Shown: piece by piece, positions 1-64,000 of the stretch
Layout of the letters: every line of letters starts with the position of its first letter
How positions within the stretch are numbered: the first letter of the stretch is position 1
Assembly (NCBI GenBank): GCA_024734495.1
Contig: JALMQS010000104.1
Coordinates: forward strand, 1,550,001-1,614,000
Reading direction: 5' to 3'
Origin: Forficula auricularia
Taxonomy: Eukaryota > Arthropoda > Insecta > Dermaptera > Forficulidae
DNA: 64,000 bases
Program-made: the position numbers and the translations under genes
The notes under the pieces: generated by a model
What the model saw: only the letters and a program-made list of their open reading frames with translations
Database searches by the model: none
What the model was told of the DNA's origin: nothing

Positions 1-1786
1 ATATTATTATTATTTTTTATTATTTTTTTTTAATTTGTATACCTACTTATTTTTCAGCTTCAAGTTTTTGAATCTAGCCCAAAATCTAATAAGTTTTTAG
101 TTTTGAAGATATAAATATCTTGACGCTAGAACAAATTTTCTACAAGTTTCTTTTTTTAACTTATAATTCTATTTTAACATGAATAATTATTTTTTTTTTA
201 ATTTTGAGTTCGATATTCTTCTTGCTATTGTTTATTGGCGAAAATCAGCAACTGCTATTAGATTTGGTAATATTAACGGGTATTAAAAATATTTTTACCC
301 ATAAGAACATTTTTGTTTACTTTTTTAATTCACGTTAACTAGCGTTCAAATCGGTTGCCACTAGACATTAAGGGGTGATTTTACATGCAATTATCAATTC
401 TTATACCTATGTTAATAAATCGAAGATATGTCCCATCTATCGTGATTATAGCCAATAAAACAACAGCTTGAAATGAAAATAATAATGATAATAATAAAGT
501 ACTTTTACAAATTTCTTAGGTTACCTATAGGGTTAAAGGGTATCAAATCAATATTTTAGAACCTAAAATTCTTTTTACTGCATTAGATGTATGCTTAGGT
601 ACTTATTTTCGACTTTTTATTTACATACCTAGGTACCTATCTATCTATTAAGTAATTTATTTGTTTTAAATGCTGGTGACTTTAATGCAGTTATCTCCTA
701 TCAGTGCTGGTTATGAAAAAAAAAACTCGTTAAATAATAAATATTTGTTCTTGTCGTAAAACTCATCATAAATTACACCTAGTCGCTAATTTATTATTCA
801 AATTACTTCTTTGATCTCATCCCTCTATGAAAATATCAAATTCAATCAAGATTTCAAAATTTCAGAATCATTTTTAGAACCGCAAATGAGATCAATCTGT
901 AAAATCTAGTGAGAAATAACCAAATACAAATTTGTAAAATAGTTTTTACTTCTTTTTCAATTGTTTTAAGCATATTATATGAAGTTAGATTAATAGAAAC
1001 AAATAAATATTGAATGTTTATCAAAGTTATACTTACATTCATGCCTACATTTAAAAAAATGTAATTTTTGACATAAAATTAATTAGGATAGTTTTTTGTT
1101 AATAATCTGAGTGTTTGAATACGAAAAGCCATAATAAATTTTATAATTATTTACTTAGTCAAAAATTAAGAATAAAAAAATAAAAAAATGTAAGCAAAAT
1201 TGAGATTACATGAGTTCAGTAGTTTTTTCTTATGACATATGTCACCAAACTAATTATTTTATATAATCTAAAATAATTTTTATAGAAATTACTAGCTCTA
1301 AGCTATTATTTTAAATAATTTTTACTATTTATAAATCAAAGGGCTCTAGAGTAAATAGGCGGCATATTCGAGAAGCTTCGTAGGCTCATAATACATGACT
1401 TGATTGTTAATTAAATATACTATAAACTTGTTAATTAAATATAATACAAACAAATTTCATAGAGAATTTAGGAATAACCAAAATGTTTTTAAACATTTGC
1501 CTTAATTCATAGCATTATAGCATTATTATTGTTATTTTGGTGATGGTTGTATTTAATTGAATTGAATTTGTAAATTTGTGGAAAATCTTATAGCTTAAGT
1601 ATAATTTTTTGTTTTGAAGAATCATGTAATCATATAATAGAATATTCATGAGCCTATATAGATAACCAAAAAATTATTTTTAAAGAAAAATAAGAATAGT
1701 CGTTTTTTAAGGAGGGGTAATACGAATAATCCTCTCTCTTATTTATGTCTATATTTTTAAGATATTAAAAAATTCAAATCTTTAAA
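1..1786. other. A+T-rich non-coding DNA (left arm)
   Basis: Very A+T-rich with many homopolymer runs and GGTACCTA-type pieces. I see no credible exon, RNA gene or transposon end here other than membership in the inverted-repeat arm. Its copy is at about 28.95-30.7 kb. Confidence 0.6.
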
Positions 1787-1935
1787 AAACAATCAAAAAA
1801 CACGTTTTATTCGAAACCAAACGTTTTATTAATTTTTTTTTATTTTCTTTTACAAATTTCTATTGAAAAAGGGAGAAATTCTCCCGAAACGCTTGGTTTC
1901 GAATAAACATGTTTTTTGATTGTCTTTTAGAGATT
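1787..1935. repeat. Foldback with decayed hammerhead-like core
   Basis: The arms CAATCAAAAAACACG and its complement near 1,905-1,930 flank a region where GGGAG (1,871-1,875) can pair with CTCCC (1,881-1,885), followed at once by GAAAC. This is the stem II plus GAAA part of the hammerhead-like motifs described elsewhere, but CUGANGA has decayed to a TTGAAAA-like string. A copy lies at about 28.82-28.96 kb, and related forms lie at 22.6-22.88 kb. Confidence 0.45.
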
Positions 1936-2783
1936 TGAATTTTTAAATATTTGTTATACAAATCAATAATTAATTTTTTTCTCTGAAATATATTTTTAAG
2001 AAAAGTTCAATATATTGCACGGCATGTTTCATAAATAAATATTAAAATATAGGTAATATTTGTTATTTATTAAAAATATTTTTTAAATTAACAGTAATTA
2101 CCTACATATAAAGATATATCTTCTTTTTTTATTTTAATGAATTTTATATTTTTCAGGGTTCGGATGCCTCTCCTCTTAAGATTCCGCCAGTGTTCATAAA
2201 CACTTAGTAAAACTTTTAATGTGATTATGGGTGTGTACATAAGTAATTTATTATTAATTTAAATTATTTTATCAATTAACATCTTTCACCTCTTTTCCTG
2301 TTTTTAAACCATCATACCTAATTTATACAATTTTTGAAGAACAAATTGAATTCACAGGTGCCTATAGGTATATGTACTTTTTCAACCATCGACCTTATTT
2401 TTTTCATCAGCAACTCGAATAATTTAAATAATAATATTTATTTCTTTATTATAATGTAGGTAATCTAAATGATTTCGGAAGTGGAGGGGGACTCAGACCC
2501 CATGCTCTTTCCGAACTTGTCCTTGATGACTGTCTATAGTTTGAGAAACATGTTTTTTCTATTGTGTACCTATAGTTAATCTATTTTCTGGATCACTAAA
2601 ATAAAGGCGTCCGCTGAAAATTTTACTTGGAGATCAGAGAGGAACAAAAGTGGGAGACAAATAATTATGTTACAATAAATATATTACTGTATATCATTCG
2701 CATCCATAATAAATATTAATTAAAACAGGAATAGCAGGGAATTGGGCAATAAATAAAAAACAGAGCTTTTATTAAATGGGCTA

Positions 2784-2815
2784 GACGTTTCGTCGATTTA
2801 TTTCAACTTCCTCAG
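2784..2815 (-). ncRNA. Hammerhead-ribozyme-like motif (family A)
   Basis: Read on the minus strand: CTGAGGA, one extra A, then GTTGAA / ATAA / ATCGAC as stem II (5 pairs including a U-G), then GAAA and CGTC. The flanking stem I is poorer than in its partner at 2,891-2,938. Activity is untested. Confidence 0.55.
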
Positions 2816-2890
2816 TGGTCCATCTTATCACTCTTTGTCAAAAGACAATTCCACTAATAATGTTTCGTCGCATAATGAAAGAATGATAAG

Positions 2891-2938
2891 ATGGGCCACT
2901 GAGGAAGTCGAAATAATTCGACGAAACGTCTTGCCCAT
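2891..2938 (+). ncRNA. Hammerhead-ribozyme-like motif (family A, best fold)
   Basis: All parts of a type-I hammerhead are visible. Stem I is ATGGGCCA (2,891-2,898) against TTGCCCAT (2,931-2,938), 7 of 8 pairs. CTGAGGA (2,899-2,905) fits CUGANGA. One extra A follows. Stem II is GTCGAA/TTCGAC (2,907-2,912 with 2,917-2,922), six pairs closed by an ATAA loop. Then come GAAA (2,923-2,926) and CGTC, cleavage expected after the C at 2,930. ACGU between GAAA and the cleavage site is self-complementary, so stem III could form between two molecules, as known for hammerheads with very short stem III. The extra A before stem II departs from the consensus. Confidence 0.68.
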
Positions 2939-3364
2939 TTAATAAAAACTTTGTTTTTTATTTATTGTCCAATAGCCTGCTATTCCTGATTTAATTATTA
3001 AATATATTTTTTTCAATTTTTCACAAATAGATTGTACAACACAGCAGTAGGTATCTACTTAAATCAAAACAAAAGTTCATACTAAATAATGTAAATAAAT
3101 TAAGAATATATTTAATATTTTTATTCGATAACAGCAAGGGGGAGGTGGTAAATACCCTTAACTCTCCGCCCTTGCTTCACGTCAGACGTTTCTATTTTAT
3201 TTTAAATTATTTTTTTGATTTTTTTTAGGATCTCAAATCTAAATTGGTGTTAGTAAAATAGTCTCATTTTGTTAGATTTGTAGTTAGTAAAATTTCTTCG
3301 ATTTTTTTTAAATTACGTAGTAGTTTCCGGCTGGTATTTCTTTCCATTGTTTGAATGATGGGAC

Positions 3365-3603
3365 TCACCGATAGTAGGGGAATCCCTGAGGCACGTGGAG
3401 ATCCATAGGGGTGGCATGGTGGTGGTGGGCGGCAGCCGCCGCCGCCGCCGCTGCTGCCGCCGCATGCTGATAGGCGTGCGGGTCGGGGGGCGGCATAACT
3501 CCGCCAACTCCGCCGCCGCCGCCACCCCCGGCATGGCCAAGTACCGCCGCCCACGGGGATGTCGTAAACCCTCCACTGTGCTCCATCCCTTCTGCTAGGG
3601 GTG
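3365..3603 (-). CDS. First coding exon of a probable developmental regulator (left copy, open)
   Basis: On the minus strand an ATG at about 3,583 opens MEHSGGFTTSPWAAVLGHAG, followed by a Gly run, VGGVMPPPDPHAYQHA, about 12 Ala, a short His run, then ATPMDLHVPQGFPYYR. The frame runs to CG|GTGAGT, a strong splice donor at about 3,370, so the in-frame TGA is intronic. Low-complexity Ala/Gly/His runs followed by a conserved-looking PMDLHVPQGFPYYR segment are typical of N-termini of insect nuclear regulators. I do not recognise the family with confidence and infer function only from composition. Codon use is very GC-rich against A+T-rich surroundings. No following exon could be assigned in the window. 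The copy at 27,224-27,444 is frameshifted. Confidence 0.6.
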
Positions 3604-3940
3604 AGTCTGCTGGCCAACACACACGCACGCACACACTGACAGAACTAACACACGACCGAATCAGACACGAGCACTGACACTTGCTGAGCTGTCAACCTGA
3701 CAGTTCATCCTCGCGGGCGACGACAAGTGTTCGTATTCGAGTTCCGCGCGAAGAGCCGGCTGGCCCAGGAATGACGCCAATGGGGCAATGCGCCGCTCTC
3801 GAGAACGGCCACGCCTCTTTACTAAGAAGGGCGGGGTTTTGTGGTCATGTGATCTGCTTCGATAGCCAATCCATGTAAAGGCCACGCCCTGCGAGAGGAT
3901 GGATTTTGCGCGTTGCGAACCACTGGGAGTGTGCACCGGT
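3600..3940 (-). promoter_or_regulatory. CpG-rich promoter / 5' UTR island
   Basis: G+C-rich DNA in an otherwise A+T-rich window, directly upstream (minus strand) of the ATG of the exon. It holds several CpGs, CTCGAGA and CGCGCG strings, GGGCGTGGCC-type GC boxes and an ATTGG (CCAAT) element. A TCAGTG string near 3,680 could be an initiator. Placement as promoter is inferred from position and composition. Confidence 0.45.
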
Positions 3941-3989
3941 CAAATCATATTGCATTATTTAAACATGGATCACAGGCAAAGTGTGGCAT

Positions 3990-5460
3990 ATTTTTAATTC
4001 CATAATGGTCAAGAAAACCCTAAAATATCCTCTAATGCAATTAGTTAATTAAATCTGTTTCAACCCTATTCACTTACCCTTCATTTTATTTGTAAAGTAA
4101 TTTTTTTATCTTTCAAATAAATAAATAAAAAACTTTATTGATTTGAACTACATAGTTTTCGCCATTCTTTGGCTCATTAAAAAAAATTTTAAAATTCATA
4201 ATAGGTATTAAATAGAAAGTTTATTTTTGCCGAGCATAGCAGAATTTTTATAAATTGAAGAGGACAATAAAAGAGTGTCTTTTGATGGAATTATAAATTT
4301 AAAATTAAACTAATTCCAGCAGAAAACACATCTCTTTATTGTCTCCTTCAATAATAGGTAGGTATTCTTTAAAATTTTTGATTGAATTGAAATTATAAAA
4401 TTTTATGACACTAACTCTGAAATACTTTCCAAAAATAAAAATTTAATTTACGCGAATCCGCAAATTAAATTATCAATGTGAAATTATTTCAATATACTTC
4501 CTCAAGATTAATCTTTCTAAAGTCTAGTTTCATGTAAATGGAATATTTATATATGATGTGTCAAATGAAATAATTTTTCGTTTTTTCTACATATTGGGTT
4601 CAAATCTCAAGGGGATGAATTACCATGAATTCTTCTAGTATAATCATTAAATCTCCGTATAGAAACACTAAATTAAATCTTTATTTCATTATACCAATAA
4701 ATACATTTCCTATTTTATTTTTTAGCTTCTTTAATCATTTTTTAGCCTAGTAGGTACTAATACTCTGTGATTTATTTGTGAGTCCAATTCAGGCTAAAAT
4801 TACTCTAGGAGAAAGATTAAACCTATTCGTTTAAGTTTTTGCAGTATGTGGGCCTTGAATTTTGATAGTCCCTTTCTTTGGTATCATGAGAGTTAACTCT
4901 GACTTATAGGTGTTCCACCTTTCTTGGCTGTTTCAAATCAGTAAAAAATTAAGAAACGATAAAATTATTCTTATTCACGAATAAAGAATCAACATTTGAA
5001 TTTTGAAATTTAACTATTTAATGATTTACTGCGTATGTTAAAGTTTAGTATCACTTGACAAAACATTATTTTCTATTAAGATAAAATAAACCTTGGATGA
5101 TAATTATTGTACGCGATGTTAAATTAGTTCCAACTTGCAGGATACCCATTTGGTCCGGATTGAGTTTTGTCATTTTGTTCAATTCTCAAGGGATGAATAC
5201 AACCCTTCGAGTATAAGCATGATAGGATTTTTTCATTAAGGCGCGGATTCAGTAAAAAAGACACCTTTATGATTTCAATTTTCATTAGTAACTAAGTACT
5301 TTATGAAAAGAGACATTGAAGTATCTAAAAATAAATACACAATTTATTCTCATACCTACCTAAGTTTACACTAAGTTTTCTGTCGTTTACTTGCGTCCCT
5401 TCCTATACCTAGTGTTTTTTAATTTCCATTCCTCGACAAAACTTGTAGGTTAAATATATA
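3990..5460. other. A+T-rich DNA with a short foldback
   Basis: No coding signal. At 4,230-4,370 a small palindrome with AGGACAATAAAAGAGTGT and its inverse resembles the outer arms of the hammerhead-bearing foldback at 35.35 kb. The rest is A+T-rich and unassigned. The inverted copy is at about 25.4-26.87 kb. Confidence 0.5.
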
Positions 5461-5480
5461 TATATATATATATATATTGA
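5454..5480. repeat. TA microsatellite
   Basis: About 12 TA units, with a counterpart at about 25,379-25,403 in the other arm. Confidence 0.85.
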
Positions 5481-5828
5481 ATTTTTTATAGAATCGAATT
5501 TAAATTTAAATCGAATATTTTTTATAACCTAACTTCAAAAGTGCCCTTTAAGGGTCTTCTTGAGACTGAGAAGGGTGAAGAGGAAAGGAAGGGTGTGGGG
5601 TGATTTGCGCTTGACCCGATTGTCGTGCCCGGAATCAGCAAACGGCATAGTGCCCCTTTAATTTCCAACCCAGTCACCCCAAACATACATGCAGACAACC
5701 ACTGGCAGTTATGTTTCTTATATTCTTTCTTTAATAATTCTATTCCCCATATATAGTAGTAATCCTAACAACAAAACCCTAAATCACTTAACAAAAATTT
5801 GTAGATGATTATTCTAATAAATATATAG

Positions 5829-5900
5829 AGGCTCAAGTAGTGAGGTGGATAGAGCATTTGACTTCAAATCGGGTTTACTCAGGATTGAATTTCACTTCAA
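5829..5900 (+). repeat. tRNA-derived SINE relic
   Basis: GGTGGATAGAGCATTTGACT resembles a tRNA D-arm/A-box and anticodon stem, and GGATTGAATTTC resembles a B-box. The T stem is imperfect and no acceptor stem closes, so this looks like a SINE head rather than a working tRNA. An inverted copy is at about 24.95-25.03 kb. Confidence 0.5.
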
Positions 5901-6049
5901 ACAGAACAATTTGGGAAACCAGCTGACAAATTGCCCAGGAAAATCATCCATGAAGAATGTTTAGTATAGTAATCGCCAACATTCGAAAGAAAACTCTAAG
6001 CTGAAGACTTTTTTGTAATGATACAGATATAAGAAGATGTCGCATCAAA

Positions 6050-6460
6050 AAAGTGATACCTCTGTACTCCGCAGTGGACCCATGCATCATAAAAAGAAGA
6101 AGGACAAGAAATAGAGATTGAATCTGAGTTGAAGTTACCTGTAGATGTGGGTCTTAAAATATTGAAGGTTATATGACTCGGAAAGAATGTTCCAGATTCT
6201 AAAAGTCATAGGGAAGAACAAGGTTGAAAATGCGTTTGTTCAGGTACTATCTAATTCAACAATGAGGAGGTGTTGGATGTTTAAAAATCGTGGATTTCGT
6301 GTAAATGAAGTTTTAAGGGGGGGAAGTAGATTTATTTTATCTCGTCAGATCTATTATATATTTTTGGCAGTAGGAAATTTGATGAGATTGAGGGGTTTTC
6401 AATATAAATTAGCTGATTATGAGAGTTTTTTTATAATTAGCAAATATTGTATATAGTGTA
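6050..6460 (-). pseudogene. Jockey-like non-LTR retrotransposon 3' fragment
   Basis: Minus-strand translation gives pieces such as SDEIKS, FLNIQH and PMTLES with stops and shifts between them. They match the ORF2 C-terminal pieces seen at 51.3-53.1 kb and 55.57-55.96 kb (CSDEIKS, FANSFIPMTSRD). Only the terminal few hundred bases remain. The 3' end carries the AAGAAG and CTCCGCAGT-type tail shared with the other copies. Dead copy; the inverted-repeat partner is at 24.43-24.85 kb. Confidence 0.6.
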
Positions 6461-6642
6461 CCTATTCTTGTTTCTTTTTTTCTTCTCATTCTCTCTTTAC
6501 TTTTTTTTCTCTTTCTTATTTAATTTATTTCTATTTCTGTAAATTCATATCGATTTTATCATTCATTTTCCAAGTTGTGGGTTTTTTCAAAATTTTCCCA
6601 CCAAAATTTAAAAAAATGATTAAAAATAAAATAAAATAAAAT

Positions 6643-7172
6643 AAATAAGCTGACGTGTTCTGATGTGGCCATCCACTTGACTTAGTTTTTGCATTTTTAG
6701 ACTTCTTGGAGGGCCACCTGACTATGTATACAAAATTTGGTTGAATTTGCTCTAAACGACCTAGATTTTTAATTTTTAACCCCCTCTCCTCCTCCACCCT
6801 ATTTAATTTTGGGTCGATATGCACCAAAATCTAATCAGCTCTTAATCTCAATGGACCAAAATTACGTGTGAAATTTGGTTTCGATATTCACACTGAGTTT
6901 TTGAGCTAGCTCGTCCACAAATTTGGTAACGCACAGACTAACTAACTAAACTAACAAGACATTTTGATAAAACAATTATTATCTGGAAAATATAATTTTT
7001 TCGATGTTCACTTATTAGAGCTTTTGTGTAGAGCGAAATGCCATGGTTTCGCTCAATTTTTTTAATCGAAATAGTTTAAGCCGTTTTTGAGATATTTTTG
7101 AAAAAAAGACGGAAAAAACCACTTTTTTCATGCACGATTACAATACTTGACCATACTCTGTATGGTAAAGTA
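6643..7172. mobile_element. Non-autonomous insertion present only in the left arm
   Basis: The right arm reads straight across this site (near 24,095), so this is an insertion with an empty site in the window. It begins AAGCTGACGTGTTCTGATGT and ends GACCATACTCTGTATGGTAA. A second copy lies at 35,957-36,672 with the same two ends. Internal text includes a C-rich run, AATTTTGGGTCGATATGCA and GACATTTTGAT. No coding capacity. The superfamily is not clear to me. Confidence 0.7.
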
Positions 7173-7199
7173 AAAAGAATATTGTTGTAAATATGGACA

Positions 7200-8069
7200 T
7201 GGGAAGGGAGTATTTATTGCTCAATGCTCAAATAATTATAAAATAAATAATAATAATGTAAATTTTTAATTTGGAAATAAAACATTTTATTCAAAAAAAA
7301 ATATAATAATTATACATACCTATTTAAAAAATGAATAATAATGAAAAGTCATATCTTCGAAAATATAGTCTATAATAAATAGATTATACAAATTTTTAAA
7401 TACTTATCTATAGGCTAGGTATTTGAATAAATATGTACAAATGTTTTAACAAAACAATGTTTAAATGTTTGTTGGATAGCCAAAGTTCTGAAGAAATTCC
7501 ACATTATCAATGCATTTTTTGTAACAAATTTGAATATATATAGTTACTTAAAAAAAAGTTTGATATTTTTAGGTATTGTTTAAAACTTTTGATCTCTCTT
7601 AAATCAAAATAATTTAGTTTAAGAAATTATTTGCTTTTTCTGATGGAACATAATCGAGACAAAACAATATTTAATTAAAATCTAGAATTTTTGAACATTA
7701 TAATAGTCATATAGAATAAAAATTCAAAATGTACTTACTATGCTAGCTAGCCATTCAACTGCCTGGAACAGAATTTTAGAATTTTTTAATCCCAAAATTT
7801 TAGATAGAGAGGAGAATTTAGAAAAAACATTCAATTTTAGAAATTATTCAAATCTGAAACAACAAAAATTAATTAACAAAAGATATGGACTAGTTTTTAT
7901 AATATTCATCAAAAAATTTTAGAGAAAAATAAATTTTTTGTAATTTTTATTTTTTTTATTAATATTATTATTTATCAAGATAATTTCATCAACAAGACAA
8001 TTTTTCTCATTGTCTTTTTTTTCAAATTATTTAGTATTTGCTTAGTGTATCAATTGGTTTATATAAATA
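7200..8069. other. A+T-rich DNA, nothing assigned
   Basis: Shared with the right arm at 23.22-24.06 kb. I see no coding region, RNA gene or transposon end in it. Confidence 0.5.
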
Positions 8070-8213
8070 TGTTGCAGTAAAAACCCATTTTTAGTAAGAA
8101 CGGGTTCTCACTAGTTAAAACGCATTTCATCATTACAAACATCAGTAAATTCTAGTTGCCACAAACGTATTCTGCGAAACGCGTTTTAACTAGTAAGAAT
8201 TGAAAAGTTTTTT
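8070..8213. mobile_element. TGTTGCAG-family MITE, cut by the gap
   Basis: Starts TGTTGCAGTAAAAACC and continues AGTAAGAACGGGTTCTCACT, the same terminal inverted repeat as at 13,703-14,101 and 19,513-19,916. It then runs into the tail of a nested hairpin element (AATTGAAAAGTTTTTT) and stops at the N gap. The fuller counterpart is 22,885-23,218. Confidence 0.75.
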
Positions 8214-8313
8214 NNNNNNNNNNNNNNNNNNNNNNNNNNNNNNNNNNNNNNNNNNNNNNNNNNNNNNNNNNNNNNNNNNNNNNNNNNNNNNNNNNNNNNN
8301 NNNNNNNNNNNNN
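8214..8313. other. Scaffold gap of 100 N
   Basis: Exactly 100 unknown bases, the conventional size for a gap of unknown length. It sits where the left inverted-repeat arm ends, inside the tail of a hairpin element present in full in the right copy (22,911-23,084). The join between the left arm and the downstream sequence is therefore not supported by contiguous sequence. Confidence 0.98.
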
Positions 8314-8462
8314 ACCGACTTCAAAAAAGTGATTTCATGTTAATATTTCGTCGTTTAGTTGTAACTAAATTAGATAATTATTTTATACCTTTTAGTGCAT
8401 TTTATTTTATTTTTGAGTTATTATTATTTTATTTGTTGCATTTAATTTTTTTGAAGTCGGTT
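8314..8462. mobile_element. ACCGACTTC-family MITE module
   Basis: Bounded by ACCGACTTCAAAAAA and its inverse TTTTTTGAAGTCGGT, with TTAATATTTCGTCGTTTAGT and TTGCATTTAATT inside. The same module occurs at 32,360-32,504, 32,596-32,734, 34,056-34,179 and 34,260-34,387 in both orientations. No ORF of meaning. Confidence 0.75.
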
Positions 8463-9390
8463 TTATTTTTTTATAAAAATTATTTTTATTTTTCTCTTTT
8501 TAGTTATGTTATTAATAGTGACTTAATATAATACCTTGCATGCATCTCGTAAGAGAAAGCGTCGGGCGAATGAATCAGAAAATAATATGTTTTTTTATAA
8601 ATTTTATTAAACCAATTATTTTACATTAATTAATGTATACATTGTATTTTTGCTTCGATTCCGAGATTACTTCTCCACCATCGAGTGTCCTTATTCATCT
8701 TTAGTCCTTGTTTTTAATAAGAGGAAAATCTAATTAGATAAAAAACTCTCTTTTCCGATAATTATTTCAATTCCATTATTCCCCAATCAAGTCGATTGGT
8801 TTCCTCTCTCCCAATCCAATAATCCAGAAAATAATAATAAAATTCAATTCATAAATATAGAAATTTTCCGAAACGTTTGCGGGTTTTAAGATTTTTTTTT
8901 TTTATAAAAGATTTTATTATTATAATTTCGATAATTTGCTCAGTTAGAATTGGAGATTTACGCTATTTCGTCATTGACCATGTCATCGGAACTTGACCGA
9001 ATTAATATGGACTCTCTATGATATCCTCTTCCAATAAAAACAACATCGAAATCGACAACGTGGCACAAAGTTATCGCCGAACATACATACAAGATAAATA
9101 AATAAATAAATAATTAGGTATCTTGATTATCTTGGAGCTATATTGATCCAAACGCAGAAAGAATGATTAAAATCGGTTCATAAACAAAGAAGATATCCCT
9201 GAACAAAAAAGGTCCAATACCAATGAAATCTATATTTTTACCAATTGGAAACTAGACTGAACCCATATGCAAAAAAATCATCAAAATCGGTTGACAATTG
9301 GCGAAGATATCAGGTAACATAGACACAGACACACACGCAAAAATTCAGTCGAATTGAGAACCTCCTCCATTTTTTGAACACGGTTAAAAA
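8463..9390. repeat. Companion repeat of the ACCGACTTC module
   Basis: Related to 32,735-33,305 and, inverted, to 33,780-34,055. Shared pieces include GGGCGAATGAATCAGAAA, TTGGAGATTTACG and ATCATCAAAATCGGTT, ending in a decayed TTTTTTGAACACGGTTA against TTTTTTGAAGTCGGTTA. About 150 bp near 8.6-8.75 kb also resembles 49.57-49.74 kb, so the copy is itself composite. No coding capacity. Confidence 0.55.
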
Positions 9391-10170
9391 TTGATCCTCC
9401 CCAAAAATAATCATGCAAATAAAATTTTAATACCATTCCTTTGAATTACGCGTAGAAATGAATGAATAGATATATATTCTAACCAAGTTCTTCTCCTATT
9501 AGGCACGATCTACACACAATGCCTTAATAAATATGTATATACCATATTTACATGTCGCAAGATTTTATATTTAGGGTTAGTCCAAGTGCCGGCATAGTAT
9601 GTTTGGCCCTTGGACTTGACTCAATCCCGAGGGATCTAATCTAGTACCTATTCCTTTTTAGAAAATAAAAAGTATTTTAGCTTCCAGTGTAGAGATAATA
9701 AAATTGACGAGGAATTTACCTATACAACTTTATATAAAAGAATATGGATATACATATTTATTATACCATACAAAAATAATATATTTTAAAGAGTGCATTT
9801 CAACTTCATAAAAAAAAAAATTTTTTTATTGAATAATTTAAAGAATGATTTTGGTATGCAAAATGCATCTAAAAGTTTTTCTTTTTTGCCTACCAATTTA
9901 GTTATGAGCATTCATTATTTCTATATTACAAATTATGCTTTAATGTAATAAATTACAATTAAGATAAAAACGAAATGTTTTACTATATAATATAGATTAG
10001 CTATATATTTTTAATTATATTTATTGTAACACCTAACACCGCATATTTTATTATATATTATTTAGATGACACACCTGTATAAATAAAGGACCATTAAAAA
10101 TGTAATTTCTTTTTAGCGATACACTACTCTAGAGATAAAGACATACATACCATATGAGTGGCGGATGGTG
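9391..10170. other. A+T-rich DNA, nothing assigned
   Basis: No coding or repeat structure that I can support. Confidence 0.5.
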
Positions 10171-10620
10171 ACTTTTCAACCAGGGAGTGCTGTCCAAAAA
10201 ATACCCCTCATTTATTTAAATTTTTTTTTCGCATTTTTGAAAATTTATTCTAATAAGCAATCATAAAATTTTGCGTTATTTTTGTAAATTAGTCATTATA
10301 TTTTTTTATGACACACGGTATGAAAATACTATAAATGTTTTGGAATTTTATGGATGCCCAGTTTCCATGGAGCGCAGTTCACTGATCAGTGACGAGCCAA
10401 GTCCCCTTTGCGCCGTCGTTCGAGATACCGATTGGCGCCTTTATATGCACTTAGCCACAACATTGTTTCACGTTTCAAGGTTTTTTTACAAAAGAACTAA
10501 TAGAGCAAATAATAAATACCTACTTTCGGCAGTTTTTGAGATATTTCGAAAATAGAAAGCAAAAAACAAAAAATTTCATATATGTAGTCATGCATTATGT
10601 AGTAACGTAATAAGAGTGAA
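10171..10620. repeat. Unclassified repeat-like block
   Basis: Contains a local GC-rich patch (GCGCCGTCGTTCGAGATACC) in A+T-rich DNA and ends TTTTGAGATATTTCGAAAAT, shared with the inner text of the elements at 6.64 and 35.96 kb. The short ORF across it looks accidental. Confidence 0.35.
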
Positions 10621-10899
10621 TTTAAAAGACTCCTACCAGTAGATGGGAAGCATCACCAGACACACTTATGTTCAAATCTGTCTCAGCATGTTCTCTGTTT
10701 GCCAGTAAGCAGCATTCATTTAATAGCACTCTTTATAATGGGAGCCCCTGCTAGTTAGACAACTTAATTGGCAGATCAGTTAAGGTAGTCAGATGATCGC
10801 AATCACGTTACATATATATTCTATTATCATTACATGATATCTATGGGGAATGTAGCATATATTTGAAAGTAAAAAAGCTCCAAACAATTTTCTTATTTT

Positions 10900-11345
10900 T
10901 ACTTTATCCAATGCGAAACAGATAAAGTATTGGATCGCTACTTCAAAGGGTCCTCAGGTAAAGAGTACGGAACCCATGGTCTCAATCAAAGCATTAAATT
11001 GCAAGTATTCATTTAGGTTTAATTTTAGCATGTGACGGTTATTCCAAAAATTACATGGGGTCTCGCCAAAAGGAAAACCTACCATTACTTTAACAAAATG
11101 ATGCACAGATTAGTTTTTGATACATATCGGCCTACAAACATTAGTACTTTATTCCAGTACTTTTATAATTTTTTTTAATATCTTAAAAATGAATTACCAA
11201 TTTTGATGAAATTTAATATTCTAATTGAGTACATTGAGAGCCACAAAAAAGGTTATATAAAGTTTTTAGTAAAATTATATTTTAAAGTACTATACCCTAG
11301 AGTAAAATAGTACTTTTTAGAAATACTTTAAAATTTATTCATTTT
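10900..11345. repeat. Dispersed repeat, copy 1 of 3
   Basis: Shares TTACTTTATCCAATG, AAAGGGTCCTCAGGTAAAG, GTGACGGTTATTCC, CATATCGGCC and TTTGATGAAATTTAATAT with 60,628-61,255 (most complete) and 37,446-37,830. Non-coding. Confidence 0.75.
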
Positions 11346-11867
11346 ATTGGTAAGTTTAATATAGCTCAGGGTCAATGGACGTCTGTCGTCGCCTTTAAGG
11401 CCTTGGCGCCGTCGTGCACCGCACACCATGCACATATGGACAGCGAGTCCTTGTCACTGATACATACTCTAAAAAGTTTTCCTTTGACTTTTGAAAAGAA
11501 AAAGGAAAAAAATAAATAAAAATTAGATTTAATTTAAAAAATTTAGGAACATAAATACTCATTTGTTTAAAAAATTTAGTTTACCGAGAGTATCTGAGTT
11601 GAATCATAAAGAGAAATCATTGAGATTATATCCTCTACATCAGGGATGTATGAAGAAAAAATATTATAATTCTAAATTGATATTTGTTATTCATTTTCTA
11701 ATGAAAATGTAGTCGAAAATAGATCAAAATTCTAATTATTTTTTCGGAAATCTTCCACATTCAAAATTTAAAATTAGCACTTTTATTTTTCGAAAACTTC
11801 ACATTAGATTTCTTATTTTACAGAAAAAAAATTATCAGGCCAGATTGTTGTGTGTTTCCAGTATCTA

Positions 11868-11935
11868 CATATAAATCTCAATGTTTTAAGGAATTTTATG
11901 ACTTTATATTGGGCCACGGGTTGGACAGCCTTGGT
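11868..11935. mobile_element. hAT-like MITE fragment
   Basis: ATAAATCTCAATGTTTTAAG is followed by TTGGGCCACGGGTTGGACAG. This is a shortened form of the fuller copy at 12,390-12,503. Confidence 0.5.
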
Positions 11936-12389
11936 TTAAATCGAATGGGATTAAAGAAGGCTATGAGAAATATTAATTTATTTTTTAAAAGGTCACGGAT
12001 ATAATAATCCCTGACTATCCATTATTTATTGACATGTAAGAACGTGCAAAGATCTAAAAGACAAGTCCTGACAAGTTTTAGTCCAGGAGAGAAATTTTCA
12101 ATTAATTGTGATTGTTCTAGAAACCCCCAATTCCTTGTCTTCTTGCGTACTAGAATGAGAACTATAGACTTGGTTAGTGACGTAGCATATAAATTACTGA
12201 AATAATAAATATTTTAGAGAATGAAAATATGAGAAGAAGAATTTTTAAATATTCGAAACTTCATTATTTTTTTATTTTATATATTTGAGCTTATATGGTA
12301 ATTTTGCTTTTAGGGAATTTTATTCTTGAAAAAGCTTCACATATTGTACAAATGTACATTCATATTTCGAAAAAGCGAATAAATATATC

Positions 12390-12503
12390 TCTACATATAA
12401 ATCTCAATGTTTTAAGGAAGTTTATGATTTTATGTTGGGCCACACTCATTTCATTATTGGGCCGTATGCGGCCCGCGGGCCACGGGTTGGGCACCCTGCT
12501 CTA
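12390..12503. mobile_element. hAT-like MITE terminal region
   Basis: Ends GGGCCGTATGCGGCCCGCGG then CCACGGGTTGGGCACCCTG. The reverse complement starts CAGGGTGCCCAACCCGTGG, which is the well-known form of hAT-type non-autonomous ends. The other end is not clear. Confidence 0.6.
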
Positions 12504-12639
12504 CATGAATATATTTATTTGCATCAAGTAAGGGAAAACCTTATTCATTTCTCTTTATAAAAAATATATATTTTGGTGTATCTATTCCTGTGATGTTTCA
12601 AATTTTTGGAAATTTAGATACTAGGTAATTAAAATGTTT

Positions 12640-13080
12640 TTTAATTCCCCTATTTCAGATATAAATTGAAACAAACAAAAAATAATGATATTTTAAACAA
12701 AACACAAAGGCTGAGCGCATTTTTGTTTGAAATAAAGTGCGAGAAAGAGAAAGAAAAAGCCAAAGAAGATCGGAATAAAAAATAAATAAAATAAAATAAA
12801 AAATAGCTCGAGACAAGTAGCGAAAATATTTTCCGTCTCGGCGATGCATTTTTCGTTTTTCCCGAGAACGAAGTGTTTTTCGTTGTTGTTCTCTTCTGTG
12901 TGTTATTTGATGTTGAGCTCGACAACATCATTTCGGAAATTATTGTTTTTTATTTCGAGGAAGTGAAGGAAATTAAATTATTTTTAGGCCAGTTCATTTT
13001 CAGACATGAAATGCATGCGAATATCGCTTTTAACGAAAGTTTTTTCTTCCGTCCTTTTCTCGTTTAAATGATCCCTTACC
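12640..13080. other. Unassigned region with short ORFs on both strands
   Basis: Moderately mixed composition with ORFs of 64-93 codons. None has a recognisable motif, convincing splice sites or codon bias, and the minus-strand one is Ser/Phe-rich low complexity. I do not call a gene. Confidence 0.4.
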
Positions 13081-13149
13081 ACGAAGTCACCCCGTAAATA
13101 TTATAAATATTATATACCTAAATATATTCTTAAATATAATCTTATATTA

Positions 13150-13684
13150 TTAAAGGGATCGTCCATAAATTACGTCACACAGTAAGGGGGAGAGGGAATC
13201 TCAGATTTGTGACAAAATGTGACAGGAGAGCCCGGGGATCTTAAAAATTGTGATGTCACAAAAGTCAAATTAAAAAATTTGAAAAATTTTGAAATTTATT
13301 TTTTAGATTTCAGGTTATTATTATTCGAAATTGAAAATGTTGAAAAAATAAATCTAGACAAAAAATTGTAAGCAAACAATTTTTCGCAAAAACACTTATT
13401 TTTTTTATTAGGTAATAATAAAAAATGCATTTATAATGCAATAATAATAGTAATAGTGAATAATATGTGTTAAATGATATGATTAAAAATAAATTTAAAC
13501 TTGAAATATATGAAATACTTTAAGTTGAGTTTCATTTATAAAAAAATTCCGAAAATTATTAAATTATAGGGTATAAAAGTGAAACTGTGACGTCACAATA
13601 GAGAGGCGCTCAATGAAAATGTGACACAAGGGGAGGGGAGGTCAAAAAATTTTGAAATTCGTGTGACGTAATTTATGGCCTTAA
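13150..13684. mobile_element. TTAA-flanked MITE with CGTCCATAAATTACGTCA ends
   Basis: Bounded by TTAA on both sides. The left end reads GGGATCGTCCATAAATTACG and the right end is the near inverse, GTGACGTAATTTATGGCC. Inner subterminal repeats (TGTGACGTCACA-like) are also inverted. A TTAA target duplication is characteristic of piggyBac-type transposition. No transposase ORF. Confidence 0.75.
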
Positions 13685-13702
13685 AGGAGTAATTCTTGTA
13701 TA

Positions 13703-14101
13703 TGTTGCAGTAAAAAACCGTTTTTAGTAAGAACGGGTTCTTACTAGTTAAAACGCGTTTCACTTAATACATTTGTGGCAACTAGAGTTTACTGATGTTG
13801 GTTAAGTTTAGTTCAAAGTTCTAGAATTTTATCCTTCTGCCTCATTTTGGGTATTTATTTTCAAAATTTTTTAAACGAAAATGTCAAAAATTAGAAGCAA
13901 TGTTGTAGAGGATCTAATTGACATTTTCGTTTAAAAAACTTTCAAAATAAACACCCAAAATGAGGCGGAAGGTCAAAAATAAAGATTTTAGACCTTTGAA
14001 CCAAACTCAAACAACATCAGTAAACTCTAGTTGCCACAAAGGTATTCAGTGAAACGCGTTTTTAACCCGTTCTTACTAAAAATCGAATTTTACTGCAACA
14101 T
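13703..14101. mobile_element. TGTTGCAG-family MITE, complete copy
   Basis: Long inverted arms from TGTTGCAGTAAAAAACCG to its complement ending ACTGCAACA. Inside are AGTAAGAACGGGTTCTTACT, itself a palindrome, and TGTGGCAACTAGAGTTTACT with its inverse. The centre repeats ACATTTTCGTTTAAA in opposite directions, so the transcript would fold into one long hairpin. Flanked by TATA/TA. Confidence 0.85.
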
Positions 14102-14835
14102 ATTTACTCGTAAATATAGCAATCGGTTTCTTGTAAACAACTCTAACGATTTTGATGAAAAATACGCACAAGGAGTTTTTGGGTCGACAAATCGATCTGT
14201 AAGGGTCTCATCTTTCGAGTAACTTTAATTTGATTGTTTTTTTGTAATCTAACTAATTATTGACGGACAACTATTCAAGATATGAAGAATTAATAATTCA
14301 TTCAATATGAATTCCCTACATCCGAAAAAAGCTTCCAGGGCTTTTTTCAGGTTTTATGCATTTTTAAACACAATTCGAATTCGATTATATTGTCGTTTGA
14401 CAGGCAGTGCTGGTGGTACAAGTAAAATTTTATCTACAACAGGAATGTTGACAGCTGTATACTGTATTATTTGGATCTGATATAAATGAACTCAAAAAGG
14501 TAAAAAAATGAAAGAATTAAATTCTCCACGAGCTAGTGCTAAGTAGTTATACCTACCTAGTATATACTTGACAGGAGATCTAGATTGGCAAGAAGGGCTA
14601 TGATAAATGAGTAAAGAAATAGATAATTATATAATAAAGCAGTCAATTATCGCAAATTGAATTCCTTTGCATTTATTTGATTAAGGTTACATAGCTCAAA
14701 TAATTTAGAAATAAAAAAATATATATAATAGTAGGTAAAGGAAAATAGTTTTTATATATCATTCGCAATATATAATTTAATTAATGAAAAGAATGCCGTT
14801 AAATGATATACGGAGAAAATATTAAGTTCTAGTAG

Positions 14836-15009
14836 ATATCCACAAAGAGAAACAAAGAGGTTGTCCTCTGCTTGATGCAAATAAACATACACACATATAT
14901 ATCATCTCGATTTATAATGTGTGTATGTTTATTTGCATCAAGCAGAGGACAACCTCTTGTTTCTCTTTGTGAATCAACAACTCTGCTACTCTCGGCAAAA
15001 CAAAAACTT
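14836..15009. mobile_element. Hairpin MITE with 9-bp target duplication
   Basis: The arms CACAAAGAGAAACAAAGAGG ... and the inverse form a near-perfect hairpin around TATCATCTCGAT, followed by a single-copy tail CTCTGCTACTCTCGGCAAAA. TTCTAGTAG flanks both sides (14,827-14,835 and 15,010-15,018), a 9-bp direct repeat. Copies or pieces: 22,911-23,084, 40,548-40,597, 41,395-41,480, 45,970-46,005. The superfamily is unclear; 9 bp fits Mutator-like insertion. Confidence 0.78.
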
Positions 15010-15111
15010 TTCTAGTAGTACATAATATTAATAAAGGTGATTAAGACAAATTTGAATTTTCTAGTTTGAATGTAGAATTATTTAACTAAAATTTTTTTAA
15101 AGTTTATACTG

Positions 15112-15352
15112 GGAATTAAGGACAAGTCTTTTGTGTGATGTTTTTTTTTATTTTTTCACCAACATTTCGTCGAATTTTTCCGACTGCTTCAAATATTTAC
15201 AAACTTATTTACTTACTTTAGACTTTGTACTTTAGACGAATGTATAATGTAAATATTTGAAGCCCTGAAGAAGTCGGCAAAGTCGACGAAAGGTTGGTGG
15301 AAAAATATAAAACATCACACAAAAAACTTGACCTTATTTCCCACTATAAACT
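15112..15352. mobile_element. Foldback with hammerhead-like motifs
   Basis: Outer arms: GGACAAGTCTTTTGTGTGAT against the inverse ATCACACAAAAAACTTGACC. Inner ends carry CACCAACATTTCGTCGAA and TCGACGAAAGGTTGGTGG. The right arm holds a nearly complete hammerhead-like core; the left arm has lost CUGANGA but keeps stem II and GAAA (minus strand, about 15,161-15,190). A single-arm relative is at 31,150-31,240. Confidence 0.65.
15265..15298 (+). ncRNA. Hammerhead-ribozyme-like motif
   Basis: CTGAAGA (15,265-15,271), one extra A, GTCG/CGAC stem II (15,273-15,276 with 15,284-15,287), GAAA (15,288-15,291), then GGTTGG. Stem I is short (GCC with GGT). The cleavage-site segment differs from CGTC, so this copy may be inactive. 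Confidence 0.5.
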
Positions 15353-15400
15353 TTCAAATTAATACATATTATGGACGGAAATGATAATCTATATTATATA

Positions 15401-18087
15401 CTAGCTGCAAGGCCCGCCTTCGGCGGCCTTCTTATAGTCAGGGGCACGCCCCCTGGACCCCCAACCCACGAATCCCACCCTCACACTACACTCCCCCCGA
15501 CCCATCCAGCACCCCTACCCCCGCACCATGAACCCGTGCCCAACCCCCGCCCCCATACCACAGAACCCAAACCTCACACCCCCACTCCAACCCACCACAC
15601 TCCCCGAAACCCACCCAGCACCCCAACCCCCGCCCCCACACCACCACCCCACCCCTAACCCCACCCACCTCGGGCCCCAAACCCACGAACCCCAACCTCA
15701 CCCCCCACACTCCCACGAAACACACCCAGCACCCCAACCCCCGCCCCCACACCACCACTTCAACACTCTAACCTGCACCCCCCACCTCGGACCCCCACCC
15801 CGTACCACCCCACTACGCCACTGGACCCTCACCTGAACCCCCCATCCACCAACCTTGCACCACCCCCGTGCCCCCCCCCTACATCCGCCATACTCCCTCA
15901 CTCCACCGCCATTCCACTCCGCGCATCCCATGCCCTAACCCACCCCCACTCCACCCCCGCACCCAGTTTTTGCATTTCTAGCCTTCTAGTGACCCACAGA
16001 TTATGTAAACAAAATTTGGTTGAGTTTGGTCCAAGAGCAAGAATTTTCATTTTTTGACCCCCCCCCCATTTTAGGTGGTTAGTTTTTGCATTTCTAGCTC
16101 TCTAGAGTCCCACAGATTATGTATACAAAATTTGGTTGAGTTTGCTCCAAAAGGCAAGAATTTTCATTTTTTGACCCCCCCCCCTTTTTTTAAGTGGTTA
16201 GTTTTTGCATTTCTAGCTCTCTAGAGACCCACAGATTATGTATACTAAATTTGGTTGAGTTTGGTCCAAGAGCAAGAATTTTCATTTTTTGACCCCCCCC
16301 CATTTTGGGTAGTTAGTTTTTGCATTTCTAGCTTTCTAGAGTCCCTCAGATTATGTATACAAAATTTGGTTGAGTTTGCTCCAAGGGCAAGAATTTTCAT
16401 TTTTTGACCCCCCCCCCATTTTGGGTGGTTAGTTTTTGCATTTCTAGCTCTCTAGAGGCCCACAGATTATGTATATAAAATTTGGTTGAGTTTGGTCCAA
16501 GAGCAAGAATTTTCATTTTTTGACCCCTCCCATTTTGGGTGGTTAGTTTTTGCATTTCTAGCTCTCTAGAGGTCCTACAGATTATGTATACAAAATTTGG
16601 TTGAGTTTGCTCCAAGGGCAAGAATTTATATATTTTTCTCCTTCCCCCTCTTTTTGGGTGGTTTTTGGGGGAATTTTTTAAACAAAAGTTGTCAGAAATC
16701 ACATCCCCTACAACTTTGCTCATTATAAAATTTCCCGTAGAGTTAATAGTTTAAGAGTTATTTGATAATTTTCATTCGTGCACTCCCCAAACCCCTTTTG
16801 GGGTCAAAATATCAAAACGTTATATAGCTAAAAACGTAAGTTAGAAGACCTCTGATACAAATATGAAATTTCATAATAATCCCTTTAGCCGTTTTGACGT
16901 GAATCGTGAGCAACTTTTCGCGGAAACCACTGAAACAGACAGACATACAGACAGACAGACAGACATACAGACAGGAATTTTGTTGAGGGTGTTTTCGTTC
17001 ATAACTTTGCTTGAAACGTGTGCAACCAAAATTTGGCGTGATTTGGACCAATGTACAGACAAAACCTTAATTTTAGATTAGAATATAGATATTTAAAATT
17101 AAGGTTTTGTCTGTACATTGCTCCAAATCACGCCAAATTTTGGTTGCACACGTTTCAAGCTAAAGTTATGAACGAGAACACCCTCAACAAAATGCCTGTC
17201 TGGTATGTCTGTATGTCTGTCTGTTTCGTGGTTTCGAAAAGTTGCTCCACGATTCACGTAAAAAGCGGCTGAAGGGATTATTTAGTGAAATTTCATATTT
17301 ACATCGAGATGTCTTCTAACTTACGTTTTTAGCTAAATAACGTTTTGATATTTTGACCCCAGAGGGGGTTTGAAGGACACGAATGAAAATTATCAAATAA
17401 CTCCTAAACTATTAATCCTACGGCAAATTTTTATAATAAACAAAGTTGTAGGGGATGTGATTTCGACTTTTGTTTAAAAAATTTCCCCCAAAACCTACTT
17501 AAAAAGGGGGGAGGGTGAAAAAATGTAAATTCTTGCCCTTGGAGCAAACTCAACCAAATAGTGTATACTTAATCTCTGGGACTCTAGAGAGCTAGAAATG
17601 CAAAAACTAACCACCCAAAATGGGGGAGGGGGGTCAAAAAATAAAAATTCTTTCTCTTGGACCAAACTCAACCAAATTTTGTATACATAATCTGTGAGTC
17701 ACTAGAAGGCTAGAAATGCAAAAACTGGGTGCTGGGGTGGAATGGGGGTGTGGTGAGGAGTGAGGCGGAGTAGGGTGGGGGTGCAGGGGGTGATGCGGGG
17801 TGCAGTCCAGGGTGCATAGCGGGGGTGGGGTCCAGGGGGCTAAGCGGGGGTGTGGTGCGCAATGTTGGAAGGCACGGGGTGGAAGGAGTGCGGGGTCCGA
17901 GGTGGGTGGAGTGCGGTTTGTGGTGTGGGGACGGGGGTTGGGAACGGGTGCGTGGTTAGGGGTGCTCGAGGGGGTTGGGGGAGGTAGTGGGTTAGGGTGA
18001 ATAGAGTGTTGGGGTGGTGTGTGGGAGGTATATGGGGCGTGCCCCCTGGCTAGCAAGAGGGTCGCCGAAGGCGGGCCTTGCAGCTAG
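15401..18087. mobile_element. 2.7-kb palindromic element with Helitron-like ends
   Basis: Starts CTAGCTGCAAGGCCCGCC and ends with the exact inverse, GGCGGGCCTTGCAGCTAG. Just inside each end CCGCC-TTC-GGCGG can form a small hairpin about 8-10 nt from CTAG, as at Helitron 3' ends (hairpin, then CTRR). Both ends look like 3' ends facing outward, between TATA-like flanks. Inside, in mirror order, lie a C-rich skewed block, an array of about 117-bp units, a CAGACA stretch, and a centre at about 17,075 where ACAGACAAAACCTTAATTTT meets its inverse. Pro-rich ORFs in the C-rich block are artefacts. No Rep/helicase is visible, so the element is non-autonomous. Confidence 0.7.
15965..16640 (+). repeat. 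Tandem array of about 117-bp units
   Basis: About six units, each with TTTTTGCATTTCTAGC, CACAGATTATGTATAC, AATTTGGTTGAGTTTG, GCAAGAATTTTCATTTTTTG and a C-run. Two inverted units lie at about 17,530-17,735. Related text sits in the element at 35,957-36,672. Confidence 0.85.
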
Positions 18088-18099
18088 TATAATAATAAC

Positions 18100-19297
18100 T
18101 GAAAATAAATTTACAATAGGAAATAGAGTCTTTTAAAGGTTTTATTAAATGTTTAATTTAGATGCCAGATACATAAATTCCCGAAAGATTTCATCTCTAG
18201 GGTTGAGACAACCGCCTGGATAGCAAGTTTAGTCCATGGGTTTAACTCGGGGGGGGGGGGGGGGCAATGAACCCTTCTGAAACATTTCTAATAAGATCTT
18301 TGATAAAAACTTTTAATTTTCATATCCTAAGGTAAATTTAATGAAAATAAGTCCAAAATTTTATATTTTTCAAAATTAAAAAATGAATAAATATTTTGAC
18401 TAAACAAGCAAGTAAAATAGTTTAATAATAATAAATCCCAGGGGATGTCAAGGTGATTGGTAAAATTTTATATTAATTTTTCAGAGTGAAGAATTCATTT
18501 TATCTTTTTCTAATCTATTCAAAAATTAAATGAGCTGCTAATATAATACATAAGTTTGAATTAATTAATTTTAAATTTTTATGTATAACTCGAATTATAT
18601 ACTAGCAGCTTTTAGGGTAAATACAAAATTGAATATCACTGATCTATAACAGACACTTTTATGATATGTATTTAAAATAATCCATATAATAAACCTTATA
18701 ATGAACCTTATTGATTTCTTTTGGAGAGATGACCCAGGCCGACCCTTTTTTTCGGCGCTAATCTATTTATTTTATATTTTACCCAGTGAAATATTTATTT
18801 ATTTTTCTTGACCATGGCGGTTTCTTGCCTATTTATTTATTTATTTATTTTTTATTTCCTGATTATGGCAACTTACTGTCTACTTATTTATTGATCTGTT
18901 TTTTAAATTATTTATTTTTACTTAATTTAACTACAATTTCTTCAAACCCAGTGACATATTCTAACTATTTTTTTTTTGATTTTATATTATTAATTTATTT
19001 ATTTGTTTTTCCCAGTGTATTTATTTATTTATTTTATTATTTGGAAGACATCGGGTATTCCATTTTGTTTTTTATCATTTTCTTCTTGGCCGCAGTGTAC
19101 TAAAGTTTCACACCGTTTTGCTGTGGCCACACTCTGAGAAGCTCAACCGGATCCTGAGTGGGTGGATCGGAGGGGTATAAGGGGAGGCCCTTGAAAAAAT
19201 AATAATATGCCATTAAATTAAAATTAGACTATTTTTTGTAGGTTTAAAATAAATTATTAAAACGGATTTTATAGTGGTTTAATAATTTTATTAAATA
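18100..19297. other. A+T-rich DNA with a G-run and ATTT repeats
   Basis: A 14-base G-run lies near 18,250, and TTTATTTATTTATT-type low complexity fills 18.78-19.06 kb. The hydrophobic ORF there is a translation of that low complexity. Nothing else assigned. Confidence 0.55.
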
Positions 19298-19500
19298 CTA
19301 GCTGACGGCCGGGCCTTCGGCCGAGCTTTAGATATCTATATCTTTTCCTCTAATTAATTAATTAATTAATGAAGGAACCTGCTCTGAATTCTAGAGAATC
19401 AAAACCTCTTCAAAATCCGTTGTGTAGTTTTCACTTGATGATCCCGTAACGCCAATACAGGCTAGGTATATTTTTATTATATGTATAGATAGATAGATAG
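19298..19500. mobile_element. Helitron-like terminus
   Basis: CTAGCTGACGGCCGGGCCTT then CGGCCG. On the minus strand the hairpin GGCC-GAA-GGCC precedes CTAG, matching the end architecture of 15,401-18,087 with different bases. The element ends in GATA repeats near 19,487-19,500. No opposite terminus found. Confidence 0.5.
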
Positions 19501-19512
19501 ATATAGAGATGA

Positions 19513-19916
19513 TATGCAGTAAAAACCCGATTTTAGTAAGAACGCGTTCTTACTAGTTAAACCGCATTTAACTGAATACCTTTGTGGCAACTAGAATTTA
19601 CTGATGTTAGTTGAGTTTGGTCCAAAGTTTGACCTTCCGCCTCATTGTGGGTGTTTAGTTTCAAAAACTTTTAAACGAAAATGTGAAAAATTACTATTTT
19701 TTCATAAAAAATTACTATTATTGAAATTTTCGTTTAAAATTTTTGAAAATAAACACCTAAAATGAGGCGGAAGGTCAAAAATAAAGTATCTTAGACTTCT
19801 GGACCAAACTCAACTAATATCAGTAAATTCTAGTTGCCACAAAGTGTATTCTAGTGAAACGCGTTTTAACTAGTAAAAACGCGTTCTTACTAAAATACGG
19901 GTTTTTACTGTAACAT
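19513..19916. mobile_element. TGTTGCAG-family MITE, second complete copy
   Basis: Same inverted arms as 13,703-14,101: ATGCAGTAAAAACCCG, AGTAAGAACGCGTTCTTACT, TGTGGCAACTAGAATTTACT, with inverses ending TTTTTACTGTAACAT. The AAAATGTGAAAAATTACTAT centre differs. Non-coding. Confidence 0.85.
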
Positions 19917-20439
19917 ATACTACTTACCAGTAGTATATAATAGATAGAGAGAAGACAATCACCTCGAACCGTCACCATGATAGCTGAACAAAATATAATA
20001 TCTCAGATCAAGCAGAAGACACTCTCGTTGATTTTTCCTCATGAATTCATGAGGCCCTTGTTAAACTACTTAATTGCCCAAACTTAAAAAATCCAAACCA
20101 CTTCCAGAATTGGAAAATACTTCCAAATGTGATGACAAAAGAGAAGAACCGTTTCAATAATGCCTACAGTTGCTTGCTTCCTTATTGTTATGGATTATAA
20201 AAGGAAAGAGAAGACATTCAGTACTGTACCCGATGCCTCTTTATAGAAATTCTGATGAGATGAAAAAAAGAAAAAAGAATAAATAAATAAGGCTTGTTGT
20301 ACCGGTTTCTTCTGCAGTTGTTATTATATTGTTCATTAATTAAGCCAACGTTTGTTTCAGCAAATCAGAAAGAGGAGAAAAGAAATCAACCAGAAGATTT
20401 GATTCCATTCAAGGGATAGGATGGTTTTCTTTCAATAAT

Positions 20440-20820
20440 TAATTTAATTTGTTTATTAAAAATTCAAAATCTTAAACTTAGGAAATGTGGTGTTGGTTAT
20501 AGTGAGGCAGCTTATCATGCTCGATGATAGTTAACATGAAACGGATCATGTTCTGTCTGGAAAATGCTGAATATCTAGGAGGAGGTGAGTTGGTTCCTAT
20601 CAAAAATTGGAATCTAAAAGTACCTAGCTAGTGCCTGGTAAAATTTGGTGCTTTTATCTGGTGTGTAAGTATTATCATGCTAAGCCAACTCAATATAACC
20701 AACACCACATTTTCTAAGTTTAAGATTTTTAATTTTTTAATAACAAATTAAATAAATTACATGATAGTTAACATGAAACGCATCATGTCCTGTCTGGAAA
20801 ATGCTGAATATCTACAAATC
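20440..20820. mobile_element. Foldback element of about 0.35 kb
   Basis: Arms AATGTGGTGTTGGTTATA and the inverse TATAACCAACACCACATT, preceded and followed by inverted CTTAAACTTAG and CTAAGTTTAAG. A segment TGATAGTTAACATGAAACG through ATGCTGAATATCTA occurs twice in the same direction (20,523-20,580 and 20,760-20,817), once inside and once just outside the right arm. Non-coding. Confidence 0.65.
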
Positions 20821-21361
20821 TAAGAGATTAACAAAAAAGTGGTCAAAGTAAAAGTTCAAGTCACCAAAAATGCCTAGAGATTGAGAAGCAGCCCCTCTAT
20901 TAGCTATAAAAAAAAATTGAAAACATTTTCAAGACTCGGTAAAGTCTCTGAAAATTTCGGCATTTGGCTATGTTGTTGTTGGACTATAAATCAAAGATTT
21001 ATCGCAAAGATGCCCCTTACTAAATCAAATTTTAGAATCTTACCAAACTATAAAGTTTCAAGAGCTTTTTCATATGAAGATTCTATTAATCTCAGATTTT
21101 CTGCATTTTTTCATCTGGAAGTTTTGAAGCTCATAACATGACAACCTCTTGTGATTCCTTTTTGAAAATTATTTTTCTTCACTGTTATCACATCCTAAAA
21201 ATACGATATAAAATAGAATTTTCTGTAAATTCAAGCCCGCCTAGCTTACCAAAAATAAATTTAATAGAAATTATGTTTTTTTTTATTCTAGAGTTTGCTT
21301 TAAAGTCTACTAATACTATCGACGATTTGAACTCATATATAAAAAAATTCCGTTTAAATTT
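20820..21361. other. Unassigned, two short adjacent ORFs
   Basis: ORFs of 86 and 75 codons follow each other on the plus strand without recognisable motifs. Composition is ordinary for the region. I see no splice-site support and do not call a gene. Confidence 0.35.
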
Positions 21362-22090
21362 TTAAGGTAGTTGTATCACCAAATGCATTTTCTTAGGATT
21401 TTTTTGAAATTTAGACAGATTATTATTTAAATACTTTTGCATCCATTGGTGCAAAACGAAATGTATGAACCATATAGTTCCGGAGATATTAAATTCCAAA
21501 GATAGAGTTTTTCAGACTCTTATACATTGTACTATAAGGAATATCGAGAAAGTTTACATACATATATCATTATAATTAAGAAACTCTTTCTTACGATTGT
21601 TATAAATAACTAAACCAACATTTAACAATAACTAATAAATGTTTTAAGAAAATTGTAATTCATAGTTACAACACAATTCCTGAGATAATAATTAATAAAT
21701 AATGAAAAATTTATGGAAAAATTAATGAAAGGATTCCACTAAAAACAAGCTGGCAACAACGCATTTATTTAACCCACTTTAATACACTTTTTTGACGTTT
21801 TTTTCGTTTCAGCCATTCCCGAAACAAATTTCAATAGTTTATTAAGAACTTTTTCTTTTATAAATCTCCCTTTATAATGTACTCTATTTGACATTTCTAT
21901 GATAAAATATATACAATGCTCGGACAGTGTTGTCAGAGTTTTCAAAAGAGTAGTTAGTTGTACGGGATTGGCTAGTAGTGGTACATAAACAGCAAAAAGT
22001 TTTGGGATTGTGAATTATGAATCCTCACTGTCTGTTCTATTTACTCTAGCATTAACTTTTGCTACTACTCTCGCGATACAACTACATTAA
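21362..22090. mobile_element. TTAA element (piggyBac-like MITE), uninterrupted copy
   Basis: Bounded by TTAA at 21,362-21,365 and 22,087-22,090. Terminal inverted repeats are GGTAGTTGTATCAC and the inverse of TCGCGATACAACTAC. Homologous along its length, in inverted orientation, to 46,455-47,425, where a hAT MITE interrupts it. No transposase ORF is seen. Confidence 0.75.
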
Positions 22091-22880
22091 ATACGATATA
22101 AAATAAATAAATAAATAAATTTCTGCAAATTCAAATCCCTGCGGAGCGTATAAAAATGTATATTTTTTTAAATTATGTTTTATTAATCTGTGATTGGGTC
22201 TGTTTTGTAAATGGATTGTCTATTTGTGTGTTTACGTTGGCATCATTGTCTTGGTCTATCCATCCACTGTCTTTGTGTTTTTGTTTAGATGTTGCATCGA
22301 CAGCGATGTCGCCGGTGCTTTATGGCCAGTGGACGTGGAGCTATGCACACCACTCCTCAGCTCGCTCGCTTTCTTCTCAATGGACCAACAAACAAACCTA
22401 GACACGCACCAAAACACACACATCGATTGACTTATAAATATATTAAATATATTTAAATTCAATCACGGTCAATGCGAAGATTACTATTCAGAAGGAGAAA
22501 TCCATGAGGTTGCTTGATGCAAATAAACAAATACCTATAACCTATCCCTATACCTATATTGAAAATATGTTATTAGTATTTTTATGTAAATAAAAGCAAT
22601 CTTCAAACGTTTATTAAAATCCGAAACGTTTAGGGAAAATTTCTCCCTTTATCAATGGAATTAAAAAAAAGTTGCTTTATATGAAATATATAATAAAAAA
22701 ATACAAATCTTTATAAAACAATCTCGGGACGTTTATTTTGAAACTAGACGTTTCAAGAGAAATTCTCCATTTATCGATGAGACATTTTTTAAAAATTGAA
22801 AAAAGAAAAATGTTGTTTTCGTTAATGTTTCAAAAATAACATTTTTTTTCTTTTTTCAAATTTCTATCGATAAAGGAGAA
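22091..22880. other. Mixed region with decayed hammerhead-like pieces
   Basis: 22,156-22,430 has a short GC-richer ORF region with no recognised motif. 22,600-22,880 contains repeated GGAGAAATTCTCC-type stems next to GAAACGT strings (for example minus strand about 22,755-22,790, ending GAAACGTC). These are remnants of the same family as 1,787-1,935. Confidence 0.4.
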
Positions 22881-22884
22881 TTTT

Positions 22885-23218
22885 TTAGTAAGAACGGGTT
22901 CTTACTAGTTCACAAAGAGAGATAATGAGTGTTGTCTCTTCTGATGCAAATAAACATATACACATATATATCATCTTGATATATATGTGCATATGTTTAT
23001 TTTGCATCAAGCAGAGGACAACCTCTTTGTTTCTCTTTTGTGAATCAACAACTCTGCTACTCTCGGCAAAACAAAAAACTTTTCAATTCTTACTAGTTAA
23101 AACGCGTTTCGCAGAATACCTTTTGTGGCAACTAGAATTTACTGATGTTTGTAATGATGAAATGCGTTTTAACTAGTGAGAACCCGTTCTTACTAAAATG
23201 GGTTTTTACTGCAACATA
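22885..23218. mobile_element. TGTTGCAG-family MITE with nested hairpin MITE
   Basis: The MITE starts truncated at AGTAAGAACGGGTTCTTACT and ends TTTACTGCAACA. Between them, 22,911-23,084 is a copy of the hairpin element of 14,836-15,009, and TTCTTACTAGTT flanks it on both sides as target duplication. The right inverted-repeat arm begins at the tail of this nested hairpin. Confidence 0.8.
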
Positions 23219-24429
23219 TTTATATAAACCAATTGATACACTAAGCAAATACTAAATAATTTGAAAAAATAGACAATGAGAAAAATTGTCTTGCTGATGA
23301 AATTATCTTGATAAATAATAATATTAATAAAAAAATAAAAATTACAAAAAATTATTTTTCTCTAAAATTTTTTGATGAATATTATAAAAACTAGTCCATA
23401 TCTTTTGTTAATTAATTTTTGTTGTTTCAATTGAATATTTCTAAAATTAATGTTTTTTCAAATTTCTTCATCTAAATTTTGGGATTAGAAAATTCAAAAT
23501 TCTGTTCCAGGCTTGAATGGCTAGCTAGCTAGTAAGTACATTTTGAATTTTTATTCTATATGACTATTATAATGTTCAAAAATTCTAGATTTTAATTAAA
23601 TATTGTTTTGTCTCGATTATGTTCCATCAGAAAAGCAAATAATTTCTTAAACTAAATTATTTTGATTTAAGAGAGATCAAAATTTTAAACAATACCTAAA
23701 AATATCAAGCTTTTTTTTAAGTAACTATATATATTCAAATTTGTTACAAAAATGCATTGATAATGGGATTTCTTCGAAACGTTTGGCTATCCAACAAACA
23801 TTTAAACATTGTTTTGTTAAAACATTTGTGCATATTTATTCAAATACCTAGCCTATAGATAAGTATTTAAAAATTTGTATAATCTATTTATTATAGACTA
23901 TATTTTCGAAGATATGACTTTTCATTATTATTCATTTTTTAAATAGGTATGTATAATTATTATATTTTTTTTTGAATAAAATGTTTTATTTCCAAATTTA
24001 AAATTTACATTATTATTATTTATTTGACAATTATTTGAGCATCGAGCAAATAAATACTCCCTTCCCATGTCCATATTTACAACAATATTCTTTTTATTTC
24101 TATTTTATTTTAATCATTTTTTTAAAATTTTGGGGGAAAATTTTGAAAAAACCCACAACTTGGAGAATGAATGATAAAATCGATATGAATTTACAGAATA
24201 GAAATAAATTAAATAAGAAAGAGAAAAAAGTAAAGTGAGAATGAGAAGAAAAAAAGAAACAAGAATAGGTAACCAATATACATGTTGCTTACATCTTCTT
24301 GTATAATTATTCTATCTGTTAATTCTCGTGGGTTCAAATAGCCGCTAGGTAAATTAAATTTGTTGTAAAGGATATAATTTACAAAAAAGTACTTTTCAAA
24401 ATAGTATATTTTCTAACCATAAAAAATCC

Positions 24430-24850
24430 TCATAATCAGCTAATTTATATTGAAAACCTACAATCTCATCAAATTTTCTACTGCCAAAAATATATAATAG
24501 ATCTGACGAGATAAAATAAATCTACTTCCCCCCCATCCTCTTAAAACTTCATTTCCACGAAATCCACGATTTTCAAACATTCAACACCTCCTCATTGTTG
24601 AATTAGATAGTACCTGAACAAACGCATTTTCTAACCTTGTTCTTCCCTATGACTCTTAGAATCTGGAACATTCTTTCCGAGTCATATAACCTTCAATATT
24701 TTAAGACCCACATCTACAGGTAACTTCAACTCAGATTCAATCTCTATTTCTTGTCCTTCTTCTTTTATGATGCATGGATCTACTGCGGAGTACAGAGGAT
24801 CACTTTTTTGATGCGACATCTTTATATCTGTATCATTACAAAAAAGTCTT
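24430..24850 (+). pseudogene. Jockey-like non-LTR 3' fragment (right-arm copy)
   Basis: Mirror copy of 6,050-6,460, here in plus orientation, with similar stops and frameshifts. The 3' AAGAAG tail and SINE relic follow at 24.9-25.03 kb. Confidence 0.55.
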
Positions 24851-26879
24851 CAGTTTAGAGTTTTCTTTCGAATGTTGGTGATTACTATACTAAACATTCT
24901 TCATGGATATTTTCCTGGGCAATTTGTCAGCTGGTTTCAAATTGTTCTGTTTGAAGTGAAATTCAATCCTGAGTAAACCCGATTTGAAGTCAAATGCTCT
25001 ATCCACCTCACTACTTCTGTTTCTATATATTATATTTTTATTGAATAATCATCTACAAATTTTTGTTAGGTGATTTAGGGTTTTGTTGTTAAGATTACTA
25101 CTATATAAGGGGAATAGAATTATTAAAAGAAAGAATAATATAAGAAACATAACTGCCAGGGGTTGTCTGCATGGCATTGTAGAATGGGTTGGAAATTAAA
25201 GGGGCACTATGCCGTTTGCTGATTCCGGGCACGACAATCGGGTCAAGCGCAAATCAACCCACCCCCTTCCTTTTTCCTCTTCAATTCTCTCAGTCTCAAG
25301 AAGACCCTTAAAGGGCACTTTTGAAGTTAGGTTATAAAAAATATTCGATTTAAATTTAAATTCGATTTATAAAAATTCAATATATATATATATATATATA
25401 TATTTAACCTACAAGTTTTGTCGAGGAATGGAAATTAAAAAACACTAGGTATAAGAAGAGACGCAAGTAAACGACAGAAAACTTAGTGTAAATTTAGGTA
25501 GGTAAAAGAATAAATTGTGTATTTTATTTTTAGATACTTCAATGCCCTTTTCAAAGTAGTTACTAATGAAAATTGAAATCATAAAGGTGTCTTTTTTACT
25601 GAATACGCGCCTTAATGAAAAATCCTATCATGCTTATACTGAAGGGTTGTATTCATCCCCTTGAGAATTGAACAAAAATGACAAAACTCAATCCGACCAA
25701 ATGGGTATTCTGCAAGTTGAACTAATTTAACATCGCGTACAATAATTATCACCCAAGGTTTATTTATAATGAAAATAATGTTTTGTACTAAACTTTAACA
25801 TACGCAGTAAACCATTAAATAGTTAAACTTCAAAATTCAAATGTTGATTCTTTATTCGTGAATAAAGAATAATTTTATCATTCTAATTTTTACTGATTTG
25901 AAACAGCCAAGAAGGTGCAACACCTATAAGTCAGAATTAACTCTCATGATAACTAAAGAAAGGGACTATAGAAATTCAAGGCCCACATACTGCAAAAGCA
26001 CGTGAATAGGTATAATCTTTCTCCTAGAGTAATTTTACTGTATTGGACTCACAAATAAATCACAGAGTATTAGTACCTACTGGGCAAAAAATGATTAAAG
26101 AAGCTAAAAAATGAAATAGAAAATTTATTTATTGGTACAATGAAATAAAGATTTAATTTAGTGTTTCTATACAGATATTTAATGATTATACTAGAAGAAT
26201 GGTATTCATCCCCTTTAGATTTGAACCCAATATGTAGAAAAAACGAAAAATTATTTCATTTGACACATCATATATAAATATTCCATTTACTGAAACTAGA
26301 CTTTAGAAAGATTAATCTTGAGGAAGTATATTGAAATAATTTCACATTGATAATTTAATTTGCGGATTCGCGTAAATTAAATTTTTATTTCGGAAAGTAT
26401 TTCAGGGGAGTTAGTGTCATAAAATTTTATAATTTCAATTCAATCAAAAATTTTAAAGAATACCTACCTATTATTGAAGGAGACAATAAAAGAATGTGTT
26501 TTCTGCTGGAATTTTAATTTTAAATTTTCATTCCATCAAAGAACCTCTTTTATTGTCCTCTTCAATTTATAAAAATTCTGCTATGCTCGGCAAAAATAAA
26601 CTTTCTATTTAATACCTATTATGAATTTTAAAATTTTTTTGATGAGCCAAAGAATGGCGAAAACTATGTAGTTCAAATCAATAAAGTTTTTATTTATTTA
26701 TTTTGAAAGATAAAATTACTTTACAAATAAAATGAAGGGTAAGTGAATAGGGTTGAAACAGATTTAATTAACTAATTGCATTAGAGGATATTTTAGGAGT
26801 TTTCTTGACCATTATCGGATTAAAAATATGCCACACTTTGCCTGTGATCCATGTTTTAAATAATGCAATATGATTTGAC

Positions 26880-27223
26880 CAGTGCACACTCCCAGTGGTT
26901 CGCAACGCGCAAAATCCATCCTCTCGCAGGGCGTGGCCTTTACATGGATTGGCTATCGAAGCAGATCACATGACCACAAAACCCCGCCCTTCTTAGTAAA
27001 GGGCGTGGCCGTTCTCGAGAGCGGCGCATTGCCCCATTGGCGTCATTCCTGGGCCAGCCGGCTCTTCGCGCGGAACTCGAATACGAACGTAAAAATGCTG
27101 CGAGGATGAGGCTGTCGAGGTTGACAGCTCAGCGAGTGTCAGTGCTCGTGTCTGATTCGGTCGTGTGTTAGTTCTGTCAGTGTGTGCGTGTGTGTTGTAT
27201 GGAGCTCACCCCTAGCAGAAGGG
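26880..27223 (+). promoter_or_regulatory. CpG-rich promoter / 5' UTR island (right copy)
   Basis: Copy of 3,600-3,940, upstream of the plus-strand exon copy, with GGGCGTGGCC, CTCGAGA and CCCCATTGG. A string near 27,098-27,115 differs strongly from the left copy (several indels). Confidence 0.4.
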
Positions 27224-27446
27224 ATGGAGCACAGTGGAGGGTTTGACATCCCCGTGGGCGGCGGTACTTGGCCATGCCGGGGGTGGCGGCGGCGGCGGAG
27301 ATTGGCGGAGTTATGCCGCCCCCCGACCCGCACGCCTATCAGCATGCGGCGGCGGCAGCGGCGGCGGCGGCGGCTGCCGCCCACACCACCACCATGCCAC
27401 CCCTATGGATCTCCACGTGCCTCAGGGATTCCCCTACTATCGGTGA
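27224..27446 (+). pseudogene. First-exon copy, frameshifted
   Basis: ATG at 27,224 gives MEHSGGF, but two bases are missing right after it, one is gained at GGAGATTGG and two are gained at CCCACACCACC relative to the left copy. MEHSGGF, MPPPDPHAYQHA and TPMDLHVPQGFPYYR therefore lie in different frames, and no single frame restores the left protein. The CG|GTGAGT splice donor at about 27,442 is intact. Either a decayed duplicate gene or consensus errors in repetitive GC-rich sequence. Confidence 0.6.
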
Positions 27447-27822
27447 GTCCCTTCATTCAAACCATGGAAAGAAATACCAGCCGGAAACTACCGTAATTTA
27501 AAAAAATCGAAAATTTTACTAACTACAAATCTATAAAATGAGACTATTTTACTAACACCAATTTAGATTTGAGATCCTAAAAAAATCAAAAAAATAATTT
27601 AAAATAAAATAGAAACGTCTGACGTGAAGCAAGAGACGGCGGAAGTTCAAATTATTTACCACCTCCCCCTTGCTGTTATCGAATAAAAATATTAAATATA
27701 TTCTTAATTTATTTACATTATTTAGTATGAACTTTTGTTTTGATTTAAGTAGATACCTACTGCTGTGTTGTACAATCTATTTGGCTTGAAAAATTGAAAA
27801 AAATATATTTAATAATTAAATC

Positions 27823-28083
27823 AGGAATAGCAGGCTATTGGACAATAAATAAAAAACAAAGTTTTTATTAAATGGGCAAGACGTTTCGTCGAATTATTTC
27901 GACTTCCTCAGTATTTACATCTTATCATTCTTTCATTATGCGACGAAACATTATTAGTGGAATTGTCTTTTGACAAAGAGTGATAAGATGGACCACTGAG
28001 GAAGTTGAAATAAATCGACAGAAACGTCAAACCATTTAATAAAAATATTTTTATTTATTGCCAAATTCCCTGTATTCCTGTTT
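27823..28083. mobile_element. Foldback with two hammerhead-like motifs (right-arm copy)
   Basis: Copy of 2,727-2,989. Core on minus strand 27,880-27,911 is CTGAGGA, A, GTCGAA/TTCGAC, GAAACGTC, but the upstream half of stem I has changed (GTAAATA instead of GGGCCA), so stem I is lost. Core on plus strand 27,996-28,028 has one extra base before GAAAC. Confidence 0.65.
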
Positions 28084-30814
28084 TATTAATATTTTATTAT
28101 GGATGCGAATGATATACAGTAATATATTTATTGTAACATAATTATTTGTCTCACTTTTGTTCCTCTCTGATCTCCATTAAAATTTTCAGCGGACGCCTTT
28201 ATTTTAGTGATCCAGAAAATGAATTTAACTATAGGTACACAATAGAAAAACATGTTTCTCAAACTATAGACAGTCATCAAGGACAAGTTCGGAAAGAGCA
28301 TGGGGTCTGGAGTCCCCTCCACTTCGAAATCATTTGATTACCTACATTATAATAAAAAGAAATAAATATTGTATTTAAATTATTCGAGTTGCTGATGAAA
28401 AAAATAAGGTCGATGGTTGAAAAAGTACATATACCTATAGGCACCTGTGAATTCAATTTGTTCTTCAAAAATTGTATAAATTAGGTATGATGGTTTAAAA
28501 ACAGGAAAAGAGGTGAAAGATGTTAATTGATAAAATATTTTAAATTAATAATAAATTACTTATGTACACACCCATAATCACATTAAAAGTTTTACTAAGT
28601 GTTTATGAACACTGGCGGAATCTTAAGAGAGGAGAGGCATCCGAACCCTGAAAAATATAAAAATCATTAAAATAAAAAAAAGATATATCTTTACATGTAG
28701 GTACTTACTGTTAATTTAAAAAATATTTTTAATAAATAACTTTTCTTAAAAATATATTTCAACAGAGAAAAAATTAATTATTGTTTGTATAACAAATATT
28801 TAAAAATTCAAATCTCTAAAATACAATCAAAAAACATGTTTATTCGAAACCAAGCGTTTCGGGAGAATTTCTCACTTTTTCAATGAAAATTTGTAAAAAG
28901 AAAATAAAAAAAAAATAGTAAAACGTTTGGTTTCAGAATAAACGTGTTTTATTGTTTTTTAAAAATTTGAATTTTTTAATATCTTAAAAATATAGACAAT
29001 AAGAGAGGATTATTCGTATTACCCCTCCTTAAAAACGACTATTCTTATTTTTCTTTAAAAATAATTTTTTGGTTATCTATATAGGCTCATGAATATTCTA
29101 TTATATGATTACATGATTCTTCAAAGCAAAAAATTATCATAAGCTATAAGATTTTCACAAATTTACAAATTCAATTCAATTAAATACAACCATCACCAAA
29201 ATAACAATAATAATGCTATAATGCTATAGTCAAGGCAAATGTTTAAAAACATTTTGGTTATTCCTAAATTCTCTATGAAATTTGTTTGTATTATATTTAA
29301 TTAACAAGTTTATAGTATATTTAATTAACAATCAAGTCATGTATTATGAGCCTGAAGCTTCTCGAATATATGCCGCCTATTTACTCCTAGAGCCTTTGAT
29401 TTATAAATAGTAAAAATTATTTAAAATAATAGCTTAGAGCTAGTAATTTCTATAAAAATTATTTTAGATTATATAAAATAATTAGTTTGGTGACGTTTTA
29501 TATGTCATAAGAAAAAACTACTGAACTCATGTAATCTCAATTTTGCTTACATTTTTAATTTTTTATTCTTAATTTTTGACTAAGTAAATAACATAAAATT
29601 TATTATAGCTTTATTATTCAAACACTCAGATTATTAACAAAAAACTATCACAATTAATTTTATGTCAAAAATTACATTTTTTTAAATGTAGGCATGAATG
29701 TAAGTATAACTTTGATAAACATTCAATATTTATTTGTTTCTATTAATCTAACTTCATATAATATGCTTAAAACAATTGAAAAAGTAAAAGCTTCTTTTTA
29801 AATTTGTATTTGGTTATTTCTCACTAGATTTTACAGATTTGATCTCATTTGCGGTTCTAAAAATGATTCTAAAATTTTGAAATCTTGATTGAATTTGATA
29901 TTTTCATAGGGGATGAGATCGAAAGTAATTTAAGATAATAAATTAGCGACTGATGTAATTTATGATGAGTTTTACGACAAGAATAAATATTTATTATTTA
30001 ACGAGTTTTTTTCATAACCAGCACTGATAGGAGATAACTGCATTAAAGTCACCAGCATTTAAAACAAATAAATTACTTAATAGATAGATAGGTACCTAGG
30101 TATGTAAATAAAAAGTCGAAAATAAGTACCTATTGCCATCTAATGCAGTAAAAATTTTAAGTTCTAAAATATTAGTTGATACCTTTAACCTATAGGTAAC
30201 CTATGAAATTTGTAAAGTACTTTATTATTATCATTATTATTTTCATTTCAACTGTTGTTTTATTGGCTATAATCACGATAGATGGGACATATCTTCGATT
30301 TATTAACATAGGTATAAGAATTGATAATTGCATGTAAAATCACCCCTTAATGTCTAGTAGCAGCCGATTTGAACGCTAGTTAACGTGAATTAAAAAAGTA
30401 ACAAAAAATATTCTTATGGGTAAAAATATTTTTAATACGTTAATATTACCAAATCTAATAGCAGTTGCTGATTTTACCAATAAACAATATACGAAAAATA
30501 TCAGGCACAAAATTAAAAAAAAAATAATTATTCATGTTAAAATGGAATTATAAGTTAAAAAAACTTGTAGAAAATTTGTTCTAGCGTCAAGATATTTATA
30601 TCTTCAAAACTAAAAACTTTATTGAATTTTATTAGATTAAAAAACTTGAAGCTGAAAAATAAGTAGGTATACAAATTAAAAAAAAATAATAAAAAATAAT
30701 AATAATATCAACAAAGGAGGTTATTTTATCAAATTAGACTCATCTATATGGCCATAGGGTATCTAATCTTTATAATTTGTAGAAATGATGGTGTTGGTGC
30801 AATTGAAACATCTT

Positions 30815-31080
30815 TAATAAAAAGATACAAGTAAATAAAAACCATTATATTTAATATTCATTTACTATGAGTTAAGATTGGTCACTTGTTTCACATTAAA
30901 ATTAAAAAATTAAAAAAAGATGTAACAATTTTATTTTCTGTACTTCCTGAAGATGGGTTGATAGCCCGAAATATATATTTTATTATTTTTTATCTTTTAA
31001 TTTTCAATTTTAATGTGAATCAAGTGACCAAGAATCCATATATAGTAAATGAATATTAAATATAATGTTTGTATATATCT
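30815..31080. mobile_element. Foldback with hammerhead-like motif
   Basis: Arms TTTAATATTCATTTACTA ... TTGGTCACTTG and the inverse CAAGTGACCAAG ... TAGTAAATGAATATTAAA. The core lies next to the right arm. Confidence 0.6.
30947..30976 (+). ncRNA. Hammerhead-ribozyme-like motif
   Basis: CTGAAGA (30,947-30,953), one extra T, GGG/CCC stem II (30,955-30,957 with 30,965-30,967), GAAA (30,968-30,971), then TATATAT, which could give a weak stem III and an A cleavage site. A decayed relative is on the minus strand at about 41,590-41,606. Confidence 0.45.
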
Positions 31081-31149
31081 TTATCTATCTTTAGAATATA
31101 CAACCCTTTTTCTTGCATTTTACTTATTTTCTAATTTGAAATTTTATAA

Positions 31150-31240
31150 TAGGAAAATTAGGACAAAGTTTTATGTGTGACTTTTTTATTTATCAGCAAC
31201 ATTTTATCGACTTGCCGACTTCTTCAGGGTTTCAAATAAT
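31150..31240 (-). repeat. Solo arm of hammerhead-bearing foldback
   Basis: Resembles the left arm of 15,112-15,352 (GGACAAAGTTTTATGTGTGA, then CAGCAACATTTTATCGAC). Minus strand reads CTGAAGA, A, GTCGG..., with GAAA decayed to AAAA at 31,198-31,227, so it is probably inactive. Confidence 0.5.
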
Positions 31241-32359
31241 CATGCCACACCCACATTCGTCTAAATTTTCTTGTGATCTACTTTTTTTATATACCTACTG
31301 TTTTCTACTTTTTTTTTACATACCTACTTGTCAAGAGTAATTTATTTTATTATGAACGTCTATATATGCCTGCCTATCTTTCCAGATAAAATAACTCAAG
31401 AAAAGATAATTGTAAAACATTCTTTCTAATGTCGAAACGCCAGAATTTTCACACTAAGAATTAATTCTGATATTCTGAGTTAGAACTTCCAATTGAAAAA
31501 TAAACAATATCTGAAAAGAACCGATTCTTTTTAAAAAATCAATCATCTTTATCTTTTGTTTATAGAAAATATTGTAATTTCATAAATTCTTATTCTTGAA
31601 TAAAATAGAACAAATAAGGGAAGAATTGAGAATTTATTTTTGTGAAAAATGGATAGAATAATTCTTTTTACTATCTCTATTGACATCAGAAGCTTCGAGA
31701 ATCAAACCCAAGTTTTTCGTATTGGCATCATTATCTACTGATTTTTGTGATTCTATTTAAGAAAACGAATTTTGGACTATAGAATGTTAGTTTTTAGTTA
31801 TAAGGAGCAAAAATAGTAATCAATTGCACTTTAGTAAAATAATGACTAAATAGGCAAGGAAAAATATTTTTTTTATAATTTTCAGTTTTTTATAAATAAT
31901 AGAAAATGAACATTTTACCTTCAGCTAATCAGATGAAATTTGTCACAAAAATTTGTATTGATAAATTGCATCTTCATGCCAAATTCAACTTTATGAATCA
32001 AATTTTGGGCTACCTAGTCTTGAAAAAAGTTGTTACTTTTTTATTAGTAATAAATATGCCGTGTAATTGAAATTTGTTCAAGGAAAATGACTAAAAACCA
32101 CTTTGCAGTTAGAATAATTATTTATATTATATTTATATCAAATTATTTTTCAAAAATCATTTTTTATTCAAAATTATCTATCTGTCTGGATAACTGAAGA
32201 AAATAAGACTGGTACCAAAATTTTTGAATTTTTATAATTGAAAATTGATTAAATTGTAGACTTACTAGTTTTTCGAACATTTACTTGAAAATGGAGATGA
32301 TGGTAAAAAATGATCTATAAAAATCACTTTTACCTTTTGTTATTAGATTATATAAAAAA
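31240..32359. other. A+T-rich DNA, nothing assigned
   Basis: No coding or repeat structure I can support. Confidence 0.5.
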
Positions 32360-33305
32360 ACCGACTTCAAAAAAATTAAATGCAACAAATAAAATAATAA
32401 AACTCAAAAATAAAATTAAACTAAAAGGTATAAAATAATAATCTGGTAGTTACAACTAAACGACGAGAAATATTATTAACATGAAATCACTTTTTGAAGT
32501 CGGTGCCAAACAAACTAAACCTATAAGCGAGCGTACCCGCCAAACGTACTAAAGTAAGTCCGTCGAGTGCGATTCATAAAATCTATATGTTTGGCACTGA
32601 CTTCAAAAAAAATAATTTCATGTTAATATTTCGTCATTTAGTTGTAACTAAATAGAATGGTATTTTATACCTTTTAGTGACTTTTTGAGCTCTTATTATT
32701 TTATTTGTTGCATTTAATTTTTTTGAAGTCGGTTTTTATTTATTTTTTTTATAAAATTATTTTTTATTTTTCTCTTTTAGTGATGTTATTAATAGTGACT
32801 TATTATAACAACTTGCAGGCATCTCACCGTAAGCGTAGGGCGAATGAATCAGAAATAATAATAAATTCAATTCATATTATAGAAATTCTCTCGAAACGTT
32901 TGTGTTTAAATGAATGTTTTAAGATTGTTGATTTTTTATAGAAGATTTTATTTAATATAATTTCGATTATTTGGTCATAAGAATTGGAGATTTACGTTAT
33001 TTCGTCATTGATCAAATCTTCAGAACTTGACCAAATTAATATGGTACCACCCCTAAAATTGCCCTCTTTCCACTAAAAAAAGAATCATCAGAAATGGGTT
33101 CATAAACAAAAGTTATGCCTGAACAAACATAGAAAAAAAGGTCAATACCAATGAAAAAAAAACGGGACCAATCGGAAGCCAGACTGAACCCAATGCAAAA
33201 AAAAATCATCAAAATCGGTTCACAGTGGTGGATATATGAGGTAACATAGACACAAAAAAAATTCGATCGAATAGAGAATCTCTCCTTTTTTTGAAGTCGG
33301 TTAAA
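32360..33305. mobile_element. Composite of inverted ACCGACTTC modules
   Basis: A module at 32,360-32,504 and an opposed module at 32,596-32,734 flank a 90-bp linker with GCGAGCGTACC and TTTGGCA. The companion repeat follows to TTTTTTGAAGTCGGTT at about 33,303. Non-coding. Confidence 0.7.
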
Positions 33306-33779
33306 AATATTAAAATTGTGTTCAATTTTCAATATATCATTTGTTCATGTTATATGAATCTCTTTTTTGAAATCCAATAGTTAATTAAAATATGACAACA
33401 GAGAATCGAGAATATTTTATGAAAAGTCAAGGATAGAAGAATCCTCTCATATTGACGCTTATTGAGATTATGATAAGGATCCAAAAGACAAGTCTAGACA
33501 AGTTTTCGTCGTGATGTTTTATTCTAGAAGACCCAAATTCGACTAGAACGATACTTTCTTTATATACAATGAGATAAAAAGACATATCAAATGAAAAACT
33601 TTAGAAAAAAAAAAACAATTTATTTAACAAAATTAATTTGCTGTATCAAAGATTTTATTATATTGGTTTTTATTTGTCAGATGGTATCGCCCTGAAGAGC
33701 GTACCCAAAGCCCAAAGTTGATTTGTTGAAATTATTTTAACTACAGAAACTGATATCTTTTTAACCATTTCAAAAGGAG

Positions 33780-34387
33780 GTTCTATTCGACTGATTTTTT
33801 TTTTTTTTTAATTTTTGAATTAGGTTCAGTTTAGCTTCCGATTGGTCCCGTTTTTATTGGTTTTAGACCTTTTTGTTAGGTTTGTTCAGGCCTAACTTCT
33901 TTGCTTATGAACAGATTTCGATGATTCTTTTTTTATTAGAAGGGACTATCTTAGGGATAGTGCCATATTAATTTGGTCAAATACTGATGATATGATCACT
34001 ATTAATAACATCACTAAAAAAAGAAAAATGAAAATAATTTTAAGAAAAAAATAAAACCGACTTCAAAAAAATTAAGTGCAACAAATAAAATACACTAAAA
34101 GGTATAAAATAATTATTATCTTATTTAGTTACAACTAAACGACGAAATATTAACATGAAATTACTTTTTTGAAGTCGGTGTCAACAACTTATTCCTTTTA
34201 TGAATCACACTAAACGGATCTTACTTAGTACGCTCGCTTATAGGTATAGTTTGTTTGGCACCGACTTCAAAAGAAATAAATTCATCTTAATATTTCGTCG
34301 TTTTATACCAAGTAAATAAGATAACAATTATTTTGCCACCTTTTTAGTGTATTTTATTTGTTGCATTTAATTTTATTTAAGTCGGTT
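33780..34387. mobile_element. Second composite of ACCGACTTC modules
   Basis: Inverted companion repeat (33,780-34,055), module 34,056-34,179, a linker with TAGTACGCTCGCTTATAGGT, and module 34,260-34,387. The arrangement mirrors the composite at 32.36-33.3 kb, so the two form a larger inverted pair about 0.5 kb apart. Confidence 0.7.
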
Positions 34388-34389
34388 TA

Positions 34390-35340
34390 TTTTTTCTTAA
34401 AAATTATTGTTTTGCTATATACATAGGTATACCCGAGGGTGAACCGCGATTGAAATTAGGTGTACACCGTCTTTGGAACTATGTGGAATTATTTTGGAAA
34501 TCATTAGATAATACCCCTTCATCTATTGTCTTCTACTTGGAAATGAAAGTGGATGTGGAAGTAGATGTACTTACCCGATATTAGTCGCTGTTCACTCTCG
34601 GGTATACCTAATGTACGTGCCATACAAGAAATTTTTTACTCAAGTCTTCCAAAATTCATTTATTAAATTCTTCTAGTTTTTGGTTTTTCTATATGTCAGA
34701 AAGATATCGTCTCTAGGATTAGGGTAAGTGCCTAGAAAGTAAATTTGACACTTGAAGACCCCACGAAAAAAACAGGGTAAGTCATAATAAATTTCTCAGG
34801 AGAGCAGAATTTGAACTTAAGAAAGTAGAAACATTTTAAATCAACTGGTGTGGGCATCACGTTTACACATTAGTTTCTCCCTTATTTGAAATCACCATAT
34901 AAATTTTCTTCATTCAAATTACTTCAATTTGGAGTTTCCCCCCAAAACTGGAAAATGCAAAAATACCAAAAATTTTAAAAAAGATATCGAATTTCGGTTT
35001 TCGCTCATAACTTCTTTTCAACTTCTTCAAAAATGGCCCAAATTCAATTTTTTTTAATTTTTGTTTTTTACGTACTTTTAAAAAAAAATTAAAAAATTGT
35101 TGTTGCGATTTTTGAGTTTGAAAAGCCACAATCTGGTTTTAGAAACTGCAGGTACTACTACTCTTCGATTTTTTTGATAATTTTTTATTTTAAGCTTCTA
35201 TTCTGTCTACAAATTTTAAGACCGCGTTGGTAGTGGTCTTATGATAAATAATATTTTTTTTTCGATTTTCGATTATGATTTTCTTTCAACAAAAACTAAA
35301 ATACTAATTTAGCTTTATTCTAAACACCTGTTAACGAAAA
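34390..35340. other. Unassigned DNA
   Basis: Includes a short imperfect inverted pair CCCGAGGGTGAACCGCGA / TCACTCTCGGGTATACC near 34.43-34.61 kb. Otherwise A+T-rich and without coding support. Confidence 0.4.
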
Positions 35341-35349
35341 AAATCCAAT

Positions 35350-35655
35350 TGAAGGAGACAATAAAAGAGTGTGTCTTCTGCTGGAATTATGAATTTTATT
35401 TATTTATAAAGAGACTATAGTTTCATTTTCATTTCTTAACTTATAGTTTCAATTTCAATTCTTAACTTGGCACCCTGTATAATTTCTTAACCTAACCCCA
35501 TGAAAAATGTTAACCTTTCATTCATAAATTAATTCCTGTGAATCCATTGTAATAGACTGATGAAGAGGGCAAAGCCCTCGAAACTATGAATCTCTTTATA
35601 AATAAATAAAATTTATAATTCAGCAGAAGACACACTCTTTTATTGTCTCCTTCAA
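35350..35655. mobile_element. Foldback with family B hammerhead-like motif
   Basis: Perfect-looking outer arms: ATTGAAGGAGACAATAAAAG through GAGACTATAGTTTC on the left, GAAACTATGAATCTC through CTTTTATTGTCTCCTTCAAT on the right. The right arm has a whole core; the left (minus strand) keeps only GAAACTATAGTC. Tail ATTCTGCTACTCTCGGCAAA follows, as in the hairpin MITE. Arm relatives are at 4.24-4.37 kb and 26.47-26.58 kb. Confidence 0.72.
35557..35592 (+). ncRNA. Hammerhead-ribozyme-like motif (family B, strong stem II)
   Basis: CTGATGA (35,557-35,563) is the canonical core. One extra A, then stem II GAGGGC/GCCCTC with an AAA loop (35,565-35,579), then GAAA (35,580-35,583) and CTATGAATC. In sister copies this last part is CTATAGTC, giving stem III ACU/AGU and a GUC cleavage site; here it is degenerate. 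Confidence 0.6.
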
Positions 35656-35956
35656 TATATAAAAAATTCTGCTACTCTCGGCAAAAAACTTTCAATTTTA
35701 ATACAAGAAAAAAAATCAATTCAAAATAAGCAAAAGAACTCAATGCCAAAAGTAGTTTTAATAATGGTTAATAGAGAATAAAATTTTTCGAAATTTCCAA
35801 AAATCGTCAAAAAAATAGAATTTTTCATAGGATCGTCACATATAAAAAAAAATTTAATTTGGACGATTTTTGAAGAAGCTATGAACTAAAATTCGAAATC
35901 TTTTAAAAAATTTCAAAATTTACAAAGTTTTTTCGATGGGTACTAAAACATGTCAA

Positions 35957-36672
35957 AAATAAGCTGACGTGTTCTGATGTGGCCATCCACTTGACTTTAC
36001 CATACAACCTGGCCCCTCACTTATATTTAATATTAAATAAAATTATTTATAATCATGTAGGGAGGGGGGTTAGTTTTTAACTTTTTAGACTTCTGGGATC
36101 ACACTGATTATGTATACAAAATTTTGTTGAGTTTGGTCAAATGGCCGAATTTTTAATCTTTTGACCATGCACCCCCCCCCCCCCATTTCGGGCGGTTAGT
36201 TTTTGCATTTTAGACTTCTGGGGTCCCACTGATTATGTATACAAGAGATTTGGTTGAGTTTGGTCAAATGGCCTAGATTTTTAATTTTCAGCCCCCCTCC
36301 ACCCCCTTAATTTTAGGTCGATATGCAAATCTAATCAGTTCTTAATCTCAATGGACCAAAACTACTTGTGAAATTTGGTTTCGATATTCACACTAGGTTT
36401 TGAGCTAGCTTGTCACAAAATTTGGTAGCACTGAACTAACTAACAGACTAACAGACATTTTGACAAAAAATTATTATCTCGAAAAATATAATTTTTCGAT
36501 GTTCACTGTGGGAGCTTTTTGTGAGCGAAATGCCATGGTTTTGCTCAATTTTTTTTTTAATCGAAATAGTTTTAGCCGTTGCAGAGATATTTCGAAAAAA
36601 ATAAGGAAAAAAACCACTTTTTTCATGCACGATTACAATACTTGACCATACCCTGTGTAGGTAAAGTAAAAA
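35957..36672. mobile_element. Second copy of the insertion seen at 6.64 kb
   Basis: Ends AAGCTGACGTGTTCTGATGT and GACCATACCCTGTGTAGGTA match those of 6,643-7,172. It contains two units of the TTTTTGCATTTTAGACTTCT / GGTTGAGTTTGGTC repeat, a C-run, then GTCGATATGCA and ACAGACTAACAGACATTTTG. Non-coding. Confidence 0.7.
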
Positions 36673-37189
36673 TGAAGAAAATCAAAAATCAAAACTCATC
36701 AAACCGTCCTATTTGGCGTGAGAGCCTCATATATAACTAACTCATGCAAGTAAATTTTGAATTCATTTTTGAAGATATAAATTTCTTGATTTTTTTAATG
36801 GACATAACATGTTACCTGACAATCTGACAAATGTCTCAAAGAATGCTTGATGGTGATCTCGGGAAGCACATTGAATAGGGATTAAGTGTGATCATCATAA
36901 TCGAAATAGATTTTATTTTTATATGATCTAGAATACAACATCAGCTATCATTAGGAATTACAATCTATTATTCAGGAATAATTAGAAAGTTCTAGATTAA
37001 TACTTTAAAGATTCGTATGTAGATGTTATTTTAAGAAAAAAATGTCACCTTTACATTCAAGCTTCCAAATGATTGTAAATTTTAATTTTTTTGACTTGAA
37101 AGGATATTTGTAACAATTCAATTACATTTATTAATCTCGTATAAATTTATTCACTTGAGTTTTGGTTAGTTGACCATCATATATAGTAA

Positions 37190-37400
37190 ATTAGTTGCGA
37201 AGCCCTCATTTTGCGGGCATCTTTCTGACCATGGGGGCTACGGCCTGTGGACTCCGTAATTGGTTTTAAATTAATAATTTAAATTTTACTAATTTTCAAA
37301 AAAATTTATTTGTCATGAACTATTAGTGGGTTTTTAAAATTAAAATACCTATCACGTCGGCGTCTTCGAGCAAGCCGATTATTATTAAGTATAGATACCT
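37190..37400. mobile_element. GTTGCGAAGCCC-family element
   Basis: Starts TTAGTTGCGAAGCCCTCATT and runs to CACGTCGGCGTCTTCGAG, CAAGCCGATTATTATTAAGT. A related copy is split at 48,925-49,905. The beginning is similar in layout to the Helitron-like ends (CAGCTGCGAAGCCCGC with GCGGGC pairing). A middle piece recurs at 39.92-40.07 kb. Confidence 0.5.
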
Positions 37401-37445
37401 ATAGCTTAAATTTTTGGAAATTATCAATAAAAATTCAAAATTTTT

Positions 37446-37830
37446 TTACTTTCTCCAATTCGAAGCATGGGGAAGAGAAGTATTGTAATCAGTCTCGCGG
37501 CAAGCTATGACAAAGGGTCCTCAGGTAAAGTGAACTCATGGACTCAATCAAAGCTCATGAATTGTAGTATTCATTTAGATTGAATTTTGTATCGAGTCAA
37601 AAAGTGCGATTTTTTCATGTATGGATGTATGTTATCGTTTTTCTGTCCACGATTTTTTTCCACACCGTTGCACTGGTTGAAATAAAGTGAAAACCTACCA
37701 TTATTTTAACAAAATAGAAGCCTTTGATTATTTTGGTATATATCGGCCCACAAAAATTAGTACTTTATTTCAATACTTTTTTAGTTTTTTCTAAATATTT
37801 TGAAAATGACTTGATATTGATAATAAAGTA
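37446..37830. repeat. Dispersed repeat, copy 2 of 3
   Basis: Shorter relative of 60,628-61,255: AAAGGGTCCTCAGGTAAAG, CACGATTTTTTTCCACACC and ATATATCGGCCCACAAA are shared. Non-coding. Confidence 0.65.
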
Positions 37831-37898
37831 ATAAACATATTAATAAGATTGGAGTAATTTTTGGAGACGGACTGATAAGTGAATTAAGTGGATATCGA

Positions 37899-38112
37899 TG
37901 AGGCAGTCCAAAAAAAATGAAGAAGATAATTTACACTATCTTTTTATTCATAAAATCGACATTTCGGAAGCTGTACCTCCTTCTTCAGGGTTTTGAAAAG
38001 TCAGTGAATTGGATTTCCTTTACTGACTTTTTCAAAACCTGAAAAGAGAATAGCTTCAGCCGGTTTTATGAATAAAAATAGTGTAAATTATCTTCTTTTT
38101 TTGGACGCGCCA
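37899..38112. mobile_element. Foldback with hammerhead-like motif
   Basis: Arms GAAGATAATTTACACTAT ... TTATTCATAAAA and the inverse TTTTATGAATAAAA ... ATAGTGTAAATTATCTTC. A good core sits on the minus strand near the left arm; the right-arm partner (ACCTGAAAAGAGAATAGCTT) is degenerate. The host DNA on both sides matches 62.79-62.88 kb (ACGATCCGTTGCAG). Confidence 0.62.
37958..37988 (-). ncRNA. Hammerhead-ribozyme-like motif (family A)
   Basis: Minus strand: CTGAAGA, one extra A, stem II GGAGG/CTTCC (five pairs with one G-U) around TACAG, then GAAATGTC. Stem I pairs G-C then AAAA with TTTT past one mismatch. Confidence 0.58.
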
Positions 38113-38199
38113 TCATAGATTATCCACTAAAACTAACAAGATTTCAAATGACTTTGAATAACGTTTAGTAACGATCCGTTGCAGTTTTTTTTTTCGAAC

Positions 38200-40845
38200 T
38201 TCTGCTCAGTGGAATTAAAAAATATTTATATATTATTTAGAATCACAACATTTCAAATTTTTGAAAGAAGAAGCCGAATTCCTCATGGGTGGTTCTAGGC
38301 TGGAAAATTTTTTAAATCATCAATGAGACCACAAAAATTTCAATTACAATATAAATTTACGTGTATCTATATATAGGTATATACCATGGAAATTCAGAAC
38401 TTGTATTTTAATCCTCGACGTTTGAAGATTGTTGAAAGACTTTTTTAATTAGGTTGCTATAGTAGGATGTAGGTATAGCAAAGTATGTATGAGATGTAAA
38501 TGAAGGAATGATTTGATTATATATACCAATATATAAGCTTTATATAGGCTTATTCGTCGGTGGCAACTTTCTTGTAGTTTTATCATCTCTAATTGTAAAT
38601 CACTTTTAATTTCTATAAATTACAATCAATTCTACTTCTTTACGAATGAATTAAAAGGGATGCAGTAATGAATGTGAAGTTTTACTTCAGTTCTACAAAA
38701 ACATTAATAGCCGAAATTTCTCTCAGCTGGAGGCCAGGTGATCTTTGCAGATGCAATGGAAACAGATAAAGTGAATCTTCGTTCAATGTCACTTTTTTAA
38801 TTAGCCAAACGCTTTTTAACGAGTCATTTTAGATTGTTATATTGAAAAATCGGGACATGATAGAAAGAGAAAGAAAGAGGTTTTATTGGTATTTTTTAAC
38901 CTTATAAAGAGTTTCGGCTTTTCTTTTCATTTACTCGGCTAATTTGAATGTTGTTGTTTGTTGTCTTTAAGTTTCAATACAAATGGTACGTAATACGTAA
39001 AACTACTTGTCTCGTTTTGATGTCAATTCAGCTTGTCATTTTATTCAAATTCTGTTTCACTAGAATGATTATTTTGGGAATTATTATATTTCAGAATGGA
39101 ATATTTATTTAAATTAATGAGTCAAATTTTTTAAAAATCGAATTTTCCTTGTAATGCATACAAAAGAATGACGTTGCTTGTCTAGACCGAAGAAATACTT
39201 TAGACTCGAAACAAAAACTTGCACAATCATCAACAGATGTCGCTTAAATCTTGAAACTTATTAATTAAACGCTATGATCGATTCAATTCAGATTAATTCA
39301 AATGATTTTTATATTTAATAAATAATAGGAATATTTATTTTTAATGAAATATTTGGCTGAAAAAATTGAGGTAGTGAGAATCACACAAGAAACTTTCAAG
39401 GGTATTATCTCGTATTAATTCGGTTACATATTATTGACGAAAAATCACGATCTTGATTAAAGATATTATATAGAATTAATAAGGTAGGGTCGATTAGATG
39501 AAAATTCACCCCTGACATCTACTGGCGGTGAACAACAACTTTTCACAACATAAGGATAATTGTTGTTATTCGCCGATAGCATGCGTCTCAAGCTGTTGCA
39601 AATTTTGTGATAGTAAATTGTGACTTATTATATTATTTTCAATTCTTTTTAATGCATTTTCTAAGCCAGAATTTGAAATATTATTTTATTTCATAAATTA
39701 TTTTTAAAAAATGTAAGGATAAATAGATAATAAATACTAAGTATATACGAAGAGGTTTATATGTATATCATGGAGAAAAGTAATTTACTGGACCCATCAA
39801 AGAAATGGAAGAATGCGCCATTTTTTAAAGTGAAACTTCTTTAGCGACATATCTGTTTGAATTTTTGTTACAATAAGGGGAAATGACCTATTATAGAGGG
39901 GAAATAAAGACAAGGCTTGATTTTAAAATAATAATTTAAATTTTCCTAATTTTAATAAATTTTATTTGTCGTAAACAATTAGTGGGTTTTAAAAGAATAA
40001 TTTAAATTTTTTAATTTTAAAAAATTTTATTTGTCATGAGCTATTAGTAGGTTTTAAAATTAAAATTTTTACTTCCCCGTGAACTTACCATATGTGGATG
40101 AGGCTCACGAATGTACTTTTCTTTAGTTTGGAAACAATGAATTTCCTGCCTTAATATAATTGTGCTCCGCAATATATATTTTTCCATATTGATTAATATT
40201 AATTATAAAATGAAAAGTAGATATAATAAAAAATGAAACCGAACAAAATCAGATCAAAATTTCAGATTATTGTGTTATTTTGGATAAAAATTTTCTTATG
40301 CATTGTTTTTGAAAAGTTTTTTATATTTACACCCCAAAAAAAAATCGAAAAAATAAATTTACACAATGGAAAAGCAGGAAGAATGTTTAAAATTTTTGAT
40401 TTTTGCTGATCCTTTACGATTCCCCTGAATCTTACAAATTAAAATTTTATTTTACTGAGAAAAGCAGGATTTCGAAAAAAAATCAATACTGATGATTATA
40501 GCTAAAATATTAAATTAGATCCTAAATACCATTATAATAATCTTATAAAGAGAAACAAAGTGGTTGCCTCTGCTTGATGGAAATAAACATACACGCATAT
40601 TTTAAAAGAGACAGAATTCAATCAATCTTTTTCGGACAAATTCTAAGATTTTAGTAGAAATATTAAATTGCGATATCCAGAGGGCTTCATCCCCCAGTCC
40701 GAACCTGAGAACTAACACGCTATCCGGGCAGTCAGCTCACACCCTCGAGACAAAAACCTCTCTGAACCCGAGCTGATTTTTGAAAAAACTACCAACTATT
40801 TTCAGATGCTCAAGACTTTAATTATAAACACATATAATTTCGAAA
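38200..40845. other. A+T-rich DNA, mostly unassigned
   Basis: Apart from the exon duplicate near 38.9 kb, holds a small hairpin at 39,520-39,580 (GGCGGTGAACAACAAC with GTTGTTATTCGCC), pieces of the 37.19-kb family at 39.92-40.07 kb, a fragment of the hairpin MITE at 40,548-40,597, and a weak tRNA-like string on the minus strand at about 40.69-40.74 kb. Confidence 0.5.
38899..38965 (-). pseudogene. Decayed duplicate of the 42-kb exon
   Basis: Minus strand matches the 3' half of the exon at 42,065-42,222: ACATTCAAATTAG and AAAAGCCGAAACTCTTTATA are the same. It has TAA where the exon has GAA, and the splice donor GGGTAAGT has become GGTTAAAA. Intronic flanks also match (38,800-38,900 against 41,965-42,060), so a genomic segment was duplicated rather than a processed transcript. 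Confidence 0.65.
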
Positions 40846-40848
40846 TTA

Positions 40849-41070
40849 TATATCTGTATATAGATTATTTATTTGTTTGAAACTATAGTAGCCTGAAAAT
40901 TGATTTTAGTACAATGGCTCTCAGCTAAGTCAAGATCAAAAAAATTTCAATATCCATACAATTCTGACCCCATGAAAAATGGCCACTAATAATTAAAAAG
41001 GACTGATGATGAAAGCCAAGTCTTCGAAACTATAGTCTCAAACAAATAAATAATAAATATACAGATATAT
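40849..41070. mobile_element. Foldback with family B hammerhead-like motif
   Basis: Arms ATATATCTGTATATAGATTA ... GAAACTATAGT and the inverse ACTATAGTCTC ... AATATACAGATATAT. The right arm has the whole core; the left has only the GAAACTATAGT part. Confidence 0.68.
41003..41037 (+). ncRNA. Hammerhead-ribozyme-like motif (family B)
   Basis: CTGATGA (41,003-41,009), one extra T, a weak stem II GAA/TTC (41,011-41,025), GAAA (41,026-41,029), then CTATAGTC. ACT/AGT pair as a 3-bp stem III around AT, and GTC ends at 41,037, the expected cleavage position. This shows the intact family B stem III. Confidence 0.58.
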
Positions 41071-41208
41071 TTTTTTGCAACGAAATTTTCTCCTGGAAGA
41101 CGGACTGGTAGAAATTTTAATTGAAAGTAACTGGATAATGAAGGTAGTGAGAAGAAAAAATTAACACATATAAAACTAAGGTGTAATTTATTGGAATCCT
41201 TCTCCTTT

Positions 41209-41264
41209 CCTTTCAAACCGACGTTTCCGGAGGATTTTTCCCTCCTTCTTCAGGGTTTCAAAGG
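41209..41264 (-). ncRNA. Hammerhead-ribozyme-like motif (family A, strong stem I)
   Basis: On the minus strand, CCTTTGAAACC (41,264-41,254) can pair with GGTTTGAAAGG (41,219-41,209), 10 of 11 pairs, as stem I. Between them are CTGAAGA, one extra A, stem II GGAGG/CCTCC (41,245-41,241 with 41,233-41,229), an unpaired G, GAAA and CGTC ending at 41,220. Long stem I plus a 5-bp stem II in the right order is hard to get by chance. Confidence 0.68.
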
Positions 41265-41489
41265 GTCAATAGATAAAACAAATAAAATGTTTCCTTCTTC
41301 TCTCCACAGTAGTGTTCAAAAACTTTCTTCATTTTTAACAAAGGCATAGAAAAACAATTTTTTTCCTTCTTTTCTTAATTAAGTAGATATATAATTGGGA
41401 TATATATGTGTGTATGTTTATTTGAATCAAGCAGATGACAACATCTTGTTTCTTTATGAATCAACAATGCTAGTCACAGGAGTTTGCTG

Positions 41490-41785
41490 ACGGGTTATAG
41501 TGATGTTCAGAAATAGGATATAAAAATTAAAAAAATGTAATTATATTTTGGAGATTTTTTATTTAACTCTATATACCTATATTTTGGATTATGAGCCCTT
41601 CTTCAGGAGGTTTAACAAAAGACGACTCAGTCAATATATATAGAGTGATGAGTCAGTCTTTTGTTGCTTCCTGAAGAAATAAAACAACACAAATATATAT
41701 AAGAATAAATAAAATCTCCAAAATATAATTAAAAAATGTTTTTAATTTTTATTTCCTCTTTCTGGATCACCACTATAACCCGTCA
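41490..41785. mobile_element. Foldback with decayed hammerhead-like cores
   Basis: Arms CGGGTTATAGTGATG ... ATATTTTGGAGATTTT and the inverse AAAATCTCCAAAATATAA ... CACTATAACCCG. Near the loop, CCTTCTTCAGGAGG (minus strand CTGAAGA) and TTCCTGAAGAAATAAAAC (plus) are what is left of two opposed cores. A hairpin-MITE fragment lies just upstream at 41,395-41,480. Confidence 0.6.
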
Positions 41786-42064
41786 AAAACTCCCTGTGTT
41801 TAATATGTTTTACTATAAACCAACACCGCTTCTAAAAGTTAACCCTGCTCTCGGCAAAATAAAAACTTTTCAAATAATAATCCTAAATTAGTTATAAATA
41901 AAATTTTGATAATCTCTGTTAATTACATGGAACCATTTATACGCACCTGACTGTTTGTTTTTAATTACCAGAAACGCTTTTTAATCAGGAAATTAGATTA
42001 TTTGTTAAAAATTCGGAAATGATAAAATTGAAAATGAAGTAGTATTTTATTGGTATGTACTTAC

Positions 42065-42222
42065 CCTTATAAAGAGTTTCGGCTTTTCTTTCCATTTCTT
42101 CAACTAATTTGAATATTGTTGTTTTTTCTTTCATGATGCCATTGAACTCAGGTAGGCCTGAACTCCAGCCAACACGTTTACCGTTTCCTCTGGCTAATGG
42201 AGATGTAGATTTGGCTGTTGGC
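42065..42222 (-). CDS. Internal exon of an unidentified host gene
   Basis: A 158-bp open exon between TTTCAG| (42,225-42,223) and |GTAAGT (42,064-42,059). It starts with the last base of a codon, then 52 codons beginning PTAKSTSPLARGNGKR and continuing VGWSSGLPEFNGIMKEK, then a charged helix-like stretch VEEMERKAETLYK, and one base of the next codon. The phases join exactly to the exon at 48,297-48,498 (split Ser codon TC+G). The mixed composition and perfect donor stand out from the surrounding repeats. A decayed copy of the 3' half lies at 38.9 kb. I do not recognise the family; the acidic/basic tail could be a coiled coil. Confidence 0.62.
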
Positions 42223-42229
42223 CTGAAAC

Positions 42230-43690
42230 AGAAGCACCGACAACACCCCTTCCAGAAACATAACGCAATATATAGAAATATACAATATAGGACAGTAAAG
42301 TAGTACTAAACATAGTAGTAAAACTACATGTTTTCTAACAATCAATAATCTCTGTTCAATGGTAGTGAACAATAAATTGATAAAAAAAAAAGATTCATTA
42401 AATTTGAAACGTTTCATAGAAATCCAAAAGAAATAAATTTCAAGTTATAATATAACATTTTGAAGTTGCTGACAAATTTATTGTCTAGTCTTAAAATAAA
42501 AAAAAATAAATATGATTTCAAAGAAATATACAAGAATATTTTTTTTTCATAATAAATAAATCAATAAAAAATTTATTTATTATATTTTAAATCTTAATAT
42601 TTTTTTAGAGTTGATGGAGAAAACCGATGAAATTAATATGAAACGTTCCACTCAACATTTAAATGAAAATTAATGAACGTCGTATATATAATTTTAATTA
42701 TTTATAAAATAATCTATAAAAATAGCGAATAATTTAAAATCTTCAAAACGTCAATTATTTAATTATTTATTTGTATCAGTATAAAAAATAAAAATAAAAA
42801 GTTGAAAATTAGTGAATTCATTGCACTTGAAAAAATAAATAAATAAAAATCTAACCAATTATTATTTATTCAAAAATTTACTATTTATTAGAACACCGTA
42901 GTACCTACAATATGTAAATACCCTGATGTACAATGTTTAAAACTATATAGTAACTATATAGTTTGAAACGATAATATAAACTATGAAAATACCCTTAAAA
43001 ATTTAATCGTTTTTTGAGAAAATGCAAAAAAATTAACAATTTACTTGAAATAAACTTGGCCTTTTAGAAATCAAATTTGTATAAAAATTATAGACAACAA
43101 AGAACAAGTAATTTTCATTGATTTTAAAAATTAAAAATCAAAATCACTAAAAGTATTTTTTAGAAAATGTCGAAAAATCTATAAAGTTAAAGAGCTAAAG
43201 TAAGGGGTATTGTTTTTGGTTGAAAGATTTGAACCAAAACCTTACTATAATATGACATTTAAAGTCAATAAGTGATTTGATATTAAATTTTATTTCTCTT
43301 GGCTATAGTATACGTTTGATGTCAGGTAACAGGCAGACCTTTGAATGAACTCATGTGTAAGAACGTTCAAAGAACTAAAAGACAAGTCCTACCAAGCTTT
43401 AGCCCGGGAGAAAATTATCAATTAATTGTGATTGTTCTGAAAAGCCCATTCATTCCTCCTTGTACTGTATAGTTAATAACCCCTATTGACTTAGTTAGTG
43501 TCGTGTCATATAAATTAGTAATCGTAAAATTTTAGAAAATGAAAATATTGTATGAGGACTTTAAAACAATTTCGGTGAAAAAGTCAATGCTATTCAAATA
43601 CTACAATATAAAATGAATATAACGTTTCGAATTATTTGTATTAATTAGAAGCAAAATAATCTGATTTAATAAGTTTCAAGGCGAAGATAC
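42230..43690. other. A+T-rich intron-like DNA
   Basis: Between the two exons of the minus-strand gene. A+T-rich; about 43.33-43.52 kb resembles 12.03-12.19 kb (GACAAGTCCT, TTTAGTCCAGGAGA against TTTAGCCCGGGAGA). No further exon seen. Confidence 0.45.
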
Positions 43691-43697
43691 TGTTTAC

Positions 43698-43848
43698 GTA
43701 CAGTCAAAGAAAAAATCTTAACACCCACAGAAAAAGAAACTCCATAGCTGCCTTCAAGGTCTATTTATGTACATGCGAGCTGTAAATTGGTTGCCGATAT
43801 GGCAGGCGATCGGGGTCTAATTTTATTGTTAGACTGTACATAATACAT
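43698..43848. mobile_element. Short Tc1/mariner-like MITE
   Basis: Begins TACAGTCAAAGAAAAAATCT and ends GTTAGACTGTA with flanking TA, so the ends TACAGTC/GACTGTA are inverted. The outer sequence resembles Tc1-type termini. About 150 bp, non-coding. Confidence 0.5.
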
Positions 43849-43849
43849 T

Positions 43850-45345
43850 CTGGAGCAAAAGCTTTAAGTATAAAATAAAATAAAACTTATTTTTTAGATA
43901 TTATATGTCGTGTAATTTGAATTAAATAAAAATTCAAGAATTTATACAGTATTTTGTTGACAATTTAAAATTTTGTTTATTATGTAGCTAAGACATTTGA
44001 CGATTTATTTATTTAATTTGCTATTTTATGGTTCCATAAATAAAGACATAAACAAATCGCTATTTTATTCTAAAAATTAGACAACTAACAAATTTGTTAA
44101 TTCCATTCCAGAAAAAAAAATAAAAAAACAAAAAAAAAAAGCAGAAATTGTAAATTGGTTTCTAATTTAAATCTATTCAAATGATATAAAAGATGAGTGG
44201 AGAGATTTATTGAAGAAAGGGGGAGTGAAAGTGTGAGTAAAAAGTAAATTAATAATTTATTCCATGATAAGAATCTGGTTTCCTGTTTCACACTTTGCGA
44301 TTATTTGTTATACTAATTAGTTAATTAATTAATTTGCTTTGAAATAGAGAGAAAGGGCCTCGGACTTTACAAGTGGATTATAGTATTTAACCTCACACAC
44401 AGGGGAATATTAATTTCTGTTTTGAGCATTATATGCAAAATCGATTTCTAAAACATATTTCGCTTATGTTATTACTCGAACCTATATTCCTAACTATATA
44501 TGAATTTATTTTGCAGAGATCAACCAACTAGAAGCTTGGATAAATGTATTTAAATTAGCTGCTATAATTTTGTAAATGTAAAAAATTCACTAAGCATAAA
44601 ATAAATAAAAACAAACACAAACACATAAAAAATAAAGTAAAATTGGCCTTTAATATTGATCAATTGAATTAATTTTTAAAGAATCTGTATTAGAATATTT
44701 TTCAGCTAACGTGAAACTTGGCAGAGAATTGTCGGTAATTTATTAACAGAAACCTTATGCCAAATTTCAGCATAGCGGCTTCTCATATATAGTTCGGATA
44801 AAACAAATATAAGTATTATGACCTGTTGCATTTTTGAGGTGGAAATTCTGAAACAAAAAATCATAAAAAACCTAATCAATTATAAAAGTTTTTGCATAGG
44901 TAAACTTTCTACGACCTTCTGTATTGGGGGGATTTGTTGAGCTACCCTGGGTTTTTAAATTCAGACACACAGTGATAAGACGGAAAATAATTCTTCAAAA
45001 TATTTTTCTCTTCTTTATTACTTCTAAATACAAAGCCTACATAGGTATCAAGCATAGTTGATAAAATGTACCTACTTAAAAACCTACCGAAATCAATCAA
45101 AGTAGATAATATAATGAAATAATTATATAATGTCCTTTCATATTTATACCTTGAAGATGTTTCTAATAAAAATAAAAAACGTTGGTTAAAAAGTAAAAAT
45201 ATCAATTCATTAGCTATTATTTATTCTAGTTCTTATTAAAAAACAAAACAAAAAAACAAGATTACTAACACTATTATCGATTAATGATTGGAAAAATCCC
45301 ATAGGTAGGTAGTACCTAAGTTATTCAAAAACATCAACGAATTAT
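43850..45345. other. A+T-rich DNA, nothing assigned
   Basis: Short ORFs are Leu/Phe-rich chance ORFs. No transposon ends or RNA genes recognised. Confidence 0.5.
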
Positions 45346-45348
45346 AAG

Positions 45349-45543
45349 GGCCAGTTGTATGTCCGGTTTTTAAAGCATTTGTTAAAGTTGATAAAGGGTA
45401 ACACCTTAGAATTTATCTTGTGCCCGGCCGGATGGCCAATCAGATGACATCATCTGATTGGCTATGCCTTAGGCACAAGGTGAAATCTGGGTTTACACTT
45501 TGTCAGCAACAAGAGCTTTAAAAACCGACATACAATTTGGTCT
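45349..45543. mobile_element. MITE with GGGCCAGTTGTATGTCCGG ends
   Basis: Left end GGCCAGTTGTATGTCCGG plus TTTTTAAAGC; right end GCTTTAAAAACCGACATACA then ATTTGGTC is the inverse. At the centre CAATCAGATGACATCATCTG ATTGG is a perfect palindrome, flanked by inverted CTTGTGCC / GGCACAAG. Non-coding, hairpin-forming. Confidence 0.75.
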
Positions 45544-46454
45544 AAGTCTCAAACATTCTGCTCAGTAACAAATCGTAACGGTTCTATATGTTATGAAGTA
45601 ATCGTGTTCATAGTTAAAGTGAACGAAACATCGAGCTACATATGTTAATATAATTTGTTAATAAATATATTTAATTGTACATATTGCGGTTTTTATCAAA
45701 AAGTTCTAATAAATTATTCAAACCCAAAGTTTTACCAATTGAGAAATACAAACAGTTTTACCTCAGAAAGGACTTTAAACAAGATTACGTTCCCGAGTTA
45801 TTATATCACAATCCAAACAATAAGCGGCAAGAAAAAAAATTAACCTTGAAAATGATTTTTCTCAAGGTTTTATATTTGAAACACGATAAGTAAAAAACTA
45901 AAAGATAGAAGAGGTTTTGGCACCAGAACAAAATTTTTTTCGATTTTTAATTTTAAATAAATAGAAATCAATGAGGTTGTCCTCTGCTTGATGCATAAAC
46001 AAAATTTTTTCAATTAGAATTTTTAAGTTATTTGGGTATTGAAATCCAGATAGAAAGTTATTAGGTACACATTAATCATCAGATAGACAAAAATATAATT
46101 AATCACTTTTTTGAAGCGAAAATACCAACATTTTAATGTAACTAAATAAATAACTACTTTCTAGTTTCTATGAGCTTTCACTGAAAAAATTACCGTGGGT
46201 GTTGAAATGCAAGCTCAGACGCAGGACAGAATTTAGTTGGTCCATATCCATTTTAATAATAAATAAAAGATTTACGGGTTTCTACAACTTTTTTATTAAT
46301 GTTAAATATCAATTTTTCGTACGACGTTTCGTCCTTTTTCAAGTACTCAATTACTTAAATCATTAAAATAGTGAAACCATCAAGACAATAAATAGTGTAT
46401 TCATAATATTCATCCTATAATAAGTTAACAACCAATTTTTTTGAAAATTGGTTG

Positions 46455-47425
46455 TTAAAATTGTTTCGCGACAATACTAGCAAAAAAGTTAATGCTAGAT
46501 TATATAGAACAGGCAATAAGGATTCATAATTCACTTAAGCCCAAAACTTTTTGCTGTTTATGTACCACTATAACCAATCCCGTGCTCGTTTGACAATTCT
46601 GGCAACACTGTCTGAGCTTGTATATATTTTATCATAGAAATGTCAGATAAAGTACCTACATTATAAAAGGAAGATTTATAAAACAAAAGTTCTTAATAAG
46701 CGATTGAAAGCTGTTGCGACAATGCAGGCGCGGATCCAGACCTCTGATTTGGGGGGGGGGGTCGTCGGTATATAAGATCTACTTTTGAAATCAGAAGTGT
46801 GTCGCGATCGAATTGTCCAAGCGGGGGGGGGGGGGGGCTCCAGAGACGCCTCCCCTCCCACCCGTAAACTTTATTTTCTTCTATTTTAAAATTTAATATT
46901 ATAAAAAAATTAAATAAACATATAAAAAATATTGATCTCCAATGCTTTACGGGGGGGGGGGGGGGTCGCCCCCTATCAGATCCGCGTACGACAATGGCTG
47001 AAAGGGAAAAACCTCCAAAAAAAGTACTAAGTTAACCCTTTTTAGGTTAAATATATGCGTTGTTACAACAGCTTGTTTTTAGTGTAAATTTTTCATTATA
47101 CATTGTTCATTTTTTATTAATTATTATCATAAACTGTGTTGTAACTATGAATTGAAATTTTGTTTAATGTTGGTTTATTTTTTTATAACATTGGTAAGAA
47201 GAGTTTCTTGTTATAATTAAATAACAATATTAGCTTTCGATATCCCGTATAGTGCAAATGTACTTTGATTCTGAAAAACTCTATCTTTGGAATTTAATAT
47301 CTCCAGAACTATATTGTTCATCAATTTCATTTTGCTACCAATCGATACAGAAGTATTTAAATAGTAATCTCTCTAAATGTCAAAAAATCCTAAAAAAACC
47401 CCATATGGTGAAACAACTACCTTAA
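46455..47425. mobile_element. TTAA element (piggyBac-like MITE), interrupted copy
   Basis: Inverted relative of 21,362-22,090. Right TTAA at 47,422-47,425 follows GTAGTTGTTTCACC in inverse; left TTAA at 46,455 (or 46,425, with a 30-bp hairpin CAACCAATTTTTTTG.. between) precedes TTTCGCGAC. A hAT-like MITE sits inside at about 46,728-46,992. Confidence 0.7.
46728..46992. mobile_element. G-run MITE, hAT-like, with 8-bp target duplication
   Basis: CGACAATG occurs just before CAGGCGCGGATCCAGACC and again just after ATCAGATCCGCGTA. The relative at 21.79-21.84 kb shows the uninterrupted site. Ends GCGCGGATC / GATCCGCG are inverted. Three runs of 11-15 G, one per segment, lie within. Eight-base duplications are typical of hAT elements. 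Confidence 0.72.
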
Positions 47426-47607
47426 CTTATTATAGTATGATTATTATGAATACCTACACTATTTATTGTCTCGATGGTTTTCACTAATTTATCAACGATT
47501 AATGTTTTAAGTAATTGATTACTTGAAAAAGTCCTGAAAAGGACGAAGCATAAATACGAAATGATATTTAACATTAATAAAAAAATCGGTTGTCTGTAAA
47601 GTCGGTT

Positions 47608-47695
47608 TACTGACGATAGTTGAACGTGACAACGGCTTGAAAATACCATTCCATCAGTATTTTCTTATGATGTTGTCACGTTCATCTATCGTCAA
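47608..47695. repeat. Hairpin-forming palindrome
   Basis: TGACGATAGTTGAACGTGAC and GTCACGTTCATCTATCGTC are inverted around about 40 bases. This could be a small MITE or a structural site; no flanking duplication identified. Confidence 0.5.
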
Positions 47696-48296
47696 ATAAC
47701 TTGTTTCATAAAAATCTTCCTTCAGAAAAATCATTTTAAATTTACAAAAATACTTGAATAAAATTTATTGTTTTAAATTTCTACTTGACTATTAAAATTT
47801 AATTTTTGATTTTTATATTATTTTTATAATAATAAATTTTGTATTGACATTATTTCTTTCAGCAAGTAAACTGAATTAAAGTTGTTGTTCAATTAGTTAC
47901 TTAATTATTTTTTGCAAAATTTAATTGTAATTTGTTGTAAAAAAGTAACAATTTTGAATAATTTATTATAAGAATAAACTGTGATTAAATTATTGTTCAT
48001 AAATCTTAAATTTAAAATTTGAAATTTGGAAACATCATTAAAATTTTTTGTAATTGTAGCTTTTAAAAGCCCGCCTCAATCTTTGTCGCTCGTTCCGCGC
48101 TTCTCGCTTTTTCAAAGCCTTAAATGAACTCCTCAGAGAGAGGTAACGCCGCATGAGTCATCAACTTTGTGCGGCAAGCGGCTCCATCGAATTATAAGAC
48201 GTTGTCACGTCAAAAATTGTCCAAAAACCCGTGAATATATTATTTATTTTTAAGGACAAATTTTGAAAAAAATGATAAAGATCACGGCCTCCTCAC

Positions 48297-48498
48297 GATG
48301 GGCAAAGCTCGCCAAGCTTGGAAGTTATATCTATTAACTCAGTTATTTTTGTTGTAGAAAAACCAATTCCAGATTTCTCTAAGAGATTGAGCAATGCGAA
48401 GGTTGTAGGATCTGGAGCCGGAGGCCTGGAGGCGGCCGCCGCGAGCTTCTCACTCAGACGGACTCCAGCCGCGGAGAATTGAATTGGCTCCGTGTCCT
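48297..48498 (-). CDS. Internal exon of the same unidentified host gene
   Basis: A 202-bp open exon between ATTTTTCAG| and CCATC|GTGAGG. It starts with two bases of a codon, then 66 codons (DTEPIQFSAAGVRLSEKL, an Ala-rich SRPPAPDPTTFALLNLLEK, then GIGFSTTKITELIDITSKLG, ELCP), and ends with TC of a Ser codon completed by the exon at 42,065-42,222. Alternating helix-like and Pro-rich parts have no motif I can name. The exon stands out by composition (CGGCGGCCGCC) from the A+T-rich DNA. The intron would be about 6.1 kb. The call rests on open frame, splice signals and matching phase. Confidence 0.5.
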
Positions 48499-48924
48499 CT
48501 GAAAAATTCAATTCTAAAATTTATTCCCTTTCACTTTTCGAAAATCATCCCCAAGAACAAACCTAAGAACCGCTATTCTTCTTGTCCCGTCACTCTCGCT
48601 GTTCCTAATTTAAATTTCTAATTTTTAATTTACTTAATTAATCTCCGTGTAATTCGAATAGATATTATCCGTGTGGCGCTTTTCCGCCTTGCTTTAATAT
48701 TAAACACGTATCTGGATCATAAGTTGATCCCACCATAAGAAAACAATTAGTGATTAAAACTGTGTAATTAATATCTTTCAGGTAACAATAACGCGGCGTT
48801 TTTAAAACATTTTTGTTTAAATAAACTTCAAAATATTTCGTAACATTTTCGAAAACTAGTACCTTTGTTTTCGGAACACTCACTACGAACAATAGAGTTT
48901 TAGAAATCCTGCAGTATTTAAATA

Positions 48925-49905
48925 ACCAGCTGCGAAGCCCGCATTCTCTGGGCATCTTGATAGCCCCCTGGACTCCACAGTGGGTTTTAAAATAATAATT
49001 TTTTTAAGGAGGTCATTTCCCGCCAATGTTAAATAAAAAATATTAGATTATAACTATAACTTAATTTTTATAATAGTTTAAGTCTTTATCTATGCTTTGG
49101 TGAAGTTCACATCGATTTAAAAGTACCGTGCCTTTTAATGTAACTTGTTTTTCTTGATCTTACAGGAACAGTAAGAATCTTGACACTTTCTCTTGAATTA
49201 TACTGTTATTAATTGATTAGTGAAGTTAAAAAAAACTAATTAGCTTTTTGAAACATCCAGATTTTCTTTTTGCAAAAAATATATGATTGACAAACGAATT
49301 TGCTTGGCATTCTTACTTTAAAATACACATAAATGTTATGTTTGGAAGTAAACATAAAAGGCGTATTAATGGCATTGCCAAAACATACAAGACTTATTTG
49401 AATAAATCAAACTAACATTTGTATCTTTTTTTATAATTGTTTTTATTTCAAACATTTACGGCGCACATACTATTTATTTTTTAATTCTTTATTTTTTCAT
49501 TTGTGTATTTTAACTTATTTGATTAAATATTAGATACTACACTTCACTACAGCGAAAGGACCTCCTTAATAAATTTATTGAACCAATTGTATTACATGAA
49601 ATAAAGTTTATATTAGATTTAGGCATCGACTTCGGAGATTACTTATCCACTATCGACTGTCTTTGATCTTCATGATCTTTTTAGTCCTTTTGTTTTTAAT
49701 AAGAGAAAAATTAATGAAAAAAAAATCTCTTCATCTTAATCTCTCAGGATCTCAATTTTAAATCGTTATTTTTCATCTAAAATAATATTTAAATTTAATA
49801 ATTTTAATAAATTTTATTTGTTATGAACTATTAGTGGGTTTTAAAATTAAAAAAATCACGTCGGCGTCGTCGCGCAAAGCTGATTATAAAATAATAAGTA
49901 TAAGT
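48925..49905. mobile_element. CAGCTGCGAAGCCCGC-family element, interrupted
   Basis: Starts CAGCTGCGAAGCCCGCATTC and ends CACGTCGGCGTCGTCGCGC, AAAGCTGATTATAAAATAAT, both matched at 37,190-37,400. A TTAA element (49,004-49,569) plus a block related to 8.6-8.75 kb (49.57-49.75 kb) lies between the halves. Confidence 0.5.
49004..49569. mobile_element. TTAA element with GGAGGTC ends
   Basis: TTAA at 49,004-49,007 and 49,566-49,569. Terminal repeats TTAAGGAGGTCATTTC and the inverse of GAAAGGACCTCCTTAA. Different end sequence from the 21.4-kb family, so a separate piggyBac-like MITE family. Non-coding. Confidence 0.7.
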
Positions 49906-50112
49906 TTGGTCTGGTTTTCAGAGAATAACAAAAACACTCAAAACATCGGAAATATTTGTAATTGCCGAGGTAGCAGACTTGTTGATTCATAATGAAATCG
50001 ATGAGGTTGTCTTCTTAGCGATGTAAATTTATAATATATTTGTAGTGGGTTGAAAATTTATTCAGTCAAAGCAAGCATGTACCGGGTCTAATAATTTAAT
50101 TTATTTGTTATA

Positions 50113-50147
50113 GACTATAGTTTCAAATGTTTGACCTTTTTCATCAG
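50113..50147 (-). ncRNA. Hammerhead-ribozyme-like motif (family B)
   Basis: Minus strand: CTGATGA, a region with only AAA/TTT pairing as stem II, GAAA, then CTATAGTC with 3-bp stem III ACT/AGT and GTC. Flanks TATAACAAATAAATTAAAT match family B arms at 35.6 and 41.05 kb. Weak stem II suggests decay. A further 3' remnant (GAAACTATAGTCTC, minus) is at about 56,065-56,080. Confidence 0.5.
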
Positions 50148-50149
50148 TA

Positions 50150-51290
50150 CTTTTAATTATAAATATTTTATTTGTTATTTCTCATTGGTTCATTTCCCGG
50201 ATTTCGTTTGGTGTGTGAACTTGCTATTTATTTATTTATTTAAGCCTTTATTGAGGTAATTTCGATAAATATATTTATGCTAATTTACCGAAATTATTTT
50301 AATGATAATTATGGTTAGTTGATTCTATACGTAAATCAGTAATTTTACAAATATTCACAAGTTTATATTGTACCAGGCCCCAGCTTGCTATTACAAAAAT
50401 AAAAATGTCCATAGGATCTCACCAAAATGGCTTTGTTCGAGGTCATACAAAAAAACAAATAAATTAGTTATCAAATATCTATAAATTCTAAACTTTAGTT
50501 TAAATAGAACCGTGTTGGTGGGCCTATTTTATTTTAATGAATTTGCTAAGGGGCCAGTTATGGGAAAAAGTTGAATTAAAAGATATCTCTTTTGTAATCC
50601 TTTATTTTTAAGCAGACGTAATCGATATTTTACGTTTTCGTTAAACTTTAGCTTGTGATAAATGTAATCCAGATTTGGTGATACTGAGAGTAGAGCTTTC
50701 TTTAACACTCGTAATAGCAGGTGTATAGCTACATGCTTAAACTTTTTCAGCTAGGTCCATTGACCGCGGCATGATTTAACAAATTTTGAACGACAAACCT
50801 TTCCTATCTACGTAAGACTATATTTATAATTATGTATTAATAGTTACTTTTTCTTCTCCTCTTTACACTCACACACACAACACATCTATAAGACGGAATT
50901 GCAAAAAGAATTCGATGACTAAATCAGTCATTTTGTTTTATTTATCAGCTTTTACCAAAATTAAACGATATGTTTAAAAAAAATGATTTATCGACGTCCA
51001 TTTCGAATGAATTATTCAAGAAAGTTTCCTAGTTTATTTATTTATTTATTTATTTATTTGAGTCAGTGATGTCATATCTGGATATATATTTCGATTTCAT
51101 AAACTTTTTTTTATTTATTTTTTTTTTTACGGAAAGAGTTTAAATGAAAAAAATGTAATTTTTTTAGAACGACTTTTTGAAGGTCTTACCTAAATCTCCT
51201 TGGGTCTACGAGTGTCAGAATACAGAGCAGAAATATTTAAAAAATAAATAGTTGCTGTCTTCACCAGAACCTGTCTGGGGGTATATCTTA
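50150..51290. other. A+T-rich DNA, nothing assigned
   Basis: Contains ATTT repeats at 50.22 and 51.03 kb. No coding or RNA feature seen. Confidence 0.5.
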
Positions 51291-51291
51291 A

Positions 51292-52018
51292 GTGCTCTTC
51301 TTTTATCATATAATTAATTTATCATTCCTACCAAGCCAAATCAGACAAGTTATTGTTACTCATTGTTACGCCGACGATAGCACTCTGCACGGCAAACCCT
51401 CACTCCCGGATAATCGAATCAATGTTGCCTCCTCAATCACTCTCGTTCTAGACAAACTGAATAAATGGGGCTCTCAAAATTTAGTTAACTTTAATGCAAA
51501 CAAGACTCAATGTTGTCTAATTTCTAGGCGCGAAAATAAAAATTTCTGATATTCACTCTGATTCGAATACCCTGAAAATGTGTTGACAGCCTATCAATGG
51601 TGGGCGTCTCTGTCGCATTTGACCTGTCTTGGAATGAACACATTTCCTCTGTGGCGAAATCTGCAGCAAGGAAGATTGGCTACTTATTCAGGTCCAAGCG
51701 ATTTTACAAAACCCTCATCTTCTCACCATCTACAAGGCCCAAATCCGGCCCTGTCTCGAATACGGCTCTCATCTATGGAGAGGAGCCTCTAAATATTCTC
51801 TTGCTACCCTGGATGCAATTCAGAAACGAGCCGTCAGGCTAATTGACGATTCAACCTTCACCGACTCCTCGACTCGCTAGCTCATCGAAGAAATGTCTCT
51901 GCCCTTTCCCGCTTTTATAGATACTATCACGGCAGGTGCTCTGATGAGATTAAAATCAATGATCCCCCCCAAAGCATGCTTTGCGCCTATCACGCGTTTT
52001 GCCGACTCCCAACACTCT
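51292..52018 (+). pseudogene. Jockey-like non-LTR retrotransposon ORF2, 5' part
   Basis: The start gives VTHCYADDSTLHGKP, the YADD box of the reverse-transcriptase active site (domain 5), then LNKWGSQNLVNFNANKTQC and CLISRREN. After a frameshift near 51,550: VAFDLSWNEHISSVAKSAAR, then more shifts and NEPSG. The final part in various frames includes an ALSLF/Y-type segment and PPKACFAPITRFADSQHS. The order is that of Jockey-clade ORF2 C-termini. Stops and shifts make it inactive. The region before the YADD box is missing (5' truncation). It is cut at 52,018 by the insertion of a minus-strand relative and resumes at about 52,841. Confidence 0.82.
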
Positions 52019-52838
52019 TTTTTTTTTTTTTTTTTTTTTTTAATGCAATCGAATGCAGAAGAGTTGCACCAGTAAAGATGTAGCCCCTATGGATCTCGAA
52101 AGACCCTTGCATTACCGAAGAGAAGGAAAGTTGATTATAAGTGAGGGTGTAGACGTGGGTATCATGCACCCTGGTTTTGAAGGTTTTAAGATCATAGGTG
52201 CTGGGAAAAATATAGAGGCAGGAGAGAGTTCCAGTTCCTTGAAGTCATGGGGATATATGTATTCGCGAATTAAGTGGTCCGGCGCTTTTCCAATTTGACC
52301 GCAAGAGTGTTGGGAGTCCGCAAAACGTGTGCTGCGTGCAAAGCATGCTTTGGGGGGAATTATTGATTTATCTCATCAGAGCACCTGCCGTGATAGTATC
52401 TATAGAAAGGGAAAGGGCGAGACATCTCTTCGATGAGCCAGCGAGTCGAGGGGTCGGTGAGGGTAGAATCGTCAATTAGCCTGACGGCTCGTTTCTGAAT
52501 TGCATCAAGGGTAGCAAGAAAGTATTTTTGAGGCTCCTCTCCACAGATGAGAGCGTATTCGAGACAGGGGCGGATTTGGGCCTTGTAGATGGTGAGAAGT
52601 TGTGGGGGTTTGTAAAATCGCTTGGACCTGAATAAAAAATAAATCTTCCTTGCTGCAGATTTATACGGGGAATGTGTTCATTCAAGACAGGTCAGATGCG
52701 ACAGAGACGCCCAACATGGATAGGCTGTCACACATTTTCAGGGTATTCGAATCGAAGTGAATATCAGGAAATCTCTATTTTCGCGCCTAGAAATTAGACA
52801 ACATTGAGTTTTTATTTGAATTAAAGTTTTAGCGATCA
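52019..52838 (-). pseudogene. Nested, opposite-strand Jockey-like copy
   Basis: Minus-strand copy with its poly(A) tail at 52,019-52,041 (T-run on plus) and a 5' truncation near 52,835 (GATCGCTAAAACTTTAATTC, corresponding to 51,480). Translation pieces: KTQCCLISRRENRD, NEHIPRINLQQGR, NEPSG. It ends with the same AATGCAAGGGTCTTTCGAGA and GTTGCACCAG tail pieces as the outer copy. Frameshifted throughout. Confidence 0.8.
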
Positions 52839-53105
52839 AATTAGAAAAGTGCCGGACCGCTTCATTCGCCACTACGTATATCCCCATGACTTCAAGGAAC
52901 TGGAACTCTCTTCCAACCTCCAAATGCCACCAGCACTTATAATCTTCAAACCTTCAAAAACCCGGTGCATAAACACCTACGTACACCCTCTCACTTAATC
53001 AACTTTCCCTTCTCTTCGGTAATGCAAGGGTCTTTCGAGATCCATAGGGGCTGCATCTTACTGGTGCACCCCTTCTTGCATTCGATTTCATTAAAAAAAA
53101 AAAAA
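52839..53105 (+). pseudogene. Outer Jockey-like copy, 3' end and poly(A)
   Basis: Picks up directly where 52,018 stopped: AAATTAGAAAAGTGCCGGAC corresponds to the codons after CCCAACACTCTT in the nested copy. It continues to GGTCTTTCGAGATCCATAGG, GGTGCACC and a poly(A) run at 53,093-53,105, the element's 3' end. Confidence 0.75.
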
Positions 53106-53299
53106 GAGTTTATCACTTAAGACGAAAAAAGACAAATTTGCTAGTTTGCTATATTAAGGTGCTCCTTATTTTGTGTATTTTCGGATTTTTATGCTGACAG
53201 AGGCTCATATGGATCGAAATAAATAAAAAAGAAATCTTAAAAGTTTCAAGACTTTATCTCAATTTTAACCTGTGCCGCACAGCGATGCTAGTTTCCCAT

Positions 53300-53652
53300 T
53301 TAAATAACATGGGATTTTTAGGATGGAATTATCAATTTTTTTATTCCGGAGCAAAGCAATGGTTTTAAAATTTGAAACTCTGTAAATTTATCCTTATAAT
53401 AGTACCTATACTTTAAAATTTTTACAGATTTTTAGCTATTATAATTTACATTTAGATAAAATACTACTATATCCTAGTGTTAGTAAGTTATAGACTCCAA
53501 AATTATATGCTTCAAAAAATCTGTAAAAATTCTGACTGATAAGGTACTATTATAAGGATAAAGTTTACAGAGTTTCAAAATTTTTCTAGTATTTCTTTTT
53601 ATTTTAGAATAAAAATTTGATCGTTTGTCTCAAAAGCCCCATGTTATTTAGA
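53300..53652. mobile_element. Foldback element of about 0.35 kb
   Basis: Outer AATAACATGGG / CCCCATGTTATT and inner CTCTGTAAATTTATCCTTAT / ATAAGGATAAAGTTTACAGAG are inverted, with AAAATTTTTACAGATTTTT and its inverse nearer the loop. Non-coding. Confidence 0.65.
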
Positions 53653-53654
53653 TT

Positions 53655-55100
53655 ATAAATTGAGAATAGACTTTGAAACTTGGGATATCTTTTTTTATTT
53701 ATTTCGAACAATATAATTTTCTGAAAGAATAAAAATTCCATGAAAATATCCAAGTAAGGACCACCCTAATGCTACATTTTGTAACCACTTACATGAGAAT
53801 ATTATGTAGTGAGGTCCTACTTTTGCTAGAGTACAATGCTGAATATTATTGTTAAGGCTTTGAGTTTCAGATAAGACCCATGAGAAAATAATAAAATAAG
53901 CAATCATTAAACATTTAGGAACAATTAAAATTTTTCTGAAGTCTCCCTTTATCAATTAAAAATTGAAAATATGTTACATGCAAAAATATGCCTGTCTAAT
54001 AATTATGCAAATTTCTTCACTATTCAAAATACCTAAAATTGATTATATCAATAAGACTTATAACTAAACAGATGATGCATTGACTTGGAAAATCTGTCTA
54101 ACTGTAAAAGCAAAAGTTTGCAAAAACAAATATTAGTACTAAATAATTAGCGAGACGATTTAAGCAAATAAGATTGGACTTGAAGTACTAGAAAAGTGAT
54201 CAACACCCGCTGTTCTTTCTCTTTCAAGTGTTTTCAGAGTCAAATATAAGATTCCTTAATATAGTAATCTTAAAGTATCTATATAAGTACAAGAAATGAA
54301 TATAATCAACAAAACCTTTATTTGAACATAAGAAAAATTATGGAAAAAACATTTCTTTTTATTAAAATGGATCTAAATAACATAAATACTTTTTAAAAAT
54401 TTTATTATTGTTAAAAATAGGTACCTTAAATTTTATTTCAAATACGGATTACCTTCAAATTTTAATAATATTTACGAACGAAAATTGTTGATCTTATATT
54501 ATTTTAATATTTTATGAAAAAGTATTTTTTCCAAAAACCTTGATGGCTTTTCAAAAACGAATTTATATTGGCTAGCTTTTGCCTATAATGGCATTGCTAA
54601 TTGCTATTTAGTCTTAAAAAAGTATAATAGCTGTTGCGTTTCAGTAAAGACATCAATATTGCTCTTTAGGCTTTCTCGCTCAATTCCCCTCAAAATAAGG
54701 ATTATTAGAAAGTGTGTAAAAATACTATGGGAATGAAGTGTATAGTTTAACTGAAAAGTCCATCCATTTCGAATAAACCGAGTCTATGATGCTTAGCTTC
54801 AATGATGTTTTAGAAACCGGTGCTTTGAAGATGTCAATACCATCTAAATAATCAATCAAAAAAACTTGGTCACTAACAAGGGACAGATGCCCATATAGGA
54901 TGCAATTTGGCTGTAACAGAAATGTGTCCCTTGTTAGGGACACCTTTTTTTAATCATAATTATAAGTTTTTCTTTTGGAAACTGATCAGTGAAATGCGAA
55001 TTCAATGGGAAATTATTGGAAAGGCGGTCAGGAGTAAAGAAAATTACTGGTTCATTTATAAAGATTTGTTTTTATTGGAATGCAATTTTGTTTTCATAAA
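53655..55100. other. A+T-rich DNA with one small palindrome
   Basis: ACTAACAAGGGACAGATG and GTGTCCCTTGTTAGGG (54,868-54,945) are inverted. A minus-strand ORF of 72 codons overlaps it; no motif recognised, so not called. Confidence 0.45.
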
Positions 55101-55104
55101 AACC

Positions 55105-55129
55105 GACGTTTCGGAGGATACTTCTTCAG
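55105..55129 (-). ncRNA. Hammerhead-like motif, stem II shortened
   Basis: Minus strand: CTGAAGA, AGTATCCTCC, GAAACGTC. The CCTCC half of stem II is kept and its partner is lost. Stem I AAACC/GGTTT persists outside. Probably a decayed family A copy. Confidence 0.45.
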
Positions 55130-55569
55130 GGTTTAAAAGATTCAACGAAGAAACTTATAGCCACCTGTTTCTTGTTCTTTTCTTTAACATGATTTTTGTG
55201 ATTAGACACATTTTTATAAGAAACTCATAGTTTTCAATACCATTGGGCTGCCTTTCCATCATTTTTTCAATGATTGTCTAATAAGTTTCCTTAAACAAAC
55301 AGATGTGGCTGAATATAAACAAAACAATAGTTTTCTATAATACAAGCAAATAATAATTTTTTTTGGAAATAAATATCATGAAAAATATCGTTTCTATGTT
55401 TATAATATAGACTTTTCGCAGCCAGTTAGTTTTGTTTTATTGGTCTAGTCCCGCCCAAGTAATCCAAAAGTCCTGTATTCGTAACATGACGCAATCAGTA
55501 TATCATCAGACGTCAGGTGAAACGTTCTTTTTCAGTTTAAAATTAGCAAATGCTCCTAATTGATATATT

Positions 55570-55965
55570 TATTTTTTTATTGATACAAGAAGAAGTTGCA
55601 CAAAATAAGTAGAGCCTCTGTAGTCCGCGGTGGTCCTAGTATCGTGAAAAAGAAGAGATTTCAGTGATTGGGCCAGATTTGAAGGTATCTGTGGATGAGG
55701 TCCTGAAAGTCCGAAGGTTATATGTCGCCGGGAAGATAGATAGATTTATTGTTGTTCTGAGATCAGATGAGGAAGCGAGCTCGTCTCTAGAAGTCATAGG
55801 GATAAACGAATTGGCGAATGCCTTTGTTCGATTACTATACAATTTAATGTTGAATGTCAAAAAATCGTGAATTTCGCGCAAATGAAGCTTTGGAGAGGGG
55901 TTTTATTGATTTTATCTCGTCAGAACAAACGCCATGGTAATAACTCAGACCATACCACCTTGTAA
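55570..55965 (-). pseudogene. Jockey-like non-LTR 3' fragment
   Basis: Minus-strand pieces GVCSDEIKS, RNSRFFDIQH, AFANSFIPMTSRD and FPATYNLRTFRT are the C-terminal motif series of the family at 51.3-53.1 kb, with a frame change between the first two and the last two. The 3' tail near 55,580-55,620 matches those at 6.06 and 24.8 kb. Confidence 0.72.
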
Positions 55966-56099
55966 TAAGGTAAACAATACACGTGAAAATATGTTTTTGC
56001 GTCCCTCTACTTGACGCAAATAAACATACACAGATACATATATAATATATAATTTGTTTGTTAGAGACTATAGTTTCGAAAAAATAATTATTTCGGAAA

Positions 56100-57340
56100 A
56101 AGATGTGAACCATAGCAAGAAATATATTTCAATTACAAAATGTGTTTTGCACGAGGTATCATAATATTAGGTGTGAATGAAATCTATTAAATAAAACAAA
56201 TAAGATGATAAAATTGTCGTAAATACATTTTCTAATTGAAATTCGTGCCTTATTTTTTAATTGAAATTTTGGTCTTTTTGGAGGGAGGGGGTGTTAAGCT
56301 ATAAACTTAGTGAAGTAGACAATATACACATAATATGTGGATTTGGTGCTTTGGTGATTATTAAAAGACAAATTGAAATCACGTAGATTAAACATTTTGA
56401 AAAGATATTCTCATATTACAATGTACATTTTTGACACCTATTTTTTCACCTCGTCTCAAATATTTGTGAAGTCATCCTACAAAGTCGACTTTGTACATTT
56501 TGATGAGAATATCTTATCAAAAATATTTAATAGATGATATTAGCTGGAACTTATATTTTGATATACGCCTGGAAGTTAGTCAACTGGTCAGGTTTTGGGA
56601 TCATTTTCGATGTAGCGAGAATCATTTGAATTTTCTTTAAAATTCAGCTTATATTCAAGTCTTACGGAAACACTATTCAATTGCTTTTTTTAAGTTTTTT
56701 TTTGGAATTCGCTTACATACTGATGTGAAATATACACACTTGGCGCTTTCATAGTTCAATCATTAAATTGAGACCATTTTCGATATTGAGAAAATCATTT
56801 GAAGTTTCTATTAAATGTGATTCTTAAAAAATCTGAGAAATCTCCCCCTTCAATATCGTTTTTAAACTTGCATTTTGTGTGTGTGTGGGGGGGGGGGGGT
56901 GCTATACGTATAAATTCTGTAAATATACATATAATCACGAAACAAATTACAATTGTGATCGTTTTAAGATCTATTTTCAAATGTTCAGTAAAAATTGATT
57001 TAATAGATTTTATTGTTGAAAGGTGTCATATTATTTATTTATTTTTGAAAGTAGTGGCTTAAATAAATCGAACAACATAGATATGTTTTTTTAGTTCAAT
57101 AATCATGTTAGAACCATTTTTAATGTAGAGATTAATTAATTTAATATTTCTCTAAAACGACGCTTCGGCTTCAACTTCAAGAGTCGTTATCAAGGATGCT
57201 GAAAAATATTTAATTAAAGTATGATTTTTGGTGAATTGATTGATTATAACCTGAACCTTTTTTTTTTGGAAGACAGTTTAAGTATAAATAGAAAGATGAA
57301 TCCCAATAAAAAAGATTTATTGGAAACTTCCCCTTTTACA
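56100..57340. other. A+T-rich DNA with weak direct repeats
   Basis: Three loosely similar stretches (GATCATTTTCGATGTAGCGA near 56.6 kb, GACCATTTTCGATATTGAGA near 56.77 kb, GAACCATTTTTAATGTAGAG near 57.11 kb) recur at about 0.2-0.35 kb. A GT/G-run lies at 56,878-56,900. No genes. Confidence 0.45.
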
Positions 57341-57350
57341 CTTTTGAGCT

Positions 57351-57374
57351 GACGTTTCGGAGAATCTTCTTCAG
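57351..57374 (-). ncRNA. Hammerhead-like motif, stem II shortened
   Basis: Minus strand: CTGAAGA, AGATTCTCC, GAAACGTC. Half of stem II (TTCTCC) remains. Stem I is weak. Probably decayed family A. Confidence 0.4.
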
Positions 57375-57539
57375 GATCTATCCAAATTAAATGAGATTGG
57401 CAATCCCCCTTTATACAAATATTATTATTTACAATTTAATTTTAAAATATAAATCTACTCCACTCAAAGGCCCAATGAAGGATGTAACAATTATCCTTCT
57501 ATTCTCCTTTATTAGTGCTTCTTGGTGTCGTAGAAATAT

Positions 57540-57860
57540 TTTTTGTTTGTAGTGGCATCATCAATAGAATATATACATTATGTCTTGGATTTTAATATAT
57601 ACTGGCGGCGACTTTCGCCTCCGGCTGTCAAGCCTGGATACCATCTCCTCTCCTCCTACCTTCAATCACTTTTCCACCAACCCTATCCTTTCCCCCTAGA
57701 CCCTCTCTCTTTCCCATACCTCTTAAGAAGGAGGGACGATCCTCCGAATTATCCGTTTAAAGAGGATGAAAATGAAATTATTTTATTCGAAATTAGTGGT
57801 TTTCTTTACATTTAGGCAGCCTTTCCATCAATTCAGCATTAAGTTATATACCGCTTCATC
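57540..57860. other. Unassigned GC-richer patch
   Basis: A 90-codon ORF includes a Pro/Leu-rich stretch from CTCTCTTTCCC-type pyrimidine-rich DNA. GGCGGCGACTTTCGCC at 57,604-57,619 can form a short hairpin reminiscent of the Helitron-like ends, but no CTAG-type terminus follows. Not called as a gene. Confidence 0.35.
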
Positions 57861-57880
57861 TTCAATGCATCTATTAATTG

Positions 57881-58160
57881 TGTCATCTATTAATTCCGAT
57901 GGAGTGGAATATTTTTAATTATATGGTTGTTTTTCACCCCCTCGAGGAATATATCGCAAAATTTTACAAATTAAGATAACAATCTTTGAGTAAAATATTT
58001 TACGCGTTTGCATATGTCAGAGAGGTTCGTATCCGCAGAGTGAGCCAGGTGGCCCAGTTGCTGTTACTGGCACTCGGGTTCGATTCCCGAGGGGTGAAAA
58101 ACAACCCCTCTGACATATAATTAAAAATATTCCACTCCATCGGAATTAATAGATGACACC
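57881..58160. mobile_element. Foldback enclosing a tRNA-like sequence
   Basis: Arms TGTCATCTATTAATTCCGAT ... GGAGTGGAATATTTTTAATT and the inverse (58,110-58,158). Inside, at 58,040-58,095, GAGCCAGGTGGCCCAGTTG resembles a tRNA A-box and CTCGGGTTCGATTCCCGAG is a textbook B-box with its T stem. The anticodon arm is not convincing, so this is a tRNA-derived SINE relic or decayed tRNA gene in a foldback. Confidence 0.55.
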
Positions 58161-59060
58161 ATCTTTGATCTATGATTTTCTAGTAAATTTGAATCTATTA
58201 CCATCGGCAAATTAATATCTTTCACATCTAGTAATTATTTTTCATTTAATTAATTAACAATTTATTGAACCAATTATCTTATTAATTAAATCTCCTGATT
58301 TTTTATTTATAATAAAATTTGTAATGAACTTTTATAAAATTATTTACAATATATGTGTTCATATTAAAATTATAATTTACATATATATATATGTTATATA
58401 CAATTTCAAAAAGCCAAATCAAATATTATTTACATTAATTAATTAATTCACTTTTTTAATAGTTTAAAATGAAATATGAACCTTAAATTAACGTTAAATG
58501 ATTAATAATCTCATCAAATCATGAATTTATTTTTGGGTTAACCACACATAATGAAATTAATTAAAATTTCCTAGTATTCCTTCATTATGTTTCAGTTCCA
58601 ACTTTAGAAACCGAAATCAACTGTTGATAAACCTAGCTAGAATCACTCAACTCATCGATCTTTTGGATCGGTTTTGAAAGTCCATTTGCAGCACTAAGAA
58701 GACTTGAGTGATTTAAGCCTCATTTATCAACACTTAAAGGACTTCTTCAAAAGTAGAAGCCGAAAAGTCATAATGATACAAAAAAAAAGTTTCTTATTTC
58801 ATCATGTGTGGTCTAAATAGAAAAAAAATCTTAAAGATCAGAATATCGCTAATAGAGAATGGTCAACCTGGGATGTCGAACTACTATATTTCATAATAAA
58901 TTACATCAGATGCTCTGGTTTTGAAATTTAGATCCAAATGTTGTTTTATTTATTAGAAAATATTTTCAATTTTTATTAAGCCGTGATTATTATTATCAAT
59001 TATAATATAAATATAAAAGCAATTGTTAGATTATTAATTTAAATAAATTATTATTATGGG
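58160..59060. other. A+T-rich DNA, nothing assigned
   Basis: Only A+T-rich sequence with TA repeats near 58.38 kb. Confidence 0.5.
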
Positions 59061-59062
59061 GG

Positions 59063-59150
59063 GTCGGGTTAGTCTAGGGGGTAGCGTACCAGCCTGCTAA
59101 CCAAGTGGACCCGGGTTGGAATCCGACTCGAGGCATCCGGCTAAAATCCG
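59063..59150 (+). repeat. tRNA-derived SINE head
   Basis: GGTCGGGTTAGTCTAGGGGG and TAGCGTACCAGCCTGCTAAC show A-box and anticodon-arm features with a GCT-type anticodon (tRNA-Ser-like); CCCGGGTTGGAATCC is a B-box with one change. The 3' end CGGCTAAAATCCGACC does not complete an acceptor stem with a CCA position, so a SINE rather than a working tRNA. Confidence 0.6.
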
Positions 59151-59850
59151 ACCCCGATGTAGAGACAAATTTAAAAAATAAGTAGTATCGTAATTTGGCT
59201 TATGGCTAGAAAAGGCCGAAAAGCCAAAAAAAAACATATCATTAAATTCACTAAACACAATCACTTAATATGTGATAAATCATTTTTAATCATGCTATTT
59301 TTAGGATTCCGTGCAAAAAGAAAACTGAACTCTATTGGTTTTGATACAATGTCTGTCCGTCTGTCTGCAAGTGTAATTCGTAAACGAAATAAGATACGAA
59401 CTTGAAATTCACAAGCCTTCATTTTCTTTTAAAATTAATTTTTGATTGTTTTTATTGTATATAAATGAGTTTTCCAAGTTCTGTATGAATTTTTACCGAA
59501 ACCAAAAATCGTATTAAAATTCTAATTAAATTCATATTTTCAAGAGTGTCTAATTTTTCGAGGGGTCAAAAATAAAAAATATTTTTAGCACGGGGTGCGG
59601 GAATATCCCTATGAGAATAGGCAAACTTTTAAATTTAATTCACTTTAAAATAATATGTGACAGGGCCTCAAAGTGACCATTTATAGGTGATTTTTGTATC
59701 CCTCGGCTTTCAAGAGTTGTAACTTTAAATTATCAAAAATTTACGAATTCTAAACGACACAGAAAAGATTTGATATCTGAAGAATTTTGGAAGATATAAG
59801 ATATGGAACCTTCGGTATTTGTGTCCGACTCGCACTTGGCCGGTTATTTC
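59151..59850. repeat. Probable SINE body / dispersed insect repeat
   Basis: Contains ATTCCGTGCAAAAAG, TGTCTGTCCGTCTGTCTGC and, near 59,820, GTCCGACTCGCACTTGGCCG, strings I associate with widespread arthropod repeats. Whether it forms one unit with the tRNA-like head is uncertain. Confidence 0.45.
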
Positions 59851-60627
59851 TGGCTGTCGTCTGGCTGGATTTAACCACAAACAATAACCTAACAACGGAA
59901 GTTATAGAAAGTTAACTTTAGTGCTAAAATGTTTGTATTTTTAAAAGAAAGTATTGATGGATTTTGGGCTTTACTTATACCTTTAGAACTACCAGCTAAA
60001 AATTAAAAAATAAATATAATATATGGGAGCTATCAAACGGTTGTAAATAACGAGTTTAAATTTGGCACTTATGTTTGTATTTATAAACCGCAACTCTCTC
60101 CCAAGTTTTCTTTATAGATCAAATCTTTTGCTGCCATAGCACTAAAATTTACTCACAGACTACCGAGCCTGAAAAAGTTTTCACTTTTTTCTCAATTTTC
60201 TTCACTAAATTTCTTCCTACTTTGATGCTCTTTCCATTCCATTATACTAAAAGTTTACTTTATCTACTGAGGTAATAAATTCACTGATCAAAATAGAGAT
60301 TAGGAATTAAACGTGTCTACGTACAAATGCGTTAAGGTCTTCTTTAACGAGTTTGGCTCTATGACGGACAGCTTTCTCTCTATTGCTGAGGATTTTCCAA
60401 TCATATTAACATTAATCAGTAATATCAGTTAAACCTAGCCCTTGATCTAATTTATCGCCAAAATATTTCAAATCTTAATTAAAATATCATTAATTAATGA
60501 TAAGATAAAAAACAATGTTTTCAATAAAAGTACCGCGATACGTCCGAGAAGAAGACAAATGTTCATTGTGCTTAAAAATGTCTGAAACGTGGAGAAAATT
60601 CATTTTTAACAATTATTTTTTACTTTA

Positions 60628-61255
60628 TCCAATGCAAAGCATGGGTAAAGTATTGTAATCGCTCTCGGGGCAAGCTTGGCTTCAAAGGGTCCTCAGGTAA
60701 AGACTACGGAACCCATGGACTCAATTAAAGTCACAAATTGTAGTATTCAATTAGGTTGAATTTTAGCACGTGACGGTTTTGCCAAAAATTACATGGGGTC
60801 TCGTCGAGAGGCCAAAAAGTGCGATTTTTTCATTTAGTGCGTGCGGATGGATGTATGTATGTATGTATGGATGGATGGATGTATGTATGTATGTTATCGT
60901 TTTTTGGCCCACGATTTTTTCCACACCTTTGCGCTGATTGAAATGAAATTGAAAACCTACCATTAGTTTAACAAAATGAAGCGCTGATTAGTTTTTGGTA
61001 CATATCGGCCCACAAACATTAGTACTTTATTTCAGTACTTTTTTAGTTTTTTCTAAATATCTTGAAAATGACTTAACCAATTTTGATGAAATTTAATATC
61101 CTAATTAAGTACCTTGGGGACCACAAAAAAGGTTAAATAAAGTTTTTAGCAAAATTATATTTTAAAGTACTTTACTCTAGAGTAAGAGAGTACTTTTTTT
61201 AATTTTTTAAATTCTTTAAAATTTATTCATTTGAAAGTTTTAATATAGCTCATTT
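60628..61255 (+). repeat. Dispersed repeat, copy 3 (most complete)
   Basis: Starts TTACTTTATCCAATGCAAAG and runs through GGGTCCTCAGGTAAAGACTA, GACGGTTTTGCCAAAAATTA, a (GGAT/GTAT)n microsatellite at 60,843-60,892, CATATCGGCCCACAAACATT and TTTAAAGTACTTTACTCTAG. Relatives at 10,900-11,345 and 37,446-37,830 share order and spacing. Non-coding. Confidence 0.78.
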
Positions 61256-61329
61256 AGCCTTGCTTAAGTAAGAATGGATAGGCTTCTCTCTGTGAAATGC
61301 TAAAAATTTGGGAGGAATTTTTATAAGTA

Positions 61330-62480
61330 ACCATAGCAACTGCGTTGTTTTCTTATACGTTACCTTTGCTGAAGACAGAGAAATCGATTTTAAACCAAAA
61401 ATAGCGATTGATTCTCATCTAGTATTTGAGGAATAATTATTCTATATTGGATTTTTGACGTTTCGGTTTTTATTAGTAACCATTCCTGAAGACATAGAGA
61501 AATCGACTTTAAACCAAAATTAGCGATTGATTCTCATCTAGTACTTGAGGAATAATCATTCTATATTGGATTTTTGACGTTTCGGTTTTTATTAGTAACC
61601 ATTCCTGAAGACATAGAGAAATCGACTTTAAACCAAAATTAGCGATTGATTCTCATCTAGTACTTGAGGAATAATCATTCTATATTGGATTTTTGACGTT
61701 TCGGTTTTTATTAGTAACCATTCCTGAAGACATAGAGAAATCGACTTTAAACCAAAATTAGCGATTGATTCTCATCTAGTACTTGAGGAATAATCATTCT
61801 ATATTGGATTTTTGACGTTTCGGTTTTTATTAGTAACCATTCCTGAAGACATAGAGAAATCGACTTTAAACCAAAAATAGCGATTGATTCTCATCTAGTA
61901 CTTGAGGAATAATCATTCTATATTGGATTTTTGACGTTTCGGTTTTTATTAGTAACCATTCCTGAAGACATAGAGAAATCGACTTTAAACCAAAATTAGC
62001 GATTGATTCTCATCTAGTACTTGAGGAATAATCATTCTATATTGGATTTTTGACGTTTCGGTTTTTATTAGTAACCATTCCTGAAGACATAGAGAAATCG
62101 ACTTTAAACCAAAATTAGCGATTGATTCTCATCTAGTACTTGAGGAATAATCATTCTATATTGGATTTTTGACGTTTCGGTTTTTATTGGTAACCATTGC
62201 TGAAGAGATGGAGGAATCGACTTAAAATCAAAAATAGCGATTGATTCCCATCTAATACTTGAGGAATAACAATTCTACATTAGGTATTTGACGTTTCGAT
62301 TATTATTGGTAACCATTGCTGAAGACATGGAGGAATCGACTTAAAATCAAAAATAACGATCGATTCTTATCTAATACTAGAGGAATAACCTTATTGCATT
62401 CCATTTTTGATGTTTTGACTATTAATGGAAACCTCTACTGAAAATGTGGAAGAATCGACTTAAAATCCAAAAGACTAAAT
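61330..62480 (+). repeat. Satellite array, 119-bp unit
   Basis: GACGTTTCGG starts at 61,457, 61,576, 61,695, 61,814, 61,933, 62,052, 62,171 and (diverged) 62,290 and about 62,409: a constant 119-bp step. Central units are almost identical; units at both edges are diverged. Each unit has CCTGAAGACATAGAGAAATC, AGCGATTGATTCTCATC, CTTGAGGAATAATCATTC and TTTTTGACGTTTCGG. CTGAAGA and GACGTTTC recall the hammerhead-like motifs but lie in the wrong relative orientation. Confidence 0.93.
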
Positions 62481-62499
62481 TCTTTTTTGGTAAACAACT

Positions 62500-62755
62500 C
62501 AAGTTTGATGAGAATCGATCGTTATTTTTGATTTTAAGTCGATTCCTCCATGTCTTCAGCAATGGTTACCAATAATAATCGAAACGTCAAAAGCTAATGT
62601 AGAATTGTTATTCCTCAAGTATTAGATGAGAATCGGTGGCTATTTTTGATTTTAAGTCGATTCCTCCATGTCTTCAGCAATGAGTTACAATAATAACCGA
62701 AATGTCAAAAATCCAATGTAGAATGGTTATTCCTCGACTATTAAATGAGAATTAT
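62500..62755 (-). repeat. Inverted end of the 119-bp satellite
   Basis: About two diverged units in opposite orientation (GATTCCTCCATGTCTTCAGC, ATCGAAACGTCAAAAG), facing the main array across a short unique stretch (62,470-62,500). Confidence 0.85.
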
Positions 62756-64000
62756 TTTTGAATTAATGTCAACATGAACTACAAATTGCAAGTGATATCT
62801 GATTAATAATAAAGGAACAAACATATTAATATTTCAAATGAATTTGGATAAAGTTTAGCAACGATCCGTTGCAGTTTATTTTACTCTCTGTATGTCTGCT
62901 TAGATTATAATCCTCACATTAACTCAAGAACTAGAAATCGTTGAACGTTAATGTTTGTATTTGCAGTCCAGAAAAATTATTAGATTTTGGGCTTTATATC
63001 TTTCTTTTTTGTTAATGGAGAATGGTGTAGGTTCTTGGTGAAATTTTCAAAAATTTTCTTTATTTTATTTAGATCTTTCGTTAAAAAATACAGAAAACTC
63101 ATTTTTTGAATTATTTTATTGAGATTTGAAGCCGATGTCATTATAAATAAACAATTTATAATTTAATGTATTATTTATTAAAAGCCTGAGAGCATACCGA
63201 GTTTTGAAAGAAGTTCCCTTTTTCCACCAATAGCAAAATTTACAATCAGTCGACTTCTTGTAAGTCCAAATAAGCAAAAAAATTTGGAAAATTTTTAATA
63301 TACTTAATACTTTAAAGATAGTGTTGTCAACCTTTTCGTGTTTTGATGCTCCCCTGGATGATAAAGTTAAATAATATAATCAAATAAATATGTTGTAAGT
63401 AGACAATAATGTCTTGGAGATGTAATTACCTTGAATAAAAATAAAAAATATAAATATTTTGTGGTTTTTTTAATGAAAATAATATAAATTATAATTATAA
63501 ATTAAATATTCATCTTCTTTATTTTTACTTTCACATTTATATTCTATAGAATAATATATATAATAGGCCAGATTAATTTGCAGCAACGCTGGCGTAATGC
63601 GGCCAACAGGGAGCGCTGATGCCGTCGGTATATTTCCGGCAAATTTCAAATATAATTGTAATTTGGACTCCAATTTTGAAATGAAAGACTCCAAATGATT
63701 TTAAATTAAGAAACATTAAATATATTGATAATTATTCCTCCTCCCCCCTCATCACTCAAAAATTAAATATTCAATTCGCCTTTCTTTGCGCACAGAAGAA
63801 GAAATTAATCACATCTTATTTGATTTATATTTTATATATTATTTGTTTATTTTTTAATAATTTGCCACTTTTTTATAATTTTTTAAAAATCTAAATTTTG
63901 TTATTCTTATTTTTTGATTTTTACAAAATTGAACGACTTAAGACACGCATGCCCGGGATTGCTCATGGCAAATACAGGAGCAGCCTGTCAATACAAACAA
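62756..64000. other. A+T-rich DNA, mostly unassigned
   Basis: 62.79-62.88 kb matches 38.13-38.2 kb (GTTTAGCAACGATCCGTTGC). A minus-strand ORF at 63,470-63,694 has a higher-complexity part (FAGNIPTASALPVGRITPAL) from a GC-richer patch, but no motif or splice support; not called. Confidence 0.45.

Follow-up and report, generated by a model that had tools for sequence, protein, structure and literature searches.

Among eukaryotic retrotransposons, the class of Penelope elements (PLEs) is still poorly understood, and the role of their hammerhead ribozymes is called unknown (PMC7761336, in part). The closest described relatives of the motifs studied here are the minimal type I hammerheads of PLEs (Cervera and De la Pena 2014; Lunse 2017; via the available parts of PMC7761336 and PMC6155905), which share with them the core, stem II and, less clearly, stem I, a missing or reduced helix III, dispersal through animal genomes in thousands of copies and a location in PLE pseudo-LTRs. 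The Penelope elements of the rotifer Adineta vaga, as described in the available part of PMC3846280, also resemble our elements in their head-to-head inverted pseudo-LTRs, the palindromes at the inverted junction, an optional 31-bp tail on one pseudo-LTR and target-site duplications of 8-10 bp. Metazoan non-LTR retrozymes, like the non-coding units described here, lack coding sequence, measure a few hundred nucleotides or less, carry a type I hammerhead and are thought to depend on PLEs; they form direct repeats, most invertebrate ones having a stable helix III (PMC7229834 and PMC7761336, both in part).

We analysed a stretch of 64,000 nt from Forficula auricularia (contig JALMQS010000104.1, positions 1,550,001 to 1,614,000), called the window below. 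The reading that we favour, with a probability of about 80%, is that its hammerhead motifs are minimal type I hammerheads of PLEs (class B) and of a short non-coding unit inserting in the same manner (class A), and that the small palindromes carrying them are insertion products of two antisense cDNAs.

Hammerhead motifs and their architecture

An earlier sequence-only reading had named 13 well-formed hammerhead sites and five decayed ones. In searches with two hammerhead models, R1 and R2, which were trained on this same genome and are not an outside test, 12 of the 13 gave matches at E ≤ 2e-5 and the site at 30,947 had none at E ≤ 1; among the decayed sites, 31,198 matched weakly (E 0.0017), and 1,863, 41,590, 46,324 and 47,522 had no match at E ≤ 1. 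The scattered motifs are real, and the observation as a whole is confirmed in large part. Three of the 13 good sites (2784, 2899 and 57351) belonged to the training set, and eight others have a near-duplicate in it, either in an inverted copy upstream of the window or through the duplication 1-8213/23073-30708; 15,265 is therefore the only nearly independent positive. Several motif sites are duplicates of one another, and in the 50 kb upstream of the window the sites of its ~30-57 kb region recur in inverted order. The Rfam covariance search proposed by the sequence-only reading returned no match at gathering score and no hammerhead among its 50 matches at E ≤ 10; the compensatory stem changes that it proposed to look for across genomic copies were present (5 of 5 pairs in stem II).

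The Rfam result would suit a chance origin, in AT-rich repeats that happen to hold CTGANGA and GAAA. This is refuted by the enrichment of the motifs over dinucleotide shuffles (CTGANGA-N5-30-GAAACGTC, 7 in the window versus 0.01; CTGANGA-N5-30-GAAACTATAGTC, 2 versus 0.0; bare CTGANGA, 55 versus 15.4) and by the genome-wide count, in which one strict version of the motif had 13,816 matches in 1.06 Gb and its reversed control 0. With stem covariation also against it, chance is a practically negligible explanation. A stricter scan demanding perfect stems found nothing in the window and nothing in the shuffles.

The core consisted of C3UGANGA9 and G12AAA. In an alignment of 23 sequences, CTGANG and the three final bases of GAAA did not vary, and the G of GAAA was kept in all but one. 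Stem II was paired in 94.2% of cells, all five pairs being changed on both sides. Stem I of class A was 78.9% paired and covarying, and class A stems I and II together showed covariation in 9 of 11 pairs; stem I of class B was weak (62.5% of cells paired), and the whole class B structure paired no better than shuffles (100 of 500 reached it). No stem III in cis was present. One of two palindromes, ACGU or ACUAUAGU, stood in its place, and a helix III of this reduced kind would require a dimer. Aligned copies whose stem II has at least three pairs had one additional nucleotide, A or U, after CUGANGA and before stem II, a feature that the sequence-only reading had not remarked on; the reference list of PMC6155905 includes a title on a viroid hammerhead whose core has an extra nucleotide. 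Copies may be catalytically active.

Among the class A elements, foldback A7 (2678-3033; arms 2678-2836 and 2878-3033) held two opposed minimal type I hammerheads, at 2784-2815 in the left arm (minus strand; R1 61.2 bits, E 1.8e-14) and at 2899-2930 in the right arm (plus strand; 62.6 bits, E 6.6e-15). Its inverted near-duplicate at 27797-28098 repeated both, 2899 as 27880-27911 (minus; 42.8 bits) and 2784 as 27996-28028 (plus; 35.1 bits, one extra A before GAAA), so that the two pairs represent a single locus duplicated in inversion at 93% identity. Foldback A10 (15069-15395) had opposed decayed hammerheads: a core at 15265-15291 (plus; R1 30.6 bits, E 2e-5) whose CGTC is lost and reads GGTT, and its partner on the other arm at 15147-15196 (minus; 22.9 bits, E 0.0038). 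In foldback A1 (37853-38153) the hammerhead was readable in the left arm (37958-37988, minus, TGTC site, 55.2 bits) and decayed in the right. A2 was a solo copy (41220-41253, minus, 64.9 bits), stem II was shortened in A3 (55105-55129, minus, 55.1 bits), A8 (57351-57374, minus, 37.5 bits) and B7, and a weak relic lay at 31184-31237 (minus, 24.1 bits). The motif at 30947-30971 (plus), in the foldback at 30798-31117, had been set apart as a 'class C' and is not supported by R1 or R2.

Pseudo-LTRs, foldbacks and the class A unit

PLEs had been named as possible hosts of such hammerheads, and class B bears this out. Judged by sequence, the foldback B1 at 35348-35656 is a pair of head-to-head pseudo-LTRs of a PLE family (family 2) that has an open frame of 838 aa at another place in the genome. 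Its left arm (35348-35424) was identical at 75 of 77 positions, and its right arm with tail (35455-35701) at 229 of 249, to the 3' pseudo-LTR of that family (L053); the right arm runs on into the tail, of ~31 nt, from about 35657. The B1 hammerhead lay at 35557-35592 (plus; R2 65.9 bits), with its site changed to CTATGAATC. In foldback B2 (40836-41087) one arm only carried a hammerhead (41003-41037, plus, R2 79.4 bits), whose surroundings shared 106/124 positions with PLE family 3, in its 3' region (L049). B4 (50113-50147, minus, R2 72.1 bits) stood outside any foldback, and a short foldback of the B3 family (14838-14974), matching the outer part of B3, had arms that end before the hammerhead.

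Open frames of 829-838 aa represented these PLEs in the genome. The reverse transcriptase at L007 matched TIGR04416 (E 2.5e-12, below the model's own cutoff) and had no reverse transcriptase match in Pfam, and a GIY-YIG endonuclease (PF01541) exceeded the Pfam gathering score of 22.6 at L054 (27.9) and at L049 (30.3), the two domains having been observed in different copies and stretches and not along a single complete ORF. With 73 of 6565 candidates scored, 18 non-query rows matched residues 2-598 at 98-100% without a stop. The hammerhead was present in both the 5' (L052) and the 3' (L055, L007) pseudo-LTRs of family 1 and both upstream (L054) and downstream (L053) of the family 2 frame; the flanking pseudo-LTRs were 97% identical over 309 positions (L052 versus L055) and 99.5% over 623 (L054 versus L053). 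Among the 10 of 44 window ORFs searched with Pfam, the sole match was a reverse transcriptase fragment at 51292-51549 (E 0.0096).

The sequence-only reading had described the motifs as carried by foldbacks, mostly where arm meets loop. A foldback was present for 2784/2899, 15265, 27880/27996, 30947, 35557, 37958 and 41003, in palindromes of ~240-360 bp, and absent for 41220, 50113, 55105 and 57351; the position where arm meets loop fitted some sites, with the class A motif lying inside the arm. All 15 strict sites in foldbacks shorter than 400 bp, a count that includes duplicates, had the ribozyme facing outward, on the minus strand in left arms and on the plus strand in right arms; this too went unremarked in the sequence-only reading. 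An inverted partner accompanied 26 of 53 model hits on the 5' side and 1 of 53 on the 3' side. Among the 40 best-scored loci for each DNA query, not counting the query, a 5' partner occurred in 30/39 and 28/39 and a 3' partner in none of those listed; 9/39 and 11/39 of these best copies had no adjacent partner listed. In 4 of the 30 class A loci (L034, L035, L042, L043) an inverted match also lay 3', a second element adjoining at L042/L043. An intact antisense hammerhead stood within 700 nt on the 5' side in 9 of 30 rows, several of them being two views of one locus.

Class A was an abundant unit of ~270 nt whose 5' ends face each other, and it too had target duplications and a single tailed arm. 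Of 30 rows, 20 were inspected, representing 18 distinct loci, and in every one of them exactly one arm had the tail. A target duplication of at least 7 bp flush with the tail-less end occurred in 13/18 loci versus 21/306 mismatched pairs, and five of the 18 had no clear duplication; the looser count of a common stretch of at least 7 nt anywhere (14/18 versus 132/306 in the control) was weak. Counted from C3, the outer ends were near +140 and the 5' end near -130. Uniform ends at query positions 375/640 and 269/545 may partly mirror the ends of the query copies themselves; the two queries agree, so a defined 5' end of the unit is likely. No consistent pair of Pol III boxes was seen in it.

No ORF for reverse transcriptase and GIY-YIG was attached to class A in 30 loci (L021-L050, with ~1.5 kb flanks), and we therefore call the unit PLE-type by its mode of insertion, and not a PLE. 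It shows the head-to-head pseudo-LTRs, single tail and short target duplication of PLEs, and this shared insertion signature is its link to their machinery; PLE enzymes probably mobilise class A as well. Locus L049 had made it look likely that a visible coding PLE has class A as its pseudo-LTR. This was rejected, as the PLE there carries a class B hammerhead at its own 3' end and the class A foldback next to it is a distinct element.

Origin of the palindromes

Within a family the outer end was constant, and the inner junction varied between foldbacks. Since the outer ends are fixed and the inner junctions variable, each palindrome would have arisen at insertion from a non-palindromic RNA, and most likely each was made afresh. 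In the mechanism that we propose, a PLE or unit RNA would carry one hammerhead, upstream of the start of reverse transcription. At insertion a staggered break would be opened, both of its sides priming cDNA from the same RNA region: one would begin at a distal start site and carry a tail of ~30-45 nt, the other at a proximal site. Joining of both antisense cDNAs at their far ends would yield a head-to-head inverted repeat with the tail on one arm and a short target duplication, here of 7-14 bp. Two short cDNAs would produce a small palindrome holding an opposed pair of hammerheads. The foldback would then be an insertion product, and the single arm the working RNA. In PMC11167929 a PLE protein is reported to cut and extend both strands, its reverse transcription starting internally, 3' of the hammerhead.

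Alternatively, one cDNA made at the target could fold back at its 3' end and prime the second arm, as proposed for the rotifer Penelope palindromes in the available part of PMC3846280. Among class A rows that had a partner, loops measured at most 27 nt in 15 of 26 (at the level of distinct loci, 12 of 23), including truncated copies with loops of 1-16 nt, and many truncated foldbacks combined equal arms with loops under 20 nt, an arrangement easier to obtain from one folded cDNA than from two independent ones. Copying of a whole cDNA would, however, tail both arms, against the one-arm rule seen above, and strongly unequal arms also occurred, with partners of about 35-50 nt next to full arms. 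We consider such self-priming unlikely, though a serious contender, and infer priming on both strands. Foldbacks of MITE-type DNA transposons with a captured hammerhead would likewise be short, non-coding and palindromic, with target duplications, but a common inner structure would be expected among the copies of one such family. The foldbacks here have a constant outer end and a varying inner junction, the tail sets their two outer ends apart, and a class B foldback of the window (B1) is a PLE pseudo-LTR pair. This origin is extremely improbable.

The sequence-only reading, partly supported overall, had suggested that the foldbacks are functional units whose opposed hammerheads could cut transcripts of both strands to give defined-end or circular RNAs. 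Intact hammerheads on both arms do exist, in the 9 of 30 rows given above, and metazoan retrozymes are reported to have circular RNAs (PMC7229834, in part). In predicted folds, however, the arms of the foldback transcripts paired with each other and stems I and II had zero probability in 10 of 10 full transcripts (P of stem II 0.0000), and a single arm alone formed stem II with a P of 0.90-1.00 in 7 of 8 cases. Element ends and junctions were also off the predicted cleavage site: partner arms ended within 10 nt of it in 3/28 (L047 query) and 3/30 (L039 query), and exactly on it in none. Each foldback transcript would hold one sense copy, and minimal type I hammerheads perhaps act as dimers (PMC7761336, in part). 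Because their inner junctions differ, the foldbacks are not copies of one master foldback, which tells against opposed ribozymes as a design for transposition. We therefore regard cleavage on both strands as very unlikely. Ribozyme-cut RNA as the template was rejected, the ends and junctions not being on the cleavage site.

Significance and comparison with described elements

Many short, complete insertion products, in which two ends, the inner junction and the target duplications can be read, make up a natural data set on PLE insertion. They record the apparent use of both strands and of two start sites, without ribozyme-cut ends, and correct an attractive misreading, since ribozymes that oppose each other on a foldback do not have to mean a design for cleavage on both strands. 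With somewhat less than an even chance, class A may be a coding-free, SINE-like parasite of Penelope, with an RNA of ~270 nt, a defined 5' end, one hammerhead and two alternative starts of reverse transcription, which would insert as a palindrome, each target strand being primed at a different start. If so, the one-tail rule would be a genomic record of two obligatory cDNAs, one per strand, in PLE integration. The 13,816 strict matches, at up to two per copy, would correspond to thousands of copies.

The opposed-pair layout, thought undescribed by the sequence-only reading, matches the head-to-head inverted pseudo-LTRs of the rotifer Penelope in the available part of PMC3846280; for coding-free foldback PLE copies with hammerheads, no title among the top-ranked literature matches corresponded, which is no proof of absence. 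In contrast to the rotifer elements as described there, the pseudo-LTR pairs here occur without an ORF and in large numbers, and class A is so far without a coding partner. The inspected copies were single or inverted and not retrozyme-type direct repeats, one tandem trio being listed at C4:1022704-1022984; unlike retrozymes, the units here have no helix III in cis and stand alone or as head-to-head inverted pairs. Compared with the minimal type I hammerheads of PLEs, as covered by the available parts of the sources cited above, the extra base before stem II is stated for the copies aligned here only, and many of the carriers are coding-free foldbacks.

Hammerhead classes and their abundance

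At a distance of 5-30 nt after CTGANGA, the window has GAAACGTC seven times (0.01 in shuffles) and GAAACTATAGTC twice (0.0 in shuffles). The window sites and 200 kb of upstream sequence defined two classes: class A, carried by a ~270-nt coding-free unit and of the form 'aaacc CTGAAGA A GGAGG..CCTCC GAAA CGTC ggttt', and class B, linked to Penelope-like elements (PLEs), of the form 'aga CTGATGA N GAAGG..CCTTC GAAA CTATAGTC tct'. Wherever stem II in an aligned copy had at least three pairs, one extra base separated it from CUGANGA. Across 23 sequences 94.2% of stem II cells were paired, against 77.7% in shuffles, and all five pairs showed changes on both sides; stems I and II of class A taken together showed them in 9/11 pairs. 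The sequence-only reading had named a lack of compensatory stem changes across copies as counting against it; such changes are present. Class B stem I was a weak pairing. Helix III was reduced to ACGU or ACUAUAGU, and because each is a palindrome it could be formed by two molecules or two tandem copies. The two-strand minimum-energy folds (one class A and one class B copy) swapped stems I and II between molecules and left the core unpaired, so a hammerhead dimer completing helix III is still something that we infer. A direct tandem of three class A hammerheads spaced ~118-120 bp apart, an arrangement that would permit a dimer, was seen at G000:C4:1022704-1022984.

Covariance models built from this genome gave, in 264 kb, 42 matches at E <= 1 for class A (R1, 15 sequences; 31 with E < 1e-3) and 37 for class B (R2, 8 sequences; 17 with E < 1e-3), counts that overlap in part and include the models' own training sequences. 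The strict class A pattern occurred 13,816 times in the whole genome (7025 + 6791) and 0 times there in the reversed reading used as control. No hammerhead was found with the Rfam models, which is the outcome to expect from a motif that lacks helix III; the Rfam search of the whole genome gave no match in any control genome and is uninformative. CTGAAGATGGG..CCCGAAATATATA, whose helix III is palindromic, is a candidate third class seen at 30947-30971 and in another locus of the genome (L008:3718), without support from the hammerhead models. These models also gave no match at E <= 1 in the 119-bp tandem satellite at 61362-62388; its unit has plus-strand CTGAAGA, joined in most units by minus-strand CGAAACGTC.

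Positions 1-8213 are the inverted partner of 23073-30708 (93-96% identity); in the site list of the sequence-only reading, 2784/2899 and 27880/27996 therefore represent a single locus entered two times. Sites at ~30-57 kb are mirrored by sites upstream of the window, where C7:1525-1550 kb is the large inverted near-duplicate of 30-57 kb; these may be haplotypes that the assembly has placed next to each other. Ala-, Gly- and His-rich open frames at 3264-3691 and 27125-27496 resemble one exon in both duplicated copies. A tandem repeat of ~116-125 bp that contains C-rich tracts forms arrays at 15965-16663, 17506-17726 and 36064-36306, the first two inverted in orientation.

Class B and Penelope-like elements

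Class B is Penelope. Locus L007 presented, in order, an inverted RT fragment, an RT frame, a GIY-YIG-like reading that is interrupted, and a hammerhead of class B; the RT frame matched TIGR04416 with E 2.5e-12, under the model's own cutoff, and had no RT match in Pfam. A genome search for the PLE protein, with 73 of 6565 candidates scored, revealed a family 1 with at least 18 non-query rows 98-100% identical and stop-free over residues 2-598, in open frames of 734-832 aa, and a second family, 62-64% identical, with open frames of up to 838 aa. GIY-YIG was above the Pfam cutoff in L054 and L049. Family 1 carries the hammerhead in both pseudo-LTRs, 5' (L052) and 3' (L055), with 97% identity over 309 nt, and family 2, a tandem, carries it in L053 and L054 (99.5% over 623 nt). 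The foldback at 35348-35656 was identical to L053 at 75/77 positions in the left arm and 229/249 in the right arm with its tail, the stretch extending beyond one arm; judged by this alignment, it consists of two paired pseudo-LTRs of family 2. At site 41003, 106/124 positions agreed with the 3' region of the PLE in L049, a third one (RT 50% identical), and site 50113 matched PLE regions more poorly (best 65/83). In the class B foldbacks B1 and B2 the other-arm similarity (at 35384-35460 and 40838-40907) breaks off within the hammerhead, at GAAACTATAGTC, immediately 5' of the predicted cleavage position. The region 51292-53105 holds an RT fragment with a weak RVT_1 match (E 0.0096), inside a local inverted duplication (89% over 537 bp).

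Insertion signature and origin of the palindromes

Among the best model hits in 264 kb, an inverted partner lay 5' in 26/53 and 3' in 1/53. In palindromes < 400 bp all 15 of 15 strict sites, duplicates included, had a left-arm ribozyme on the minus strand or a right-arm ribozyme on the plus strand; the sole exception was a loose 937-bp match. A hand count of pairs within 400 bp, among the first places listed of the 13,816, gave 14 minus-then-plus and 1 plus-then-minus. The class A sample had 30 rows (L021-L050; L023/L024, L041/L042 and L045/L046 are one locus each): one measure placed a partner 5' in 26 and none in 4, and a second, by score, gave a 5' match in 25/30 and a 3' match in 4/30. Measured from C3, the first base of the core, the outer end was constant within a family, at +140 to +152 in A2-like copies except L047, at +102 to +118 in 6/8 A1 rows (deviants L033, +85, and L035, +164) and at +124 in both A12 rows, and the inner ends spread from -144 to +112 (L047 apart). 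The tail was confined to exactly one arm in 20/20 rows assessed by eye (18 distinct loci, out of 30 rows); in A2-like copies it is ~44 nt, with its terminus near GTTGCAAAA. A stretch of at least 7 nt directly adjoining the tail-less end recurred near the tail end in 13/18 loci versus 21/306 mismatched pairs, and more weakly without anchoring (14/18 versus 132/306). Whole-genome queries with L039 and L047, for which the best 40 of 1900 and the best 40 of 2963 candidates were scored, showed a long arm of about -130 to +140, partner arms cut off at varying 5' positions, and an abutting opposite-strand partner 5' in 30/39 and 28/39, respectively, with none 3' among the matches listed; partners mostly retained their 3' end (for L039, 25/30 within query 636-657). 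The insertion mode of class A is the same as that of the class B PLE.

That outer ends are constant and inner junctions vary indicates a palindrome arising anew at each insertion, from a non-palindromic source RNA. The process with a single start place and variable stops is reverse transcription. The simplest account is that each target strand would receive its own cDNA, initiated at different start sites, and that the arms would then be joined. Hairpin priming could instead generate the second arm, and we leave room for it, given several truncated copies with equal arms and tiny loops. The Anolis PLE protein cuts and extends both strands, with two internal start sites 3' of the hammerhead and the tail as the stretch between them; the two strands showed no difference in where extension started (PMC11167929).

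Ribozyme state and known systems

In predicted folds of full foldback transcripts, the probability of stem II was 0.0000 in eight loci and on both strands of 2709-3005, which speaks against the self-cleavage on both strands that the sequence-only reading had proposed. Single arms gave 0.90-1.00 in 7/8 (0.00 in L048), with a stem I probability of just 0.26 in L026, and four solo copies were mixed (0.98, 0.41, 0.68 and 0.16). Since the foldback is predicted to bury the ribozyme and single arms to form stem II, the foldback copy is probably silent as a ribozyme and the single arm the working RNA. Detectable similarity between class A families concentrates on the motif, which therefore seems constrained, either by cleavage or by the binding of a protein. 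Cleavage in the Anolis element depended on the protein and was dispensable for insertion (PMC11167929).

No precedent appeared in the top literature listings, a scope outside which the key PLE-hammerhead papers fell, for a large coding-free foldback population, for the one-tail rule as a regularity, or for a SINE-like PLE parasite, which class A may possibly be. The type of ribozyme, its link to PLEs and the head-to-head arrangement of pseudo-LTRs are all known already; for rotifer Penelope, PMC3846280 describes head-to-head pseudo-LTRs with a tail on one and target duplications of 8-10 bp.
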